Assembly: GCA_963082975.1 (NCBI GenBank)
Contig: OY720348.1
Span: 73,991,719-74,055,718 of the forward strand
Direction of reading: 5' to 3'
Length of the DNA stretch: 64,000 bases
From: Labia minor
Taxonomy: Eukaryota > Arthropoda > Insecta > Dermaptera > Spongiphoridae
Numbering within the stretch: the first letter of the stretch is position 1; every line of letters starts with the position of its first letter. Positions 1 to 64,000 of the stretch are shown piece after piece. Under the pieces are notes generated by a model, which worked only from the letters and a program-made list of their open reading frames with translations, was not told the DNA's origin and did not search any database. The position numbers and the translations under genes are program-made.

Positions 1-653
1 AGAATAAACTCCAAATATATAATAGTAGGTACTAATTACTTTTGATATTCGAAGAGTGGCTATATTTTAATTAACGACAAAGATAAGGAAATAATTAAAT
101 TTGTCCAAGTATAATGAAGTGAATTAAATGAAAGCGATCCCCGATGGAAAGACAAACAATAACAGATCATATTGCATTGAAAACCACACGGATTGTTTTA
201 TCACTTACATTAAATAATCGGTAACGTTTATTAATTTTAATTTCTCACGGTACAATCATTTCATTTTGTAAAATTTAAGTTAAATATACTTATAAAATTT
301 CATGAAATTGGGAAGAGACTAATATTTGTATTATAAGAACAAGATGACCCCTTTACAGTTACTCCAATTTATTTATATATTATTTCTTAACTGATAAATT
401 TTTATTTAATTTTTGATAGAAATTTTTCAAAAATTTAATTTTCATTGAATTGTTAATACAACATTAGGAATATAAAATTTCAGTGCTGAATTATATTGTT
501 ATTTTTTTTTCCTTTTAGCTTTCCCCACACAGACACTTATATCTTATATCATATCATACATTTTCATCATATAATCAATAAGTTTTCAAAATTGTTATAA
601 ATTGATATTTTCTAAATTTGAACTTTTTCATAATATAGTAAAAGTATATTTTT
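1..653. other. AT-rich stretch, nothing recognised
   Basis: No reading frame of note, no RNA gene and no repeat that I could match elsewhere in the window. Mostly A/T runs. Confidence 0.5.
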
Positions 654-1710
654 TATAACGTTTTTATCAACTCCGCTTCACGTCTGTCTGACTGTATGTC
701 TGTCCTCCTGTCTGTTCACTCTTATGACAAATTGAAATCGATTTTTCATCAGCTTTAAACTTAGCTAGACTTTGAATATTCTTATACATATTTCAATGGG
801 TCCCTAGAAGGTATTTAAGAAATATAATTGAATTATAATTAATTAATTTTAATGTAATTTACTATTAATTGATTTATTTGAATTTTCATTCATACCATGT
901 GACGGATAAGTATTGAGTTGGATTTCGTTTTGAAAAAAATTTAAAATAATCTATAACATTAAAAGATAAATTTTAATGATAATTATATAATAAATATATT
1001 TTAAAAACATTACTTCAATTTAAAAACATTTATTTAATATAATAATAATCATCTTTTCTATTTCTCTTGTTATATTAAATAAATTTATCGAATTAAAATT
1101 GAATTAAAAAGATTAAAATAATATAAATTTAAAAAAACTTTTATAAAAAATAACGTTTTACTCATGGACTATAAAGAATAAAATAATTTTTCTATAAGCC
1201 TGACAAAGTTTATGGATGAATTGCTTCATATTCAACTAAAAACGTTGAGAGCTTTTAGTTTTCATTTGATATTTCTATGCAATTAAATTCCTATATATAT
1301 AGCTATAATTTATATATATATATATATACATACCACACTAAAACACACTTCATTAACAAGTAACAATATATCTTCTAATATAATCAAATGTTTTAGATTT
1401 GATTGATAATATGTAAATTTAATAAAAATTTTTTTAAATTTTGTTACATACTTTGATATAAGTATATTACAGTGAAAAATAATAAAAGATTAATTTCTTA
1501 GCTCTTAATCTATCAATATTATTGCATAATAAAAAAATTTGTCAGTTTATGTTTAATTTTTATTATTACAAAAATTTGACTTGATTGTTCATATAAATTA
1601 AACTAAATGCGCCCAACGTTTTTCGTTGAATATGAAGCAATTCATCCATAAACTTTGTCAAGCTTATAGAAAAATTATTTTATTCTTTTTAGTCCATTGG
1701 AAAAACGTTA
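654..1710 (+). repeat. Compound interspersed repeat (family C/B), copy 1
   Basis: The left part starts TATAACGTTTTT, then has a GTCTG-rich microsatellite and a block reading GACAAATTGAAATCGATTTT. The right part (1151-1710) is a foldback: an arm of about 100 bp beginning TAACGTTTT and containing TTTATGGATGAATTGCTTCA, a loop of about 330 bp with a (TA)n core, and the same arm inverted, ending AAAACGTTA. Left and right parts occur together in the same relative order at 20325-21273 (inverted), 25071-25814 and 44356-45290, so they belong to one element. No protein is encoded. The superfamily is unknown; the microsatellite next to a conserved block recalls non-autonomous Helentron-like elements. 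Confidence 0.7.
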
Positions 1711-1870
1711 CTTTATAATAAGTTTTTCTATTTATATTATTTAAAATATGTATTTAATCATACCTTCCCGTCAATTGGAGACAAATTTCGGAAGAATTTT
1801 TTTAACGAGAATTACATAACATCTTTAATATTATTCCAGACAGCCAACAACATATGGATTTGTCTATCCA
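1711..1870. repeat. Flank shared with 37.9 kb in inverted orientation
   Basis: This stretch, which includes CCTTCCCGTCAATTGGAGAC, reappears as reverse complement at about 37920-38073, next to the same foldback arm, with only a couple of differences by eye. The repeat unit around the arm is therefore longer here than in the other copies. Confidence 0.65.
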
Positions 1871-1889
1871 ATTTAAGTCCTATAATGTG

Positions 1890-2073
1890 TTTAATAAAAT
1901 TTTTATTATTACAAAAATTTGACTTGATTTTTCATATAAATAAATTAAATTAAATGCGCCCAACGTTTTTAGTTGAATATGAAGCAATTCATCCATAAAC
2001 TTTGTCAGGTTTATAGAAAAATTATTTTATTCTTTTTGATCCATGAGAAAAAAGTTATTTTTTATAAATTTTT
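1890..2073 (+). repeat. Second copy of the C/B right foldback arm
   Basis: Repeats the end of the preceding element: loop edge, then GCGCCCAACGTTTTTAGTTG, AAGCAATTCATCCATAAAC and a degraded AAAAAAGTTA end. It is a solo arm, probably from duplication or recombination between arms. Confidence 0.65.
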
Positions 2074-2139
2074 TTATATTTATATTATTTAGATCTATAT
2101 ATTTGTATTTGAAATCAATTCTACTTTTATGTTATTCTC

Positions 2140-2386
2140 ATGTAATCTCTCTCTCTTTCTCTCTCTTTCTCCTATTTCGATAACAATCGAATGGAGTTTG
2201 GCAGCCAGTGCGTGGCTGTCGGTTGGGATAGAAGTGGGGGAGATTAGTACATAGACGAGTTCATTAAATGCATAAAATCAACGTCGTGTCCAGTTGAGAT
2301 TCTCTCTCATTGGATTTATTCATATCATAAATCAACATTTGATAAATTTAACTGAGAAGCCAGATGTTTAACATTAAATAAAAATA
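2140..2386. other. CT-rich tract followed by a more G+C-rich unique segment
   Basis: Starts with TCTCTCTCTCTTTCTCTC-type sequence, then a non-repetitive segment with higher G+C (around 2190-2260). No open frame or splice structure could be defended. It is a candidate conserved non-coding segment only because it is richer in G+C than its surroundings. Confidence 0.2.
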
Positions 2387-2702
2387 AGCTGGAGTGTCTC
2401 CACTCGACTATCTCGCATATTTGAATTAGAATAATTAACATACATTATATTTAAATTAAATTTAATTAATTAAATTATAAATGAAAATCAATAAATAATA
2501 TTTATTAAACCAGCGCGTGTTTGGCTCTTTGTTGATGGCACCACGACACGTGCTGGCGCGTGATTTGCAGTCGTGTTAAAAAATTAATTCCGGTACTTTC
2601 AACAATTCAATCAAGCTGAAATTCAATATATAGCAGTTTTTTATAATTTTTAATCATGTGAAAAATTATCCAACATATATCTTTATTTTTACGGTCACGG
2701 TA
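2387..2702 (-). mobile_element. DINE-1-like (Helentron-associated) element, 3' part
   Basis: Read on the minus strand it ends with the family 3' terminus: subterminal repeat GCGAGATAGT, then CGAGTGGAGACACTCCAGCT, whose GGAG-ACA-CTCC can fold. Inside are the conserved block TTTCAGC...GCTGAAA (here degraded) and the CACGTGACGTGGTG-like palindrome. The 5' half with the microsatellite is missing. Confidence 0.75.
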
Positions 2703-4132
2703 ATATATTGGATATGGTGGATATGGTGAATTAAACTGTTTGTAGGATTTGTAGAAATTTGAATATCAAAAAGAATTAAACGAAGTCGTTATATAAATTA
2801 TTGTATGCTAATATATTACAACAGTAAATGGATTTTTAATTTTAAATTTTCATTTCCTTAAAGTGTTGGGGAATAGAATTCTCAGATTATAAGCTTTAAA
2901 AAGCGGTACACGTGTTTTCAAAGAAAGGCAGTCATCTGGAACTAAAAAGAGATAATAGACTAGCAATAGTAATAAATAAAATGGGGAGAATTGGCACTGA
3001 AATGGCAAATCAATTGCTGGTGGTCATCAGTCCCTCCGCACCTCTTCTCAGGCCATTGTGCAAATAGTGGACGAGCTACTAATCGAAATCCTCAACATGA
3101 ATGGAAGCCTCTTGCTGGTGCAAGAGATCAAAACCAATTAGTTTTTTTTTTTTGGAGAAAACGAGAAAAACCTAAGGAGGTAGAAGAATTGCAACTACTC
3201 ACAGTAGATATACCATTTCCATCGACAAGTATAAAAAAAATTGAATTTTTTTGATAATAATTGATAATTTGGAAAAATGTATTTGGCCACAAGAGAAGTT
3301 CAAAAATTACAATAATATTTCAAAATAAAAAAAAATCATAACATATATTTGGTTTATTTTTAAAAGATCAATATTAACAGAGTAAATTGAAGATAAAATT
3401 TGGAGATTATATGAAATTAAATCAATTAAATTAAATTAAAATAATTAATTATTTAGAAATCAAGAATCGATGTATTAGCCAAGAAAGGCGAGGAGAAAAA
3501 CATCTACTCACGGCCGGTTCTAAGGTTTTGAGCGCCCTTTCATACAACTTATCTTTTAAATAATGAATATAAACAAATACTTTATTCTTTAATCCGTGCC
3601 ACTCAAAATTTGGTGCTCGGGAAACCGCCCGACTTGTCCTCCCCATTATCCGGAGCTGCACATAAATAAAAAAATAATTTTATCTCGAATTAAAGATAAA
3701 ATTCATCATTTAAAAATTGTAAGATATTTTCAAATCAATAGAAAATAGGAATGATACATATATTTCTTTCATTTCACTTTTTTGTATTAATTATTTCGTT
3801 AATTACATTTAAAAACTCAAAAAAAGAAAAAAACATTTATAGATTAATTTTCTTCTGATTCAAATAAATAATCTTCATTAGCCTTCTTACTATTCATAGT
3901 TTTGATTGCCTGATTTTGGCTGAATCATTTTCAAAATTAACAAATGTAAATATATATATATATATATATTGAAAATTTATATATATATAAAGCCTCAGTA
4001 ATAGCAGAGAAAGGGAATAGGCCGTGCCAAACTCAAAAACGATCAATAAACATTGAATTAAAACACAATAGTAAAAAGATATAGAAGAAATAATAATAAA
4101 TTATATATATATATATATATATACTATTTGAT
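2703..4132. other. AT-rich intergenic stretch with possible transposon debris
   Basis: An 87-codon open frame at 2991-3254 has no recognisable domain and ends in A/T runs. At about 3510-3660 a G+C-rich stretch (ACGGCCGGTTCTAAGG ... GCCCGACTTGTCCTCC) resembles terminal sequence of hAT-type elements seen widely in arthropods, but I found no matching second terminus or target duplication. (TA)n tracts lie at about 3952-3970 and 4104-4122. Confidence 0.3.
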
Positions 4133-4360
4133 GAGTATTTTGATGAGATAACAGGCGTTTCCCGACTGCAACCTCAAATATTATTATCCTTCGTGATTAC
4201 ATTCAATTTTTCTACACATTCAAATTCTACATTTTGTATATTAAGATTTTGTATGTTAATACTGTTCCTCTCTGTTAGTAAATATTTTGTCTTATCACTA
4301 TTAATTTCAAACCCCATCTCTTCTCCTGTCTCGATTAATTTTTTTAGGCTACTTTAAATG
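4133..4360 (-). pseudogene. Non-LTR retrotransposon fragment (reverse transcriptase, 3' part of RT domain)
   Basis: Minus-strand reading gives KKLIETGEEMGFEINSDKTK followed by Y, the conserved segment near the end of the RT domain in jockey/RTE-like LINEs (GL..N..KTKY). The same segment, more decayed, precedes the tail of the LINE copies at 35640-36205 and 38690-39320, so all are one family. The fragment breaks off on both sides and carries stops. It is not functional. Confidence 0.65.
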
Positions 4361-4822
4361 TTATTAAATTATTTAATACAAAATAACAAACAAAAAGTAA
4401 ATAATAAAAATAAAAATAAAATATAACGAAATTTGTATAATGCATACTGGCCACAGGTCAACTTATTAAAATAGATTTGCAATCATTTCCAAATATCTGA
4501 ATAATATGAATTTTATTTATGAATTCTACTTATTCAAAGGGATAGTTTAATTTTTACTTATTAATTATTACAAGTATTTACACGAATTGCCAAAATTAAT
4601 TAAAATAACAACAATGTCAAGGAGGTCTATAATTGGATGATTAATGAAATAAATAGATTTAACTCTCACCATTTCTCGACAATAAATAGGTATCTCATAA
4701 TTTCATTCATCATTATGAAAACGATTCAGCAGACATACCTGAAAACAAATAAACAAGTTAATTCATTTGCACAATTTATACGAAAACATTTTAAAAATTA
4801 TTGAATACATCTAAAAATATAG

Positions 4823-4860
<38 letters not shown>

Positions 4861-5817
4861 AAAATATTTTTTTATTAAAATATATTTAATAATTTAATAA
4901 TAATAATTATTATTATTATCTAAATATTGTAATTGATCAAAAGGCTTTTATATTTCCAATGGCCAATAAAATAAATAAATAAAATATTATACGATTGAAA
5001 AAGTTCAGTTAATTAATTATAAATTATAATTTATTAAAATAATTATTATTTTTATGAAAATAAACGTTTATATGTTATTTTTACTTAATTCAAAAAACAA
5101 CATAAACAAAAAAAGAAAGTAAATTTAGAACTTTCCATTTTCTTGCTTAAAATAACATTGCATCTGTCTATTAGAATAGAATATTTGAGATTACAATAAA
5201 TTAATTAAATTAGATCATGATCTATCATTTTTCAAGTAGCCTTTGACAGTGAAAAGTAATATTTTCAATTTTCTGATTGACCTCTTCATTCTCTCGCCCG
5301 GTTTCAATGAACTACAATAACCTATATACCTACGTAGTAATTCCAAGGCGGTCTGAAGAAAAACATAAAGGAAAGCGGGTGGTGGAAATAAATAAAAATA
5401 ACACCATCCTTTTGTTCGTGTTAACTCTAATCACGATTCTTTTTAGTAATTTCATTTTAAACTTTTGCTTTTTACTATTAAGTCTAACTTTGACACCGGA
5501 CAAAGAAGAAGCAAAAATAAGATAAGAGAAAAAAAAAATCCTAAAAAATGGTATTCATTTAGGAGAGAGTGAGAATACTTTTTAATCTCAAAAACAATGA
5601 ATAATTATATATGTAATAATAATAATACGTTTTACAATTTTTTTTTCAAGAATAAAATATAATAAATATTAATTCAAATAATATTGATTATTAATTTTTA
5701 GTACTTTTTACAAAATAAGTAGGGGAAGGACGCGTTAGTAATAAAAGGGTCCACATTTCTTGTTTACTTCTCGATTCTATCTACTTAAAACACCTCAAGT
5801 CCTAACCTTTTCGTTAC
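4361..5817. other. AT-rich stretch, nothing recognised
   Basis: Contains a (TA)n tract at about 4824-4857 and an 82-codon frame at 5277-5525 that is hydrophobic at its end but matches no family I know. Neither supports a gene. Confidence 0.4.
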
Positions 5818-6583
5818 AATACAAACAGTGGCGTACCTAGAACTTTTGCCGCCCGGGGCGATCTCCAGTTTTCCGCCCTTTTTATTATAAGTCAATCAAA
5901 TAGTGGTAATGCACATAAATAAATTATTAAGTTATTTAATCAATATTAATTAATACACAGAGAGTAAATTTTTTTACACATATTTGTATGCACTCGTAAA
6001 CATATTAATATAATATTTACTCTTCTAGCTTTCATACTAGAAAAATCGTGTATAATAATGCTCTCAAAATTTATATTTATATTTTTTCCGTCGGCCCTGC
6101 TTTTCAAAAGAAAAATCGATGATTTAAAAAAATATTGGTATATCACTTCAAAGTAATCATATAAACTTTTCAAAAGAAATGACATTGATAAACTGATATC
6201 AAAAAATTTTAGTTAGGAAAAATTGCTGAACAAAATCGTAAAGATGCCTTTACGAATTCAACGAATTTTAATGAATACCATAAAATAAAATTATTATCCT
6301 GTTCTTGGAATTAGAATTCAAAATTTACACTAAAATGCATTTATATACACCGAGAAATAATATTCGAAATCATATAGTTGATCATAATTTATATAAATCA
6401 AATAGTAAACTTATAATAATCATAATAATGATTTATTATTCAAGAAAGAAAAAAAATAAATATGAAATGAATAAGTTGCTTTTTACAACTATAACTAAAT
6501 ATAAAAAATGCCGCCCCAAGATAAGTGCCGCCCGGTGCGGACCGCACCCACCGCACCCCCCTAGGTACGCCACTGAATACAAA
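5818..6583. mobile_element. Non-autonomous hAT element with 8-bp target site duplication
   Basis: The element is 5826-6575 (750 bp). Both ends carry the perfect 15-bp inverted repeat CAGTGGCGTACCTAG. It is flanked by a perfect 8-bp duplication, AATACAAA, at 5818-5825 and 6576-6583; 8 bp is the hAT hallmark. The terminal ~60 bp are G+C-rich (GCCGCCCGGGGCG left; GTGCCGCCCGGTGCGG right) while the interior is A+T-rich and non-coding. The small open frames at 5946-6185 and 6305-6586 lie inside it and are not genes. Mobility would need a transposase supplied from elsewhere. Confidence 0.88.
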
Positions 6584-7572
6584 TAATTTTGTAATTGCAT
6601 GAAACAACTTCACTTATCTTAGTCGAAATAGTAAAAAAAAGTTAATTTAATAAAGATTACAAAAGACTTAACTATATATATGCAAATTAGAATTATTTTG
6701 CCAGTATGCTCTCCGTCTATATGCGAAAGGTTTTAATTCATTTTAATTCAATCAGTATCTTTTTTATTTCATTTGGATTTTCGTTTTCACTCTAATTTGC
6801 AAATTGCACTATTTTTCAAAATATAAATTTAAATATAAATAATATTGGTTACTTTGTTTTAGAAAATATTAATAAATATATTAATATATATTAAGAGGAG
6901 GTAGTTTATCAACAAATTCAGACACCAAGTAGAAATTAAAAGAATGAAATATAAGCATATTATATTATTTAAAATTTAAATATATTATAGTTAAAAAATT
7001 TAATTTAATATTTAATTAAAAAAATTAATTTTTGATAATTAAATTAGTAAATAATTTAAAAATAATTTAAATAATTTAATTAAATTAATATTTAAAAGAA
7101 TGAAATATATATATGTATATTCAATTAATGAAATATATATATGTATATTCACTTAACAATTTTTAAAAACACCCACGTCGAATAATATCATCTAGTTTGA
7201 TGTGGCCGAATTATGACGTATATGTATATACATAAATGTATTTTAATATTCCCCAACAAATGCAGAGCTATAGTATACATCAATGTATTTCAAATTTTAA
7301 AAATAAATAAATTTGTTTATTTTTTGTTTAGAACTAGTACTAAACCTAAATTTTTGTGTTAGATATAATATATCTACTAATCCATTAACTAATTTACTCT
7401 TCTATTCAATTATCCAGCGTTTAATAATGCTGAAATTATTATATATATAACATCTGATATTATCTGATTCTCTCCAGTCTATTTATGAAATATGGTATAA
7501 TAATATAATTATAAGGGAAAACAAGTAATATATATAGCTTGTCTATTAACAACATCTCTCTATAATTTTATT
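6584..7572. other. AT-rich stretch with a short tandem duplication
   Basis: A 27-30 bp unit containing AATGAAATATATATATGTAT occurs twice in tandem at about 7097-7151. Otherwise A/T runs and no coding signal. Confidence 0.4.
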
Positions 7573-8085
7573 ACTATCTCGCTAGAGATAGATTGCGATC
7601 ACAAAAATTTCCAATGTCGAGATTTTGATGTTTTTATGCGTTTTGAAGGTTCCTGAATCATTTTCACTAAGGTTCAGAAAAATGTGTGTGTGTGTCTGTA
7701 GACATGATTACGCAAAAACGGTTTGAGCTAGAATCATGAAATTTGGTACAAGGACATTATTCAAAATTCATAGTTTTCTAACAACTTTTGAGTAATGTAG
7801 CTCAACCGGAAAAGGGTCATTACCTACCATTTATAGGTTTTGATTTTTATTCCTCTAAAGTGACCGTAAAAATAAAGATAGATGTTTGATAATATTTAAC
7901 ATGATTAAAAATTGTATAAAACTGCTATATATAGAATTTCAGCTTGATTGAATCGCTGAAAGTACCAGAATTAATTTTTCAACACTGCAAATCTCACGCG
8001 CTAACACGTGACGTGGTGCCATCAACAAAGAGTCACACACGTTTAATAGATATTAATTATTAATTTTAATTTATAATGTATAAGT
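7573..8085 (+). mobile_element. DINE-1-like element lacking its 3' end
   Basis: Begins ACTATCTCGC, has the GT microsatellite (GTGTGTGTGTGTCTG), the block GGTTTGAGCTAGAATCATGA, the TCCTCTAAAGTGACCGTAAA block, the TTTCAGC...GCTGAAA hairpin and the CACGTGACGTGGTG palindrome. It breaks off in the A/T-rich segment before the terminal hairpin. Confidence 0.8.
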
Positions 8086-8834
8086 CGTTTTAGGTATATT
8101 ATCCATAAGAAATAAGAACCTAGATTGATAATTGATTTGTGTATATATAGTATGATTAGTATTAAAAATGAATTATTATATATTATATATTATACCCTAT
8201 ATATATATATTTAGATTCATCAAAAATAAAATTTTATTTAATAAATTATTTATTTAATAATATATTATATAATATATTTATTTTATTTAATAAATCTCCG
8301 ATTCTTCGTAAATGATTATCAGTCAATATTCTTTTTTAAATTATTTTTTTAATAAATATAATAAAAATTATTATTATAATATACATTATATAATATTATT
8401 TTTTTTAAATAAAAAGTAAAAGGGAATGATTTATTTTTTCTAATCGTGCGATAAGACACTCGGCTAAATTTCATGGAAAAACAGAATATAAATAAAAATA
8501 GAATTAGAATTTATTTATTTTAATATTGATTTTAATAAAATCTTTTAGTTTCCATTGCAAAGTGAATGTGATCGGTTGGGCTGAGTGTCCGTCCACCTGG
8601 CCAGGTAATTCATTAATAAGTATTTTATTAATTAATAATAATTAGAAATATATTATTTATTTGTTTTCTATCCACACTTTCCATTAAAATGAATATTTTA
8701 ATTAATTATTTATGATTGTTTTTGGATTAACTTATTTGATTTTTACGACTAAACGATATCTATTTATTTCATTTTTCATTTTTTAATGCTCTCATCATCA
8801 TCTTTGGAATATATTAATTAATTAATTACAAATA
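8086..8834. other. AT-rich stretch, nothing recognised
   Basis: Dominated by TA and TTA runs. A more complex segment at about 8560-8610 (CTGAGTGTCCGTCCACCTGG) has no visible coding or RNA structure. Confidence 0.4.
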
Positions 8835-8990
8835 TCCATCAACAAAGAACCAAAGAGCGCTGGTTTAATAAATATTAATTATTAATTTTAATTTACAATT
8901 TATAATTAATTAAATTTAATTTAAATATAATATATTATGTTATTGAATCCAATTCAAATAGCGAGATAGTCGAGTGGAGACACTCCAGCT
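8835..8990 (+). mobile_element. DINE-1-like element, 3' terminal fragment
   Basis: Runs from CCATCAACAAAGA through the A/T-rich segment to GCGAGATAGT and the terminal CGAGTGGAGACACTCCAGCT. It overlaps in content with the fragment ending at 8085, so it is a separate copy and not the missing half of that one. Confidence 0.78.
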
Positions 8991-11900
8991 TTTTTATTTT
9001 AATAAATATTATTGAATTGAGTTTGAGTATAATAATGTGTGTATGATTTTGTGTGGTTAAGATTATATAAATTACGCTTTGTATGCTCTCTCCTCTTTTC
9101 TTGATGAATATATGTATATTCTTTGACTTGATTTCAGAAATATATATAATTTATATTTATTAATGGATAATTTTTCATATAAAAATAATAAAGATAACAT
9201 TTCATAATACTAATTAAATTTAAATTCAATTATCTTCAATCATTTCAAAATGAATGAAATGCCTTCTTCCGATTTGGTTCTCGAAGGAGAAAGAACTGCG
9301 ATTTTTGGGACAAAAATGCGATTAGACGTTATTAAACCACAACACACACCAACTATAATTCAATTTCATTGCACTATTATTTGTTTTACATTTCTTCATA
9401 TACATACATTCATATCTTTTATATATATATATATCATATATCATTATATTAAGATGAACGACATAGTTAAGGATATTGATTGAGGCATCATTTTATAGGG
9501 GAAAGTTCGATAAATTTTTTATTCCCCATTCTTTTATATTCAAAATAATACATTACCTTTAATCTCGATTAGGGGGAGGAATAAATCGAGACGAGGGTTT
9601 TTTTTATAAAGCCTTTTTTTCATATTTTTCTTTTTTTTCATTTTTGTAGAATTTTTTTTTTATTAAATTTTCTTGATTTCCATCATAAACCTTAGATGAG
9701 TCGTTTTTATGCCCAGTTTTCAGGGGGGACGTATAAGCTTTATTTTATATATCGCAGAATTGGGAGGGGAATCACGATAATTTTAGTATCTCCTATCGGA
9801 TAATAAACATTCTAATCTGAAAAGATCGATCTCTCCTTTTATTTCTTTGACCATACTGTTTTCTAACCATAAATAATATGCTCTTATTTTTATGTTATGA
9901 TTAATTAATAAGTTTATTTATGTACTTATTTTTATTCGATTAGGTTTTGTTATCTTCCTATAATATAGTATTCCAAGTAAATGTAAATGGAGATGATTTT
10001 CCATAAATATTGTAATTTTAGTTTTTTGTTTCAAAAATTTATTTTCAATATATAAATTATTTTTATTTCCAAAATTTTCAAAGCATAAAGATTACATCCT
10101 GGTAGCAGAAAATTCTCAGCTCTATCCAAATTTTACTTGCATTTGCTGAATTACTCTCTAATATATGGATTGGTAAAAAGTTTCAATAATTATCATCAAA
10201 GTTGTTATAATAATAAGAAGTACCTTGAACACCCAGCTATTTAAACAATATTGATATACAATTCTTTAATTATTTATTTTTATTACAATTATGAAATGTT
10301 ACATCATTGCATCAATCTGATTAAAAGAATGGAACTTGGGGTCCTCAATAATAATAAATAATAATAAATAATAAAATTAACTAATAAAAATTTATAAGAA
10401 TTAACAAAAAATTAAAAGACAAAACAGATTTAAAAATTTAATAAGAATTGCCTCTTCAATCTATATAAGAGCTAGACTGTTAGATTTTGTGATTTCCTAT
10501 CTTTATTTATTTATTTTATTTTACTTTTTCCTCTTCTTATTCATCCTAATACTTTTAATCATTTACTTTGAAAGTAATTTAAAAATATCTTTTGAAAATC
10601 CTCCCAGCTAAAAGTAAAGCGAATGTTTATTTGAGCTTCTTTTTGTAGTTGCAAGACCAGCACTTAACTTTAATTTATAATGAAAACATTAAGCGATATC
10701 ACGAGAGGTCGTCCGACGCTCTCTTTCTGTCCTGGAAAGAACAGTGAATTCATTTAATTGAAAGCTAATTTGAATTTGTCAAGACGTACTTTGTATTTCT
10801 CTCTCTCCCAGTGGATGGTGAGGGTTGGGCAGGGAAGAGTACCCGTCTCCTTCTCCTCCTTCTCTCACTTCTCTCACTTCTTCTCACTTTTTTTCACAAT
10901 CAGAAATTAAGCATTGTCAATTGTACACAACCTTCGAGGAATATTCACTTTCCAACAAAAAAAGACCCCTAATAATGTTAAAACGAGTCCACATTAAGCA
11001 ATCGTTTCATTCCATAATTTGTATTAAAATGAATTATTTATACCATTTATTGATTTAGACATGAATTTTTGTGTGATTATATAATATAGCATTTTATTTA
11101 TTATTATTTAGAGTATAAAGGCCCTTATCCTAAAATGATCATTAGGAACATAAACCATCATCCATCTTAAAGTTTTCACATTTTTCTTCTCATTTCAAGC
11201 AGCATAGAGCCATATTCGTCGGGGCACAGGAAGGCAAACAGTTAAAGCCAGGTTGGCTTTGATAAGCAAATAATAAGGAATAAATATAGGATATCCTATA
11301 TATACGAAATCATATATTATGTGTGTAGATAAATATAACGCTTTCAAAATTAAATATTATTTAATATTAGATTCAATAATTTATTTTAAATATATATATT
11401 ACAATGATATTAATAAAATTATTATTAAAATATATGAATCACGTTGGTTTTATATAATCTTAGTATCTTATATTATCTTAATTTATTTTTTTATTTAGCT
11501 TTTGGAAAAAAATGGATATAAAAAAAAGATTTGTGGCCCAAGGTAAACAATTCACTGTTATTGAATGGATCAAATTTAAAAAATTTTAAAAATTTAAAAA
11601 AATAAAAATTATATTATATAAATGCAATTCACCTTTCCTAATCTCTTTTTAATAAAAGCCATAAATATTTCACGGACTCTATTTTTAAATCGACTCTATC
11701 TATTGGACTATAAATAATATTGGAAAAATGGATTCAAAACAATTTATAAAGTATTTATTTCTACACATTTATATTTTATAGAAATTGTCAAGTTTGAAAT
11801 TAATAAATAATAATTACCTTCTGCCTTTTGAAATTGGGAGAGGGCTTGCCTGTCTTCAATGATTTTCTATGATGTTGAGTCGTTAGCTTTAATATTTATT

Positions 11901-12724
11901 TATTATCGATTCAAGTCCTGGTGGTCCATTTACAGTCACTTCAATATCATTAGGCAATTTATTTATTCATAAATTTGTAATACCCTTAATAGGAGATAGG
12001 ATTAGCAGTATGCTGTTCCATATTTCTTAATATAATAATATAAAAACTTTTCGATATATACGATAAAGATATAAGAAATTTGGGAGAAGATAGGATTGGA
12101 TTTGGAGTGGAATGTGTTTGCCCGATGTGAATGGATTTATTTTCTATTTATGATTATTTCTATATTCAAAGAAATAAATTGTAGAATGAAACAGGTTGTT
12201 TCTAGAGTAAGAATCGTTTGGAATTTATTGATTAAAATAATTTATTTGAATTTTCGAAAGTGACGATTTTTAAGGGGATGAAATTAAGATGGCGAGGTGC
12301 CCATTCTCTTCCCACGCTCTTATAACATTTGTTAGCCAAGAGAATAGAAGAGAGGGGGGAGTGAAATTGGCAAACAGCCATCTTGATTTTATCTACATCT
12401 CGAAAACAGTCCAATATAATCCATCAAACGAACTTATGACTCATTTATAATGCACCTCATTTTAAAGAGCACAAGATTAAAAAAACGACATCCTCCCTCC
12501 CTCTTCCAATTCCTACCACAATAGGCTTTATTTCACTTGTAGTTCGTAAATCGACAGATTTCTAATTACGAAATCAATTGGGATTGAAATAAGTGCGGTG
12601 GATCCTTTCTCGGTGGAACTCTCCTCACCTCCTTTTTACTGAATAGGTATTTTCTCCGCTCCATTCGTTGTTTATATACCAGGGATAAACAAACAAATTA
12701 ATGGATTTTTAATCTTTCTTTTTT
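8991..12724. other. Long AT-rich stretch without recognisable genes
   Basis: Open frames at 9250-9483 and 10825-11058 are short, low in complexity at their ends and unlike any family I know. A CT-rich segment lies at about 10800-10890. At 12286-12293 (AAGATGGC) and 12377-12384 (GCCATCTT) there is an inverted pair matching the YY1/Pho core, in a slightly G+C-richer patch. A 14-mer around CGTCGGGGCACA (11219) recurs inverted near 37033. Confidence 0.35.
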
Positions 12725-13106
12725 ACAATCTCGCCAGAGATAGTATTGCGATTATGAAAATTTTAAATGTCGAGATTTTGATGTTTTTATACGTTTTGAA
12801 GGTCCCTGAGTCATTTTCACTAAGGTTGAGAAAAATAATTTTTCACATGATTAATAATTGTATAAAACTGCTATATATAGAATTTCAGCTTGATTGATTC
12901 GCTGAAATTTCCAGAATTAATTTTTTAACACTGCAAATCTCACGCGCCAACACGTGACGTGGTGTCATCAACAAAAAGCCAAACATGCGCTGGTTTAATA
13001 TTTATTATTTATAATTTATAATTAATTAAATTTAATTTAAATATAATATATTTTGTTATTTAATCCAATTAAAATTGCGAGATAGTCGAGTGGAGACACT
13101 CCAGCT
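12725..13106 (+). mobile_element. DINE-1-like element with internal deletion
   Basis: Starts ACAATCTCGCCAGAGATAGT and ends at the 3' hairpin CGAGTGGAGACACTCCAGCT. The middle is gone: the block ending AAGGTTGAGAAAAAT joins directly to the segment starting TTTTTCACATGATTAA, removing the microsatellite and the GGTTTGAGC block. Both termini are present. Confidence 0.82.
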
Positions 13107-13170
13107 AATTTTAAATATTTAGGACTTTTCGTACTTTTTTTTCAAGATTTTTTCAATTTGGTTGTAAAAA

Positions 13171-13217
13171 AAGGTAAACCGTTTGTCCCGGTTTGGTGTT
13201 TTCGAAATATGGTCACC

Positions 13218-13250
<33 letters not shown>

Positions 13251-13320
13251 TTTTTAGAAATTAATTTATTTCAAATCGTCGGTCGGTTCTGTGCCTGGCC
13301 ACACACACACAACTCATATT
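13171..13320. repeat. Short repeat fragments around a (TA)n tract
   Basis: On the minus strand TAGGGTGACCATATTTCGAA leads into CCGGGACAAACGG, a terminus seen in many animal repeats; a related fragment is at 54308-54355. After a (TA)n tract comes CAAATCGTCGGTCGGTTCTG followed by TGCCTGGCCAC, which recurs at 46690-46720 and inverted at 23330-23390. The 63-codon frame across this stretch is a by-product. Confidence 0.4.
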
Positions 13321-13533
13321 TATATAACTATATATATATATATTTATAACTATTATTTATATTTCATAACTTTTAAACGACCTGAAATATTAAATTATAA
13401 ACAATATAAATAATGATGTTTATTTCTATTTGTTATTTATCTAAACGTGAATTAAATTTATACCTATCTATCTATTTATATGATTTATAACTTCATGTTG
13501 ATCTGAATTTGGTTATCTCTAGGTAAAACCCAA

Positions 13534-14153
13534 TTAACCCGTAACTTACGAGGTGGGGTTTGTCAAACCCCTCGACTTTTTATTTTTACCACTATGCAGT
13601 GCCACTTTATTGTAATTACTCGCGCGTCGTAGTACCTTTCAATCAGTCGACTGTTAACCAGCGAACAGTGCGGTTTATAATTTCTGTAAGTTTTTTTTGT
13701 TTACTTTTGCTTTTTTTCCGCGTTTGGGGTTTGTGGAACCCCACGTCGTAAGTTACGTTACAAGTACTGTAAACAATTTTTATTTATTTGTTGTTTATTA
13801 TGGCGACACGTCCAGATAGAATGAGTGGAAATGATCCCAGATTTAACGACTGGGTTCGAGAGATTCATCACTCTATGGGTTTACAAATGATCGCACATTA
13901 GTGTCCTATGTCCCAAAAAGGAACAAAGCTGTTATTCTTGTTTCATCGATGCACCATACAACCACAACAGGAAAACCAGAAATTATAATCTTCTACAATG
14001 AAACAAAAGGGGGTGTCGATGCTCTTGACGAAAAATGTACCGTATATTCACACACACAACAAATAGGCGCTCCCGACGTTGGCCACTTACTATATTCTAC
14101 AATTTGCTAAACATTAGTCTGGTGAATGCGTACGTACTTTACCTTATATCTTA
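13534..14153 (+). pseudogene. piggyBac transposase relic with 5' end
   Basis: A TTAA at 13534-13537 followed by CCC fits a piggyBac 5' terminus. A first frame starts at the ATG at 13800 (MATRPDRMSGNDPRF...) and stops after 33 codons. From about 13894 a shifted frame reads LVSYVPKRNKAVILVSSMHH, then TGKPEIIIFYNETKGGVDAL, which is the conserved C-terminal core of piggyBac transposases. KGGVDALD should carry the third catalytic aspartate. A second shift near 14060, in a CA run, moves the reading to RRWPLTIFYNLLNISLVNAY. Hundreds of central codons with the first two catalytic aspartates are deleted. No 3' terminus was found. A dead, internally deleted copy. Confidence 0.85.
13541..13756. repeat. 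Subterminal inverted repeat of the piggyBac element
   Basis: GTAACTTACGAGGTGGGGTT at 13541-13560 returns inverted at 13724-13756 (ending CGTCGTAAGTTAC). The left arm also contains the palindrome GGGGTTTG-T-CAAACCCC (13555-13571). It lies between the TTAA-CCC terminus and the ATG, so it is probably a transposase-binding or untranslated region. Confidence 0.65.
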
Positions 14154-17100
14154 AGTAATTCAGTAATTATTTATTTTTCTCCAAATTGTTAATTTCCAAA
14201 TTTCATAAATTTATTTTTTATTGAATGCAATTATTTATATTAATAATCTCGGTTCTAAATTAGTGAATCGATTTTCTAATTATTATAATAGCTATTAATT
14301 TAATCAGTCAAAATCAGTTAAAGCTTGCATAACCACAAAGATGATTACTTTCCTGGTTGTTGATTAAAACCTGATCATCATTATCGTTTTCTAAATTTAA
14401 AATTTGTTGTAAATCATTTTTATGACATATATCGTAGTCATAGATTTGATTAAACTTTATCTCTTAAAAATATCTGTACAGTATATTCTTATTTGTAAGA
14501 AAAATATGGAAAAATTTATTTGCCAAGCAAAAGTCATATTGAAAATTATAGTCAAATTCGAGAGAGAGAAGTGACTCCTAAGGGACTTGACGCCTACCAC
14601 TAAATATACGAGTAAACTAAAAGTCACTTTTCACTAACAAATATTTTCATTTAAGAGCATACTCCAAAATATATTATTAATTTCGATCGTAGATGCCAAT
14701 CCTAGACCAGATATTTATTGAGCTGAGTACATTTAATTTATAAAATAACAAGAAGGTACCCAAAGAGATCAAAGAGAATTCATTTTTAAATATAGAAAAA
14801 TAGTTTTATTTATATATATAGGCTCAAAAATAAAGTTTAAATAAAATGAAATTTATATCAACTTTAATATATATATAAAATAATATTTGTTTGAAAATTG
14901 GTCAAAATTTAAAATTTTTTGCAAATCTTCATGTTTCATGGTCTCTAAAATTAAAAAGTGTCTTTAGAATATTTTAATGTCTGTCTGTCTCTATTTTTGT
15001 TCGGAAAAATGTGACGTTATAGACTCAAAATTGACTGATCCGATTACTATGATATTAAATCACAATATTCTTATATACCACTACCTATATAAATATGCTA
15101 AAATTTTTTATCAATATTTAGTCAATTACCGCACAAATTAATTTTTAAAAATTTATATAATTCTCCATGTCGTTCATTCAGAGTTTCTGTCGTCTCACTA
15201 AAGGTGTCGATTCATTTCCGACAATGAATATAAAATTAATATTTCTAGCGATTCCAATATAAAGGGTGATTATAATATATACATTTTTATTTTAATTTCT
15301 AATATTCAAATATCATTTCAATTATTTAGGTAAGACTCAACTAATAAATTTTTTTCTAATCTAAGGAGAATATCAATGCGGATTAAAGCCAAATAGGACA
15401 ACATCAGATCTCGCTAAGTATATTCAATATTTCTGTACACCAATTATTATGACTCACAAGTTTAAATTAATTATATTTAAATTAAAAAAAATATATATTT
15501 GTATTTAATAAATTTTATATAGTTGTGGGGAAAACAAAAAAAAAAGTTAAAAAAGTTAGTTTTTTTTATAATAAATCAAATAAATAAAAACCTATCGATA
15601 TAAACGTTCAACCAAATACTACGTATTATATAAAAAACTTTTACAAAATATAGCTTGCGAGGTGATATAGAGATGAAAATAAAGATATATATTCCACCAA
15701 ATAAACCAGTGACTATAGCTGGTGAATTTGGATGCTTACTGGCGAAGCAACTACTTACATATATTATTTAGTAAAAATATATTATTTAGTAAAAAAATTG
15801 ATTAGTGTGAAATTATATGCATTTCCTTTCTCACTTATATTATCATTAGAAAAATATTTGGGATTCCCATAATTGCATGACTTACACCAATTTTTACATT
15901 TTCAAATTAGAAATAAATTGAAAATCAAAATTTATTACAATTATTTTAATAATATATAACTTTCTAAGTTATTTATAAATTTTTCTAAAATTATAATATA
16001 AAAAAAGTAAAACAAACCAACAAAAATGGTATTTAATTTTTCAAAACTTTAAAAAAAAAAATGAGCAAAAATTAAAATAACTATTCTAATCTTGGAAAGC
16101 CATAATTTGCAAAATGAAACCCCCTCTTTATGTCTCTCTAGATAATCATTTTTATAAATATTTCCTATCTAATATGGCAGGTTTTGATAAAATCTTCTCA
16201 AATGTAAGTTAAACTAAATCGACATAATTAAATAAACAAATGTTATGTCTAAAATCTGCAATTTTGACAATTTTTCTTTAAGTACGGCTTTAAGCCCTCC
16301 GGCCCATCTCTTAGTAAATTGCTTCTCCCTCCTAAAAACTTTTCCTTTATTTTTTTATTATTATCTACCGTATTTTATTTATTTATTTATTTATTTTTTG
16401 GCATAAAGTGTTACTTTATTTAAAGCCTTCTATAAGAATTATATCTCGAATAAAAAACGTTTTTATTTATGAAAACAGAGGAAAAAAAAATGGAAAAAAA
16501 TAATATTTATTTTTTTATATAAAGCTGATTGAATTTATTGATTAATTATGAAATATATATATAAATATTAATTAAATACATGATAAAATGTTTAACGGTT
16601 TGTTTTGTTTGTTTTCTTCAATTTGCAGTTATTTACTGGCCACCCATAATCGACTTATATAAGCAAATTGATTAATACGAATAACTTAATATAATAATTA
16701 ACACGATTTAGTTGATAACCAAATTATAACGAGATTTCTATGCAACACCGCTCCTCCTTGTTAATCAAGTCGACTTCGCGTGGTATACTCCGTCCGTTTC
16801 GCTTTGAATACAATAATTAATATATCTTCTCAAGGAGATTATTATTTATTAGTGGAAAATTTAATTCTCTAATCCTCTCAGTAAAAAATCACTTATCGGA
16901 ATATATTTCCTCCGAATGGGAAATTGAATGAAAGATATCTAGATCCAATAATGGATATCTATATATTATATTTATTTATTTTTAATTAAAAAAAAATATA
17001 GAAAAAGACTATCCCATAACTTTCATTTCTATAAATAGAAGATAGAATAGGAGAGTCCTATAAATCAATTGATTATGTTCATATAAAATCGAAATTAAAA

Positions 17101-17296
17101 TCCGGAGATTAAAGTGATAAAAAATAAAATATAATATATATAATTTTAATAAGGAATTGTATAATTTGGCTGGGAATAAAAATGGAGGAAAAACCGATGA
17201 AATAAAAGTAATACTTTAATGAATAGAAATTATAAAATTTAAAATAGTGTTGCTCCTCATCATTTGATTAACTCTGACTTTTATTCATTCTACAAA
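14154..17296. other. AT-rich stretch with faint repeat traces
   Basis: At about 15360-15470 the sequence is a diverged inverted match to 45400-45490 (ATCTCGCTAAG...TTCAATATTTCTGTACAC). A GTCTGTCTGTCTCT microsatellite with downstream conserved-looking sequence at about 14980-15240 suggests another DINE-type repeat, but I could not match a second copy. No coding signal. Confidence 0.35.
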
Positions 17297-17375
17297 CAGG
17301 CAGAGCCCGGGTCTTGAACTAGGGACCTCAAAGATGGGAGTCAAGCGTGTAAACCCTAGACTGCCTGCGTGGCGT
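17297..17375 (-). mobile_element. tRNA-derived SINE head (5' part)
   Basis: On the minus strand the segment from GCCACGCAGGCAGTC to CCCGGGCTCTGCCTG has a B-box-like TAGTTCAAGAC (17311-17321). It is spaced like a tRNA T-arm behind an anticodon-arm-like region. It does not fold into a clean tRNA, so it is read as a SINE head of a different family from the element at 17416. Confidence 0.45.
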
Positions 17376-17405
17376 CTTCGCTTCAATAATTTATGAGAAT
17401 ATTAG

Positions 17406-17661
17406 TAAATAGATTAGGCGCCATTGGGTGTGTGGGTAGCGAACTCGCACCTGAAATTCCCTAACTGGGGTCTATGGGACGGAGTCAACCCAGCCTCCAG
17501 GAACAACCTTGAGGAAAAGCTACTTGCTCCGATCAAGAAAATCAAGGTAAAGGTGGAGAGGACCCGTTCTACTGATTATAGGACACCTCTTTGATATAAC
17601 CGACTTGATAGACGTTGTCCTTGCGTAGGCGTCAGAGGTTTTTTTTTTTAATAAATAGATT
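17406..17661 (+). mobile_element. tRNA-derived SINE, T-tailed, lacking the B box
   Basis: The body is 17416-17651, flanked by the 10-bp duplication TAAATAGATT (17406-17415 and 17652-17661). It matches the SINE at 32298-32585 from AGGCGCCATTGGGTGTGTG onward. It lacks the roughly 45 bp that hold the B box (the part containing GGTTCAAGTCC). The rest, GGGGTCTATGGGAC ... GATATAACCGACTTGATAG, is retained. It ends in a run of T on the sense strand, not A. Confidence 0.8.
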
Positions 17662-18384
17662 TATTTTAATTATGAATCATTCAAAATATTAATTTCTATA
17701 ATATCCTATATTTAATAATATAAGTTTTTTTAAATCTTTTTTTTTCTGATTTGTTTTTAATTTTTATTTTTAGTTCAAATTAATTTTGAGGCAGGTTCGT
17801 GTTCTCTGTGTTAAGAAAAATATCTTTGGACATCCTCAAATTTAACTGCGTTTTTCATATTATATCATAGAATTTTGTTAATTTTCAAACAAATTGGATG
17901 GATGAGTTGTCTAAATGTGGTGGGTGCATGTCATACTTCTTTGGGAAAGAAGATGCGAGGGAGGAATTATAAATGACGTCATTTATTTCATTACCACTGA
18001 CGTTTGTTCGATGTGGGTACATGATTTTTCAAGCTTAAAAATGTAGGAAAAATGTAGTTGTGACCGGATTAGTGGACATTCCAAGGGACAAATCGTTTTC
18101 TTTAATCTCATTACTCACCGATGGACAGGAACCAAGTTTAAGAAACCATATGCGAGGATATGGTTCATAGACTAATGACAATCCTCTGGATGGATGAACT
18201 CATTCACTCATCGATTTGTTCTTTGTTTCCAAGCAATATGTTAAATTTTATATAAAAAAATAATCATTCAACATCAGTTTCAAATTCATTATAATGTTTT
18301 TTTTTTTATAAATTTATTAGTTTTTTTTTAATATTAAGTAGGATATATAAAAAAAACTATTAATGAAATTTATTAATTATTATT

Positions 18385-18925
18385 ATCTATCTATCTATCT
18401 CTGAACTTGAAAGTTCTTGGCCGCAGCAAGCCCACCTCTCCAAGTATTCCTATTCTGAGCTACAATCCTCCAATCACTCTCCTCTCCAATCTCTCTCACG
18501 TCCCTTTCTACAATGATCAACCACCGAGTCCTTGGTCTTCCAAGCGGGCGTTTCCCACTCGTCTCCCCATCAATATATTTTTCGCCATTCTTTCCTCCCC
18601 CATTCTAGCCACATGTCCTGCCCACCGCAGCCTTCTCGATTTTATAATTCTAACTATATCTGGAGATGCATCGACGTCATGCAATTCCTCGTTATGCAGT
18701 CTCCGCCATTCCCCGGTGACCTCATTTTTCTTTGTTCCATAAATGCTTCGCAAAAACCTATTCTCAAATACTCTAAATCTATTCTCGTCACCTAAGGTCT
18801 TAGGCCATGCCTCACACGCCTATAATACAACCGGTAAAATAATTGTTTTATATATTTTAATGTTTATCCCCTTTGTGATACCAATTATTATTATATTTAT
18901 TTATTTATTATCAAATACAGTATCA
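18385..18925 (-). pseudogene. LINE (non-LTR retrotransposon) 3' end with (TAGA)n tail
   Basis: Minus-strand frames give FRVFENRFLRSIYGTKKNEV, GEWRRLHNEELHDVDASPDI and VRIIKSRRLRWAGHVARMGE. This is the conserved region downstream of the RT domain in many arthropod LINEs. A frameshift and stops follow before the C-terminal LAAAKNFQV-like end, and the sequence finishes in a TAGA repeat. It is 5' truncated near 18925, as LINE copies usually are. The 111-codon frame on the plus strand is its shadow. The endonuclease and most of the RT are absent. Confidence 0.85.
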
Positions 18926-20324
18926 TAAAATATATTTTTCTTAGAACCCTCTGTATTTACAGGCAACAATACAATTATATTTTGAAAAACTGTTTTTGAC
19001 GTGAAAATATAATATAATAATTATTATTTAATATATATATATATATGATAAATAATTTATTCAATAATTTAAAACATTTTATTCTATTCAATTTAAAAAT
19101 GATTATTATTAGTATTAATAATCTGAATTTAATATTCCATTCATGATTAAACCATTTACTAGGGGTGCGTGATTTATAAAGAATGAACTTCTAAGAACGA
19201 AATTAACCCCACCTCGTCTATATTTCGATAGAGAAGGTTGGAGGAGGGGTCATGATCTCGAAAACGACTTTCGACAAATGCAAACGGTCACAGCCATTTG
19301 CATGCTAGTGTCGTTTTTCCCCGACATACACCACCAAAAAAAACATCCCCAACACACCATCCAACATCCCGACATCCTCTTTCTGGACCAAGCTCAGAAT
19401 AAATGATGTTTTCAGGGCGCCAATGTTCCCTTTTTCCATCCGCACCCGAACAACCAGCTACGATGTCTCTGTTTAGGTTCGGGAAGGCTTCATCACTCAC
19501 GAACCATTCGAATACCTGAACGAGAGAAACGAAATAGTAAACAAGTTTCATTTAGACAGCCAGCGAGGGGTGAAATGACGAGCAATTCGAGTTACAAAAG
19601 ACAATCGTTTGACAACGGAAACCAAAGCATCTCCTTCTCACTCAACCCCTTTCATTTAACATTAAAAAAAAACTTAATCCAAAGAATTTATTATTATTTA
19701 TTTTATTAGATTTATCTTTTTTGTAATCAATTCATTTTCATGTCTTTTTATTGATGATTTAAATTCTCTTTCTTGGTTTGAACGCAGTTATAATTCCAAA
19801 AAATGTTTGTTTTTTTGTCTTCAATTAGAAATAAGGGTTGACGAGTTTTTATCTTCTTCGAAGGAAGATATAAATGGGAATGTTAAAGTAAAAACAATTA
19901 ATAAAAAAAACAAAAGGAATGCGCACAAGTTAAATAAAGAATAAAAGGCTGTCTTAAGGATTAAGAAACAAAGGGACTGGAAGGCGACAAGGCGCAGGTG
20001 GCGATCACAGCCCTTGTTAAGCGCCGCCTTTGTCCTCCCTCTCGATCTTCTGTCAAATCATCGACAACCCTTTTTCTAAGAGTGGATACCAGCCGATTAC
20101 AAAAAGCTCCATTTAATTTCGACGATACGGACTTGAACTTGACTGAAGATCAAGTCCTATTATCAATTTGGACCCAGCCTTCCCCCCCCCCCGCCCCCAA
20201 TACTAAAAAATGATGTAAAATTTTGACCCAGAGTTCCTAAGAATGTCATTTTATTCACATAAAACGGATTTACCATCCAGCTCTAATTGATAATAATAAC
20301 AATAGAAACATTTTTTATAAAAAA
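18926..20324. other. Unique stretch including a more G+C-rich island (about 19190-20220)
   Basis: The island holds minus-strand frame 19288-19551 (EHWRPENIIYSELGPERGCR) preceded on that strand by a fair splice-acceptor-like TTTCGTTTCTCTCGTTCAG, and plus-strand frame 19998-20213 ending in a C run. Neither matches a family I know. An exon cannot be excluded but is not supported; no repeat copy was found elsewhere in the window. Confidence 0.25.
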
Positions 20325-21273
20325 TAACGTTTTTCTCATGGACTAAAAGGAATAAAATAATTTTTCTATAAATCTGACAAAGTTTATGGATGAATTGCTT
20401 ATATGCTTTATATGAAACATCAAGTCAAAATTTTGTAATAATAAAATTTTTATTAAACACATAAACTCCGAGTCAAATATTTTTATTAAAATTGATAGGT
20501 TAGAGCTAAGAAATTAAGCTTTTATTATTTTTTCACTGTAATATACTTATTTCAAAGTATGTAACAAATTTTAAAAGAATTATTATTTAATTAATTTACA
20601 TAATATCAATCAAATCTAAAACAGTTGATTATACTAGACGAAAGTGTTTTAGTGTGGTATGTAAGTATATATATATAAATTATAGCTCTATAAAAAATCT
20701 AATTTCATAGAAATATAATAGAAACCAAATGAAAACTAAAAGCGCCCAACGTTTTTAGTTGTATATGAAGCAATTCATCCATAAACTTTGTCAGAAAAAT
20801 TATTTTATTCTTTTTAGTCCATTGGAAAAACGTTATTTTTTATAAAATTTTTTTTTTATATTTATATTATTTTATTCTTTTTAGTTCAAATTTAATTCAA
20901 TAAATTTATCTAATATAACAAGAGAAATAGAAAAGATGATGTTATACGAAAATTTGCCAATTGAATAAAACAAAAAGAAATATTATTATTCTTTTAAAAC
21001 TGATTTTATGTATTTATGTTAAGTAAATGTTATTATTGAAGTAATGTTTTTGAAATATATTTATTATAATTATTATATTAATGAAAAAATTCTCTTTTTA
21101 TGTTATAAATTATTTTGAATTGTTTTAAACTACTCAATATTTATCCGTCAGATGGCGTCAATTAAAATTCAAATATTAAAACAATTTTCAAAAGTCTAAC
21201 TTGATGAAAAATCGTCATAAGAGCGAACAGACAGACAGACAGACATGTAGCGAAGTTTGATAAAAACGTTATA
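20325..21273 (-). repeat. Compound interspersed repeat (family C/B), copy 2
   Basis: Inverted relative to copy 1. The foldback (20325 to about 20838) comes first, then the AT-rich spacer, then the microsatellite GACAGACAGACAGACATG and the terminal AAAAACGTTATAA. Its left arm is shortened: the GCTTCATATTCAACG end is missing. Confidence 0.72.
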
Positions 21274-22277
21274 ATAAAAATTACTTTGATCGTTGATGTA
21301 CGCGTGAACTGGAAGATGTGGAGGGAGCAGATAATATGAATATCATTTTAGAAATTAAATTTAAATGTCAATCCTATTTTTAAATTTAATTTTGAAATCA
21401 ATGCAATTATTAAAATATTCAACTTATTATTTATATATAATATATACAAATCTACATCGTATATTGTCTTGTTTAAAAAAAAATCACACTAAGTTTAAAT
21501 AACTAATTTGAATAAGTTACCCTTAAATAAACTTTACTGATTCACTATTTTAAATTCGTCTTTGAATTGTATATGAAGTTATAAAAACAACATTCATTTG
21601 AAATTCATACTATATCAATACCTCAATGAAACATTCAAAATAAAAAAACACGTCTAAAATATGCATTTTCTCGTTGAATATGCAATACAAATTAATTACC
21701 AGAAACAGAGTACTCCATTATTTTTCAATAATTTGGAATTACACATTTAATTCAACTAAAATAAATCTTTTTAATAAAAGTGAGAGAGTATGTTTGTTGA
21801 AAAATAGCTCATGTCCTATCTATGGATTATAAAATATTACATGGATTACATTTGGAAACAATTCATGATTTAGAAGGTCCCGAGATTTGTCGTTCTATGA
21901 ATTATGTATAATTTATATCAATAAATATATAGTACAAATATGTGTTTAAAACTTAATTATTGATTATAAATTAGGTTCTATTTAGAAAGTAAGGAATATT
22001 TTTAATTCATTCTTTCGAAAAAGAATTTTCCATTTTGATTTAAAATGCTATCCTGTAATTTAAATTGCAATAATTATTGCACAAGACGGTTTGGTTATTT
22101 CATGGTGCGACTAATGAATAACAACAACCCTTGTGTTAAATCTATAAATTAATTAAATAATTACCAAAATCAGAATGAAAGAGAAATAATAATGTTAAAG
22201 TAATTATAATTATAAATGATAGTTCTCGAAAGGCGGGAGACTCAATTAAGAGAAGAAGGAGAGAATGGCAAGCACAG
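21274..22277. other. AT-rich stretch, nothing recognised
   Basis: No coding signal or repeat that I could match inside the window. Confidence 0.45.
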
Positions 22278-22650
22278 TGTGTTAAAAAATTAATTCTGGT
22301 ACTTTCAGCGATTCATTCAAGCTGAAATTCTATATATAGCAGTTTTATACAATTTTTAATCATGTGTAGGTAATGACCCTCTTCCGGTTGAGCTACATTT
22401 CTCCAAAGTTGATAGAAAACTACGAATTTTGAATAATCCCCCTGTACCAAATTTCATTATTCTAGCTCAAACAGTTTTTGAGTAATCTTGTCTACATGCA
22501 TACACACATACATACACACACAAACACACACACAGACATTTTTCTCAACCTTAGTGAAAATGATTCAGGAACCCTCAAAACGTATAAAAACATCAAAATC
22601 TCAACATCGAAAATTTTCGTGATCGCTATACTATCTCTGGCAAGTTAGTA
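22278..22650 (-). mobile_element. DINE-1-like element lacking its 3' end
   Basis: On the minus strand it starts near ACTAACTTGCCAGAGATAGT, then CGAAAATTTTCGATGTTGAG, the GT microsatellite (about 22497-22535, interrupted), the GAGCTAGAATAATGAAAT block and the TTTCAGC...GCTGAAA hairpin, stopping at TTTTTTAACAC. A deletion joins CATTACCTACA to CATGATTAAAAATTG, skipping the GTGACCGTAAA block. Confidence 0.8.
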
Positions 22651-23487
22651 AAAAGATAGTGCAGAGTGAATATACTCCTGACTTTCTTGGAAATTTCTAT
22701 TTTTTTCATATCACTATTTCCTTATCTCAGGTGGTGTCCATCCATTTATAATAATCCCATAAAAATTTTACACATTTTATTATATTCTTTAAAGATTTTC
22801 AAAGATGTAATTAACAGTTTGTAGAATAATCTAATAGAACCAATTTTTTTTTAATTAATCTAAAAATATAAAAAATACCATAAATTTTTGATAATATGTA
22901 CGTATTTGAGGTATCCACTTTCACCTCCGTTCATACCATTCATACCTGGATTCCTTCCATCACTGGTTCACTTTCCAATAGAGATTTTTTTTTAACAAGA
23001 GAAAATTGTATGTTTAAGGATCTTGGAAATGTGTCGAGGGGAAGAAGGCAACGGGCCAATATAAAATTCGCTACGGGGGTAGAGAAACAAGTGGCGGGGG
23101 GAGGGACCGAGGCGCAAAGAGTGGCCACCGATAATGTCTTCTTCAATGAATAAATAATAACATTCTTATTGGAAAAATGTTTAAATCAAATATAGATATA
23201 TATTGAAGTAGAATAAAGACAAATTTAATTAAATGCGATCCCAGGAAGTATCTCGACCTTACAAGAAGACCATAAGATCAATGATTTATCGAAAACTCAA
23301 AAGATTAAATGATATAATAATAAGTCGACCTGTGACCAGGCGCAGAACCGACCGACGGTTTGAAATAAATTAATTTTCAGCTACAGAAACAATTTCAAAT
23401 AATTAAAATATACTGATCTATTAATGAAATAAAAAATAGATAGGCATAGAACATAAATATTTATAATTTTATTTTATTTATAATATA
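22651..23487. other. Unique stretch with a G+C-richer patch
   Basis: Around 22890-23155 G+C is higher and both strands hold frames of 68-85 codons (for example GRRQRANIKFATGVEKQVAG). No domain is recognisable. At 23330-23390 a short repeat (inverted CCGTCGGTCGGTTCTG) matches 13270 and 46690. Confidence 0.25.
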
Positions 23488-23960
23488 TAAGGAGGCGCTG
23501 GCTGTGACGTCATGAAGGGCTGGCTGACGTCCTATAATTTTAAATTAAGAAATAACTAATGAAGATGATTTTTTCCAAGGATAAAACCAATACAAAGTGC
23601 ATGATTCGTGGAGATATGTAAAAAATCTCTTCATGTGAAATTTGGTGTGAAAATAACCCTTCCCTTCCTATCGTCGATCGCTAATACTACCACTTCCGGT
23701 TTTTGCGGATATACACCAAAAGTTGATCCATCCATCTTACTGATGCATTAAGTAAATATATTCAATTTTATCAAAATCCGTTGAGCCGTTCAAGCTGTAC
23801 ACATCTATACGGACGGACAGACGGACAGACATTATGCTAAAAAATAGGTTTTTCTGTTAAGAAAATGGATGATTCGTGGAGATCTGTAAAAATCTCCACA
23901 TGAGAAATTTGGTGTGAAAACAATACCTCCGTTACTATTGTCGGTCGGTAAAAAACAACT
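23488..23960. repeat. Interspersed repeat cluster (families D and I)
   Basis: 23488-23600 is an inverted copy of 55723-55925 (GGCTGTGACGTCAT ... CTAATGAAGATGATTTT). 23598-23960 contains two direct copies, about 270 bp apart, of a unit starting ATGATTCGTGGAGAT and ending AAATTTGGTGTGAAAA. Between them are CCGTTGAGCCGTTCAAGC and the microsatellite ACGGACAGACGGACAGAC. The 23690-23960 part recurs inverted at 46231-46490. The layout, a conserved block beside a GACA microsatellite, recalls non-autonomous Helentron-type repeats. Confidence 0.6.
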
Positions 23961-25070
23961 CTGATTTGGAACAGATTAATAATCAATAATGAGCAGATAT
24001 ACTATTAATATAAAGGTTAATAAATATTGTCTGAACATTTTTAACATCCTCTAAAGAGGAATTATTATGATGGGACGAATAGCTTTGAAATATATAATAA
24101 TCCTCACTAATCCTACTTTTGCAATAGAATAATTTAAATTTAAATTTCGCCGTAAAATATATTTTTGTATTTCCACTCTCAATGTCACCAATTTTCAATT
24201 TTAAAAGTACGTTTATTAGCCAATATTTACAAGTTTAGATTGTTTTTTGCGATGAGTTACTGATTTTCTATTACACAATTTTCCCCATTATTAATATTTT
24301 ATTTACCTATTGTTTTTTTTTTTTTTTGTTTAATTGAAGTATATTTGATATTTAATATATGGCACATAGAAACAGGGTGGTGTCTGCCTAGAGACCAGGA
24401 AAATAATTATTTTGGAGATTTCTCTCAAGGTCACCAAATGCCATGAAAAGTTATTTTTAATACAAAGGTATCGAGAATTAATAACAGAATAAAAGGATAG
24501 TTACTATCATCGCTACCACTTTTCTATACAAATTTTATTTTCAATTTCTCTCGTTTTTCAACAATATCAATATCATCTTTTTAATTAAAATTATTTCTTA
24601 TTCTAGAATAGTTGTTAATAAAATATCTATCCCAACTCTACCTTAACGTAATTATTAATATAATATAGGCTTTAGGTACCCGTTCAAACGAGCAACATTT
24701 TTTTTTTATTTTTTATGTCCCTAAAGAAACAGCTTCTTTAACGGACTTATAAATTAATTAATTTCTTTTCAGGAGGCCCAATAAGTCTTCTCCTGGTTAT
24801 TTCGTTTCTCATAGCTCTTAATAACACCTTAATTAATATGGTTAGAAGCAATACACATTTTGATTCATTAAGCCATTTCAATGATTAGAAAATTCAAATT
24901 TCCAAAATGGTTTCTCCAATTATATAAGACAATTATAAAACATACAACCCTTGGCGATTATTATTACTTATGTAATAGTATAAATCATTTTATATTCAGA
25001 AAATATATCTTTGTTTAATACTCGACTTTTCGTTTGTCTTTGTTTTTTTATAATTATTATTATAACGTGT
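23961..25070. other. AT-rich stretch, nothing recognised
   Basis: Short frames only. A complex segment at about 24375-24450 has no match elsewhere in the window. Confidence 0.4.
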
Positions 25071-25814
25071 TTCTCAACTTCACTTGGCGTCTGTCTCTCT
25101 GTCTGTCTGTTCGCTCGTTTGACAAATTGAAATCGATTTTTCATCTTCTTTAAATTGAGATAGACTTTAGAAAATTTTTATAGATATTTCAATGGATCCC
25201 TAGAGGTATAGAAGAAATATATTATGATTAATTAATTATAATATAATTAGGGATTAATTACTTTTAGTAACTAACTCCTTTTGTATTGCTCCGATTAATT
25301 TTTTTCAACGGATTCTGAAGCATAATTAAAGATTTCGGGATAGATTTTCCTTTTGAACGTAATTAAAAATATTTTATAGCATTAAAATTAATGACGAATT
25401 CTTATTAATCAGCTGATGTAAAGGGGGGTTTTCTCCTCAAATGGCATAGAGAAAAAGATCCTTTTTGATATTTGTCCCCGAGAGAAATGAAATAAAAAAA
25501 TATAAATATAAAAAATTTTTATAAAATAACGTTTTTCTAATGGACTAAAAGAAATAAAATAATTTTTCTATAAGCCTGACAAAGTTTATGGATGAATTGC
25601 TTCATATTCAACGAAAAACGTTGGGCTCATTTAGTTTGATTTATTTATATGAAAAATCAAATCAAATTTTTGTAATAATAAAAGTTTTATTAAACACATA
25701 AACTGACATATTTTTTTATCATGAAATAAAATTGATAGGTTAAGAGCTAAGAAATTAATCTTTTATTATTTTTCACTGTAATATACTTATATCAGAGTAT
25801 GTATCAAAATTTAA
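25071..25814 (+). repeat. Compound interspersed repeat (family C/B), copy 3, cut by a LINE
   Basis: Starts TATAACGTGTTTCTCAACTT with the GTCTGTCTGTTC microsatellite; the foldback arm begins at 25527. It stops abruptly at 25814 inside the loop (GTATGTATCAAAATTTA), exactly where the retrotransposon fragment begins. The right arm is missing. Confidence 0.72.
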
Positions 25815-26640
25815 CGTCCAACGGATTTCTTTACCCGGAGAGTGAGGGTTTCCTAATGACCATACAAGACCGAGTAATAAGAACAAGGAATTATGAGAAG
25901 TTTATTTTAAAACAAGGTCTTGAGGATAAATGCAGGAAATGTTGGTGAAAGTATAGAGTATATTATGGGTGGATGTCCCACATTAGCAGACAATGCTTGC
26001 TTAAAAAGACATAACCAACTGGGAAAATTAATTCATCAGCACCTAGGATTAAAATATGGACTACTCGATGCATCAACACCACCACATTACACTAATTTCA
26101 TACATTCCAGCTCCAGTGGTTGAAAAGAACAACCTAATTTTATATTGAGACAGACCTGTTCTCACCGACAGAACCATTGACTGCAATATAGGCCGGAATC
26201 CTCCTTATCAATAATACCAACAAAACAACCATTCTAGTTGAGATAGGGGTTCCTCTTACCCATAATATAAAAAAACGGAAAAAGAGAAGAAAAATAAATA
26301 CAAGGAACTTGCTATCCAACTGAAGAACATTTAGAAACTGGACACTGTAACAACCTGTCCTCTCGTGACGTCAGCGGATGGTGTCGAATCACCCAACTTG
26401 GAGAAAAATATTGAGGAGCTAGGATTGCCAAACACCATATCAGAGCAAGTTTAGAAGGCAATAATCCTGCAAACATGCCAGTTGGTCCATTGAAGATTAT
26501 CTGGAGGATCGTGTGTGTCAGGATGAACTAACTCCCTTCGACCATCGACCCAGCCTAGCCCTTAATGAGATCCGAAAGGTATAGATCAAATTCTTCCAGC
26601 TGAATAAGGTTCGGATAATAAGAATAATAATCAGTAATTA
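25815..26640 (+). pseudogene. Retrotransposon C-terminal fragment with CCHC and restriction-like endonuclease domain
   Basis: Frames shifted against each other read NGFLYPESEGFLMTIQDRVI, RTRNYEKFILKQGLEDKCRK, SIEYIMGGCPTLADNACLKR, LASTPPH-type linker, TILVEIGVPLTHN, NKYKELAIQLKNI, then TTCPLVTSADGVESPNLEKN. This matches the C-terminal part of non-LTR retrotransposons that carry a zinc-knuckle and a restriction-like endonuclease fold (R2/R4-type), as I know them from other arthropods. The usual RPDI metal-binding motif is read here as AGIL. At least two in-frame stops and two frameshifts are present. The copy is 5' truncated and dead. Confidence 0.72.
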
Positions 26641-27000
26641 AATAGAGAAATATTTTTATTAAAAAAGTGAATAATGATAATTATATCCATTCATCTTAAT
26701 GCTAATAGCTACTTCAATTTATAGCCTCATTAAATTAATATTAATTTGATATATTTGTTTGGATATATATTATATTATTATTTATATCAAAGTAATTAAA
26801 ATGTTTCTTGAGTTTTGTTTAATTATTTTTAAATTTAGCAATGATAAAACAGACAAAAACAAATGAGATTATCCATTTTTCTTGTTCCAATTTGAATGTT
26901 GCCTTTAAAAGACACTTTTAATATTTTGCAAAATCATTGAAAATTCATTAAACATCAAGAAATAAATTCATCAAGGATTTATTTCACTTTCTCTATGATT
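26641..27000. other. AT-rich stretch, nothing recognised
   Basis: Between the LINE fragment and the DINE-like copy; no continuation of the interrupted C/B repeat was seen. Confidence 0.4.
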
Positions 27001-27609
27001 ACGATCTCGCCAGAGATAGTATTGCGATCACGAAAACTTTCAATGTCAAGATTTTGATGTTTTTATAGGTTTTGAAGGTCCCTGAGTCATTTTCACTAGG
27101 GTTCAGAAAAATGTCTCTCTGTGTGTGTATGTGTGTAGACAAGATTACGCAGAAACGGTTTGAGCTAGAATTATGAAATTTGGGGTTCATAGGGATTATT
27201 CCAAATTCGTAGTTTTCTATCAACTTTGGAGAAATGTAGCTCAACCGGAATAGGGTCATTACCTACAACGTTTTGATTTTTTTTCCTCTAAACTGACCGT
27301 AAAAAAAAAGATATAGGTTTGATAATTTTTCACTTGTTTAAAAATTGTATAAAACTGCTATATATAGAATTTCAGCTTGATTGAATCACTGAAAGTATCA
27401 GAATTAATTTTTCAACACTGCAAATCTTACGCGCCAGTACGTGACGTGGTGCCATCAACAAAGAGCCAAACACGCGCTGTTTTAATAAATATTATTTATT
27501 AATTTTAATTTATAATTTATAATTAATTAAATTTAATTTAAATTTAATACAAAATATGTTAGTTAATCCAATTCAAATTGCGAGATAGTCGAGTGGAGAC
27601 ACTCCAGCT
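27001..27609 (+). mobile_element. DINE-1-like element, essentially full length
   Basis: The most complete copy. In order: ACGATCTCGCCAGAGATAGT, GATTTTGATGTTTTTATAGG, a GT microsatellite (CTCTCTGTGTGTGTATGTGTGT), GGTTTGAGCTAGAATTATGA, CTCAACCGGAATAGGGTCAT, AACTGACCGTAAA, the hairpin TTTCAGC...CACTGAAA, the CGTGACGTGG palindrome, an A/T-rich stretch, the inner GCGAGATAGT and the terminal CGAGTGGAGACACTCCAGCT. No open frame of its own; the 86-codon minus frame at 26999-27259 is chance. Confidence 0.88.
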
Positions 27610-28466
27610 TATTTTCATCCGAAACTCTTTCCCTTCCCGTAACCACCCGTTTTTTATTTAATTTATGGTATTTTTGAAAATTACAATGTAACCATTTTAT
27701 TTTTTAGGGATTACGAGTGATGATGGGGATTGAGCTCACACAAATGGGGAAAATTATTTTTTGCTAATTTTATTAGAATAATTAATAAAGATATAAAAAA
27801 AAGAAATAATAATAATAATAATAATAATTCAATTCTCACTTTAGGTTAACTATGTATTCATGTTGCGAGGAAATAAATTTTTATTACTTCGAATTAAATT
27901 TCGTGTCTCAAATAAAAGTCGGTGGCATCCAATCATAAAACTTGAAGCACGTTTTAAATTAATAAATAATTAAATAAAAAAAAAGAAATATGAATGAATG
28001 AATTATGAATTTTAATTTAATCGCGCTGGGTCATTAATAAGTATAAAATCCAAGTGGTAAATTGCTGGAGAAATGGCACAATGATTGCTATTAGGGGTGG
28101 TAAATAAAATTCTCCAAATGTTCCTGTGTAAATAATCATTAACGAGTAGGACTGAACAAGGTTCTTTCATTAATCCGGTAGGTGATACACCGCCAGTTCT
28201 TTCCCAAATGGTTTTCGTTCGTATAAATAGCAGATAATAAATAAAGCCCATTAAAATCCCCTGTCTCGATTCGATGGAAATTCATTAAATTATTATTATA
28301 GGGAATTTTATGCTTTTCATGATATTCAAATAATATTTATTTAATTGGTGATGATTTACAGTCCAGGAAGTCAATTAATAACAATTATCTAAATTTATCA
28401 ATTAAATTAGTATCGTAATGATTGAGGAACAACAATATTATATTCCATTCAGGGAAAATAGAATAG
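27610..28466. other. AT-rich stretch, nothing recognised
   Basis: Includes an (AAT)n run at about 27806-27828. A minus frame at 28012-28251 (SPTGLMKEPCSVLLVNDYLH) has no known relative. Confidence 0.4.
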
Positions 28467-28472
28467 ATTTAG

Positions 28473-29331
28473 TCGGGGAATCGGGGTAAATTACCCCAAA
28501 TGGGGTAAAAATGAAACTTTTGTGAGTGAAAAGTATATATTTTTAATTTGCTGTTTTATAAACCTGTTAGTTCTTTTTACAATCTCGCCAGAGATAGTAT
28601 TGCGATCACAAAAATTTTCGATGTTGAGATTTTGATGTTTTTATACGTTTTGAAGGTTCCTAAGTCATTTTCACTAAGGTTGAGAAAAATGTCTGTGTGT
28701 ATGTGTGTAACGGTTTGCGCTAGAATCATGAAATTTGGTATACGGGAATTATTCAATTATTTCTATCAACTTTTGAGAAATGTAGCTCATTCGGAAGAGG
28801 GTCATTACCTACGAGTTTTGATTTTTTTTCCTCTAAAGTGACCGTAAAAATAAAGATATATGTTTGATCGTTTTTCAAATGATTAAAAATTGTATAAAAC
28901 TGCTATATATAGAATTTCAGCTTGATTGAATCGCTGAAAGTAGCAGAATTCCTTTTTTTAACACTGCAAATCCCACGCGCCAATACGTGACGTGGTGCCA
29001 TCAACAAAGAGCCAAACACGCGCTGTTTTAATAAATATTATTTAATTAATTTTAATTTATAATTTATAATTAATTAAATTTAATTTATATATAATATATG
29101 TGTTAATTAATCTAATTCAAATTTGCGAGATAGTCGAGTGGAGACACTCCAGCTAATCTTATTTTATTATTATATTTTTTAGTTATTGTTTTCTTTTCAA
29201 AATTATCATGGTGGGGGAGGGCTCTAATAGGAAAGATGCTAACAAGAGTTCTTTTTTTTAGCTCTTCACCATGGGGTAATATCAACTTAAACAAAAATAT
29301 TTTGGGGTAATGATTAAAAAGGTGACCGCTG
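28473..29331. mobile_element. Small hAT-like element interrupted by a DINE-1-like insertion
   Basis: The right end reads GGTGACCGCTG, the inverse of CAGCGGTCACC. The left end is worn (GGGGAATCGGGGTAAATT) but matches the better preserved copy at 57911, which starts CAGCGGTGGGGAACCGGGG. ATTTAG (28467-28472) before it and ATTTAGAG (29332-29339) after it look like a degraded 8-bp target duplication. Without the inserted 576 bp the element is about 280 bp and non-coding. Confidence 0.6.
28579..29154 (+). mobile_element. DINE-1-like element, near full length, nested in a hAT element
   Basis: From ACAATCTCGCCAGAGATAGT to CGAGTGGAGACACTCCAGCT. The microsatellite is short and the segment TAGACAAGATTACGCAAA is deleted. 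The flanking sequence continues on both sides as one repeat whose uninterrupted counterpart is at 57911-58110. This fixes the insertion point right after TTTTTAC and right after CCAGCT, with no target duplication. Confidence 0.88.
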
Positions 29332-29339
29332 ATTTAGAG

Positions 29340-30398
29340 TGATTGAAAATTTAGTTATTGATATATTTTCAACCCTAAAATGAACAAAATCACAAAAATT
29401 TACAAAAACTATATGTAGACCATCTCGAAATAAAATTAATAATTATTAATAATTATGTATCTTTTTTTATAAACAATTCATTAAAAAAAGAGGCGCATTT
29501 TTTACCGACCGACGATAGTAAGGGAGGTATTGTTTTAAAAGAGAGTCACAGCCTTCCATTGATACATTCGGTGTTGTTTCATATTGAATTATTAATTTGC
29601 TTAATGCATATTCCAGTAATTATATTATCTATTATTAAAAGATTACCTCCCATTGGCAATGAATTGTTTACTATCTATTAAATGAATAGTAGGTATTTGT
29701 GTACTTTAACCAATCTATAAGGTTTACTCTTATTTATAATGCCAAAAAATTTTTATAGAATATAGTTTTTATTATATATTTTTTATTTATTTATTTATTT
29801 TCGAATTTTCAAAGTACAAAACTTTGAGGTGAACATTGTAGAGGGTTGAAATTTCTTTCATCAACTTCATTGTAAAGTTTATCTCGTTAACCTTTGGCAA
29901 AATATCGTTTTAAAGTCTTGAGCGTCAGAGTTTCCAAATTGTGCTTTTATTTTTTTTTTATAAATTTTCTGTTTTTGTAAAAATATTCAGATCGAATATA
30001 CGAAAGTTTACAATATAATAATAATATTTACACACATAGAGAAGAAAATTTATTTGCTGATTATTTTGGAAACCAAAAAAGAAAAAAAAAGTATTTTGTC
30101 TTGTTAGAACAAAACCCCACTAATTTGTAGTTAATTATTAAGTTATTTTGCAACTAATTAAGCTGGAAGAGTATTTAAACTTGCAAAAGTTAAGTAGATT
30201 TACGGATTCTAAAAGCTTGATCTCTTTTTCTAAACAAATCTCAAATAAATCCTTTTCTCTGGTGATCCATTAGTTAGATTATGTATCCGTAAGATAAATC
30301 TCCATTTTATTGATTTTTTTAAAATTTTATTTTCGAATTATATTAGCCATATTATATGTATGAAGGGGTTGAACTTTTACTAATTATATATTTATATG
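29340..30398. other. AT-rich stretch with one family-I scrap
   Basis: 29503-29535 (ACCGACCGACGATAGTAAGG) resembles the end of the family-I repeat at 23930 and 46250. The rest is A/T runs and no gene. Confidence 0.4.
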
Positions 30399-30762
30399 TA
30401 AAGGGTCTTTCAATAAGGACGGGTCGATGATAAAATTGAATAAAACAAGATGTGTGTGAGATATTAACGAAATTTATTTTTTATTTGAAAGGCCCATTTA
30501 TGCCATTATGGATGGAATATGACATCGTCTATTCTAGACTTTGAAGGGCCACCGCGTCTGCCGTAAAATGGGCGCAATGCGTGCAACGTTCGCACTAACG
30601 AACACTCATTTTGAAAATAAATTTTCATAATTTGCACATGCTGCTCAACTGTGTAACTTGCCATGGTGATTTGACATCAATGACTGAATCAGAAAAAACA
30701 GATTTGACAGATGGCCGCCACAGATTATTAACTTCGACCCGTCCTTGTTGAAAGACCCTGTA
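30399..30762. mobile_element. Mariner-like non-autonomous element (MITE) with TA duplication
   Basis: The element is 30401-30760, 360 bp. Inverted termini AGGGTCTTTCAATAAGGACG on the left and, reversed, AGGGTCTTTCAACAAGGACG on the right continue to GGGTCGA on both sides. Each end is bordered by TA (30399-30400, 30761-30762), the target of Tc1/mariner transposons. It retains the start of a transposase gene. Confidence 0.85.
30506..30664 (-). pseudogene. Mariner-type transposase N-terminus (helix-turn-helix), truncated
   Basis: ATG at 30664 on the minus strand, 52 codons to a stop at 30506. It starts MASYTVEQHVQIMKIYFQNE and runs to LRPFYGRRGGPSKSRIDDVI. This is the N-terminal DNA-binding helix-turn-helix typical of a group of arthropod mariner-like transposases (usual form: ...TLRALRPIYGR...P...TIRRLV). 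The catalytic domain is deleted, so the fragment cannot cut DNA. It could still bind the termini if translated. The frame is open over the whole remnant, which suggests recent deletion. Confidence 0.75.
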
Positions 30763-32283
30763 TAATATATAGAAAAGGTTGTGGACTGCACATTGCTCAA
30801 TCCAAATTGACCGAACCGGTTACAATAGAACTTTACCCCATTATTCTTATCTATATCATTAGGAATTTTATCGCTATTTAATCAAATAACTGAAAAACTA
30901 ATTTCTAAAAACATATATTCATCTCAAAATAGCTTCGCGGTGCTCAGGAAGTCTCAATTATGAATGAGAAATTTATTGATCAAGTTCATTATTTATCTTT
31001 TTTCGTATTTCATAAAGTAGAGTTTTAAAATTTTAAAAAATGCCTGAGTTATACGAATCCAGTATTTTTTAGAGAATTTAAAAATTCGTGAAATAAGAAA
31101 AACTTTCTGCTATTATGTATATTATACCTCTTATCGTAACTGGAACCTGATTTCTTCTCCTTTCATTTTCATCTCTGAACTTCGCATCCATTAATATGAA
31201 CTGGATAATATAAACTGGAGTAAAAAGAAAATTCTGAATCAAATAGATATTACTAAATTACTATAATATTTAATTTAAAAATTAATAAAAATAAAACAAT
31301 ATTAGAGAAAATTTATCCTAGACTGATGATAAAAATGATGATTTGGCTACATATGAACCTATTTTTTTTTTTAATCTAATAAAAGTTCAATAAAAGTTTT
31401 AAATAAAATAAACACAAATCCATTCCATCTAGACTCAAATATTTTAAGTTATAAAAATTATAATTAATTAATTATCCTTCAATAAATAAATAAAGAAAAA
31501 AGCAAATTTGTATTTTATAATTAATTCAAACCTGATATGTTTACTTCAAATATAAACATTAATAAAAGTAAAACGATATAAATCAAACTTTGCTTTTAGT
31601 CTATATAATTTATATATTAATGAAGATAGAGGAAAGGGAAATCCGATATTTTATATATATATATTAATTATATAATAAAATTCTCACCCTTTCATTTAAC
31701 TTTATATTTATTTAAGTTTAAAATTAAAATAAAGGAAAACGATATACTAAATAGAATTATTGACAAATGAAATATGATGAAAGTGTAGAGAATACAAAAT
31801 TTACTTTTCGAGAATGATATAGAAAATTAGAAAAGCAAAGATTGATTTTCAATATATTCCTTTTTTAATAAATCTAAATTCAAGTCAATATAGATATATA
31901 CGATAAAGTATAAATAGTTAAATAAATGAGATTATTTTCAGAACAAATAAAATTTGATATAAATTCCATTTAAACAATTCTATAATATATTAGACGAGCT
32001 TGATATAATAAATATAGTTTTAACTCTTATTAACTGAATTAAATATCTTCATTCACTTAATCTATTTTTATTATATATATATTTTTCAAATCATTGTTTT
32101 TTAGTTTAAATTGATATAAAGCATTATCCTCATAAGCTCTGTACAGCTATAAATAATATTACAACACTTAACATCAAAATAACAATTTCCCGATAAAATG
32201 ACTTTTTTCATAATTGGAGGCATATTTGAATGTCAGTCATTCACATTTTAGCCAATTGAAACCACTCGCCTGCTCCATCAACA
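30763..32283. other. AT-rich stretch, nothing recognised
   Basis: No reading frame above 60 codons and no repeat matched inside the window. Confidence 0.45.
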
Positions 32284-32599
32284 TCTTTGAACCAATAAAA
32301 AAAAACCTCCGACTTTGTACGTCCTACACAAGGACAACGCCTATCAAGCCGGTTATATCAATGAGGTGTCCTATAATCAGTAGAACGGGTCCTCTCCACC
32401 TTTACCTTGATTTTCTTGATCGAAGGTGCTATGAAGTAGCTTTTCCCCAATGTTGTTCCCGGAGGCTGGGTGTACTCCGGTCCATAGACCCCAGCTAAGG
32501 AAATTCCCTTGCCAGGCCGGGACTTGAACCCGGGACCATGTGAATGGGAGGCAGGTTCGTTACCTACACACCCAATGGCGCCCTTTCTTTGAACCAATA
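32284..32599 (-). mobile_element. tRNA-derived SINE with 14-bp target duplication and T tail
   Basis: The body is 32298-32585, 288 bp, read on the minus strand. It is flanked by a perfect 14-bp duplication, TCTTTGAACCAATA (32284-32297 and 32586-32599). The 5' part GGGCGCCATTGGGTGTGTAG serves as the A-box region. The B box is GGTTCAAGTCC (32520-32530), two changes from the tRNA consensus. The body includes GGGGTCTATGGACCGGAGTA and GTGGAGAGGACCCGTTCTAC and ends GTCGGAGG followed by a T run. RNA polymerase III transcription is expected from the boxes. Frames of 79 and 94 codons across it are incidental. Confidence 0.88.
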
Positions 32600-33775
32600 C
32601 ACTTATTAATGATAATTATAATTAATTGTTTTCAAGAAAACAAATTAAAATTACATGAAAGCCAGTAGAATGATATGTGGTTTAATTCTTAGGTTCGACT
32701 AATACAAATAAAATTGAAAAGCTCGAATGGGAGATGTAATATAATATATTAAATCCGTAAACAAGTGAGAATTCCATCAGCATTTCATGATGACACCCTC
32801 TCCAAGGGATAGAGAGGGAGAGAGGCTCATAATCGAGTTCCTTTGTATTTTACCATGTAAGGTTGTAAGGTATCCAAAAAGGGTGAGGGGCTTCATTTTA
32901 GTGCTAAATTGCTTAGTACAACATTTCATCTTTTCAGGGATTTAATGTTCCTATTGAAATTATAACATTTAATAGAAAATTTCTGTCACCAAGTATAATT
33001 GAATTATAAAGAGAGTGCATTTATATTTCTTATATAACCATAAATCGCAATTTCATCGATTACATACATACATATCTCACTTTATATAAACCAAATAGCA
33101 CTCCCACCAATGCCATTATCCCTTTTTCGTTTACATAACAAAAAAAATAATACATCCAGTAAATGTGTACTATCAAAATACTTTCAGAAGATGAAAAACA
33201 CCACAGCAGAAAGGTTCAGTTACTTCTTTTCTTAATTTATTTCAGGCAAATGGTTTTAAAATCTTTGAAAAAAATGGATTTCCAAGATACTTTATTGATG
33301 ACAAACTATTTATCTTAATAAGAGGTTCAAGTGCTATAAAGAAGCTTTTATGTAAACATCCCTAAAAATACAACGGAGGGGTTCCTAGTGAAAGGGGTGT
33401 TTTTTCACGTTGCATAAGATAAAAGTTTAAATGTGTTCACAGTGGTAGACAACTATTTTTGTCTGAAAAAACTTAACATCACTTGTACATTAATAAGTTC
33501 ACATTTCTCTTCAAATGGTTTAAATAAGAGACTTTCATTTACCTATAACTAAAAATCTTATGTATGATTCATTTAGAAATATTTTAAATTTTAAAAAACA
33601 ATTACTCTCTGTTTTAGAATCATAATATATAATATTTTTAATTTAATGTCTTTTGCATTCATTTGCACCATTTAGTTATTCTAAATTATTTGAATTGTTC
33701 CTAGACTCTGGGTCATCCTTCGTTTCCATCCAAAATTAATTTAAGTTTGATATTTTCTCAATACAGAATCTATGA
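32600..33775. other. AT-rich stretch, nothing recognised
   Basis: No frame, repeat or RNA signal that I could support. Confidence 0.45.
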
Positions 33776-34051
33776 TTAGTTTTTCCACAATTCCGATGGT
33801 TTGAGCAGTATTGTTTCACGCAAACGTTACATAACTTCCTTGTAGTATTCCTTGACAGTACGATCTGTTGGCAAGTACTTATGAGGCACCACGCCAATGT
33901 AATCGAAGAAAACAGTGAGCAAAACCTTCACATTTGATCAAACATGCTTGCTATTTTAAAGCAAAGTAGAATCGCCGAATGCCACAGTCAACATTTTAAG
34001 TGCGTTGGAGCACTTTATTCCATTTTTAACTCCAAATTTTATACAGATTCT
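33776..34051 (-). pseudogene. Mariner transposase relic with internal deletion
   Basis: Minus strand. The N-terminal part reads RICIKFGVKNGIKCSNALKM and continues LTVAFGDSTL, a mariner helix-turn-helix. After a stop and a short bridge the catalytic core appears: SNVKVLLTVFFDYIGVVPHK, YLPTDRTVKEYYKEVM, stop, RLRETILLKPSELWKN. The aspartate in VFFD is the expected second catalytic residue. About a hundred codons between the two parts are missing, as is everything from HHDNAPAH on, which holds the third catalytic residue. No clear terminal repeats remain. Confidence 0.8.
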
Positions 34052-34593
34052 TTAAAAAATCGAAGAACACACAAAAACGTGACTAAATTTTAAGTTGTTA
34101 AAAACAAACTACTAATCCAAAATGGCTGATAATGTCAGCCTATGAGAAACGTATGTGTAACAACTTAACAAAACAAAAATTTCGATAATCGAATGTACAC
34201 AGCCGGCGAAAATTCAAAATTTATCTTTTCTTTTGAACAGACTTCGTGTATATATATGTAAAGTTATAAAAGATGGCTTGGTAAATGAAATTCGAATTTT
34301 TAAAAACAAATAGAATCTATTATAATTTTAATATGATACATGACTAATGAATTATGATATTGGTACCTAAAAACAAATAGAAATCGAATTTTCATGTCCA
34401 ATCTCACAGGTTTTTCAATATATTATACAATACAATTATTGGATTAGATATTTTATAATTATTTAAATTTGGCTGTTGTCTTGGCGTTCTTGATGCAATT
34501 CTATGATGGGTGGGACAGTCGCTTTCCAGTGAGATGCGATTGTGATGCGCTCTACACTCTAGTGGCAATTTCAAATTTACATATATATATATA

Positions 34594-34835
34594 TCTTATA
34601 TATAAAATTCTCGTGTCACAAAACTTTGAAATTATACTCCTCCGAAACGGCTGGACCGATTCTTATGAAATTTTTTATGCATATTCAGTAGGTCTCAGGA
34701 CATGTCAGACTTCTTTCATTAAACCGGTAATTGCTAAGGTGTGTCCAGGGGGTGGTATTTAATTAAAAATAGTTTAGTTACAATGCTAGATCATAGAGGC
34801 GCTGGTGGCGATAATTTGAGATCTATATATTTCGT
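34594..34835 (+). mobile_element. Helitron 5' end fragment (family E)
   Basis: Begins TCTTATATATAAAATTCTCG, then TGTCACAAAACTTTG, CTCCTCCGAAACGGCTGGAC and ATTTTTTATGCATATTCAGT. The first two bases are TC and the base before is A, as Helitrons require. This leader is common in arthropod Helitrons. An inverted copy is at 40846-41076. The 3' end is not present here. Confidence 0.65.
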
Positions 34836-34865
34836 AATAGGAGACTCAGAAACAATACCGTTTCA

Positions 34866-34938
34866 TGACTAAACAAGCTAGCGCGCCATCTTATGACTTT
34901 GCACCCTCAGTTCGAAACTCGCAAAGGCACATTTTTTT
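34866..34938 (+). mobile_element. tRNA-like SINE head fragment
   Basis: AAGCTAGCGCGCC, then ACTTTGCACCCTC and AGTTCGAAACT (B-box-like, 34909-34919), then GCAAAGGCAC and a T run. Arranged like a tRNA D-arm to T-arm, but too degraded for a tRNA. Confidence 0.4.
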
Positions 34939-35639
34939 AAGTATTATATATTTTTTTTACAAATTTATTAATTTTTATTATTTTAATATTTTATTAAATT
35001 ATTTTATTTTATTAAATTAAATTTTATTATTAAATTTTATTTTATTAAATTATTAATTATGTCAATTAATTTTATGTGCATAAATAAACATATATAAAAA
35101 ACTATATGATTAATTGAAATATTGTAAATATTAGAAAAATAAAAATAAAAATATAAATATTAAAAACATCTTTTTTATTGTATTCTTTGCGCTGCTAAAT
35201 GACAACATGTTTATATCAAATTTTTAAAAATTAATTTCTGGGTTTATTGATTAGATATTAATAAAATTTATAGTCTATGAACAGAAATGAAAAATTCTAA
35301 AGTCACTTTTGGATTCTAGAGGACATGAAACGCGAATATACGCAAAAAATTTAAATTCTGAGCAATGTGCAGATAAAAATCTGTTTATATATATATTGTA
35401 TTTACAATATCTCAATTGATCTTATTGGTCTTTTAAACTTTGAAAACATTCACATTACGGCTATAATTTAATACTATTAATTTTTAAGATTATGTGAGTA
35501 AATCATTTTAATTAAGAAAATTTGATCTCATTTGATTTTCACGTAAGATTTTAATATATATTTTAATATTATTTTTATAGTAGTTTAGTGTTATGCTAAT
35601 TTCTTTATATTATACTTTTATTTTGTTTACTTTGTTTTT
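34939..35639. other. AT-rich stretch, nothing recognised
   Basis: Repeated TTATTTTATTAAAT-type sequence at about 34975-35060; no gene. Confidence 0.45.
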
Positions 35640-36205
35640 TTTTTAAATAAATTAATAACATTTAAAGTAGCATAAAAAAATTAATCGAAGCAGGAAAAGT
35701 GATGGGGTTTGAAATTAATTAATTTGATAAGACAAAATAATTAGTATCAGAGAGAATAATATTTGCAAAGAATTTAAATCGAGGTTGCAATCGGGAAATT
35801 ATTATCAAAGGGGATCAAAATTATTAAATTATTAATTGTATTATATGGGTGGGAGGCATGGTCTATAACCCTGGGAGATGAGAGTAGATTCAGAGTATTT
35901 GAGAATAGGATTCTTCCCAGCATTTATGGGCCAAAGAAAGATGAGGACACCGGGGAATGGCGGAGACTGCATAACAAGGAATTGCATGACCTCTATGCAT
36001 CTCTAGATATAGTTAGGGTTATAAAAGTGAGAAGGCTGGGATCGGCAGGGCACATGGCTAGAATGGGAGAGGAAAAATATATTGGTGGGGAGTTCGATTG
36101 GAAAACGTCCGTTTGGAAGACCAATTGTGAACAGGGTGGACAATGTAGGAAGGAACGTGAGAGAGATGGGACAGGGTAGGAGCTATAGCTCAGAATAGGG
36201 ACACT
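35640..36205 (+). pseudogene. LINE 3' end, decayed
   Basis: Same family as the copies at 18385 and 38690. A trace of the RT end (GFEIN...) lies at about 35704-35740. From 35838 the frame reads LYGWEAWSITLGDESRFRVF, ENRILPSIYGPKKDEDTGEW, RRLHNKELHDLYASLDIVRV, then IKVRRLGSAGHMARMGEE, where the usual RLRWAGH has mutated. Frameshifts follow. The sequence stops at GACACT and is joined directly to a Helitron tail at about 36206. Confidence 0.8.
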
Positions 36206-36270
36206 CGGGGGGGTACAGGGGGCAGAGCCCCCGTCTAGGTGTGGAGAGCGCCGAAGGCGCTCGGAACAGC

Positions 36271-36273
<3 letters not shown>
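36206..36273 (+). mobile_element. Helitron 3' terminus (family G)
   Basis: Contains the hairpins GGGGGCAGAGCCCCC (36218-36232) and GAGCGCCGAAGGCGCTC (36246-36262), followed by GGAACAGCTAC and a (TA)n tract. In the sister copy at 38486 the end is CAGCTAG, a Helitron CTRR end preceded by a hairpin. Here the last base is changed to C. Confidence 0.65.
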
Positions 36274-36304
<31 letters not shown>

Positions 36305-36305
36305 T
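36274..36305. repeat. (TA)n microsatellite
   Basis: Directly abuts the Helitron 3' end, as at 38459-38485. Confidence 0.8.
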
Positions 36306-37919
36306 ATAATATTTTTTTTGTTTAAAATAGTAATGATTAAAAAATAATTTATTTATATATTTTTTAAATTAATTTATTTTTTACAATTCAATATTTATTT
36401 ATTTTGTTTCCTTTTTTTACCAACTTTAACCTTTGTTATTTATAAAATTTTACTTATTGAATTTAAGACGTTTAATTCATTTTTAATTTCATCTAATCTT
36501 AATTTATATTAAATAAAAACCATACATTGAAAATCGGTTAAATTTTTTATAATAATATTAATAATCATTCACATCCTTATTTTTTAAGTTTGGGTTATTT
36601 TTCTAATTAATGAAATAAAAAAAAAGAAAAGAAAATGAAAATAAAATTAAAAAGAAAAAAGTTTAATAATTCTGGTTTAAAATATGGATGAGTTATGTGA
36701 AAGTTCAAAGGCTTCAATTCATTTTGCATAAAAATAAGAAGGGAAATTAAATCCATTTACTTATATTCATAAAAATTATGAAAGTTTGATGAAATAATAT
36801 TTTAATTGATTCTTACGTCAAATTAATACTTTTTTTAAATCTTTTTTTTAGATAAAAAGAATATATTATAAATTTAACAGATTATTAAAAGAATATGTCA
36901 AAAGAATTAAATAACGTTTTTAGATTAACCAATTATGATTCTGTTTAAGAAAAGATATTCAAGGTCATTGAGTTGACCTAAATTTTAATTAATTTTCAAT
37001 TAATACATTCATTAAATACATTTTCAATACTGTGCCCCGACGGAGATAGCTCTACACTCCTTAATAAGACGAAAATAAAATAAAAAAAATGATTAAAGAT
37101 GACGAATTCAAATTAAAAAATAACAGTAGTAAGAATTGACACAATCGTTTCTATTTATTTATTATACTTGATTGAAGTGAAGAAAAAATGTTTTTCTTTT
37201 TGTTGCAGCGTAAATGATTTTGAAACAAGAAAAAAATGTCATTGTTCGGTGAATGCCTGGGAGTTTACCTTTGAGGATCAGTCGGCGTGAATTTCGTTTC
37301 CTTCAAGGGGGTGGCCCCTTTTCTTTATCTCCCTCACCTCCCCCACGGCCTCCCCTTCTTTCTACCCACTTTGCCCAAACTCGACTTCTTACTTTGATGT
37401 AAGATACTTGATGATCATAAAAGGGCCGAATGGGTCCACAGGAACTCAAGTAACCTGCACTCCCAAATGATTGATGCGTCTGTGGATACTCCCCAGTAAA
37501 ATGACCAGGGAGAGCCTGAACAAACCGATTAATATGAAATGCAAATCACCTCATCGCGGTCCACTGGCCAGGAAAATAATTGCGATCAACCTAAAAATAT
37601 TAACTACAAGTCGGTTTCGTTTTTGTTTATCATTCCAAATTTTGGAGTAATTCCTATGTTTGAAACATGAGCATTAAATATACTCGTATGGATAGTATAT
37701 ACTAAATACATATATACATATATACGAGTATTTATTATATTTCCAAATCAATCAAACGCTCACTCCAATTAGAATAATTAAACAAGATATTTTTAAATCC
37801 ATTTATGAATATTGTAGAAAAATATTCGTAATTTCAGGCAAAATCAAATAGGAATTACATGTTATATCTACATAAATATATACTCGAAGAATTGATTTTA
37901 TTGTCAAAATATTATAGGA
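36306..37919. other. AT-rich stretch with a unique G+C-richer island (about 37230-37600)
   Basis: The island (GGTGAATGCCTGGGAG, CACCTCCCCCACGGCCTCCC, CAATGCAAATCACCTCAT-like) has no frame over 60 codons and no copy elsewhere in the window. It is a candidate conserved non-coding element only. The rest is A/T runs. Confidence 0.25.
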
Positions 37920-38485
37920 GACAAATCCATATGTTGTTGGCTGTCTGGAATAATATTAAAGATGTTATGTAATTCTCGTTAAAAAAATTCTTCAGAAATT
38001 TGTCTCCAATTGACGGGAAGGTATGATTAAATACATATTTTAAATAATATAATTAGAAAAACTTATTATAAAGTAACGTTTTTTTCCAATGGACTAAAAA
38101 GAATAAAATAATTTTTCTATAAGCTTGACAAAGTTTATGGATGAATTGCTTCATATTCAACGAAAAACGTTGGGCGCATTTAGTTTAATTTATATGAACA
38201 ATCAAGTCAAATTTTTGTAATAATAAAAATTAAACATAAACTGACAAATTTTTTTATCATGCAAAAAAATTGATAGTTTAAGAGCTAAGAAAATAATCTT
38301 TTACTATTTTTCACTGTAATATACTTATATCAAAGTATGTATCAAAATTTAAAAGATTTTTTATTAAATTTACATATTATCAATCAAATCCGAAATGGTT
38401 GATTATATTTGAAGAAATAGTGTTACTTGTTAATGAAATGTTTTAGTGTGGTATGTATCTATATATATATATATATATATATATA
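37920..38485 (-). repeat. Compound repeat (family C/B) foldback part, copy 5
   Basis: 37920-38073 is the inverted counterpart of 1711-1865. 38074-38485 is the foldback arm (TAACGTTTTTTTCCAATGGA) plus most of the loop. The loop's (TA)n core is where the Helitron tail begins, so the second arm is missing. Confidence 0.72.
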
Positions 38486-38620
38486 CTAGCTGCTCCGAGC
38501 GCCTTCGGCGCTCTCCACACCTAGACGGGGGCTCCGCCCCCTGTACCCCCCCCCCCCCCCGAGTAAAAGGTTTTCATCCATTTTGTTTCAATCAGTATAT
38601 TACATAAAACATTCATTTCT
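38486..38620 (-). mobile_element. Helitron 3' terminus (family G) inserted at a (TA)n tract
   Basis: On the minus strand it ends hairpin GAGCGCCGAAGGCGCTC (38497-38513), then GGAGCAGCTAG, with T as next base: hairpin, CTAG end, T. That is the Helitron 3' signature. A second hairpin, GGGGGCGGAGCCCCC, lies at 38527-38541, next to a run of about 16 C. The inner side matches 56130-56190 (TTGTTTCAATCAGTATATTA). Confidence 0.72.
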
Positions 38621-38689
38621 TTTTGTGTTCTTATTTAAAATATATTTTAATTTAATCACTAAATTAATTATATATATTATTATTGTATA

Positions 38690-39320
38690 TGTTATATCTA
38701 TCTATCTATGTGACTCTAAGGAACTCGAAAGTTCTTGGCCGCAGCAACCACATTTCTCCAAGTGTCCCTATCCTGAGCCCTTGTCCCATCTCTCTTAAGT
38801 CCCTTCCTACACGTCCTTGGTCTTCCAAGCGGACGTTTTCCAATCCAAAATCTTTTTCCTCTCCCATTCTAGCCGCGTCCCCTGCCTATCGCAGCTTTTT
38901 CGCTTTTATAACCCTAACTATTTCTGAAGATGCATAGAGGTCATGCAATTCCTCGATATGCAGTCTCCGCCATTCCCCGGTGACCTCATCTTTCTTTGGC
39001 CAATAAATACTGGAAAGAATACTCTGAATCTACTCTCATCTCCCAGGGTCATAGACCTTGCGTCCCACCCATATAATACAACAGGAAAAATAATTGGTTT
39101 ATATATTTTAATTTTGATTCCTTTTGATAATAATTTTGATGAGATAAGCCTCTTTACTGCATGGCGTTTCCCGATTACAACTTCGATTTAAATTCTTCTC
39201 AAATATTATTATCCTTCGTGATTACATTCAATTTTTCTACATATTCAAATTCTACATTTTGTATGTAGATTTTGTTACTAAATATTTTTTCTTATCACCA
39301 TTAATTTCAATCTGAATTAG
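38690..39320 (-). pseudogene. LINE 3' end with (TAGA)n tail
   Basis: Minus strand: traces of the RT end, then GEWRRLHIEELHDLYASSEI, VRVIKAKKLR, stop, AGDAARMGEE, and the C-terminal tail that ends in AAGAACTTTCGAGTT and a TAGA repeat. Several frameshifts and stops. It extends further into the RT region than the copy at 18385. Frames at 38683-38937 and 38943-39191 on the plus strand are shadows. Confidence 0.82.
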
Positions 39321-39665
39321 AAGAAAATTATTACCTCCTCTTCCAGCCCATTTACCTATCCATGTTGCATAAGGCATCTTAATTTAACACTCCGTTTTTT
39401 TTAAATTTAAAATAGAAAGAGAGAAATAGTTTTAAATTATATTCGAATGGTCTATTATATTCTATATATGCAACAGTATTTTTTTCTGAATTTAATACCA
39501 AGTTGATTTTCAAAATTTTCCATTCGTTATGCATATGATTGATTACATGTGTTAAAATTTAAAAAAATTCAAATATTCTAATTTTTAAATTTATATATAA
39601 TTTAATATTATTTTTTATTAATATCATATCAAAAAAGAGAATTTATTAAAAATTAAAAATAAATT
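39321..39665 (+). repeat. Left half of a long AT-rich repeat (family L), interrupted
   Basis: Closely matches 45500-45840, including CCATGTTGCATAAGGCATCT and ATGCATATGATTGATTACAT. It is cut at 39665 by a DINE-like element and resumes at about 40258. Confidence 0.75.
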
Positions 39666-40120
39666 AGCTGGAGTGTCTCCACTCGACTATCTCGCAATTT
39701 GAATTGGATTAAATAACAAAATATATTATATTTAAATTAAATTTAATTAATTATAAATTATAAATAATAAATATTAAACCAGCGCATGTTTGGCTTTTTG
39801 TTGATGGCACCACGTCATGTGTTGGCGCGTGAGATTTGCAGTGTTAAAAAATTAATTCTGGTAATTTCAGCGAATCAATCAAGCTGAAATTCTATATATA
39901 GCAGTTTTATACAATTATTAATCATGTGAAAAATTATCAAACATATATCTTTATTTTTACGGTCACTTTAGAGGAAAAAAAATCAAAACGTTGTAGGTAA
40001 TGACCCTCTTCCGGTTGAGCTACATTTCTCAAAAGTTGATAGAAAACTATGAATTTTGAATAATGTCCATGTACCAAATTTCATCATTCTAGCTCAAACC
40101 GTTTTTGCGTAATCTTGCCT

Positions 40121-40203
<83 letters not shown>

Positions 40204-40258
40204 TTTTTCTCAACCTTAGTGAAAATGATTCAGGAACCTTCAAAACGTATAAAAACAT
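39666..40258 (-). mobile_element. DINE-1-like element with expanded CA/GT microsatellite, nested in repeat L
   Basis: From the 3' terminus AGCTGGAGTGTCTCCACTCG at 39666 through all conserved blocks to the GT microsatellite (40125-40199, about 37 CA units on the plus strand), then AACCTTAGTGAAAATGATTC and AAAACGTATAAAAACAT. The outermost 5' segment (ACTATCTCGC...GAGATTTTGATG) is missing. The 78-codon frame full of His-Thr is just the microsatellite. Confidence 0.85.
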
Positions 40259-40500
40259 TTATAAAAAACGTTTATATCATTTGTCTAAAAAACATTTTAA
40301 TTAACCAAGAAATCATTTTTGCACTTAAAATATATTTGTAATAATAATTGATACAAAATCAAAAATAATATAATTTAGTTATATTAATTTACGTTTTGAA
40401 AATATTTTTGTATTCATAAAACATTAAAAATAATATATTCTGTTTTTTTAAGCTTTCACTTTCAAATAGAAAAGAAGAAATATTCCAATATATAGAAAGA
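40259..40500 (+). repeat. Right half of repeat L
   Basis: Matches 45950-46190 (CGTTTATATCATTTGTCTAA, AACCAAGAAATCATTTTTGC, AAATAGAAAAGAAGAA). About 100 bp present at 45840-45945 are missing at the junction with the DINE-like element. Confidence 0.72.
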
Positions 40501-40594
40501 ATAAATAAAAATTAAGTTAATATAAATATGATCTAAATATTTTATTAAATAAATTAAAATGAGAACTTTTAGAATAAATTATTTAATTGAATTG

Positions 40595-40734
40595 ATAACG
40601 GAATTTTATAAATTAAACCACATTTTGATATTTGTTATTGTAAATTTATTCAAAAAACACAAAAATATACACAACGTTTCGATTGCAGAAGTAGAAAATA
40701 TCAATATGTGGTTTAATTTACAAAATTCCGTTAT
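40595..40734. repeat. Short foldback (inverted repeat, 39-bp arms)
   Basis: ATAACGGAATTTTATAAATT followed by AAACCACATTTTGATATTT returns inverted after a loop of about 62 bp, with only a few mismatches. It could be a small MITE. The 71-codon frame that spans it owes its existence to this palindrome. Confidence 0.7.
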
Positions 40735-40845
40735 AAATAAAAACAACCACCAAAGCTTTAATAATTTAATATAATTAAATTGATATTTGAATATTAGAAT
40801 TTAAAATAAAAAGTGAAATATTACAATAATTTTTAAATTCTGAGC

Positions 40846-41076
40846 AAATCTCAAATTATCGCCACCAGCGCCTCTATGATCTAGCATTGTAACTAAACTA
40901 ATTTTATTTAAATTCCACCCACTGGACACACCTTACCAATTAGCGGTTTTATGAAGGAAGTCTGACATGCCCTGAGACCTACTGAATATACATAAAAAAT
41001 TTCATAAGAATCGGTCCAGCCGTTTCGGAGGAGTACTTTTTCAAAGTTTTGTGACACGAGAATTTTATATATAAGA
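40846..41076 (-). mobile_element. Helitron 5' end fragment (family E)
   Basis: Inverted copy of 34594-34835: on the minus strand TCTTATATATAAAATTCTCG, CTCCTCCGAAACGGCTGGAC, CATTGCTAGATCATAGAGGC-type sequence, breaking off at GATTTGCTC. The TC start is preceded by A. Confidence 0.65.
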
Positions 41077-41091
41077 TATATATATGAATTA

Positions 41092-41205
41092 TAGCTCTAT
41101 ATAAAGGAAGTTAATTGCATAGTACTACAACGTTTTTCATTGAATATGAAGCAATTCATCCATAAACTTTGTCAAGCTTATAGAAAAATTATTTTATTCT
41201 TTTTT
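41092..41205 (+). repeat. C/B foldback arm fragment
   Basis: GAATATGAAGCAATTCATCC, AAACTTTGTCAAGCTTATAG and the flanking GTTAATTGCATAGTACTACA match the arm at 44940-45050 in inverted order. Confidence 0.65.
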
Positions 41206-44200
41206 CAAATTTCATGTGATTAAAAGAGTGCGAAAGAGAAGCAAGAAACTTGGGAGAGAATAGATATTGGATGGAGGTCAGACAGAACAGAACAACAAAA
41301 TTCATGGTTTCAGGAATCTGTTCCACTAACCGTCCTAATTGTGATCTATCCCCAATTCAATCTTTATCCTCCTCCAATCATTTCTAATTTCCTTTTCTAT
41401 GTCTGCACACATGGTTTTTGGTGTACTTGCCTACCAGATCTTTTTATAATTGCTTTCCACGTCCATTCTTCATCAATTTTATGACTGAGAATATATCTAA
41501 ATAATTATCATACAATTCTTCAATTTCCAATCATTATTTTTTTTAATTCGGCCTCTATAAATTTTTATTTAGAATTTATTATCTAAATTTTTTATTTTTC
41601 CATTGACTGTATTATATTCACAATTAACTAGAAATCCGATAATTCGTGTCTAATGAAATGGGTTCAATATATACTTCCCCTAAAATTTATTAATCATTCG
41701 GTTTTACTTATGGACATCCTCACTCCAATGACATTAATAAGTGACAAGTCGAGAGAAATAAAGTTGAACAGATGATAAGGGATAGAAATGGGATTCGTTG
41801 TTAATCGTAATAATTTTTTGTTTCTAGCATACAACAAACCCTGATATCATAAATTCTTATCATTTTGATCTTCTCTCTGATTTGTCAAATTTGCTCGATG
41901 TCATTTCGTTCCTCATTACCCTCGTGTTAAATCATTTTCAACTATTAGATTTAAGAGATATATAATATATATGTATATAGATCATCTCTTTATTTATTTT
42001 TACTAATCTTTTCTCAAAATGTATTCACTAATTAGAACCCTTCTCTTTTATAAAGAAATAAATATCTTGACTTTTTTTTTATTTTTTGTCTTTCTCTCTT
42101 TTCTTTAGAACTCTCGCTCCCCTCTTTTCTTTTGAGGTTCATCTTTTGTTCTGAAATGTCGAAACAAGGGTTTCAAATAAAAAGAAAAAAAAGAGTGCCC
42201 TTACCGTGTACGAGCGTTGGGTGTGGGTGGATGGGGGAAGACTAAATCTTCTTCCTCCTGATCTTGACAATCTATAGGGATTCGCGATAATCATATATTT
42301 ATTTTATTATTTCCAATATAGAGAGAATACAGAAGTGAAAAATTTTCTCTCCACCTCCTCAAATATTCATTTTTTTTTTTTTTTGGATGAATGGAATTAA
42401 ATACAATATTGAAACGAAATCATATTTCAATAAAGTAGGATATTTATTCTCTCTTGGCAGAATCCTATGGAGCATACAATAATGGTAATGTATCTTCTAT
42501 TGTCTCATATTGATATGCCGTGTGATTCAGACGCCCGGAAAAAATATCATTAATTCTACGTGAAGACAAACATTTTGCAAAATATATGAAAAATAGCACC
42601 TAAATATTTGACTAGTTATGTATTTATCAATATGGAGAGTTTAATTGAATTTTCTAAATTAGAAATGTGTTTTTTAGGTCGACAAATCGAACTTCATTTT
42701 AAATAAAAATAAATTTCAAAATTCAATAAAATAAAATAAAATTGAAAAATTAAAAATTGAATATTTATGATTTTGTTTTTGGAATTTGTTGAGTATTAAT
42801 AAAATAAATTTATTATAAATAAGGATAAAATTATTTGAAAATAGGGATAATGATAATGAGATGGACGGAGGAATAGGTTTGCTGTGACGAATAAAAAACT
42901 AAAATCCTTTTACCCTTCTTCAATAAAAGGTCTCCACTAAAACAATTCCAGACAGTAACTTCTACAATTAGATGCATTATTGTAAAGTGGATAAATTATT
43001 TAATTAAATTTTAAGATATAATATATAATTAAAATTGATTGTCAAATTCGTATTAGTGATAAATACTTTTGTTTATAGGATGACACTAATAATAATAATA
43101 AAAAGAGAATAAAAAGAACCGGAATCCAAATTGCGCTCCTTAAAAAACGAAATGTTGTGAAGATGGATCGTGTTGGTCGGAAGTGGGGAAACAACTGGAA
43201 GTGCGTCTTGGAGATGAGCTGAGTAGATTCTCCAGCGACATTATCGATTCTGCTCTGATCAGGGGCAGAAAAAACTCCCTCCAAAAAAGTCTAAGTCTGT
43301 ACTCCAAGTTTGTACTTCAGTCGACTAGCGTATTGTTTGTTCTGCAAGAACCGAGTAAAAAATAAAATAAAACGAATCCATAAACGAAACTTGCAACATC
43401 AGCCATCCAAAAAATAATTTCGGGGTTGCAAATGCCTATTGAAAATATGTCTGAATCGATCTCCCCCTTCTCAGTAAATGAATAAGTACGGGAAATTGAA
43501 AATCTCTAAACTCGAAGGGGTTGGTTACCTACAAGCAACGGTTAAATAGTTTTATTCCACTACCCTACGTGCTTTCCAGTCCGTTGAGTGTGTTATTATC
43601 CTACTACGCTAAAAACATTCCAATCCATCATGACAAACTCTCGCCTATTTTTTTTAATACCTTCTCTTTTTAAATCAATCCAACAACATTGCAATCTACC
43701 TGCTGATACCTCTATTATTTTTCATCCTCCAAACATTGGATTTATCCAAAAATATCTCTCCTTCCCTCATCCCTTTTTATTATCATTGAATATATATTTA
43801 AAAATGGCAATATCTATAGAACAATCATTAACGTTTGGTAATTTGACTAATTTTTTCTCCAATATCATAATATATTCATTTATGTCAGATAATTGATACG
43901 AATAAATTGTATCTCGTTGTCATTTCATTTTAATTGGACAAGTTGGATGGAAAAATAAGAGAAAATTAAAAAAGAATTATATGGGAGGATGCCACTAGGA
44001 CAGAGGCTGAGAGGTGGGGGTGGAATCCAATAACGGGTTGAATAGATATTTTTGGTGGTTGTTATATTAAATAATGACAATATATTCTATAATAAAATAA
44101 AAAAAAGAAAACAAAAACTAAAACTGTTATGATTCAATATTTATTTCATTTATTTATTAATGGAAATTGAAATAACGTTGTAACATTTTAGAGTTAATTT

Positions 44201-44355
44201 TACATGATTGAATTCTCTTCTTGAATTTGGAATACTCTAATTGTGCAATATTAGTTTATTTTGTTTTTGTTATTAAATCGTGTGTATATAAAGAAATATT
44301 CAATGAACACAGTTGTTTTTAAAAAAATCTCTCTTTGTTAATTCTTGTTCTAATT
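41206..44355. other. AT-rich stretch with possible old LINE debris
   Basis: Between 41320 and 41640 the minus strand has faint LINE-tail-like pieces (RNDWRRIKIEL, DRSQLGRLVEQIPE), too decayed to claim. Frames at 43042-43284, 43183-43365 and 43588-43896 overlap each other or are low complexity, with no known domain. A G+C-richer segment at about 42180-42290 is unique. Confidence 0.25.
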
Positions 44356-45055
44356 TATAACGTTTTTCTTAACTTCACTTGGCGTCTGTCTCTCTGTCTG
44401 TCTGTTCGCTCTTTTGACAAATTGATATCGATTTTTCATCGACTTTTTATTGAGATAGACTTTTGAAAATTTTTATAGATATTTCAATGGGTCCCTAGAA
44501 GGTATAGAAGAAATATAATTGAATTATAATTAATTAATTGTAATTAATTAGAGCGATTAATTACTTTTAGTAACTTATTCCTTTTGTATTGCTCCGATTA
44601 ATTTTTTTTCAACGGATTTTGAAAAATAAATATTGATTTCAGGATAGATTTTCATTTTGAACGTATTTAAAAATATTTCATAGCATTAAAATTGATGATG
44701 AATTCTTATTAATCAGTTCTATCGCCAATGAGGTATAGAGAAAATATCTATCTTTTTATTTATTATTTATTTATAAATATAATATAATAATTATTATTCA
44801 ATATTAACATTTACTTAACATAAATGGATTTGGAAGATTAATATTTATTTTTGTTTTATTCAATTTGTAAATTTTCGTATAACTTCATCTTTTCTATTTC
44901 TCTTGTTATATTTAATAAATTTCTCATATTAAAATTGCACTAAAAAGAATAAAATAATTTTTCTATAAGCTTGACAAAGTTTATGGATGAATTGCTTCAT
45001 ATTCAACGAAAAACGTTGTAGTACTAAGCAATTAACTTCCTTTATAGAGCTATAA

Positions 45056-45091
<36 letters not shown>

Positions 45092-45290
45092 TATATACCA
45101 CACTAAAACACTTCATTAACAAGTAACTCTATTTCTTCAAATATAATCAACCATTTTGGATTTGTTTGATAATATGTAAATTTAATAAAAAATCTTTTAA
45201 ATTTTGATACATACTTTGATATAAGTATATTACAGTGAAAAATAGTAAAAGATTAATTTCTTAGCTCTTAAACTATCAATTTTTTTGCAT
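44356..45290 (+). repeat. Compound interspersed repeat (family C/B), copy 4
   Basis: TATAACGTTTTTCTTAACTT, GTCTGTCTCTCTGTCTGTCT, GGGTCCCTAGAAGGTATAG, then the foldback arm, starting within AAAAAGAATAAAATAATTTT (its first ~20 bp are missing), and the loop with a long (AT)n core (45058-45092). It breaks off at 45290, before the second arm. Confidence 0.75.
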
Positions 45291-45399
45291 ATTTATTTAC
45301 TTTTATTTGTGTGATTCATTATAATAAAATTTAAACAAATAAACACTTTCATTTAGTTAATTTATATAAATTTCAATTTAAACTTATTGGGAGTCATAC

Positions 45400-46195
45400 C
45401 CTTTGCCAAGACTCTGAATAATTTGTGTACAGAAATATTGAATGTTCTTAGCGAGATTTGATATAATGTTGACCGATTTTTGCCCTAAATCTGAAGAAAA
45501 TTATAAATTGCCTCCTCTTCTAGCCCAATTCATTTACCCATCCATGTTGCATAAGGCATCTTAATTTCTTAACACTCTGTTTTTTAAAATTTAAAATAGA
45601 GGGAGAGAAAGAGTTTCAAATTATATTCGATTAGTCTCTATATTCTATATATCAGTATTTTTTTTTTTTGAATTTAATACCAACAAAGTTGATTTTCAAA
45701 ATTTTCTATGCATATGATTGATTACATGTGTTAAAATTTAAACAAATTCAAATATTCTAATTTTTAAATTAATATACAATTTAATATTATTTTTTATTAA
45801 TATAATATCAAAAAATAGAATTTAGTAAAAATTAAAAATCAAAAACATCCGATTTATAAACAATTATAATAGAATACAGTAATTTTGATTTAAATCAAAT
45901 TTAAAAAAAATACTCATTTTAAAAAAGACAAAAATTTAAAACATCTCGTTTATATCATTTGTCTAAAAGATCATATTTTAATTTTTATATAACCAAGAAA
46001 TCATTTTTGCACGTAAAATATAGTTGTAATTAATAATTGAAACAAACAAAAAACAAAGATAATATAATTTGGTCATTTTAATTGATGTTTTAAAAATATT
46101 TTTGTTGTCATAAAACATTAAAAATAATAATTTCCGTTTTTTATATTAGTCATTGTTAAAATTTATACCCTTCACTTTTAAATAGAAAAGAAGAA
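45400..46195 (+). repeat. Long AT-rich repeat (family L), uninterrupted copy
   Basis: The same sequence is found at 39321-39665 plus 40259-40500, where it is split by a DINE-like element. Its beginning (CGAGATTTGATATAATGTTG) has an inverted relative at 15360-15470. Part of its end is repeated at 46530-46635 beyond the family-I insert. Non-coding; class unknown. Confidence 0.7.
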
Positions 46196-46490
46196 CCGGC
46201 CGGCCGGTACCGCCGCAAACGCTACGTCCTTTCACCGACCAATGATAGGAAGGGAAGGTATGTTTTCAAATGTAACATATGGAGATTTTTACATATCTCC
46301 ACGAATCATGCATTTCCTTAAATGAAATAAGTATTTTTAGCATGATGTCTGTCCGTCTGTCCGTTCCGTATAGACGTGTATAGCTTGAACGGCTCAAAGG
46401 ATTTTGATAAAATTTGGAATATTTACTTAATGCATCATAGCATGAATTCATCAACTCTTGGTGTATAACTGGAAACCGGAAGTGGTAGTT
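46196..46490 (-). repeat. Family-I repeat with a G+C-rich edge
   Basis: Inverted counterpart of 23690-23960: on the minus strand TACCACTTCCGGTTT, GAGCCGTTCAAGCTATACAC, GGACAGACGGACAGACAT and CATGATTCGTGGAGAT. The edge at 46196-46230 includes CCGGCCGGCCGG and is strikingly G+C-rich. The 62-codon frame at 46266-46454 falls within it. Confidence 0.6.
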
Positions 46491-46635
46491 TATAAAGTAT
46501 TATTTTTATATTCATTGTCATAAATTTTTCAATTAAAATATAGTAGTAATTAATAATTGAGTAATTAAATTAAAAATAAAAACCAAGATAATATAATTTA
46601 GTCATTTTAATTCAAGTTTTAAAAATATATTATTT

Positions 46636-46725
46636 TATATATATATATATATATATATAATTAGCATAGTTTGGAAATTAATTTATTACAAATCGTCGGT
46701 CGGTTCTGTGCCTGGCCACAGCTCA
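46636..46725. repeat. (TA)n tract plus short repeat F
   Basis: AAATCGTCGGTCGGTTCTGT and GCCTGGCCACAG match 13270-13310 (same strand) and 23330-23390 (inverted). In two of the three sites it lies next to a (TA)n tract. Confidence 0.5.
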
Positions 46726-48810
46726 TTTTTCTATATCATTCTTTTAAATTTATTATTTTTCGAAAAAAAAAACATTTATTTTTGTTTTGATTAGCAATTT
46801 TATAATTTTTTTTTTTTATTTTATTTTAATTGATGAATCTATTTTTAATGTCTATTAAAAAGTTTTGACCAGATTCCTATTCAAAGGGAAATATTTGAAT
46901 GAATGGAGGAGCACCGTTTTTTTGATCAAGCAGCAAGCCGCAACTGATTACTGCATTTATATATATAGATAGCAAGCCATCCAGCCATCCATATATTCTT
47001 TTTATCCTCCAGGCTCTCTTCTCATCCATTTCAATCCCTGTTCGAAAGGGTTACCATCCATAAATACCGATTAATATATGTATTTTTTTGTTAATAATTT
47101 GAATTGATTTTAATCCTTAAACGGAAAATATCTCTTCAAAAAAAAAAAAAAATCTAAATAAATAAATAAAAAATAAATAAAACTCCGTTAGATGAAGTGA
47201 AGGTAATTGACATTCATATTAATTAATTGGAACGTATTTCCGATTTGGTCATTTACCCAAAAGGGTATGCAGGTCGTTATCTTAATTTATCGGTGCCATT
47301 TTTTCTTTAATCAAAGTATGCCTGGGCTTATATATCCAGTGCTTCGATTTTCCGATGATGACAGAATTCTAGACCGAGGGATGGGAGGTGGGGGTTGAAG
47401 GGTTATGATGTTATTCAATTAATGATTGGTACGATGGGAATTTATCCAGGGTGTTCTTTTTTATGTCATCCTATCCTGAATTTATTCGCATACATAAATA
47501 GTGGATTGATTTATTCTTTTTCTTCATTAATGATTGCTTGTCCTAGAAAAAAATGAAATTAATAGAATGGATCTTCATTGATTTGTATATGTATTTGCGG
47601 ATTGCATATTGACCAACAATCAACTTTCAGGAAAACATCATTTATCATGGAATTTGTTTTTTCATTAGTATAGTAGTATTAATGAAAAGCAGTAGCAGTC
47701 ACATTATAAAGGGAGATCGGATTGGATTCCAAATCAATAAATTCCAAAGCATGAGTCTAAAAAGAATGGTTCAATTCAGAAAAGATTTATTGCGGAAAAG
47801 GATAAAATAATTAACACATCATACATCCTTGGATTGAAATAAAGAAAATGTCGAAAAATTTTAAATTTACTTTTTCTTCATCTTCTTCTTCTTCTTAATA
47901 TTATTTCCCATGCAATATAATTTAAATCAAAATTAATTAAAATAATTTATGTGACTTGAGGACAGAAAATTATATTTTTTTGTCCAATAAATCTATTTTC
48001 ATTATTATTATTATACTTTTAAACAAGGTTTGTGAATATATAAATTTAGCTTTTAAATAACCTTCTTAAAATCAAAGTGAATAATAAATTAATTATTTTT
48101 AATTTATCATTAATTAAATATTCTAAATTATACAATTGTAGAATAGCTATTAAAAATATTTAAAATAAAAGAAAAGATGAACCTGAGAATCCTTTGGTAA
48201 AATTCATCTGATTTTTATAGAGATTTTCAATTACTGCGTTCTGAACCTCTGAAAAATCTTAGCACTAGCACAGACACTAAAACATGTCTGGCTCGTCTCA
48301 ATAATAATTAATATTTTAAAAATGTTTTATATGTTTATTTATATTACATAAATATTCTGTTTCTCACTTTCTTCATTCCCTCCATATTTTCATTCAAAGT
48401 GTTCGGCTATTAATATAAGGATTTCGTGAGTAAAATGGAAGAAAATGCCTAACGAAAAATTCTGACAATATTAAAAATCAATTAAATTTGATTTTCTTTC
48501 GGGATGTTTGGACAAGAATGGCGATAAAGAGGGTGAGTCCAGAAAAGGAAATAGAATGTCAGAGATGAGAGAAATAGAAGAGAAGGTGGAGGTATTTATT
48601 TTTTTTTTTAAGAAATGGACCTCTACGGTTGGAGATATAGAGACTTAAGGTGTGATACAGAAACAAACAATAAATCAATCAATGAATCAATAAATAACTT
48701 TTATAGTTTTCAAAATATAATAATATTTATTTCGATCGATATCGATTAATTGAATAAAATTGTTCTTAAGAAATAATTAATTAATAAATAATTAAAAAAA
48801 TAATAGTTTT
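46726..48810. other. AT-rich stretch, nothing recognised
   Basis: A 63-codon frame at 47207-47398 ends in a G run and has no known relative. A CTT run lies at 47878-47896. Confidence 0.4.
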
Positions 48811-48960
48811 GTGCCTACCAACTATGATTTGCGGACAGCATTGGTTTTCTGCTATCATTTGAAGAAAACTGCTGCAGAATCGCATAGAATGTTTGTTAGA
48901 ATGCTCTTGGCAAAACTCAATGCTTTGAGTGATTTGAAAAATTTAAAAGTGGTTTTTTAA
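48811..48960 (+). pseudogene. Mariner (mauritiana-type) transposase N-terminal fragment
   Basis: Frame at 48811: VPTNYDLRTALVFCYHLKKT, AAESHRMFVRMLLAKLNALS, DLKNLKVVF, stop. The segment FCYHLKKTAAESHRM is a hallmark of the N-terminal helix-turn-helix of Mos1-like mariners. After HRM the reading departs from the family and ends at a stop, so the fragment is truncated and probably frameshifted. There is no catalytic domain and no recognisable terminal repeat nearby. It was not visible as a long open frame, because it has no ATG start. Confidence 0.82.
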
Positions 48961-49136
48961 TTGATATTTTATTAATATATTTTATATTTAAAATATTTTA
49001 AAATTTTTTATTTAATTTCGAAATAAAAATAAAAATATTTATTTTAATAATATTTTACAATCAAATTACGAAATATATTTATTAATCTCTCACCAAAAAA
49101 AATCTAAAATTTATCTTATTTGTCTTTCAAACATGT

Positions 49137-49171
49137 GCTCTGCCCCCTGTTAGGCGTGAAGAGCGCCGAAA
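49137..49171 (+). mobile_element. Helitron 3' tail fragment (family G)
   Basis: CTCTGCCCCCTGTTAGGCGT then GAAGAGCGCCGAA: half of the hairpin pair seen at 36218-36262, cut in the middle of the second stem. Confidence 0.5.
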
Positions 49172-49431
49172 TAATATTCATAATTTAATCAATATATCTG
49201 TTGTAGATATATTGCTAATATTATAATTTTTAACATTTGTTAATTATTTATGTTGTTTTTTTGTTTAAATTATTTTATTTGCAATGCTATACCTCATATA
49301 TTATTTGAATATTGCTTATGCATAATATATTTTTTTTGTATTATATTTATAGATTTTATATATTTCATCAAATATATATTTATTATATTTTACCGATAAT
49401 ATTTAAGTTTTTAATACACTAGCAGTTTTTT

Positions 49432-50010
49432 ACTATCTCGCCAGAAATAGTATTGCGATCACGAAAATTTTCGATGTTGAGATTTTGATGTTTTTATACG
49501 TTTTGAAGGCTCCTGAATCATTTTCACTAAGGTTGAGAAAAATGTCTGTGTGTATGTAGACAAGATTACGCAAAACGGTTTGCGCTAGAATCATGAAATT
49601 TGGTATACGGGAATTATTCAATTATTTCTATCAACTTTTGAGAAATGTAGCTCATTCGGAAGAGGGTCATTACCTACGAGTTTTGATTTTTTTTCCTCTA
49701 AAGTGCCCGTAAAAATAAAGATATATGTTTGATCGTTTTTCAAATGTGTAAAGATTGTATAAAACTGCTATATATAGAATTTCAGCTTGATTGAATCGCT
49801 GAAAGTACCAGAATTCCTTTTTTTAACACTGCAAATCTCACGCGCCAATACGTGACGTGGTGCCATCAACAAAGAGCCAAACATACGCTGGTTTAATACA
49901 TATTATTTAATTAATTTTAATTTATAATTTATAATTAATTAAATTTAATTTATATATAATATATGTGTTAATTAATCCAATTCAAATTTGCGAGTGGAGA
50001 CACTCCAGCT
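49432..50010 (+). mobile_element. DINE-1-like element, near full length
   Basis: ACTATCTCGCCAGAAATAGT at the start and CACTCCAGCT at the end. A 9-10 bp deletion turned the inner GCGAGATAGTCGAGTGGAG into GCGAGTGGAG, removing the inner subterminal repeat while the terminal hairpin stays. The sequence is otherwise close to the copy at 28579, including the truncated GGTTTGCGCTAGAATC block. Confidence 0.86.
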
Positions 50011-50971
50011 AATTTATCATTCTTCTTTTAAGAAAATTCAATTAATTTCAACAAATATATATATATATATATATTTGTCCGCAAAAATAAACCAACCCTG
50101 GGTAACATCTAAAAAAGGATCTCCTCTTTTTAAACCAGTAACTTTATTTATTAGGATATCCATTGAACCAGGTCCGCAGTGAAAACATTTTTATATTTAT
50201 TATTTTTAGTTTATAATAAATAAAATTAATGTTATTTCACAAGAAATATTTTTTTTTTATTTATCTAATAAATATTCTATTGAATTTATCTTTTTTATTA
50301 AATATTAAATAATTTTATTTATAAAAATAATTGGTTCTTAAAAATAAACGGGCGTCGCTAGCACAATTGTGTGGACGAGTTTTATTTTTATTATCGGTCA
50401 ATTCTTCGAAAAAAATAAATATTAATAAATAAAAGATAAGAAAATTTTATTTTAGTTTACTTTGGAAAGTGAATTGGAAAACAAATCAAGCTTCTCGAGT
50501 AAGCGTTTTTAGGTAAATAACAACTATTTTCATTTTCATTAATTAATATTAATTAAATATATATAATTAATAAATATATGTGTGTAATCATATTCCCCTC
50601 TCCCCCTCCAATATGATTTGTCAAATAACGATTATCTGAAATGAGTGGGATTAGTTAGGTGTTTCTTGCTTGTAATCAGTTGTCGGAAGAAGGAAAACTT
50701 ATTTGATTCTACGTCTATATTTCAGGTAAATAATATTAATTTATTAATTAACTTAAATGTATAAAATTGTAAATATTAATATCTTCCTATTTTAGAATCA
50801 TTTAAGGTTTTATTTGCAAGAAAACATCATTTTACCTCACCCTTCTTTCATATATATATATATATATATATAAATATTATATTATATTATATATTATATT
50901 TATAATTATATATTATATTTATAATTATATATTATTATATATTAATATTATATATTATTTTATATTAATAT

Positions 50972-51030
<59 letters not shown>

Positions 51031-51709
51031 TAAAAATTTTAAAAAAATATTTCAAAAAAAAATAATATATTAGTTCATATTCCCTATTAGTGGGATGATC
51101 TTGAAAATTATCTTATCTTATGTTTTAAATTAATTTCTATCCCTTCTTTATAATATAAAAGAATAAAATTTATATATAATAATTATGTTTATTAAATATA
51201 TTAATTCTATCTATGAAGGAGAAACTGACTTTCAGATAAATTTAATAATAATTTATCTATATAAGAAATCATGTAAAATCAATTCACTAGACTACATAAT
51301 GAGCTACGAAAATTTTATTTTGTCTCAAAGTAGAAATTTAATCAAATTCTTTTTCCTGATTAGAAAATTGTTCATTAACCCCAACACAATTTTTTTTCAT
51401 TTACCTTGTTAAATGGTTTCAGTCAGCAATGATTACAAATTAAACCCGAATTTGTTTTTGTTTTTATCCTCCTCCCTCATCTACCACCCCTTCTTGTATT
51501 AATCACCTGCCTAGGACACTCCATGTTTAAAACCGTTTTGTAAAAGTACCAAATCCCGTGGAAAGAATAGCTTCGCCCTACACAACTTTTCCTTGAACCA
51601 ATGGAATAAACAACTTTATTTCCGAGTTTGACTTTTTTTATCATCCATCCTCTTTCTCTCACTTCATCGAACAATAATAATAATAAAAGAGATAAACATA
51701 TACATATAC

Positions 51710-51754
<45 letters not shown>

Positions 51755-53063
51755 AAGGCTGTCACCAGCATTAAATATAATAAATTAAATATTCTTCTTC
51801 TTTATGCGCTTAAGGCCCGCCCTGTAGGAAATTTCAATCTTGTTCCAATGGAGAATGAATATCTAGCATTTTCGTATAAAGCGATATTTCATTCAAGCCA
51901 AAGAATTGAGAAGACATTCTATACGTGTGAATTACAAAGATCGATGCTGGAGGGGGGAGGCACAATTCATCAGATCTCCCCTGGGAACCCTCTTTAGGGT
52001 TTGCGATATGAATTTCGGATGGAACAACTTGTGTTCCCATTTCTTGAAAGATTGATCAAAGCTGGAGCCCAGGCTTTTGAGCTCTGTCGTCTAATGATCC
52101 ACTTAGCCGTGCCCTCAAACGACTTGGAACAACGGAATCAAGGGGCGAGGAGTTGAAAATATAAAAAAAAAATCGTGATGGATTCGCTAAGCTATGCAAA
52201 TTGTTAAATACACAACGATTAACTCAAATTGTTTCAGCGGCCGTTGGTTGGATCTTCCAAAGTAGAAGGTATTCGGCCCATGGAACACACCAGACGAAAT
52301 TTGCGATTAATGGAAAATGTTGTTGGGTATTGACAAAGACATAACCCCGTTTCCCTCACAAAAGAAAATCGACCACTTCATAGGAAATCACTTGGAAATT
52401 TATTATTTTTAAAATAATTCTACCTTTCGAAGTACAAATAGAATATCTTTTTAAATTGTGACTAGTTTAGGTGGAAGCCCACATTTAAGATTATTCTTTT
52501 TAAAAAATTATAACTATATCCGGCTCTGGATTAGTGAGTAATGAACCGTTTAAATAACATATATTGTATATATATATATATTAATATGTCATTTGGAATA
52601 ATCTATAAATTGACAACAGAGATAAGAATTGGAGATTCAATTCGTGCATTTGATTAGATAAAAACATCATTACTTCATGAAAAATTTAATTTTGTCAAAC
52701 GATTAAAATTAATACTTACCACGATATAACAAAATAATATAATTGGATAATATAATCCGGTAGTTTAATCATATAATATGTGATAATAATATATGTTATT
52801 TTAATAAGGGTGAGTTATTGTCCCTGAGGAAGGGTGATGCCCAAAGTGTAAACGTCGAATGTGGTTGTTAAGGGCCCCAGGGGTCGGTTGTTGCTGCTCT
52901 CGGAAAATGTGATGTGGTTTCCGACAAAAAGGATGCTTACAAAGGGAATTTTATAGTAATGCACTCGTCTCCATCGAAAAATTAATGGTACAAGGTACTT
53001 TTCTATTGATACTAATGGAAATACAATCAATATCTATTGAAATGTTAAGAAAAGCAGTGGAAT

Positions 53064-53064
<1 letters not shown>
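50011..53064. other. AT-rich stretch with (TA)n blocks and a unique G+C-richer island
   Basis: (TA)n and TATTATA blocks cover about 50848-51027 and 51690-51752. 51800-52350 is unique and richer in G+C (CCCTGGGAACCCTCTTTAGG, GAGCCCAGGCTTTTGAGCTC) but holds only short frames (51834-52040 minus). 52815-53030 holds a 71-codon minus frame ending NRPLGPLTTTFDVYTLGITL, unknown to me. Confidence 0.3.
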
Positions 53065-53102
<38 letters not shown>

Positions 53103-53115
53103 ATAATAATAATAA
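53065..53115. repeat. 36-bp A tract followed by (TAA)n
   Basis: A run of A from 53065 to 53100, then TAATAATAATAATAA. It could be the tail of a retroposed copy of the unique sequence to its left or a simple repeat. No polyadenylation signal AATAAA was seen just upstream and no target duplication was found. Confidence 0.6.
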
Positions 53116-53987
53116 AAAAAAATAGAAAATTTAATATTCTTTAATTTTTACTTTATTGGGGAATCTTGCGACTCTGTTATAGTCGCTTTAAGACCGTAGC
53201 ATATTTTTAATACGGATCAGTAAATTCATAAGTTCAATAGTTTTTCGATAATTTTAATGTTAGAATAATACAGACCAATTTTTCCTTTTGAAAGATCTCC
53301 CATCAAGTTCTTTTCTGTTTTTGAGATTAATATTGATTTTTTAAAAAAGAGGACTTCCTTATAAGTAAGTAAAGTATAAGTAGTGTTTCGGAGGAGCTAC
53401 TGAACTCAAAAGTTGTTAGTCTCAGCAATCCTATTCCTTCAATTGTCTCTTATTCTCAGTCATCTCCATTCATTCCCTTACTTTACAGTTTACTAATATT
53501 GCCTGCTATAATCTATAAGTTATTCATTTTGATATATACCTATATATACCATCATTTTGTTTTCTTAAAACGGGACAAATTTGGGGATTTGCTCACTATA
53601 AGTAAGGCAAATAATTATGACAAGAAAAAAACTTTCCAATCATTCCTACGTTTAGTCTATAAAATTTTTAAGTGAAGGTTAAATCAACAAAACTTTTTAT
53701 TAATTAATTATTACTCTTAATTTTTAATATGATTAATTAATTTAATATTTATCATTAGAGTGAACTCTTTTCAAAAATTCCTTATTATTTTTAAAAACGA
53801 CCAGTGTTGGATGCTATTTCTTTTTCAAGTTCTCTATTCTTTGTTTAAATATATATTTAAAATACATTTGTATTTTAGAGGTTATTAATCTTGGCTTGGG
53901 AGAGTTTGGTTTTGAGAGTTGGTAGCCCTGTGAATGTCGGATTGATAATTGTCATCTATCTAAAGATAATACATTCAAAATAGATAG
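53116..53987. other. AT-rich stretch with a possible LINE tail
   Basis: At 53380-53500 the minus strand reads NEWR..EMTENKRQLKE and then LLSSVAPPKH, resembling the last residues of some arthropod LINE ORFs. Too short to be sure. Confidence 0.3.
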
Positions 53988-54241
53988 ATATTTTTAAGAT
54001 AGAGATTTAGTGGGGATATTAACGACTATAAAAACCAATTTGTCTTTTTAAGGTAAGATTATACTAAAAGAATAATATATAATAAATTAAATGTATGATT
54101 GTATATTGTATATAATTTAAACTAATAAATATTGTCTTTTTAAGGTGAATTTGTCTATAGTTCATTTATAACCAATATCCTCATTATAAATTGGTTTTTA
54201 TAGTCGTTAATATCCCCACTAAATCTCTATCTTAAAAATAT
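53988..54241. mobile_element. Foldback MITE with perfect 54-bp arms
   Basis: ATATTTTTAAGATAGAGATT through AACGACTATAAAAACCAATT at 53988-54041 returns exactly inverted at 54188-54241. The 146-bp middle is A+T-rich. The arm core ACTATAAAAACCA and the AAGATAGA element are also found in the arms of the larger foldback at 57361, so they are related. Confidence 0.8.
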
Positions 54242-54307
54242 ACAAATGTATTTTACACATATACGAGTATTTAGCAATCTTTATCAATTGTCCTGGACAA
54301 AATGGCG

Positions 54308-54355
54308 TTGTGACCATACCTTTCAACCGGGACTATCCCGTTCAAAACGGGACGT
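54308..54355 (+). repeat. Fragment of a GTGACCATA/CCGGGAC repeat
   Basis: TGTGACCATACCTTTCAACC then GGGACTATCCCGTTCAAAAC and GGGACG. Related to the minus-strand fragment at 13171-13220. Widespread type in animal genomes; class not determined. Confidence 0.35.
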
Positions 54356-55722
54356 CTGTGGGAAGTTTATTTATAATATAATTACATATTTATTTATTTT
54401 TTGTTTACAATATATTTATATAATGGATTAAATGCATTTATTTAATTATCTCGAATAGCATATCTAAATGGTGTTATTTCATTTCCCCGCACGTTTTTCT
54501 CTTTTTATTAATTGAAATGTTATTTTTTTTTTGTTACTTCCCCCGCGAGTGGTAGGATCGATAGATAATTTGAAATCTATCTTGGAAATTGATAAAAAAT
54601 GACCTTTTTTAACAAGTTTATTTTCTTTCATCCTTTTTTTTTGATATTCTTACTTTGTGATCTTTTGAAATACAATTCGTGAAGCTCAATGGAATGGAAA
54701 AAATCAAATCGGCTTATAAAACACAACGATACGAGTATATGATTAAAAGAGAAATATAGTAAAAAAATAAGAAAAAAAAATTCAATAGAAGAGAAATAAC
54801 AAACACGCAGTGTAGCATTTGTTTCTTGAAGAAGTGTTATTATGGTGATGAGATGAAGTTGAAGATGAAATGAAAACATCAACCCCTCGAGGTATACATA
54901 AGAAAATGTCCAAATTACATCACGCAACATTCTTACCGAGAAAAAAAATCACTCTGGAACCCCTAAAGTTTGTAACCTAGATCATATTATTTTTATTTAC
55001 GCACTTACTTCAATATTATTATTTCTTTGGATACCTTCATGCCTACAAGGCTAACGTAGAGTAATGAAAGTCTTGTTTTTATTAATATTGATAATAATAT
55101 GCTTAAATATATCTCGACTTCACTCCAATTTTAATTCCTTGTCACTTAACCAAATTCCCGATTATAATTTCTTAAAATGACAATAACAAATTCAGATTAA
55201 GTATTAATTAAATTTAATTATTAATTACAATCCATTTTTCAAACAAAAATAGACATATTTAAATTTAATACCTCTTTCAAATATAATATATATTCATTAT
55301 GACTTAAACATGACTATATAACATTATAAAGTATTATAGTATAGTATTATATAGTAGCATTATATATAGTAATCGTGAAATGCAATGACTGCCTGTTGCT
55401 GGCCCATCACCATTTCTTCGTCAGTCGATAGAACACATTTTCCGTAAAATCGACATACGTTAGTTCATTCATTTATACACACATACTTAGATATTGATAA
55501 ACGAGTGAAAGGATCCATTCGCCTAGAAACTGTTCCTAATCGATTATGAAATGAAAAGCTGTTCGATTACTTGACAAGAATTATCCAATAGCACCAACCA
55601 AATGGAATCAATAACTATCAAGAGAGAGAGAAAAAAAAATAGAAAAAGGAACAATTTCTGATAATTAATACATATTATTATTATCTTATTATGCTAGCTA
55701 AAATTGTATATATATATTTGTT
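54356..55722. other. AT-rich stretch, nothing recognised
   Basis: A 100-codon minus frame at 54628-54930 is hydrophobic and T/A-driven (IEFFFLIFLLYFSFNHILV) and has no homolog I know. I do not call it a gene. Confidence 0.35.
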
Positions 55723-55925
55723 AATGGGATCTCAGAAACCGCTCTAACAATTTTTTTGAAATTCACACCATAGATAGTATTTATAAAGAAAAATCGATCT
55801 GTCTTGGTTTCATCCCCGGATAAAATCATCTTCATTAGTTTTTTTTCTTAATTTAAATTTATATGACGTCATAACATATCACCCAGCCATTCATGAAGTC
55901 ACAGCCAGCTCCTCCTTATACCTTA
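55723..55925 (+). repeat. Family-D repeat
   Basis: TTAATGGGATCTCAGAAACC, GCTCTAACAATTTTTTTGAA, then the part shared inverted with 23488-23600 (CATCTTCATTAG ... ATGAAGTCACAGCCAGCTCC). The opening resembles leaders of arthropod non-autonomous Helitron-type repeats. Confidence 0.55.
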
Positions 55926-56068
55926 TCTTATATATTATAAATAAAATAAAATTAAAAATATTTATGTTATATCCATATCTGTTTTTATAGCATTAATACA
56001 TACATTTAAATTATTTGTAAATGTTTCAAAACGTTTACAAGATCCTCCGTAAATACAAAAATTATATA

Positions 56069-56200
56069 CTAGCTGCTCAGTCCGCCTTGGGCGTTCTTCA
56101 CACCTCGATGGGGGCCCTGTATTTGGTTAGAAGTTTATATCCATATTGTTTCAATCAGTATATTACATAAAACATTTGAAAAATTTACATTTAATTAAGA
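56069..56200 (-). mobile_element. Helitron 3' terminus (family G), decayed
   Basis: On the minus strand ends GAACGCCCAAGGCGGACTGA then GCAGCTAG and T. The hairpin has mismatches. The inner part (TTTCAATCAGTATATTACAT on plus) matches 38585-38615. Confidence 0.62.
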
Positions 56201-57360
56201 AAACTAATGAAAGATTTTCATCAAATTGAAACAATAAATAGTGGAAGAGTTGATAATTATAATTTTTAAATCTAATAAATTATTCTGACGAGAATTTTCA
56301 AATGGATTTATAATCCTTGACCATGGATCATTCAAAATCAAATAATCTCTGATTTTTTTAATGTTCCTTTCAGAATATATAATTAAACATTTGAATTTCC
56401 AATCAATTTATTTTCATTAAAAAAAATGCATGTTTTCTTTTTCATCTTCATGCTCGATCCTCCCTCTCCACAATACTAATTTGTTTATTTTTTTGGATGG
56501 TCTACCATGTTTATTAGAGATTCGAGCAAATTCGAGTTAATAAATCAAACCATTTTTATGTAACTTTCCTAATTCCATTGAGTAGGTTGAATTTAATGAA
56601 TGGACCTCACACATCTCTAAAAAAAATGGAGTTAAGCAAAAAAAAATCTTGTTAGAAGGAGCCGGGTATTTGATAATTGATTAAATTCGATCTTTTTCAC
56701 GAACAGTTGAGGATTCTTTTTCAAAACACATCGGTCATTTATCAAAATTCGTTATCATCATATTTTCGAAGTGTTAAGTTTGTACTCTAGAAATATATCT
56801 TTTTATTTATTTGTCTGTTTTTTTATTTTTGTTTTTTTTTTTTGTTTGTTATTGATGGCCAGCGCCAAGCGAAGCGGTTCGCGTTTTCAATATCGAATCC
56901 CGATGAATAATATCAAACGATTTATCATTGCACTTGAGCTTTTCACCCCCCACCCCTATGCCCACCTAAACCTGGCCGATACTTGAAATAGGCTCAAAAA
57001 CTCGGTGCCAGATGGATATCGATGCATTTCCCGGGGTGCATCCGGGCACAGCTGTCGAAGAAGGGGCAGAAGTTCTGCCAGCACAAGCAGAAATGCATAC
57101 AGCGAAAACGGACAAAAAAAAACAATAGAAAAATTAAAATAGCTATGCATCTGACTAAACATGTAAATCCCAATGCAAATAAACAATCACTGTAGTATAG
57201 GAATAAGAGAATTCACTCTCAAGAATTCAATAAAAATATCCAAATATTTCTTAAAATCAATATCAAACACCAGGATTTTTTTATTTTTTTAGATTTTTCT
57301 TTATAACTTAAATAGAACTAAGGATTATTTACAAATGAAAATATATTTATATATATATAA
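56201..57360. other. AT-rich stretch with a G+C-richer island at 56850-57190
   Basis: After a long T-rich tract, an ATG at 56855 opens a 44-codon frame (MASAKRSGSRFQYRIPMNNI...) ending at 56986. Its base composition is much less A/T-biased than the surroundings. No domain is recognisable, and an overlapping frame exists on the minus strand (56956-57186). It could be an exon edge, a small protein or non-coding; unsupported. Confidence 0.25.
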
Positions 57361-57850
57361 TATATATGTAAAATGTTAGAACATTGGTTAAGTTGGTAGG
57401 ACATGTGTTGAATCTTTAAGATAGACTCACAACTGATTAGCCAACTAGTATTTGATTAGCAACTGGCATATGTTTAATAATTAATATTGTAATTATAAGT
57501 GAATAATAACTATAAAAACCAGTTTATAATAATGTTATTATTATAATTTTAAATTTTGATTTAGGTTAGGTTAGTATTAACTATAGGCCGATTTCGTTTC
57601 TAAAAGGAAAATTTTATTAGTTAAAAATTATATATGATACAAAATAAAATAAATAAAATAATAACTCCAAACCTTACCTAAAAGGAAATTGGTTTTTATA
57701 GTTATTATTCACCTATAATTACAATATTAATTATTAAACATATGCCAGTTGCTAATTATATACTAGTTGACTAATCAGCTGTGAATCTATCTTAAAGATT
57801 CAACAGATGCCCTACCAACTTAACCAATGTTCTAACATTTTACATATATA
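57361..57850. mobile_element. Large foldback MITE with arms of about 155 bp
   Basis: TGTAAAATGTTAGAACATTG at 57368 and its inverse ending at 57844 start two arms that remain paired for about 155 bp (57369-57525 and 57690-57843) with roughly ten differences. TA repeats border both ends. The middle is A+T-rich. The arms end in ACTATAAAAACCA, shared with the foldback at 53988. Confidence 0.85.
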
Positions 57851-57910
57851 TATAAAATTCAAATAATTTAAACTACAATTTTTTATTATATCTTAAATAT
57901 ATTCCTATGG

Positions 57911-58110
57911 CAGCGGTGGGGAACCGGGGTAAATTATCCCAAATTAAATTTTTTGGGGTAAAAATGAAACTTTTGTGAGTAAAAAGTATATATTTTTAAT
58001 TTGCTATTTTATAAACCTGTTAGTATTTTTACAAATTAAATTTTTAGTTATTGTTTTCTTTTCAAAATTATCATGGGCGTCTATAATGGGAAAGATGATA
58101 AAAAGAGGCG
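57911..58110 (+). mobile_element. hAT-like element fragment, the uninterrupted counterpart of 28473-29331
   Basis: Starts CAGCGGTGGGGAACCGGGGT, a typical hAT terminus. It continues AAAATGAAACTTTTGTGAGT, CCTGTTAGTATTTTTACAAA, GTTATTGTTTTCTTTTCAAA. Where the 28-kb copy carries the 576-bp DINE-like element, this one has none. The right terminus is lost. Confidence 0.7.
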
Positions 58111-59745
58111 ATTTGTTTTGTTTTTTTGTTCTTTTTGAATCAAAGTCGCCTAGAGATCTGTAAAGACATACCATTTATCATAATATATATATATTAATAT
58201 ATATATATACAAGTATGTAAATATTAATTAATTTTATATATCATCACAGAAAATAATTTCATTATTTTCATGTAAATACAAAATGTAAATCTATAACTAA
58301 TTAATTACATATATTAGATGGATAAGTAGATAGTTCATTAATTAGATAGTAAGTTTAAATAGAAAGTAGATAGATCATTAATTAATAACAAATTATATAA
58401 TTTTTTATTAAAATACCAATTTTATCTCTGACATTTAAATTAATTACTTCTATGTTCATTAATAGCTATATATCAATCATTAATTTAGTTAATTGATTTA
58501 TTTCTTGTTATTAGAAAAGGTAGGTGACCCAGTGGCCATTCGGTAACCCCAACCCCCTCTTCATCTCCAATCCATGAAAAGTTTTTAATTAAATTAATGG
58601 TGAATATTCTATAGATTCCAATATATACAGTTCGTTGTATGTAAATATCCCTGTGTATATGTAATAAAATCACCTAGAGTTGTTTTCAATCGTTAAATGA
58701 CAAATATTTGCTAAATCTAAATATCCTTTGATGCTAAGTAATGAAAATTTAAATTCCCATCCATGAGTTGCCATCAACAAGTGAATATTTTTAATTAATA
58801 CAAATATGAAAGCTTTGAAAAAAAATCAAAAAGCATCCCATAGGATATTAATAATGACATATAATATTAATATTATTATTAACAATATCATTGAACCAAT
58901 AATCAATATTATGAGGAGAGATTTTTATGAGTGGGTGCTGATGAGTGCATTAGAAACGATCTATTGAGTTATATATAAATACGAGTATATACACGTATAT
59001 AGTAAAATATTTGTATTTCCATCTGGGTGGAAGGATTTGAGTTAATCAATACTCCTATTGTTTGTTATTATCATTGAAAATTATATAATCTAAAAAAATG
59101 AATATTTAATTATATTTGATTGTCAAGTTTTTTTTTTAAATTAATTTTATTATTAATTAACTATTTTGTCAGATTTATTTTACGGATTTATAATTTCATT
59201 CATTATCAAGAGTAAGTATTTAATTTAATCTAGGGAAATTTAACATTTGGAGATTTGTAATGCTTTTGTTAAAATAATATGGATACAAATGGTTATTTCC
59301 ATGAATTATAACACAGAAATATATATATATATGTTAATATATTTATGTTTAGATAATAATAAAATAATATTAAAAATATATAATAATAAATTTCTTAGAA
59401 TCTAATATTTTGCATCCATATTTAATCAAATATACTTAATTTTACTAATACAATTACTATATATATATTGTCATATCATGTTTCTGATTTAAATATGAAA
59501 ATCAATTTTTTTTTATAAATTTTTAAGATACTCTATTATTTTTGCAATAAAAACATCAATGAGTTCTGCAAAATGTCAGTAGTTGCTGTAGGCAATATCT
59601 GTATAGTACGGTGGATGTTGAAACAATTCGAATCATAATCCTTTTAATTATTTTTTATCCACATGAGTCAGTGAGCATTGTGTTGGTGAAGTACTAAATT
59701 TTCTTTTTAGATGTCTGTTTTTTCTAAATAGGGATAAATAAATTA
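58111..59745. other. AT-rich stretch, nothing recognised
   Basis: Imperfect GATA-like repeats (AGTAGATAGTTCATTAATTA) at about 58325-58390 and (TA)n at 58184-58210. No coding signal. Confidence 0.4.
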
Positions 59746-60225
59746 TTAGGTTGGAGGGAAAGTTCTGTCGTATTTTTTGTAGGTAATTTTTCTTCTTGGA
59801 AAATAATCCACATTGAAGAAGAAATTGCAGAAGAGTTTGGCATTCATCATACAACTGTTGGAGATTACATTAAATCTTTTAGGTTTGTGTTAAAGTAAAG
59901 TGTTTGGATTCCACATGAATTAACGGAAAATTATTTGTCTGGTTGTGCAAGAATGTGTTCATCACATCTGATTAGATACAATGTAAAGAGCCGTTTTGGA
60001 CAAGATGGCTACAGGAGATGCAAAGTGAATTCTTTACGAGAATAGGAAGAGAAATAAAATTTGACTGCAAACCAGGAACATCATCAGCAACAGTTCCAAA
60101 ACCAAGTATCCATCAACGAAAAGTAAAAAAAAAACGCTTTGTTTGTTGTGAGACAAGAAAGGTCCAGTATACTACAGAGAACAACCATTCTGTACTGTAA
60201 TCAGCTGGATAAATTGAATGAATTG
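59746..60225 (+). pseudogene. Mariner transposase relic with left terminus
   Basis: TTAGGTTGGAGGGAAAGTTC followed by TGTCGTA at 59746 is a mariner-like terminal repeat. Downstream: EEEIAEEFGIHHTTVGDYIK, then after a stop SVWIPHELTENYLSGCARMC and SSHLIRYNVKSRFG, where the mariner motif W-V/I-P-H-E-L is clear. A second frame from 60018 reads TVPKPSIHQRKVKKKRFVCC and ETRKVQYTTENNHSVL, matching the region around the second catalytic aspartate of mariners (IHQRKVLL.VWWD..G.VYYE), which is not preserved. Stops, frameshifts and missing segments make it dead. No right terminus was found. Confidence 0.82.
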
Positions 60226-61210
60226 AAAATAATATCCAAACACTGTCTTAATAAAGTATTATTAATATACTACTACTATCATTTTATAATGAACGTTTTA
60301 ATTATAATCTAATATTAAATATTTCCACTTACTAAATATTTGATTATTTTAATTTTAAAATTAAATATCCGGTTTTATTGAATAAATCTATAAAAATTAG
60401 ATCGATAATTATAATATTATCCAATATAATTATATATATTTAAAATGATTTAACTTGGCTTAAATAGAGAATATTCCATATTTTTAGTATAATTATGGTA
60501 GAATCTAATTTTGTGTATGTGTGTAAACACCCACGCTTTGGTTGGATACAAGTTGTAATGATTTTGTTTATTTTCACCTGGTAAACCTGAAAATGAAGCA
60601 GGAAAGGATTAAATAAAATAGAAATAATCTTTTTCTTTGGCTATGAATTTTAAATAGAAATAAATGAGCTTCGTTAAAGCATAACCCTACTGACAGTTGA
60701 TAAACGGAGATATTTATTTATTTATTTTTTCTCTCTTTTTCTTTACTATGTTAAATGTAATCTTGTGTTATCATCTTTATGATTTCATATCATTCACAGA
60801 CTTTTATGTATTTTATCCTCGATAAAAATTCAATTTAATATGAAATTCTTTCTTCTTTAGTTAGAAAAAACCGACAGAGAGCGAAAAAATGTATATTCAG
60901 ATTATATCTATAAATATTTCCTCAACGTACCTTTTGAAACATCGGCAAACATTGGAATTTTCTTAAACGATTACTCTATTTATTTTCTGTTGTAAGTTGC
61001 TCTACGAATTCTGTCGCTCTCATCTAAAAATATAATTTAAAAGTTGAATTGCAAACATCTTGGAATGTTCAACAGACAATTTCAAATCATTTGCAAGAAT
61101 CCGAAATTCGTTGGAAATCCACTTTAATTCACTTTCACCGCTAAAAGAAATTATTTTTATTTGGTGATTTTGGTTCAATATTCCGATAAACTGTTTTTTA
61201 CCGTTTGGTT
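60226..61210. other. AT-rich stretch, nothing recognised
   Basis: No frame above 60 codons, no matched repeat. Confidence 0.45.
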
Positions 61211-61707
61211 GTAATGTCTGTGTGTGTGTGTGTGTGTGTGTGTATGTATCTAGACAAGATTAGACAAAAACGGTTTGAGCTAGAAATATGAAATTTTCTC
61301 TACGGGCATTATTCCAAATTCGTAGTTTTCTCTCAACTTTTGAGAAATGTAGATGGTCATTACCTAACACCTTTTCATTTTTTTTCCTCTAAACTGACCG
61401 TAAAAATAAAGATATAGGTTTGATAATTTTTCACATGATTAATAATTGTATAAAACTGCTATATATAGAATTTCAGCTTGATTGAATCGCTGAAAGTACC
61501 ACAATTAATTTTTTAACACTGCAAATCACGCGCCAACACGTGACGTGGTTCCATCAACAAAGAGCCAACCATGCGCCGGTTTAATAGATATTATTTATTA
61601 ATTTTAATTTATAATTTATAATTAATTAAATTTAATTTAAATATAATATATTCTGTTATTGATTCCAATTCAAATTTGCGAGATAGTCGAGTGGAGACAC
61701 TCCAGCT
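61211..61707 (+). mobile_element. DINE-1-like element lacking the first ~130 bp
   Basis: Begins at the GT microsatellite (AATGTCTGTGTGTGTGTGTG), then AAAACGGTTTGAGCTAGAAA, AACTGACCGTAAAAATAAAG, the TTTCAGC...GCTGAAA hairpin, ACACGTGACGTGG, GCGAGATAGT and the terminal CGAGTGGAGACACTCCAGCT. Confidence 0.84.
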
Positions 61708-62197
61708 AATTTCTTTTTAATTGAATAAATTGACATTTCAGGCCATTAACGTTACCTTATCAGTATTTCGTTTATTAAAGAGATATTAAATAGGATAAAT
61801 AGTAGAAAATAAACATTAAAAAAATAAAAATAAATAAATATTCTAAAGTTGTTTGTGAGATTGAAAAGGAGCACAAAAAATATTAATGAAATATTTATTT
61901 CTAAAGTAAAGATCGCAATATGTATTGTAAATTCGAAGGTGATGGGCCTTCAAAATATGGTCGCCGTGTCCTATACTCTTTTTTGATAGAAATATTAATA
62001 TTTCTGAAACACATCTATCCATTATTTTTATTTGATATATTATTGAATGTGTTGCTTATCATCTTCTTATCATTGGATGTAGCTTTGTTGAAAATAAATA
62101 ATGAATTATTGTATTTACCTCAAATGTTGCAATTTTTTGTGACAAAGTGAAGACTATCTAGTATCTGTCTTTAGAAAACCAAACGATTCGATCTCTT
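61708..62197. other. AT-rich stretch, nothing recognised
   Basis: A 76-codon frame at 61920-62150 starts MYCKFEGDGPSKYGRRVLYS and turns hydrophobic; unknown to me and not called. Confidence 0.3.
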
Positions 62198-62677
62198 TAC
62201 GAGGGTGGGGTGAAAAGTTTCCGGCCTGACCAAGAAAAACGATCTTATTACATTAATTTTTTGCTTTATTTTTCAACATTCAAGATAGCTGCGACCTGTA
62301 CGATGTCAGCTGAACGTGTGCGAAATATTTTGCACAAGCCTTTTGAACATGGAAAAGCTGTGTACAATGTGGGTAACGCGTTTGCTTACGTTACACCAAA
62401 ACCTGCTTCGAAAATCCATTTCTACCGACAATTTGGCGCTGTAGGCGTAATCCAAACGTTTTTTTGCGTGGATTCATAATTATTGATGAGACTTAAATTA
62501 AATTAAATCAAATGTGATTAATTAATTAAATAATTGATTAAATTAATTCAATTAATTAGAACACCGTTATGAGAAATACATCGTGTTGATGGAGATCAGG
62601 TGGAAAAATATAGCAAAAAAAAAATTAAAAACATCGTTTTCTTGGTCAGACCGGAAACTTTTCACTCCACCCTCGTA
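62198..62677. mobile_element. Mariner-like non-autonomous element with TA duplication
   Basis: The element is 62200-62675, 476 bp. The termini CGAGGGTGGGGTGAAAAGTT (left) and, reversed, CGAGGGTGGAGTGAAAAGTT (right) continue in register through TCCGGYCTGACCAAGAAAA. TA borders both ends (62198-62199, 62676-62677). It holds a deleted transposase. Confidence 0.85.
62210..62479 (+). pseudogene. Deleted mariner transposase remnant
   Basis: The frame reads through the left terminus (MKSFRPDQEKRS...) into IAATCTMSAERVRNILHKPF, which matches the second helix-turn-helix of mariners (...SAERVRNILH..L). It then jumps to YVTPKPASKIHF, near the position of YTPETKQQS in the family, and GAVGVIQTFF, near the WD..GVI segment. 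Both jumps imply deletions. The catalytic aspartates are not visible. It stops at 62479. Confidence 0.65.
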
Positions 62678-63394
62678 TTTATTCTTTGATAGATCTAGAT
62701 AGTATAGTCTACACCGTAAGGTCGTAATCGAATCATTTAATCCGCTTTGCAAGCCCTTTTGACATGGTGTTTGGGCAGTTTCCATATATTAATCTAAAAT
62801 TTAAATAAAATCAATAGAGGAATAGTTGAAAATAATTTGCATTAATGAAAATTGAGAAAGGAAATTTTCCTAGTTGTGTTTATTATTCGAGGCCAAATCC
62901 ATTTTATTCTTCCAGTTCTCTACAACGCAATGCACCATAAACTATGTGGATACAAAGAAATGTTGTAAAACAAATACTAAGTTATTTATTTCTTTTGCCA
63001 TCCGGAAAGTTGAAATAAGGTACAATTTATGGAAATTACAGCTATTCATAGAATTTTTATTTTTTAAAATACTAATAGTAATACTACGAATGAAAATAAT
63101 ATTATCCGAAATTCAAATATTTTTTAATTTTTTTCTTTTTGAACTGTATTAAATAAATTTAACGAGAAGACATAAAAAATGAAAAATTCAAATTTATTTT
63201 TTTAATAATCAATTCAATAATAGACTTTGTTAAAGCTGAAAGGGTAAGAAGGAGAAGAGGACCTCACGCCTCCACTATTCCGCTCATTTTTTAATTTTGA
63301 TATTGAATAATAATAATTAATAATAATAATATCGGTATACGTTTATACGATGAGACTAGATCAAAAACCTTATCAATTTATATATATAATATTT
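62678..63394. other. AT-rich stretch, nothing recognised
   Basis: A 92-codon frame at 62874-63152 is A/T-driven with no known domain. CTAGATAGTATAGTC (62694-62708) is a partial inverse of GACTATCTAGTATC (62151), just outside the mariner element. Confidence 0.3.
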
Positions 63395-63640
63395 CCAACT
63401 TCTTAGTCGCATCAACCACTTATCTGTACCACCTCCATCCAATTCCTACCTTCTTCCAATTCCCTCCAATCTATTTCTATATTGACTTACCACCGTTCCT
63501 TTCCCTATTCGTTTTTCTCCTGGACAAACTTTATCTTACTTATTCTTGAATAATAACCTCCTGGATTTTATGACTATAAATGTCATGCATTCTTCATTAT
63601 CTAATTTTTACCATTCCTCTATATTCTCCAATCTTTTGGA
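63395..63640 (-). pseudogene. LINE tail fragment, second LINE family
   Basis: Minus strand: KTNRERNGGKSI, then IGGNWKKVGIGWRWYR and VVDATKKLEIL, matching the end of arthropod LINE ORFs (WR.VV.AAK.L). It differs from the (TAGA)n-tailed family. Heavily decayed. Confidence 0.5.
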
Positions 63641-64000
63641 CTTATAAAATTAAAATAAAATTTTATTATGACATACCCTGAATTTTTTTCTTATCTTTCA
63701 AAGTCATGAACTACGTCCCCCACACATAATACATCCGATGCTATACCATATGATTCTATTCTTTAATATTTGATCCAATTTCTCTTCACTTTCTGAATAA
63801 AAAATTTGTTCGTAAAAAACTAAAAAAAAAAAAATATAATAACATCGAAAACAAATGTCATCAATTTTAAATAAAATAAGTTAGCTCCGGTGCAGAAGCA
63901 TCGCCATTAATGTCGATTTTTCTTTTTATTTATTTATTTTTCTTGACGCTTTATTATGAATGTCGAAGTGCTTCACTTTCTTATTTCTATATTTTCACTG
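63641..64000. other. AT-rich stretch, nothing recognised
   Basis: No supported feature to the end of the window. Confidence 0.45.

What the first reader, a model, noticed from the sequence alone, without database searches (positions are those of the whole stretch)
2387..61707. An abundant DINE-1/Helentron-like non-autonomous family: ten copies in 64 kb
Copies at 2387(-), 7573, 8835, 12725, 22278(-), 27001, 28579, 39666(-), 49432 and 61211 share one plan: a 5' ACTATCTCGC subterminal repeat, a variable GT microsatellite, conserved blocks, an inner GCGAGATAGT (inverse of the start) and a terminal stem-loop CGAGTGGAGACACTCCAGCT. This is the architecture described for Drosophila DINE-1 and other Helentron-associated elements. 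Together they fill about 7% of the window by my coordinates. The assignment to Helentrons is by structure, not by homology.
Basis: partly seen in the sequence, partly recalled or inferred. Interest (0 to 1): 0.75.

Follow-up and report, generated by a model that had tools for sequence, protein, structure and literature searches.

The report
Abundant Helentron-type jumping DNA family
The ten repeats are real copies of a short, protein-less jumping DNA family that is very common in this genome and very likely borrows the enzyme of a rare, larger rolling-circle transposon (a Helentron) ending in the same sequence; it is a known kind of element, here tied to a likely partner by one shared end.

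Summary
Confirmed. Ten segments (4,614 bp, 7.2% of the window) form one repeat family; four keep both ends. The 604 Mb genome holds 14,644 exact copies of the 20-base 3' end, 34,820 with up to 2 mismatches and 9,600 exact 5' hairpins. The plan is that published for DINE-1/HINE: T-rich flanks, 5' subTIR with adjoining inverted repeat, microsatellite, 3' subTIR, terminal hairpin, no target duplication beyond Ts. Its Rep motif is RGSPH (Helentron mark), not RGLPH as in the canonical Helitrons here; a third Rep type without endonuclease also has RGSPH. Endonuclease and Ulp1/C48 matches at its C-terminus are below cut-off; relative P0007 has both above. The partner's 5' end was not found, and copy 27001 shares nothing else with it, so it may not be the direct parent. 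Verdict: new member of a known kind.

The parts
2387..2698 (-). copy 1: 3' part with subTIR (2407-2416) and stem-loop end (2387-2406); 5' truncated
7573..8090 (+). copy 2: 5' end, microsatellite and core; 3' end missing
8836..8990 (+). copy 3: last 155 bp with 3' subTIR (8961-8970) and stem-loop (8971-8990); overlaps copy 2 in element coordinates, so a separate fragment
12725..13106 (+). copy 4: both ends, internal deletion removing the microsatellite
22275..22649 (-). copy 5: 5' part with internal deletion; no 3' end
27001..27609 (+). copy 6: full element, 609 bp
27001..27020 (+). 5' subTIR plus adjoining inverted repeat of copy 6 (ACGATCTC GCCA GAGATAGT; the commoner head ACTATCTC... folds as a 9-bp hairpin)
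27122..27137 (+). GT-rich microsatellite of copy 6
27580..27589 (+). 3' subTIR GCGAGATAGT of copy 6
27590..27609 (+). 3' terminal stem-loop CGAGTGGAGACACTCCAGCT of copy 6
28579..29154 (+). copy 7: full element, 576 bp; its insertion point lies inside a host repeat; 40 scored genome matches without the element span the junction
39666..40280 (-). copy 8: 3' end intact, long GT microsatellite, 5' truncated
49432..50010 (+). copy 9: both ends, 579 bp; 3' subTIR partly deleted
61215..61707 (+). copy 10: microsatellite to 3' end; 5' truncated

Best explanation
The copies are Helentron-associated interspersed elements (HINEs, the DINE-1 kind): non-autonomous rolling-circle transposons of about 0.6 kb. 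Inferred mechanism: the Rep (HUH) domain of a Helentron transposase recognises the 5' end (TTWTT then the ACTATCTC/GAGATAGT hairpin) and the 3' end (subTIR plus hairpin ending CAGCTWA), nicks at the T-flanked ends, the PIF1 helicase peels off a single strand, the 3' hairpin serves as stop signal, and the strand is joined into a T-run without target duplication. A likely partner exists in this genome: a Rep/PIF1 element, with endonuclease and C48 matches below cut-off, that ends in the last 39 bases of copy 27001. Shown: family, ends, abundance, T-run insertion without consistent non-T duplication, partner ORF and shared 3' end. Inferred: recognition, strand transfer, mobilisation in trans.
For: Ten copies, 7.2%. 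Ends: of 20 left flanks, T at -5, -2 and -1 in all and at -4 in 95%; of 40 right flanks, T at +3 in all and +4 in 97%. Target duplication: mean non-poly-T direct repeat 3.28 bp over 18 copies against 3.07 for shuffled pairs (29% of shuffles as high). Empty sites: copy 7 and the L001 copy lie in host repeats; joined flanks of 180 bases match right across the junction in 40 of 41 rows (40 of 981 candidates scored) with spans of 167-186, and in 40 of 40 rows (40 of 1,266 scored) with spans of 182-202; the window paralogue 34723-35107 shows the L001 site base by base. Partner: ORF of 2,181 aa with Helitron_like_N and PIF1 and DUF6570; exact 3' end about 1.25 kb downstream, same strand; second copy (97% aa over 256 aa, frame interrupted) with the same tail and end and different flank. 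A 30-base piece of that tail occurs without mismatch twice in the genome, at these two places; 20 more places have 3 mismatches. One of seven downstream pieces fetched beside Rep genes has the end. Rep motif RGSPH in the partner, RGLPH in canonical Helitrons here; tree.
Against: The partner's 5' end was not found in 5.0, 2.2 and 1.35 kb on the 5' side of three copies: in one, homology stops inside the gene; one is interrupted by what looks by eye like a gypsy-type integrase; one shows no end within about 3.2 kb of the ORF. A further copy on C10 has no 3' end within 1.5 kb. Copy 27001 shares only the last 39 bases with the partner; over the last 60 bases identity is 72-83% for the eight window ends and 65-85% for 30 other loci, so only 5 of 38 reach the published 80% subfamily rule. 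Endonuclease match is below Pfam's cut-off (21.1 against 27.4 bits). RGSPH is also found in a third Rep type of this genome that shows no endonuclease. The 3' hairpin alone folds only modestly (z -1.4; 20 of 200 shuffles as good).
Confidence: 0.92

Rival explanations
1. Non-autonomous canonical Helitron, mobilised by one of the RGLPH Helitrons of this genome.
For: The 3' end reads CTAA before T in most copies (+1 A 68%, +2 A 95% of 40), which fits the Helitron rule CTRR with a hairpin just upstream; canonical Helitrons are present, seven loci with 100% (rounded) identical protein over 1,186 aa. The L001 site can be read as insertion between A and T.
Against: Conserved bases TTWTTACTA precede the TC near the 5' end, so 5' TC is not terminal; a third of right flanks have T at +1 (CTTA, not CTRR); Helitrons lack the subTIRs (PMC2374699, passages); neither downstream piece of an RGLPH gene carries the end (L063, L064).
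Confidence: 0.04
2. MITE of a cut-and-paste (DDE) transposon.
For: Short, AT-rich, many copies, inverted 10-base repeats; DINE-1 itself was once filed as a MITE (PMC2374699, abstract, passages).
Against: The inverted repeats are not terminal (the hairpin follows on the 3' side); no consistent target duplication beyond Ts; the one protein-coding element found with this 3' end is a Rep-helicase. DDE genes were not searched for.
Confidence: 0.02
3. HINE family, but the true partner is another, unseen Helentron; the C1 element found here only shares an end by common descent.
For: Only the last 39 bases are shared, whereas published mite HINEs are deletion derivatives 84-99.9% identical to the partner (PMC4067079); sampled genome copies are young (mean 94.7%, up to 99.7% pairwise, 190 pairs), so an active source existed recently.
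Against: No second gene-linked copy of the end was seen: the other six downstream pieces of Rep genes lack it; but most of the 104 Rep matches were not followed downstream. Compatible with the best explanation: it changes the partner, not the class.
Confidence: 0.4

Closest known systems
Drosophila DINE-1 / INE-1 (Yang and Barbash 2008, PMC2374699, passages seen)
   Same: 5' subTIR with adjoining partial inverted repeat, microsatellite in the left block, a (TA)n stretch in the conserved core, 3' subTIR followed by a hairpin, T-rich insertion sites, no large ORF, very high copy number.
   Different: GT-rich instead of GTCY microsatellite; subTIR 10 rather than 13 bp; no large central tandem-repeat block in copy 6 (one search shows short, mostly AT-rich repeats only). 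Homology of the core to DINE-1 was not tested.
HINE and Helentron families of Metaseiulus, Culex and Drosophila (Thomas et al. 2014, PMC4067079, passages and one section seen)
   Same: Non-autonomous elements with subTIRs, 3' palindrome and terminal Ts of variable number; partner with S in the Rep motif 2, PIF1 helicase and a C-terminal match to Exo_endo_phos_2.
   Different: Copy 27001 shares only the last 39 bases with the partner, not long stretches; the endonuclease match is below cut-off; the partner ORF also has a C48-like match; no RPA gene was looked for.
Cg_HINE elements of the oyster Crassostrea gigas (Vojvoda Zeljko et al. 2020, PMC7492417, passages seen)
   Same: SubTIR, complementary IR and microsatellite on the left; subTIR and palindrome on the right; oligo-T insertion, no TSD.
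   Different: Those carry satellite-like central repeats, and their authors could not link them to an autonomous Helentron; here a 3'-end link is found.
Helentron-type proteins P0001 (Araneus ventricosus, spider), P0002 (Physella acuta, snail), P0007 (unnamed)
   Same: 58%, 57% and 49% identical over 84-86% of the 1,568-aa query; P0007 has Rep, PIF1, Exo_endo_phos_2 and Peptidase_C48, the last two above cut-off.
   Different: Only proteins were seen; their element ends are unknown here. Of four relatives scanned, two show the endonuclease (one above cut-off), two show C48, and P0003 shows neither.

Membership tests
HINE / DINE-1-like element | No coding capacity | tested here: met
   No stop-to-stop frame of 120 aa or more lies in any of the ten copies (3 in the whole window, elsewhere).
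HINE / DINE-1-like element | Subterminal inverted repeats, one at or near the 5' end, one internal at the 3' side | tested here: met
   ACTATCTCGC at the 5' end, GCGAGATAGT 20 bases before the CAGCT end. 10 bp, one short of the published 11 bp family rule.
HINE / DINE-1-like element | Short inverted repeat beside the 5' subTIR | tested here: met
   GAGATAGT follows after GCCA; the head folds at -7.2 kcal/mol, z -4.8.
HINE / DINE-1-like element | 3' palindrome / stem-loop | tested here: met
   GAGTG/CACTC stem in all 8 window 3' ends; folding alone only z -1.4.
HINE / DINE-1-like element | Insertion in T-rich sites, no target duplication other than Ts | tested here: met
   20 left and 40 right flanks, 18 pairs; two empty-site comparisons. 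A TT duplication cannot be told from target Ts; one pair (L016) has a 12-base AT-rich repeat.
HINE / DINE-1-like element | Autonomous Helentron partner with the same ends | tested here: inconclusive
   3' end met in two copies; 5' end not found.
HINE / DINE-1-like element | Homology of the ~90 bp core to Drosophila DINE-1 | not tested
   No DINE-1 sequence was fetched or compared.
Helentron (the partner) | Rep motif 2 with S between G and P | tested here: met
   VEFQMRGSPHEH. Not exclusive here: the third Rep type also has it.
Helentron (the partner) | Diagnostic triplet F/Y, w/l/y/k, R before motif 2 | tested here: inconclusive
   Partner reads YER before VEFQ: first and last fit, the middle E is not in the published list.
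Helentron (the partner) | PIF1-like helicase in the same ORF | tested here: met
   PIF1 E 1.5e-31.
Helentron (the partner) | C-terminal apurinic-type endonuclease | tested here: inconclusive
   Exo_endo_phos_2 E 3e-4, 21.1 bits, below the 27.4 cut-off; 24.8 bits in P0001, 27.7 in P0007, none in P0003 and P0033 at E 0.001; GDFN motif present by eye.
Helentron (the partner) | Groups apart from canonical Helitrons | tested here: met
   Tree of 23 proteins (17 of 120 listed hits, chosen by me, and six from this genome), 1,119 columns: the two RGLPH Helitrons form one clade, support 1.000, with the third Rep type nearest to them and the partner elsewhere. No named reference Helentron was included.
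Helentron (the partner) | Separate RPA gene | not tested
   Not looked for.
canonical Helitron | 5' TC and 3' CTRR ends, insertion between A and T | tested here: not met
   5' TC not terminal; 3' CTAA in most but CTTA in about a third. The L001 site could be read as A|T because the ends lie in T-runs.
MITE (DDE) | Terminal inverted repeats and a fixed target duplication | tested here: not met

The most novel reading that the evidence does not exclude
The partner belongs to a lineage of Helentrons whose single ORF joins Rep, PIF1 helicase, apurinic-type endonuclease and a Ulp1/C48 (SUMO-protease-like) domain, where OTU proteases are the kind described, and it mobilises tens of thousands of HINEs in trans through little more than the last 39 bases and a 5' hairpin; the protease would be part of the transposition machinery (self-processing or host SUMO removal).
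Probability: 0.3. Interest if true: 0.5.

Novelty: new member of a known kind. Interest (0 to 1): 0.36.

Why it matters
HINEs are among the commonest repeats of some invertebrate genomes, and the partner of a family is often not known (so for the oyster HINEs, PMC7492417). A family this large and young, with a partner candidate sharing only the extreme 3' end, is a good place to ask which sequences a Helentron transposase really needs, and how such elements seed microsatellites genome-wide. The C48 domain, if confirmed, adds a second kind of protease to the Helentron toolkit.

Tried and rejected
Partner search by PF14214 (104 matches): none of the 30 Rep loci fetched at once carried the ends; downstream pieces beside other Rep genes (L061, L062, L063, L064, L066, L067; L061 and L062 are one type) had none; only L065 did. 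The partner's 5' end was sought in L068, L082 and L083 without success; the 5' side of the C10 copy was not fetched. The idea that a second HINE-like stretch in L068 shares the core of this family was dropped: local alignment score 35 against a shuffle maximum of 38. A long element in L009 (1,358 bp) is not a partner derivative: its only strong match to the partner pieces L065, L068 and L082 is the last 39 bases (its matches to L069 are to a neighbouring copy of the same family). Text search for core letters in papers: 0 papers. The species was not identified: the partner protein has no near-identical hit (best 58%). Rows dropped: of 21 copies for which the script found a 5' head, 5 whose head did not begin with ACT were left out of the left-flank count; 4 window copies were added by hand, giving 20 left flanks, 18 of them with a usable right flank. 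The identity count used only copies of 540-700 bp (17 from C1 and 3 from the window; 190 pairs; the C1 loci were chosen by an exact 3' 20-mer, so biased to young copies).

Papers: PMC4067079, passages and one section; PMC2374699, passages; PMC7492417, passages; others only as search listings. 'Helentron' with 'Ulp1': 0 papers in this library; four of five Helitron/Ulp1/OTU/endonuclease/Rep-helicase terms: 0; 'Helitron' with 'Ulp1', 'protease' and 'transposon': 11, seen as listing only.
Full report
What is there. The ten segments are real and belong to one family. BLAST with five of the copies returns exactly the ten places named, 4,614 bp or 7.21% of the window, and nothing in ten resampled windows. 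The end motifs are far above chance. Four copies have both ends (12725, 27001, 28579, 49432); two lack the 3' end and four lack the 5' end. Identity to copy 27001 is 84-93% per matched piece.

How common it is. The window lies on contig C10 of a 604 Mb assembly. The exact 20-base 3' end occurs 14,644 times (7,216 and 7,428 on the two strands; the reversed control pattern 0 times), 34,820 times with up to two mismatches, and the exact 20-base 5' hairpin 9,600 times. With a mean of about 460 bp per copy, as in this window, that would be roughly 1 to 3% of the genome (my estimate). Twenty near-complete copies, 17 of them from the start of C1, are 94.7% identical on average (range 89.8-99.7%, 190 pairs), so the family was active recently; the C1 sample was chosen by an exact 3' end and leans to young copies.

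Anatomy. From 5' to 3': TTWTT, the subTIR ACTATCTCGC with its inverted partner GAGATAGT directly behind it (a hairpin of -7.2 kcal/mol, z -4.8), a left block, a GT-rich microsatellite, a conserved core that includes CTATATATAG, an AT-rich right block, the 3' subTIR GCGAGATAGT, the stem-loop CGAGTGGAGACACTCCAGCT and WA. The 3' hairpin folds only modestly by itself (z -1.4).

Insertion. In 20 left flanks the five bases before the element head are TTWTT almost without exception (T at -5, -2, -1 in all, at -4 in 95%; A in a quarter at -3); in 40 right flanks T follows at +3 (all) and +4 (97%). Direct repeats other than poly-T between the flanks of 18 copies are no longer than in shuffled pairs (3.28 against 3.07; one copy, L016, has a 12-base AT-rich repeat, unexplained). 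Two copies sit in host repeats. For L001 the window holds an empty paralogue (34723-35107): the host reads CACATTTTTTTAAG where the filled site has CACATTTTT, element, AATTTTTTTAAG, and 40 of 40 scored genome matches (of 1,266 candidates) span the joined site. For window copy 7, 40 of 41 rows do so, and a 78%-identical paralogue lies at window 57918-58107 with gaps at the junction. Because the ends lie in T-runs, insertion between TT and TT, insertion after the last non-T base, and a TT duplication cannot be told apart.

The partner. Of 104 Helitron_like_N matches, one, at C1:47.868 Mb, lies in an open frame of 2,181 aa. It has DUF6570, Rep and PIF1 helicase, and in its last 478 residues weak matches to Exo_endo_phos_2 (E 3e-4) and Peptidase_C48 (E 0.0033), both below cut-off; a PDB search of that part gives SENP8 at E 0.016. 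Most of the weaker rows of a genome search with that part match only its residues 172-246, as retrotransposon endonucleases would (the reading is mine). Of four relatives scanned, P0007 has both domains above cut-off in the same order, P0001 an endonuclease just below it, P0033 C48 alone and P0003 neither. An alignment of three C-termini keeps HW, QQ and CG (pairwise identities only 18 and 24%; the aspartate column is doubtful). About 1.25 kb downstream of the stop, same strand, lies the exact 3' subTIR and stem-loop. A second copy at C1:44.694 Mb (97% aa identity over 256 aa, frame interrupted) has the same tail ending at the same base, followed by different host DNA. A 30-base piece of that tail occurs without mismatch only at these two places. 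By density alone (one same-strand end per about 35 kb) such neighbours at 1.3 and 0.25 kb would be expected by chance with a probability of a few in ten thousand (my estimate).

Class of the partner. Rep motif 2 is VEFQMRGSPHEH. Thomas et al. (PMC4067079, section read) give S between G and P as a Helentron mark; their second mark, the triplet before the motif, is met only in its first and last letter (YER). Among the fetched loci 23 read RGLPH; RGSPH is found in the partner, in its relatives L067 and the C10 copy (L072, L077, L080), and also in a third Rep type without an endonuclease match (L056-L059, L061, L062, L066), so the motif alone does not prove a Helentron here. In a tree of 23 proteins the two RGLPH Helitrons stand on a long branch of their own, the third type is nearest to them, and the partner groups with P0001 and P0002 (17 of the 120 listed hits were used).

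What does not fit or is missing. The 5' end of the partner was not found: in one copy homology stops inside the gene, one is interrupted by what looks by eye like a gypsy-type element, one shows no end in the 3.2 kb between ORF and the limit of the stretch, and the C10 copy was not fetched on that side. The C10 copy also lacks a 3' end within 1.5 kb; the C60 copy seems to run off the contig start. Copy 27001 matches the partner over the last 39 bases only, and over the last 60 bases only 5 of 38 ends reach 80%, so the family is not a simple deletion product of this element. It may be moved in trans by it, or by a sister Helentron that was not seen; most Rep matches were not followed downstream.

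Mechanism. Most likely the family is copied by the rolling-circle route of Helitrons and Helentrons: Rep nicks at the T-flanked ends, the helicase displaces one strand, the 3' hairpin marks the stop, and the strand is joined at a T-run without duplication. The sequence shows the signals and the enzyme; every catalytic step is inferred from what is known of the group.

Verdict. It is a new family of a known kind. The less usual part is the C48 match: no paper in the library holds both 'Helentron' and 'Ulp1', while OTU proteases are described (PMC4067079, passages).

Noticed in passing
L037-L043 (C9:43.365, C9:45.51, C10:14.93, C1:82.18, C2:51.17, C5:81.09 and C9:43.358 Mb): A canonical (RGLPH) Helitron with 100% (rounded) identical protein over 1,186 aa at seven loci and open frames of 1,537-1,652 aa: recent activity of a second rolling-circle family.
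   Followed up: partly
L056-L059, L061, L062, L066: A third Rep-helicase type with RGSPH motif but no endonuclease match in the pieces scanned; L056-L059 are 99-100% identical. It is nearest to the canonical Helitrons in the tree.
   Followed up: partly
L065/L068 against P0001 and P0002: The partner protein is 57-58% identical to proteins from a spider and a snail, closer than to the named insect hits among the 120 listed; possible horizontal transfer.
   Followed up: no
C5:46.74-46.79 Mb: Five equal Rep matches 5.7-9.8 kb apart on one strand: looks like a tandem array of a Helitron fragment.
   Followed up: no
window 34723-35107 and 40848-40947: Copies of another dispersed host repeat, with at least 40 genome relatives; the first serves as empty site for a HINE insertion.
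   Followed up: partly
L065 about 1850-2870: About 1 kb between the partner's stop codon and its 3' tail that is absent from the second copy (L073); its first ~100 bases are also in the C10 copy, the rest looks like a further insertion.
   Followed up: no
L016 flanks (C1:1,005,651): One copy has a 12-base AT-rich direct repeat in both flanks, the only long one among 18 pairs.
   Followed up: no
window 35778-36179: Open frame of 133 aa that looks like the end of a retrotransposon reverse transcriptase (by eye, not searched).
   Followed up: no
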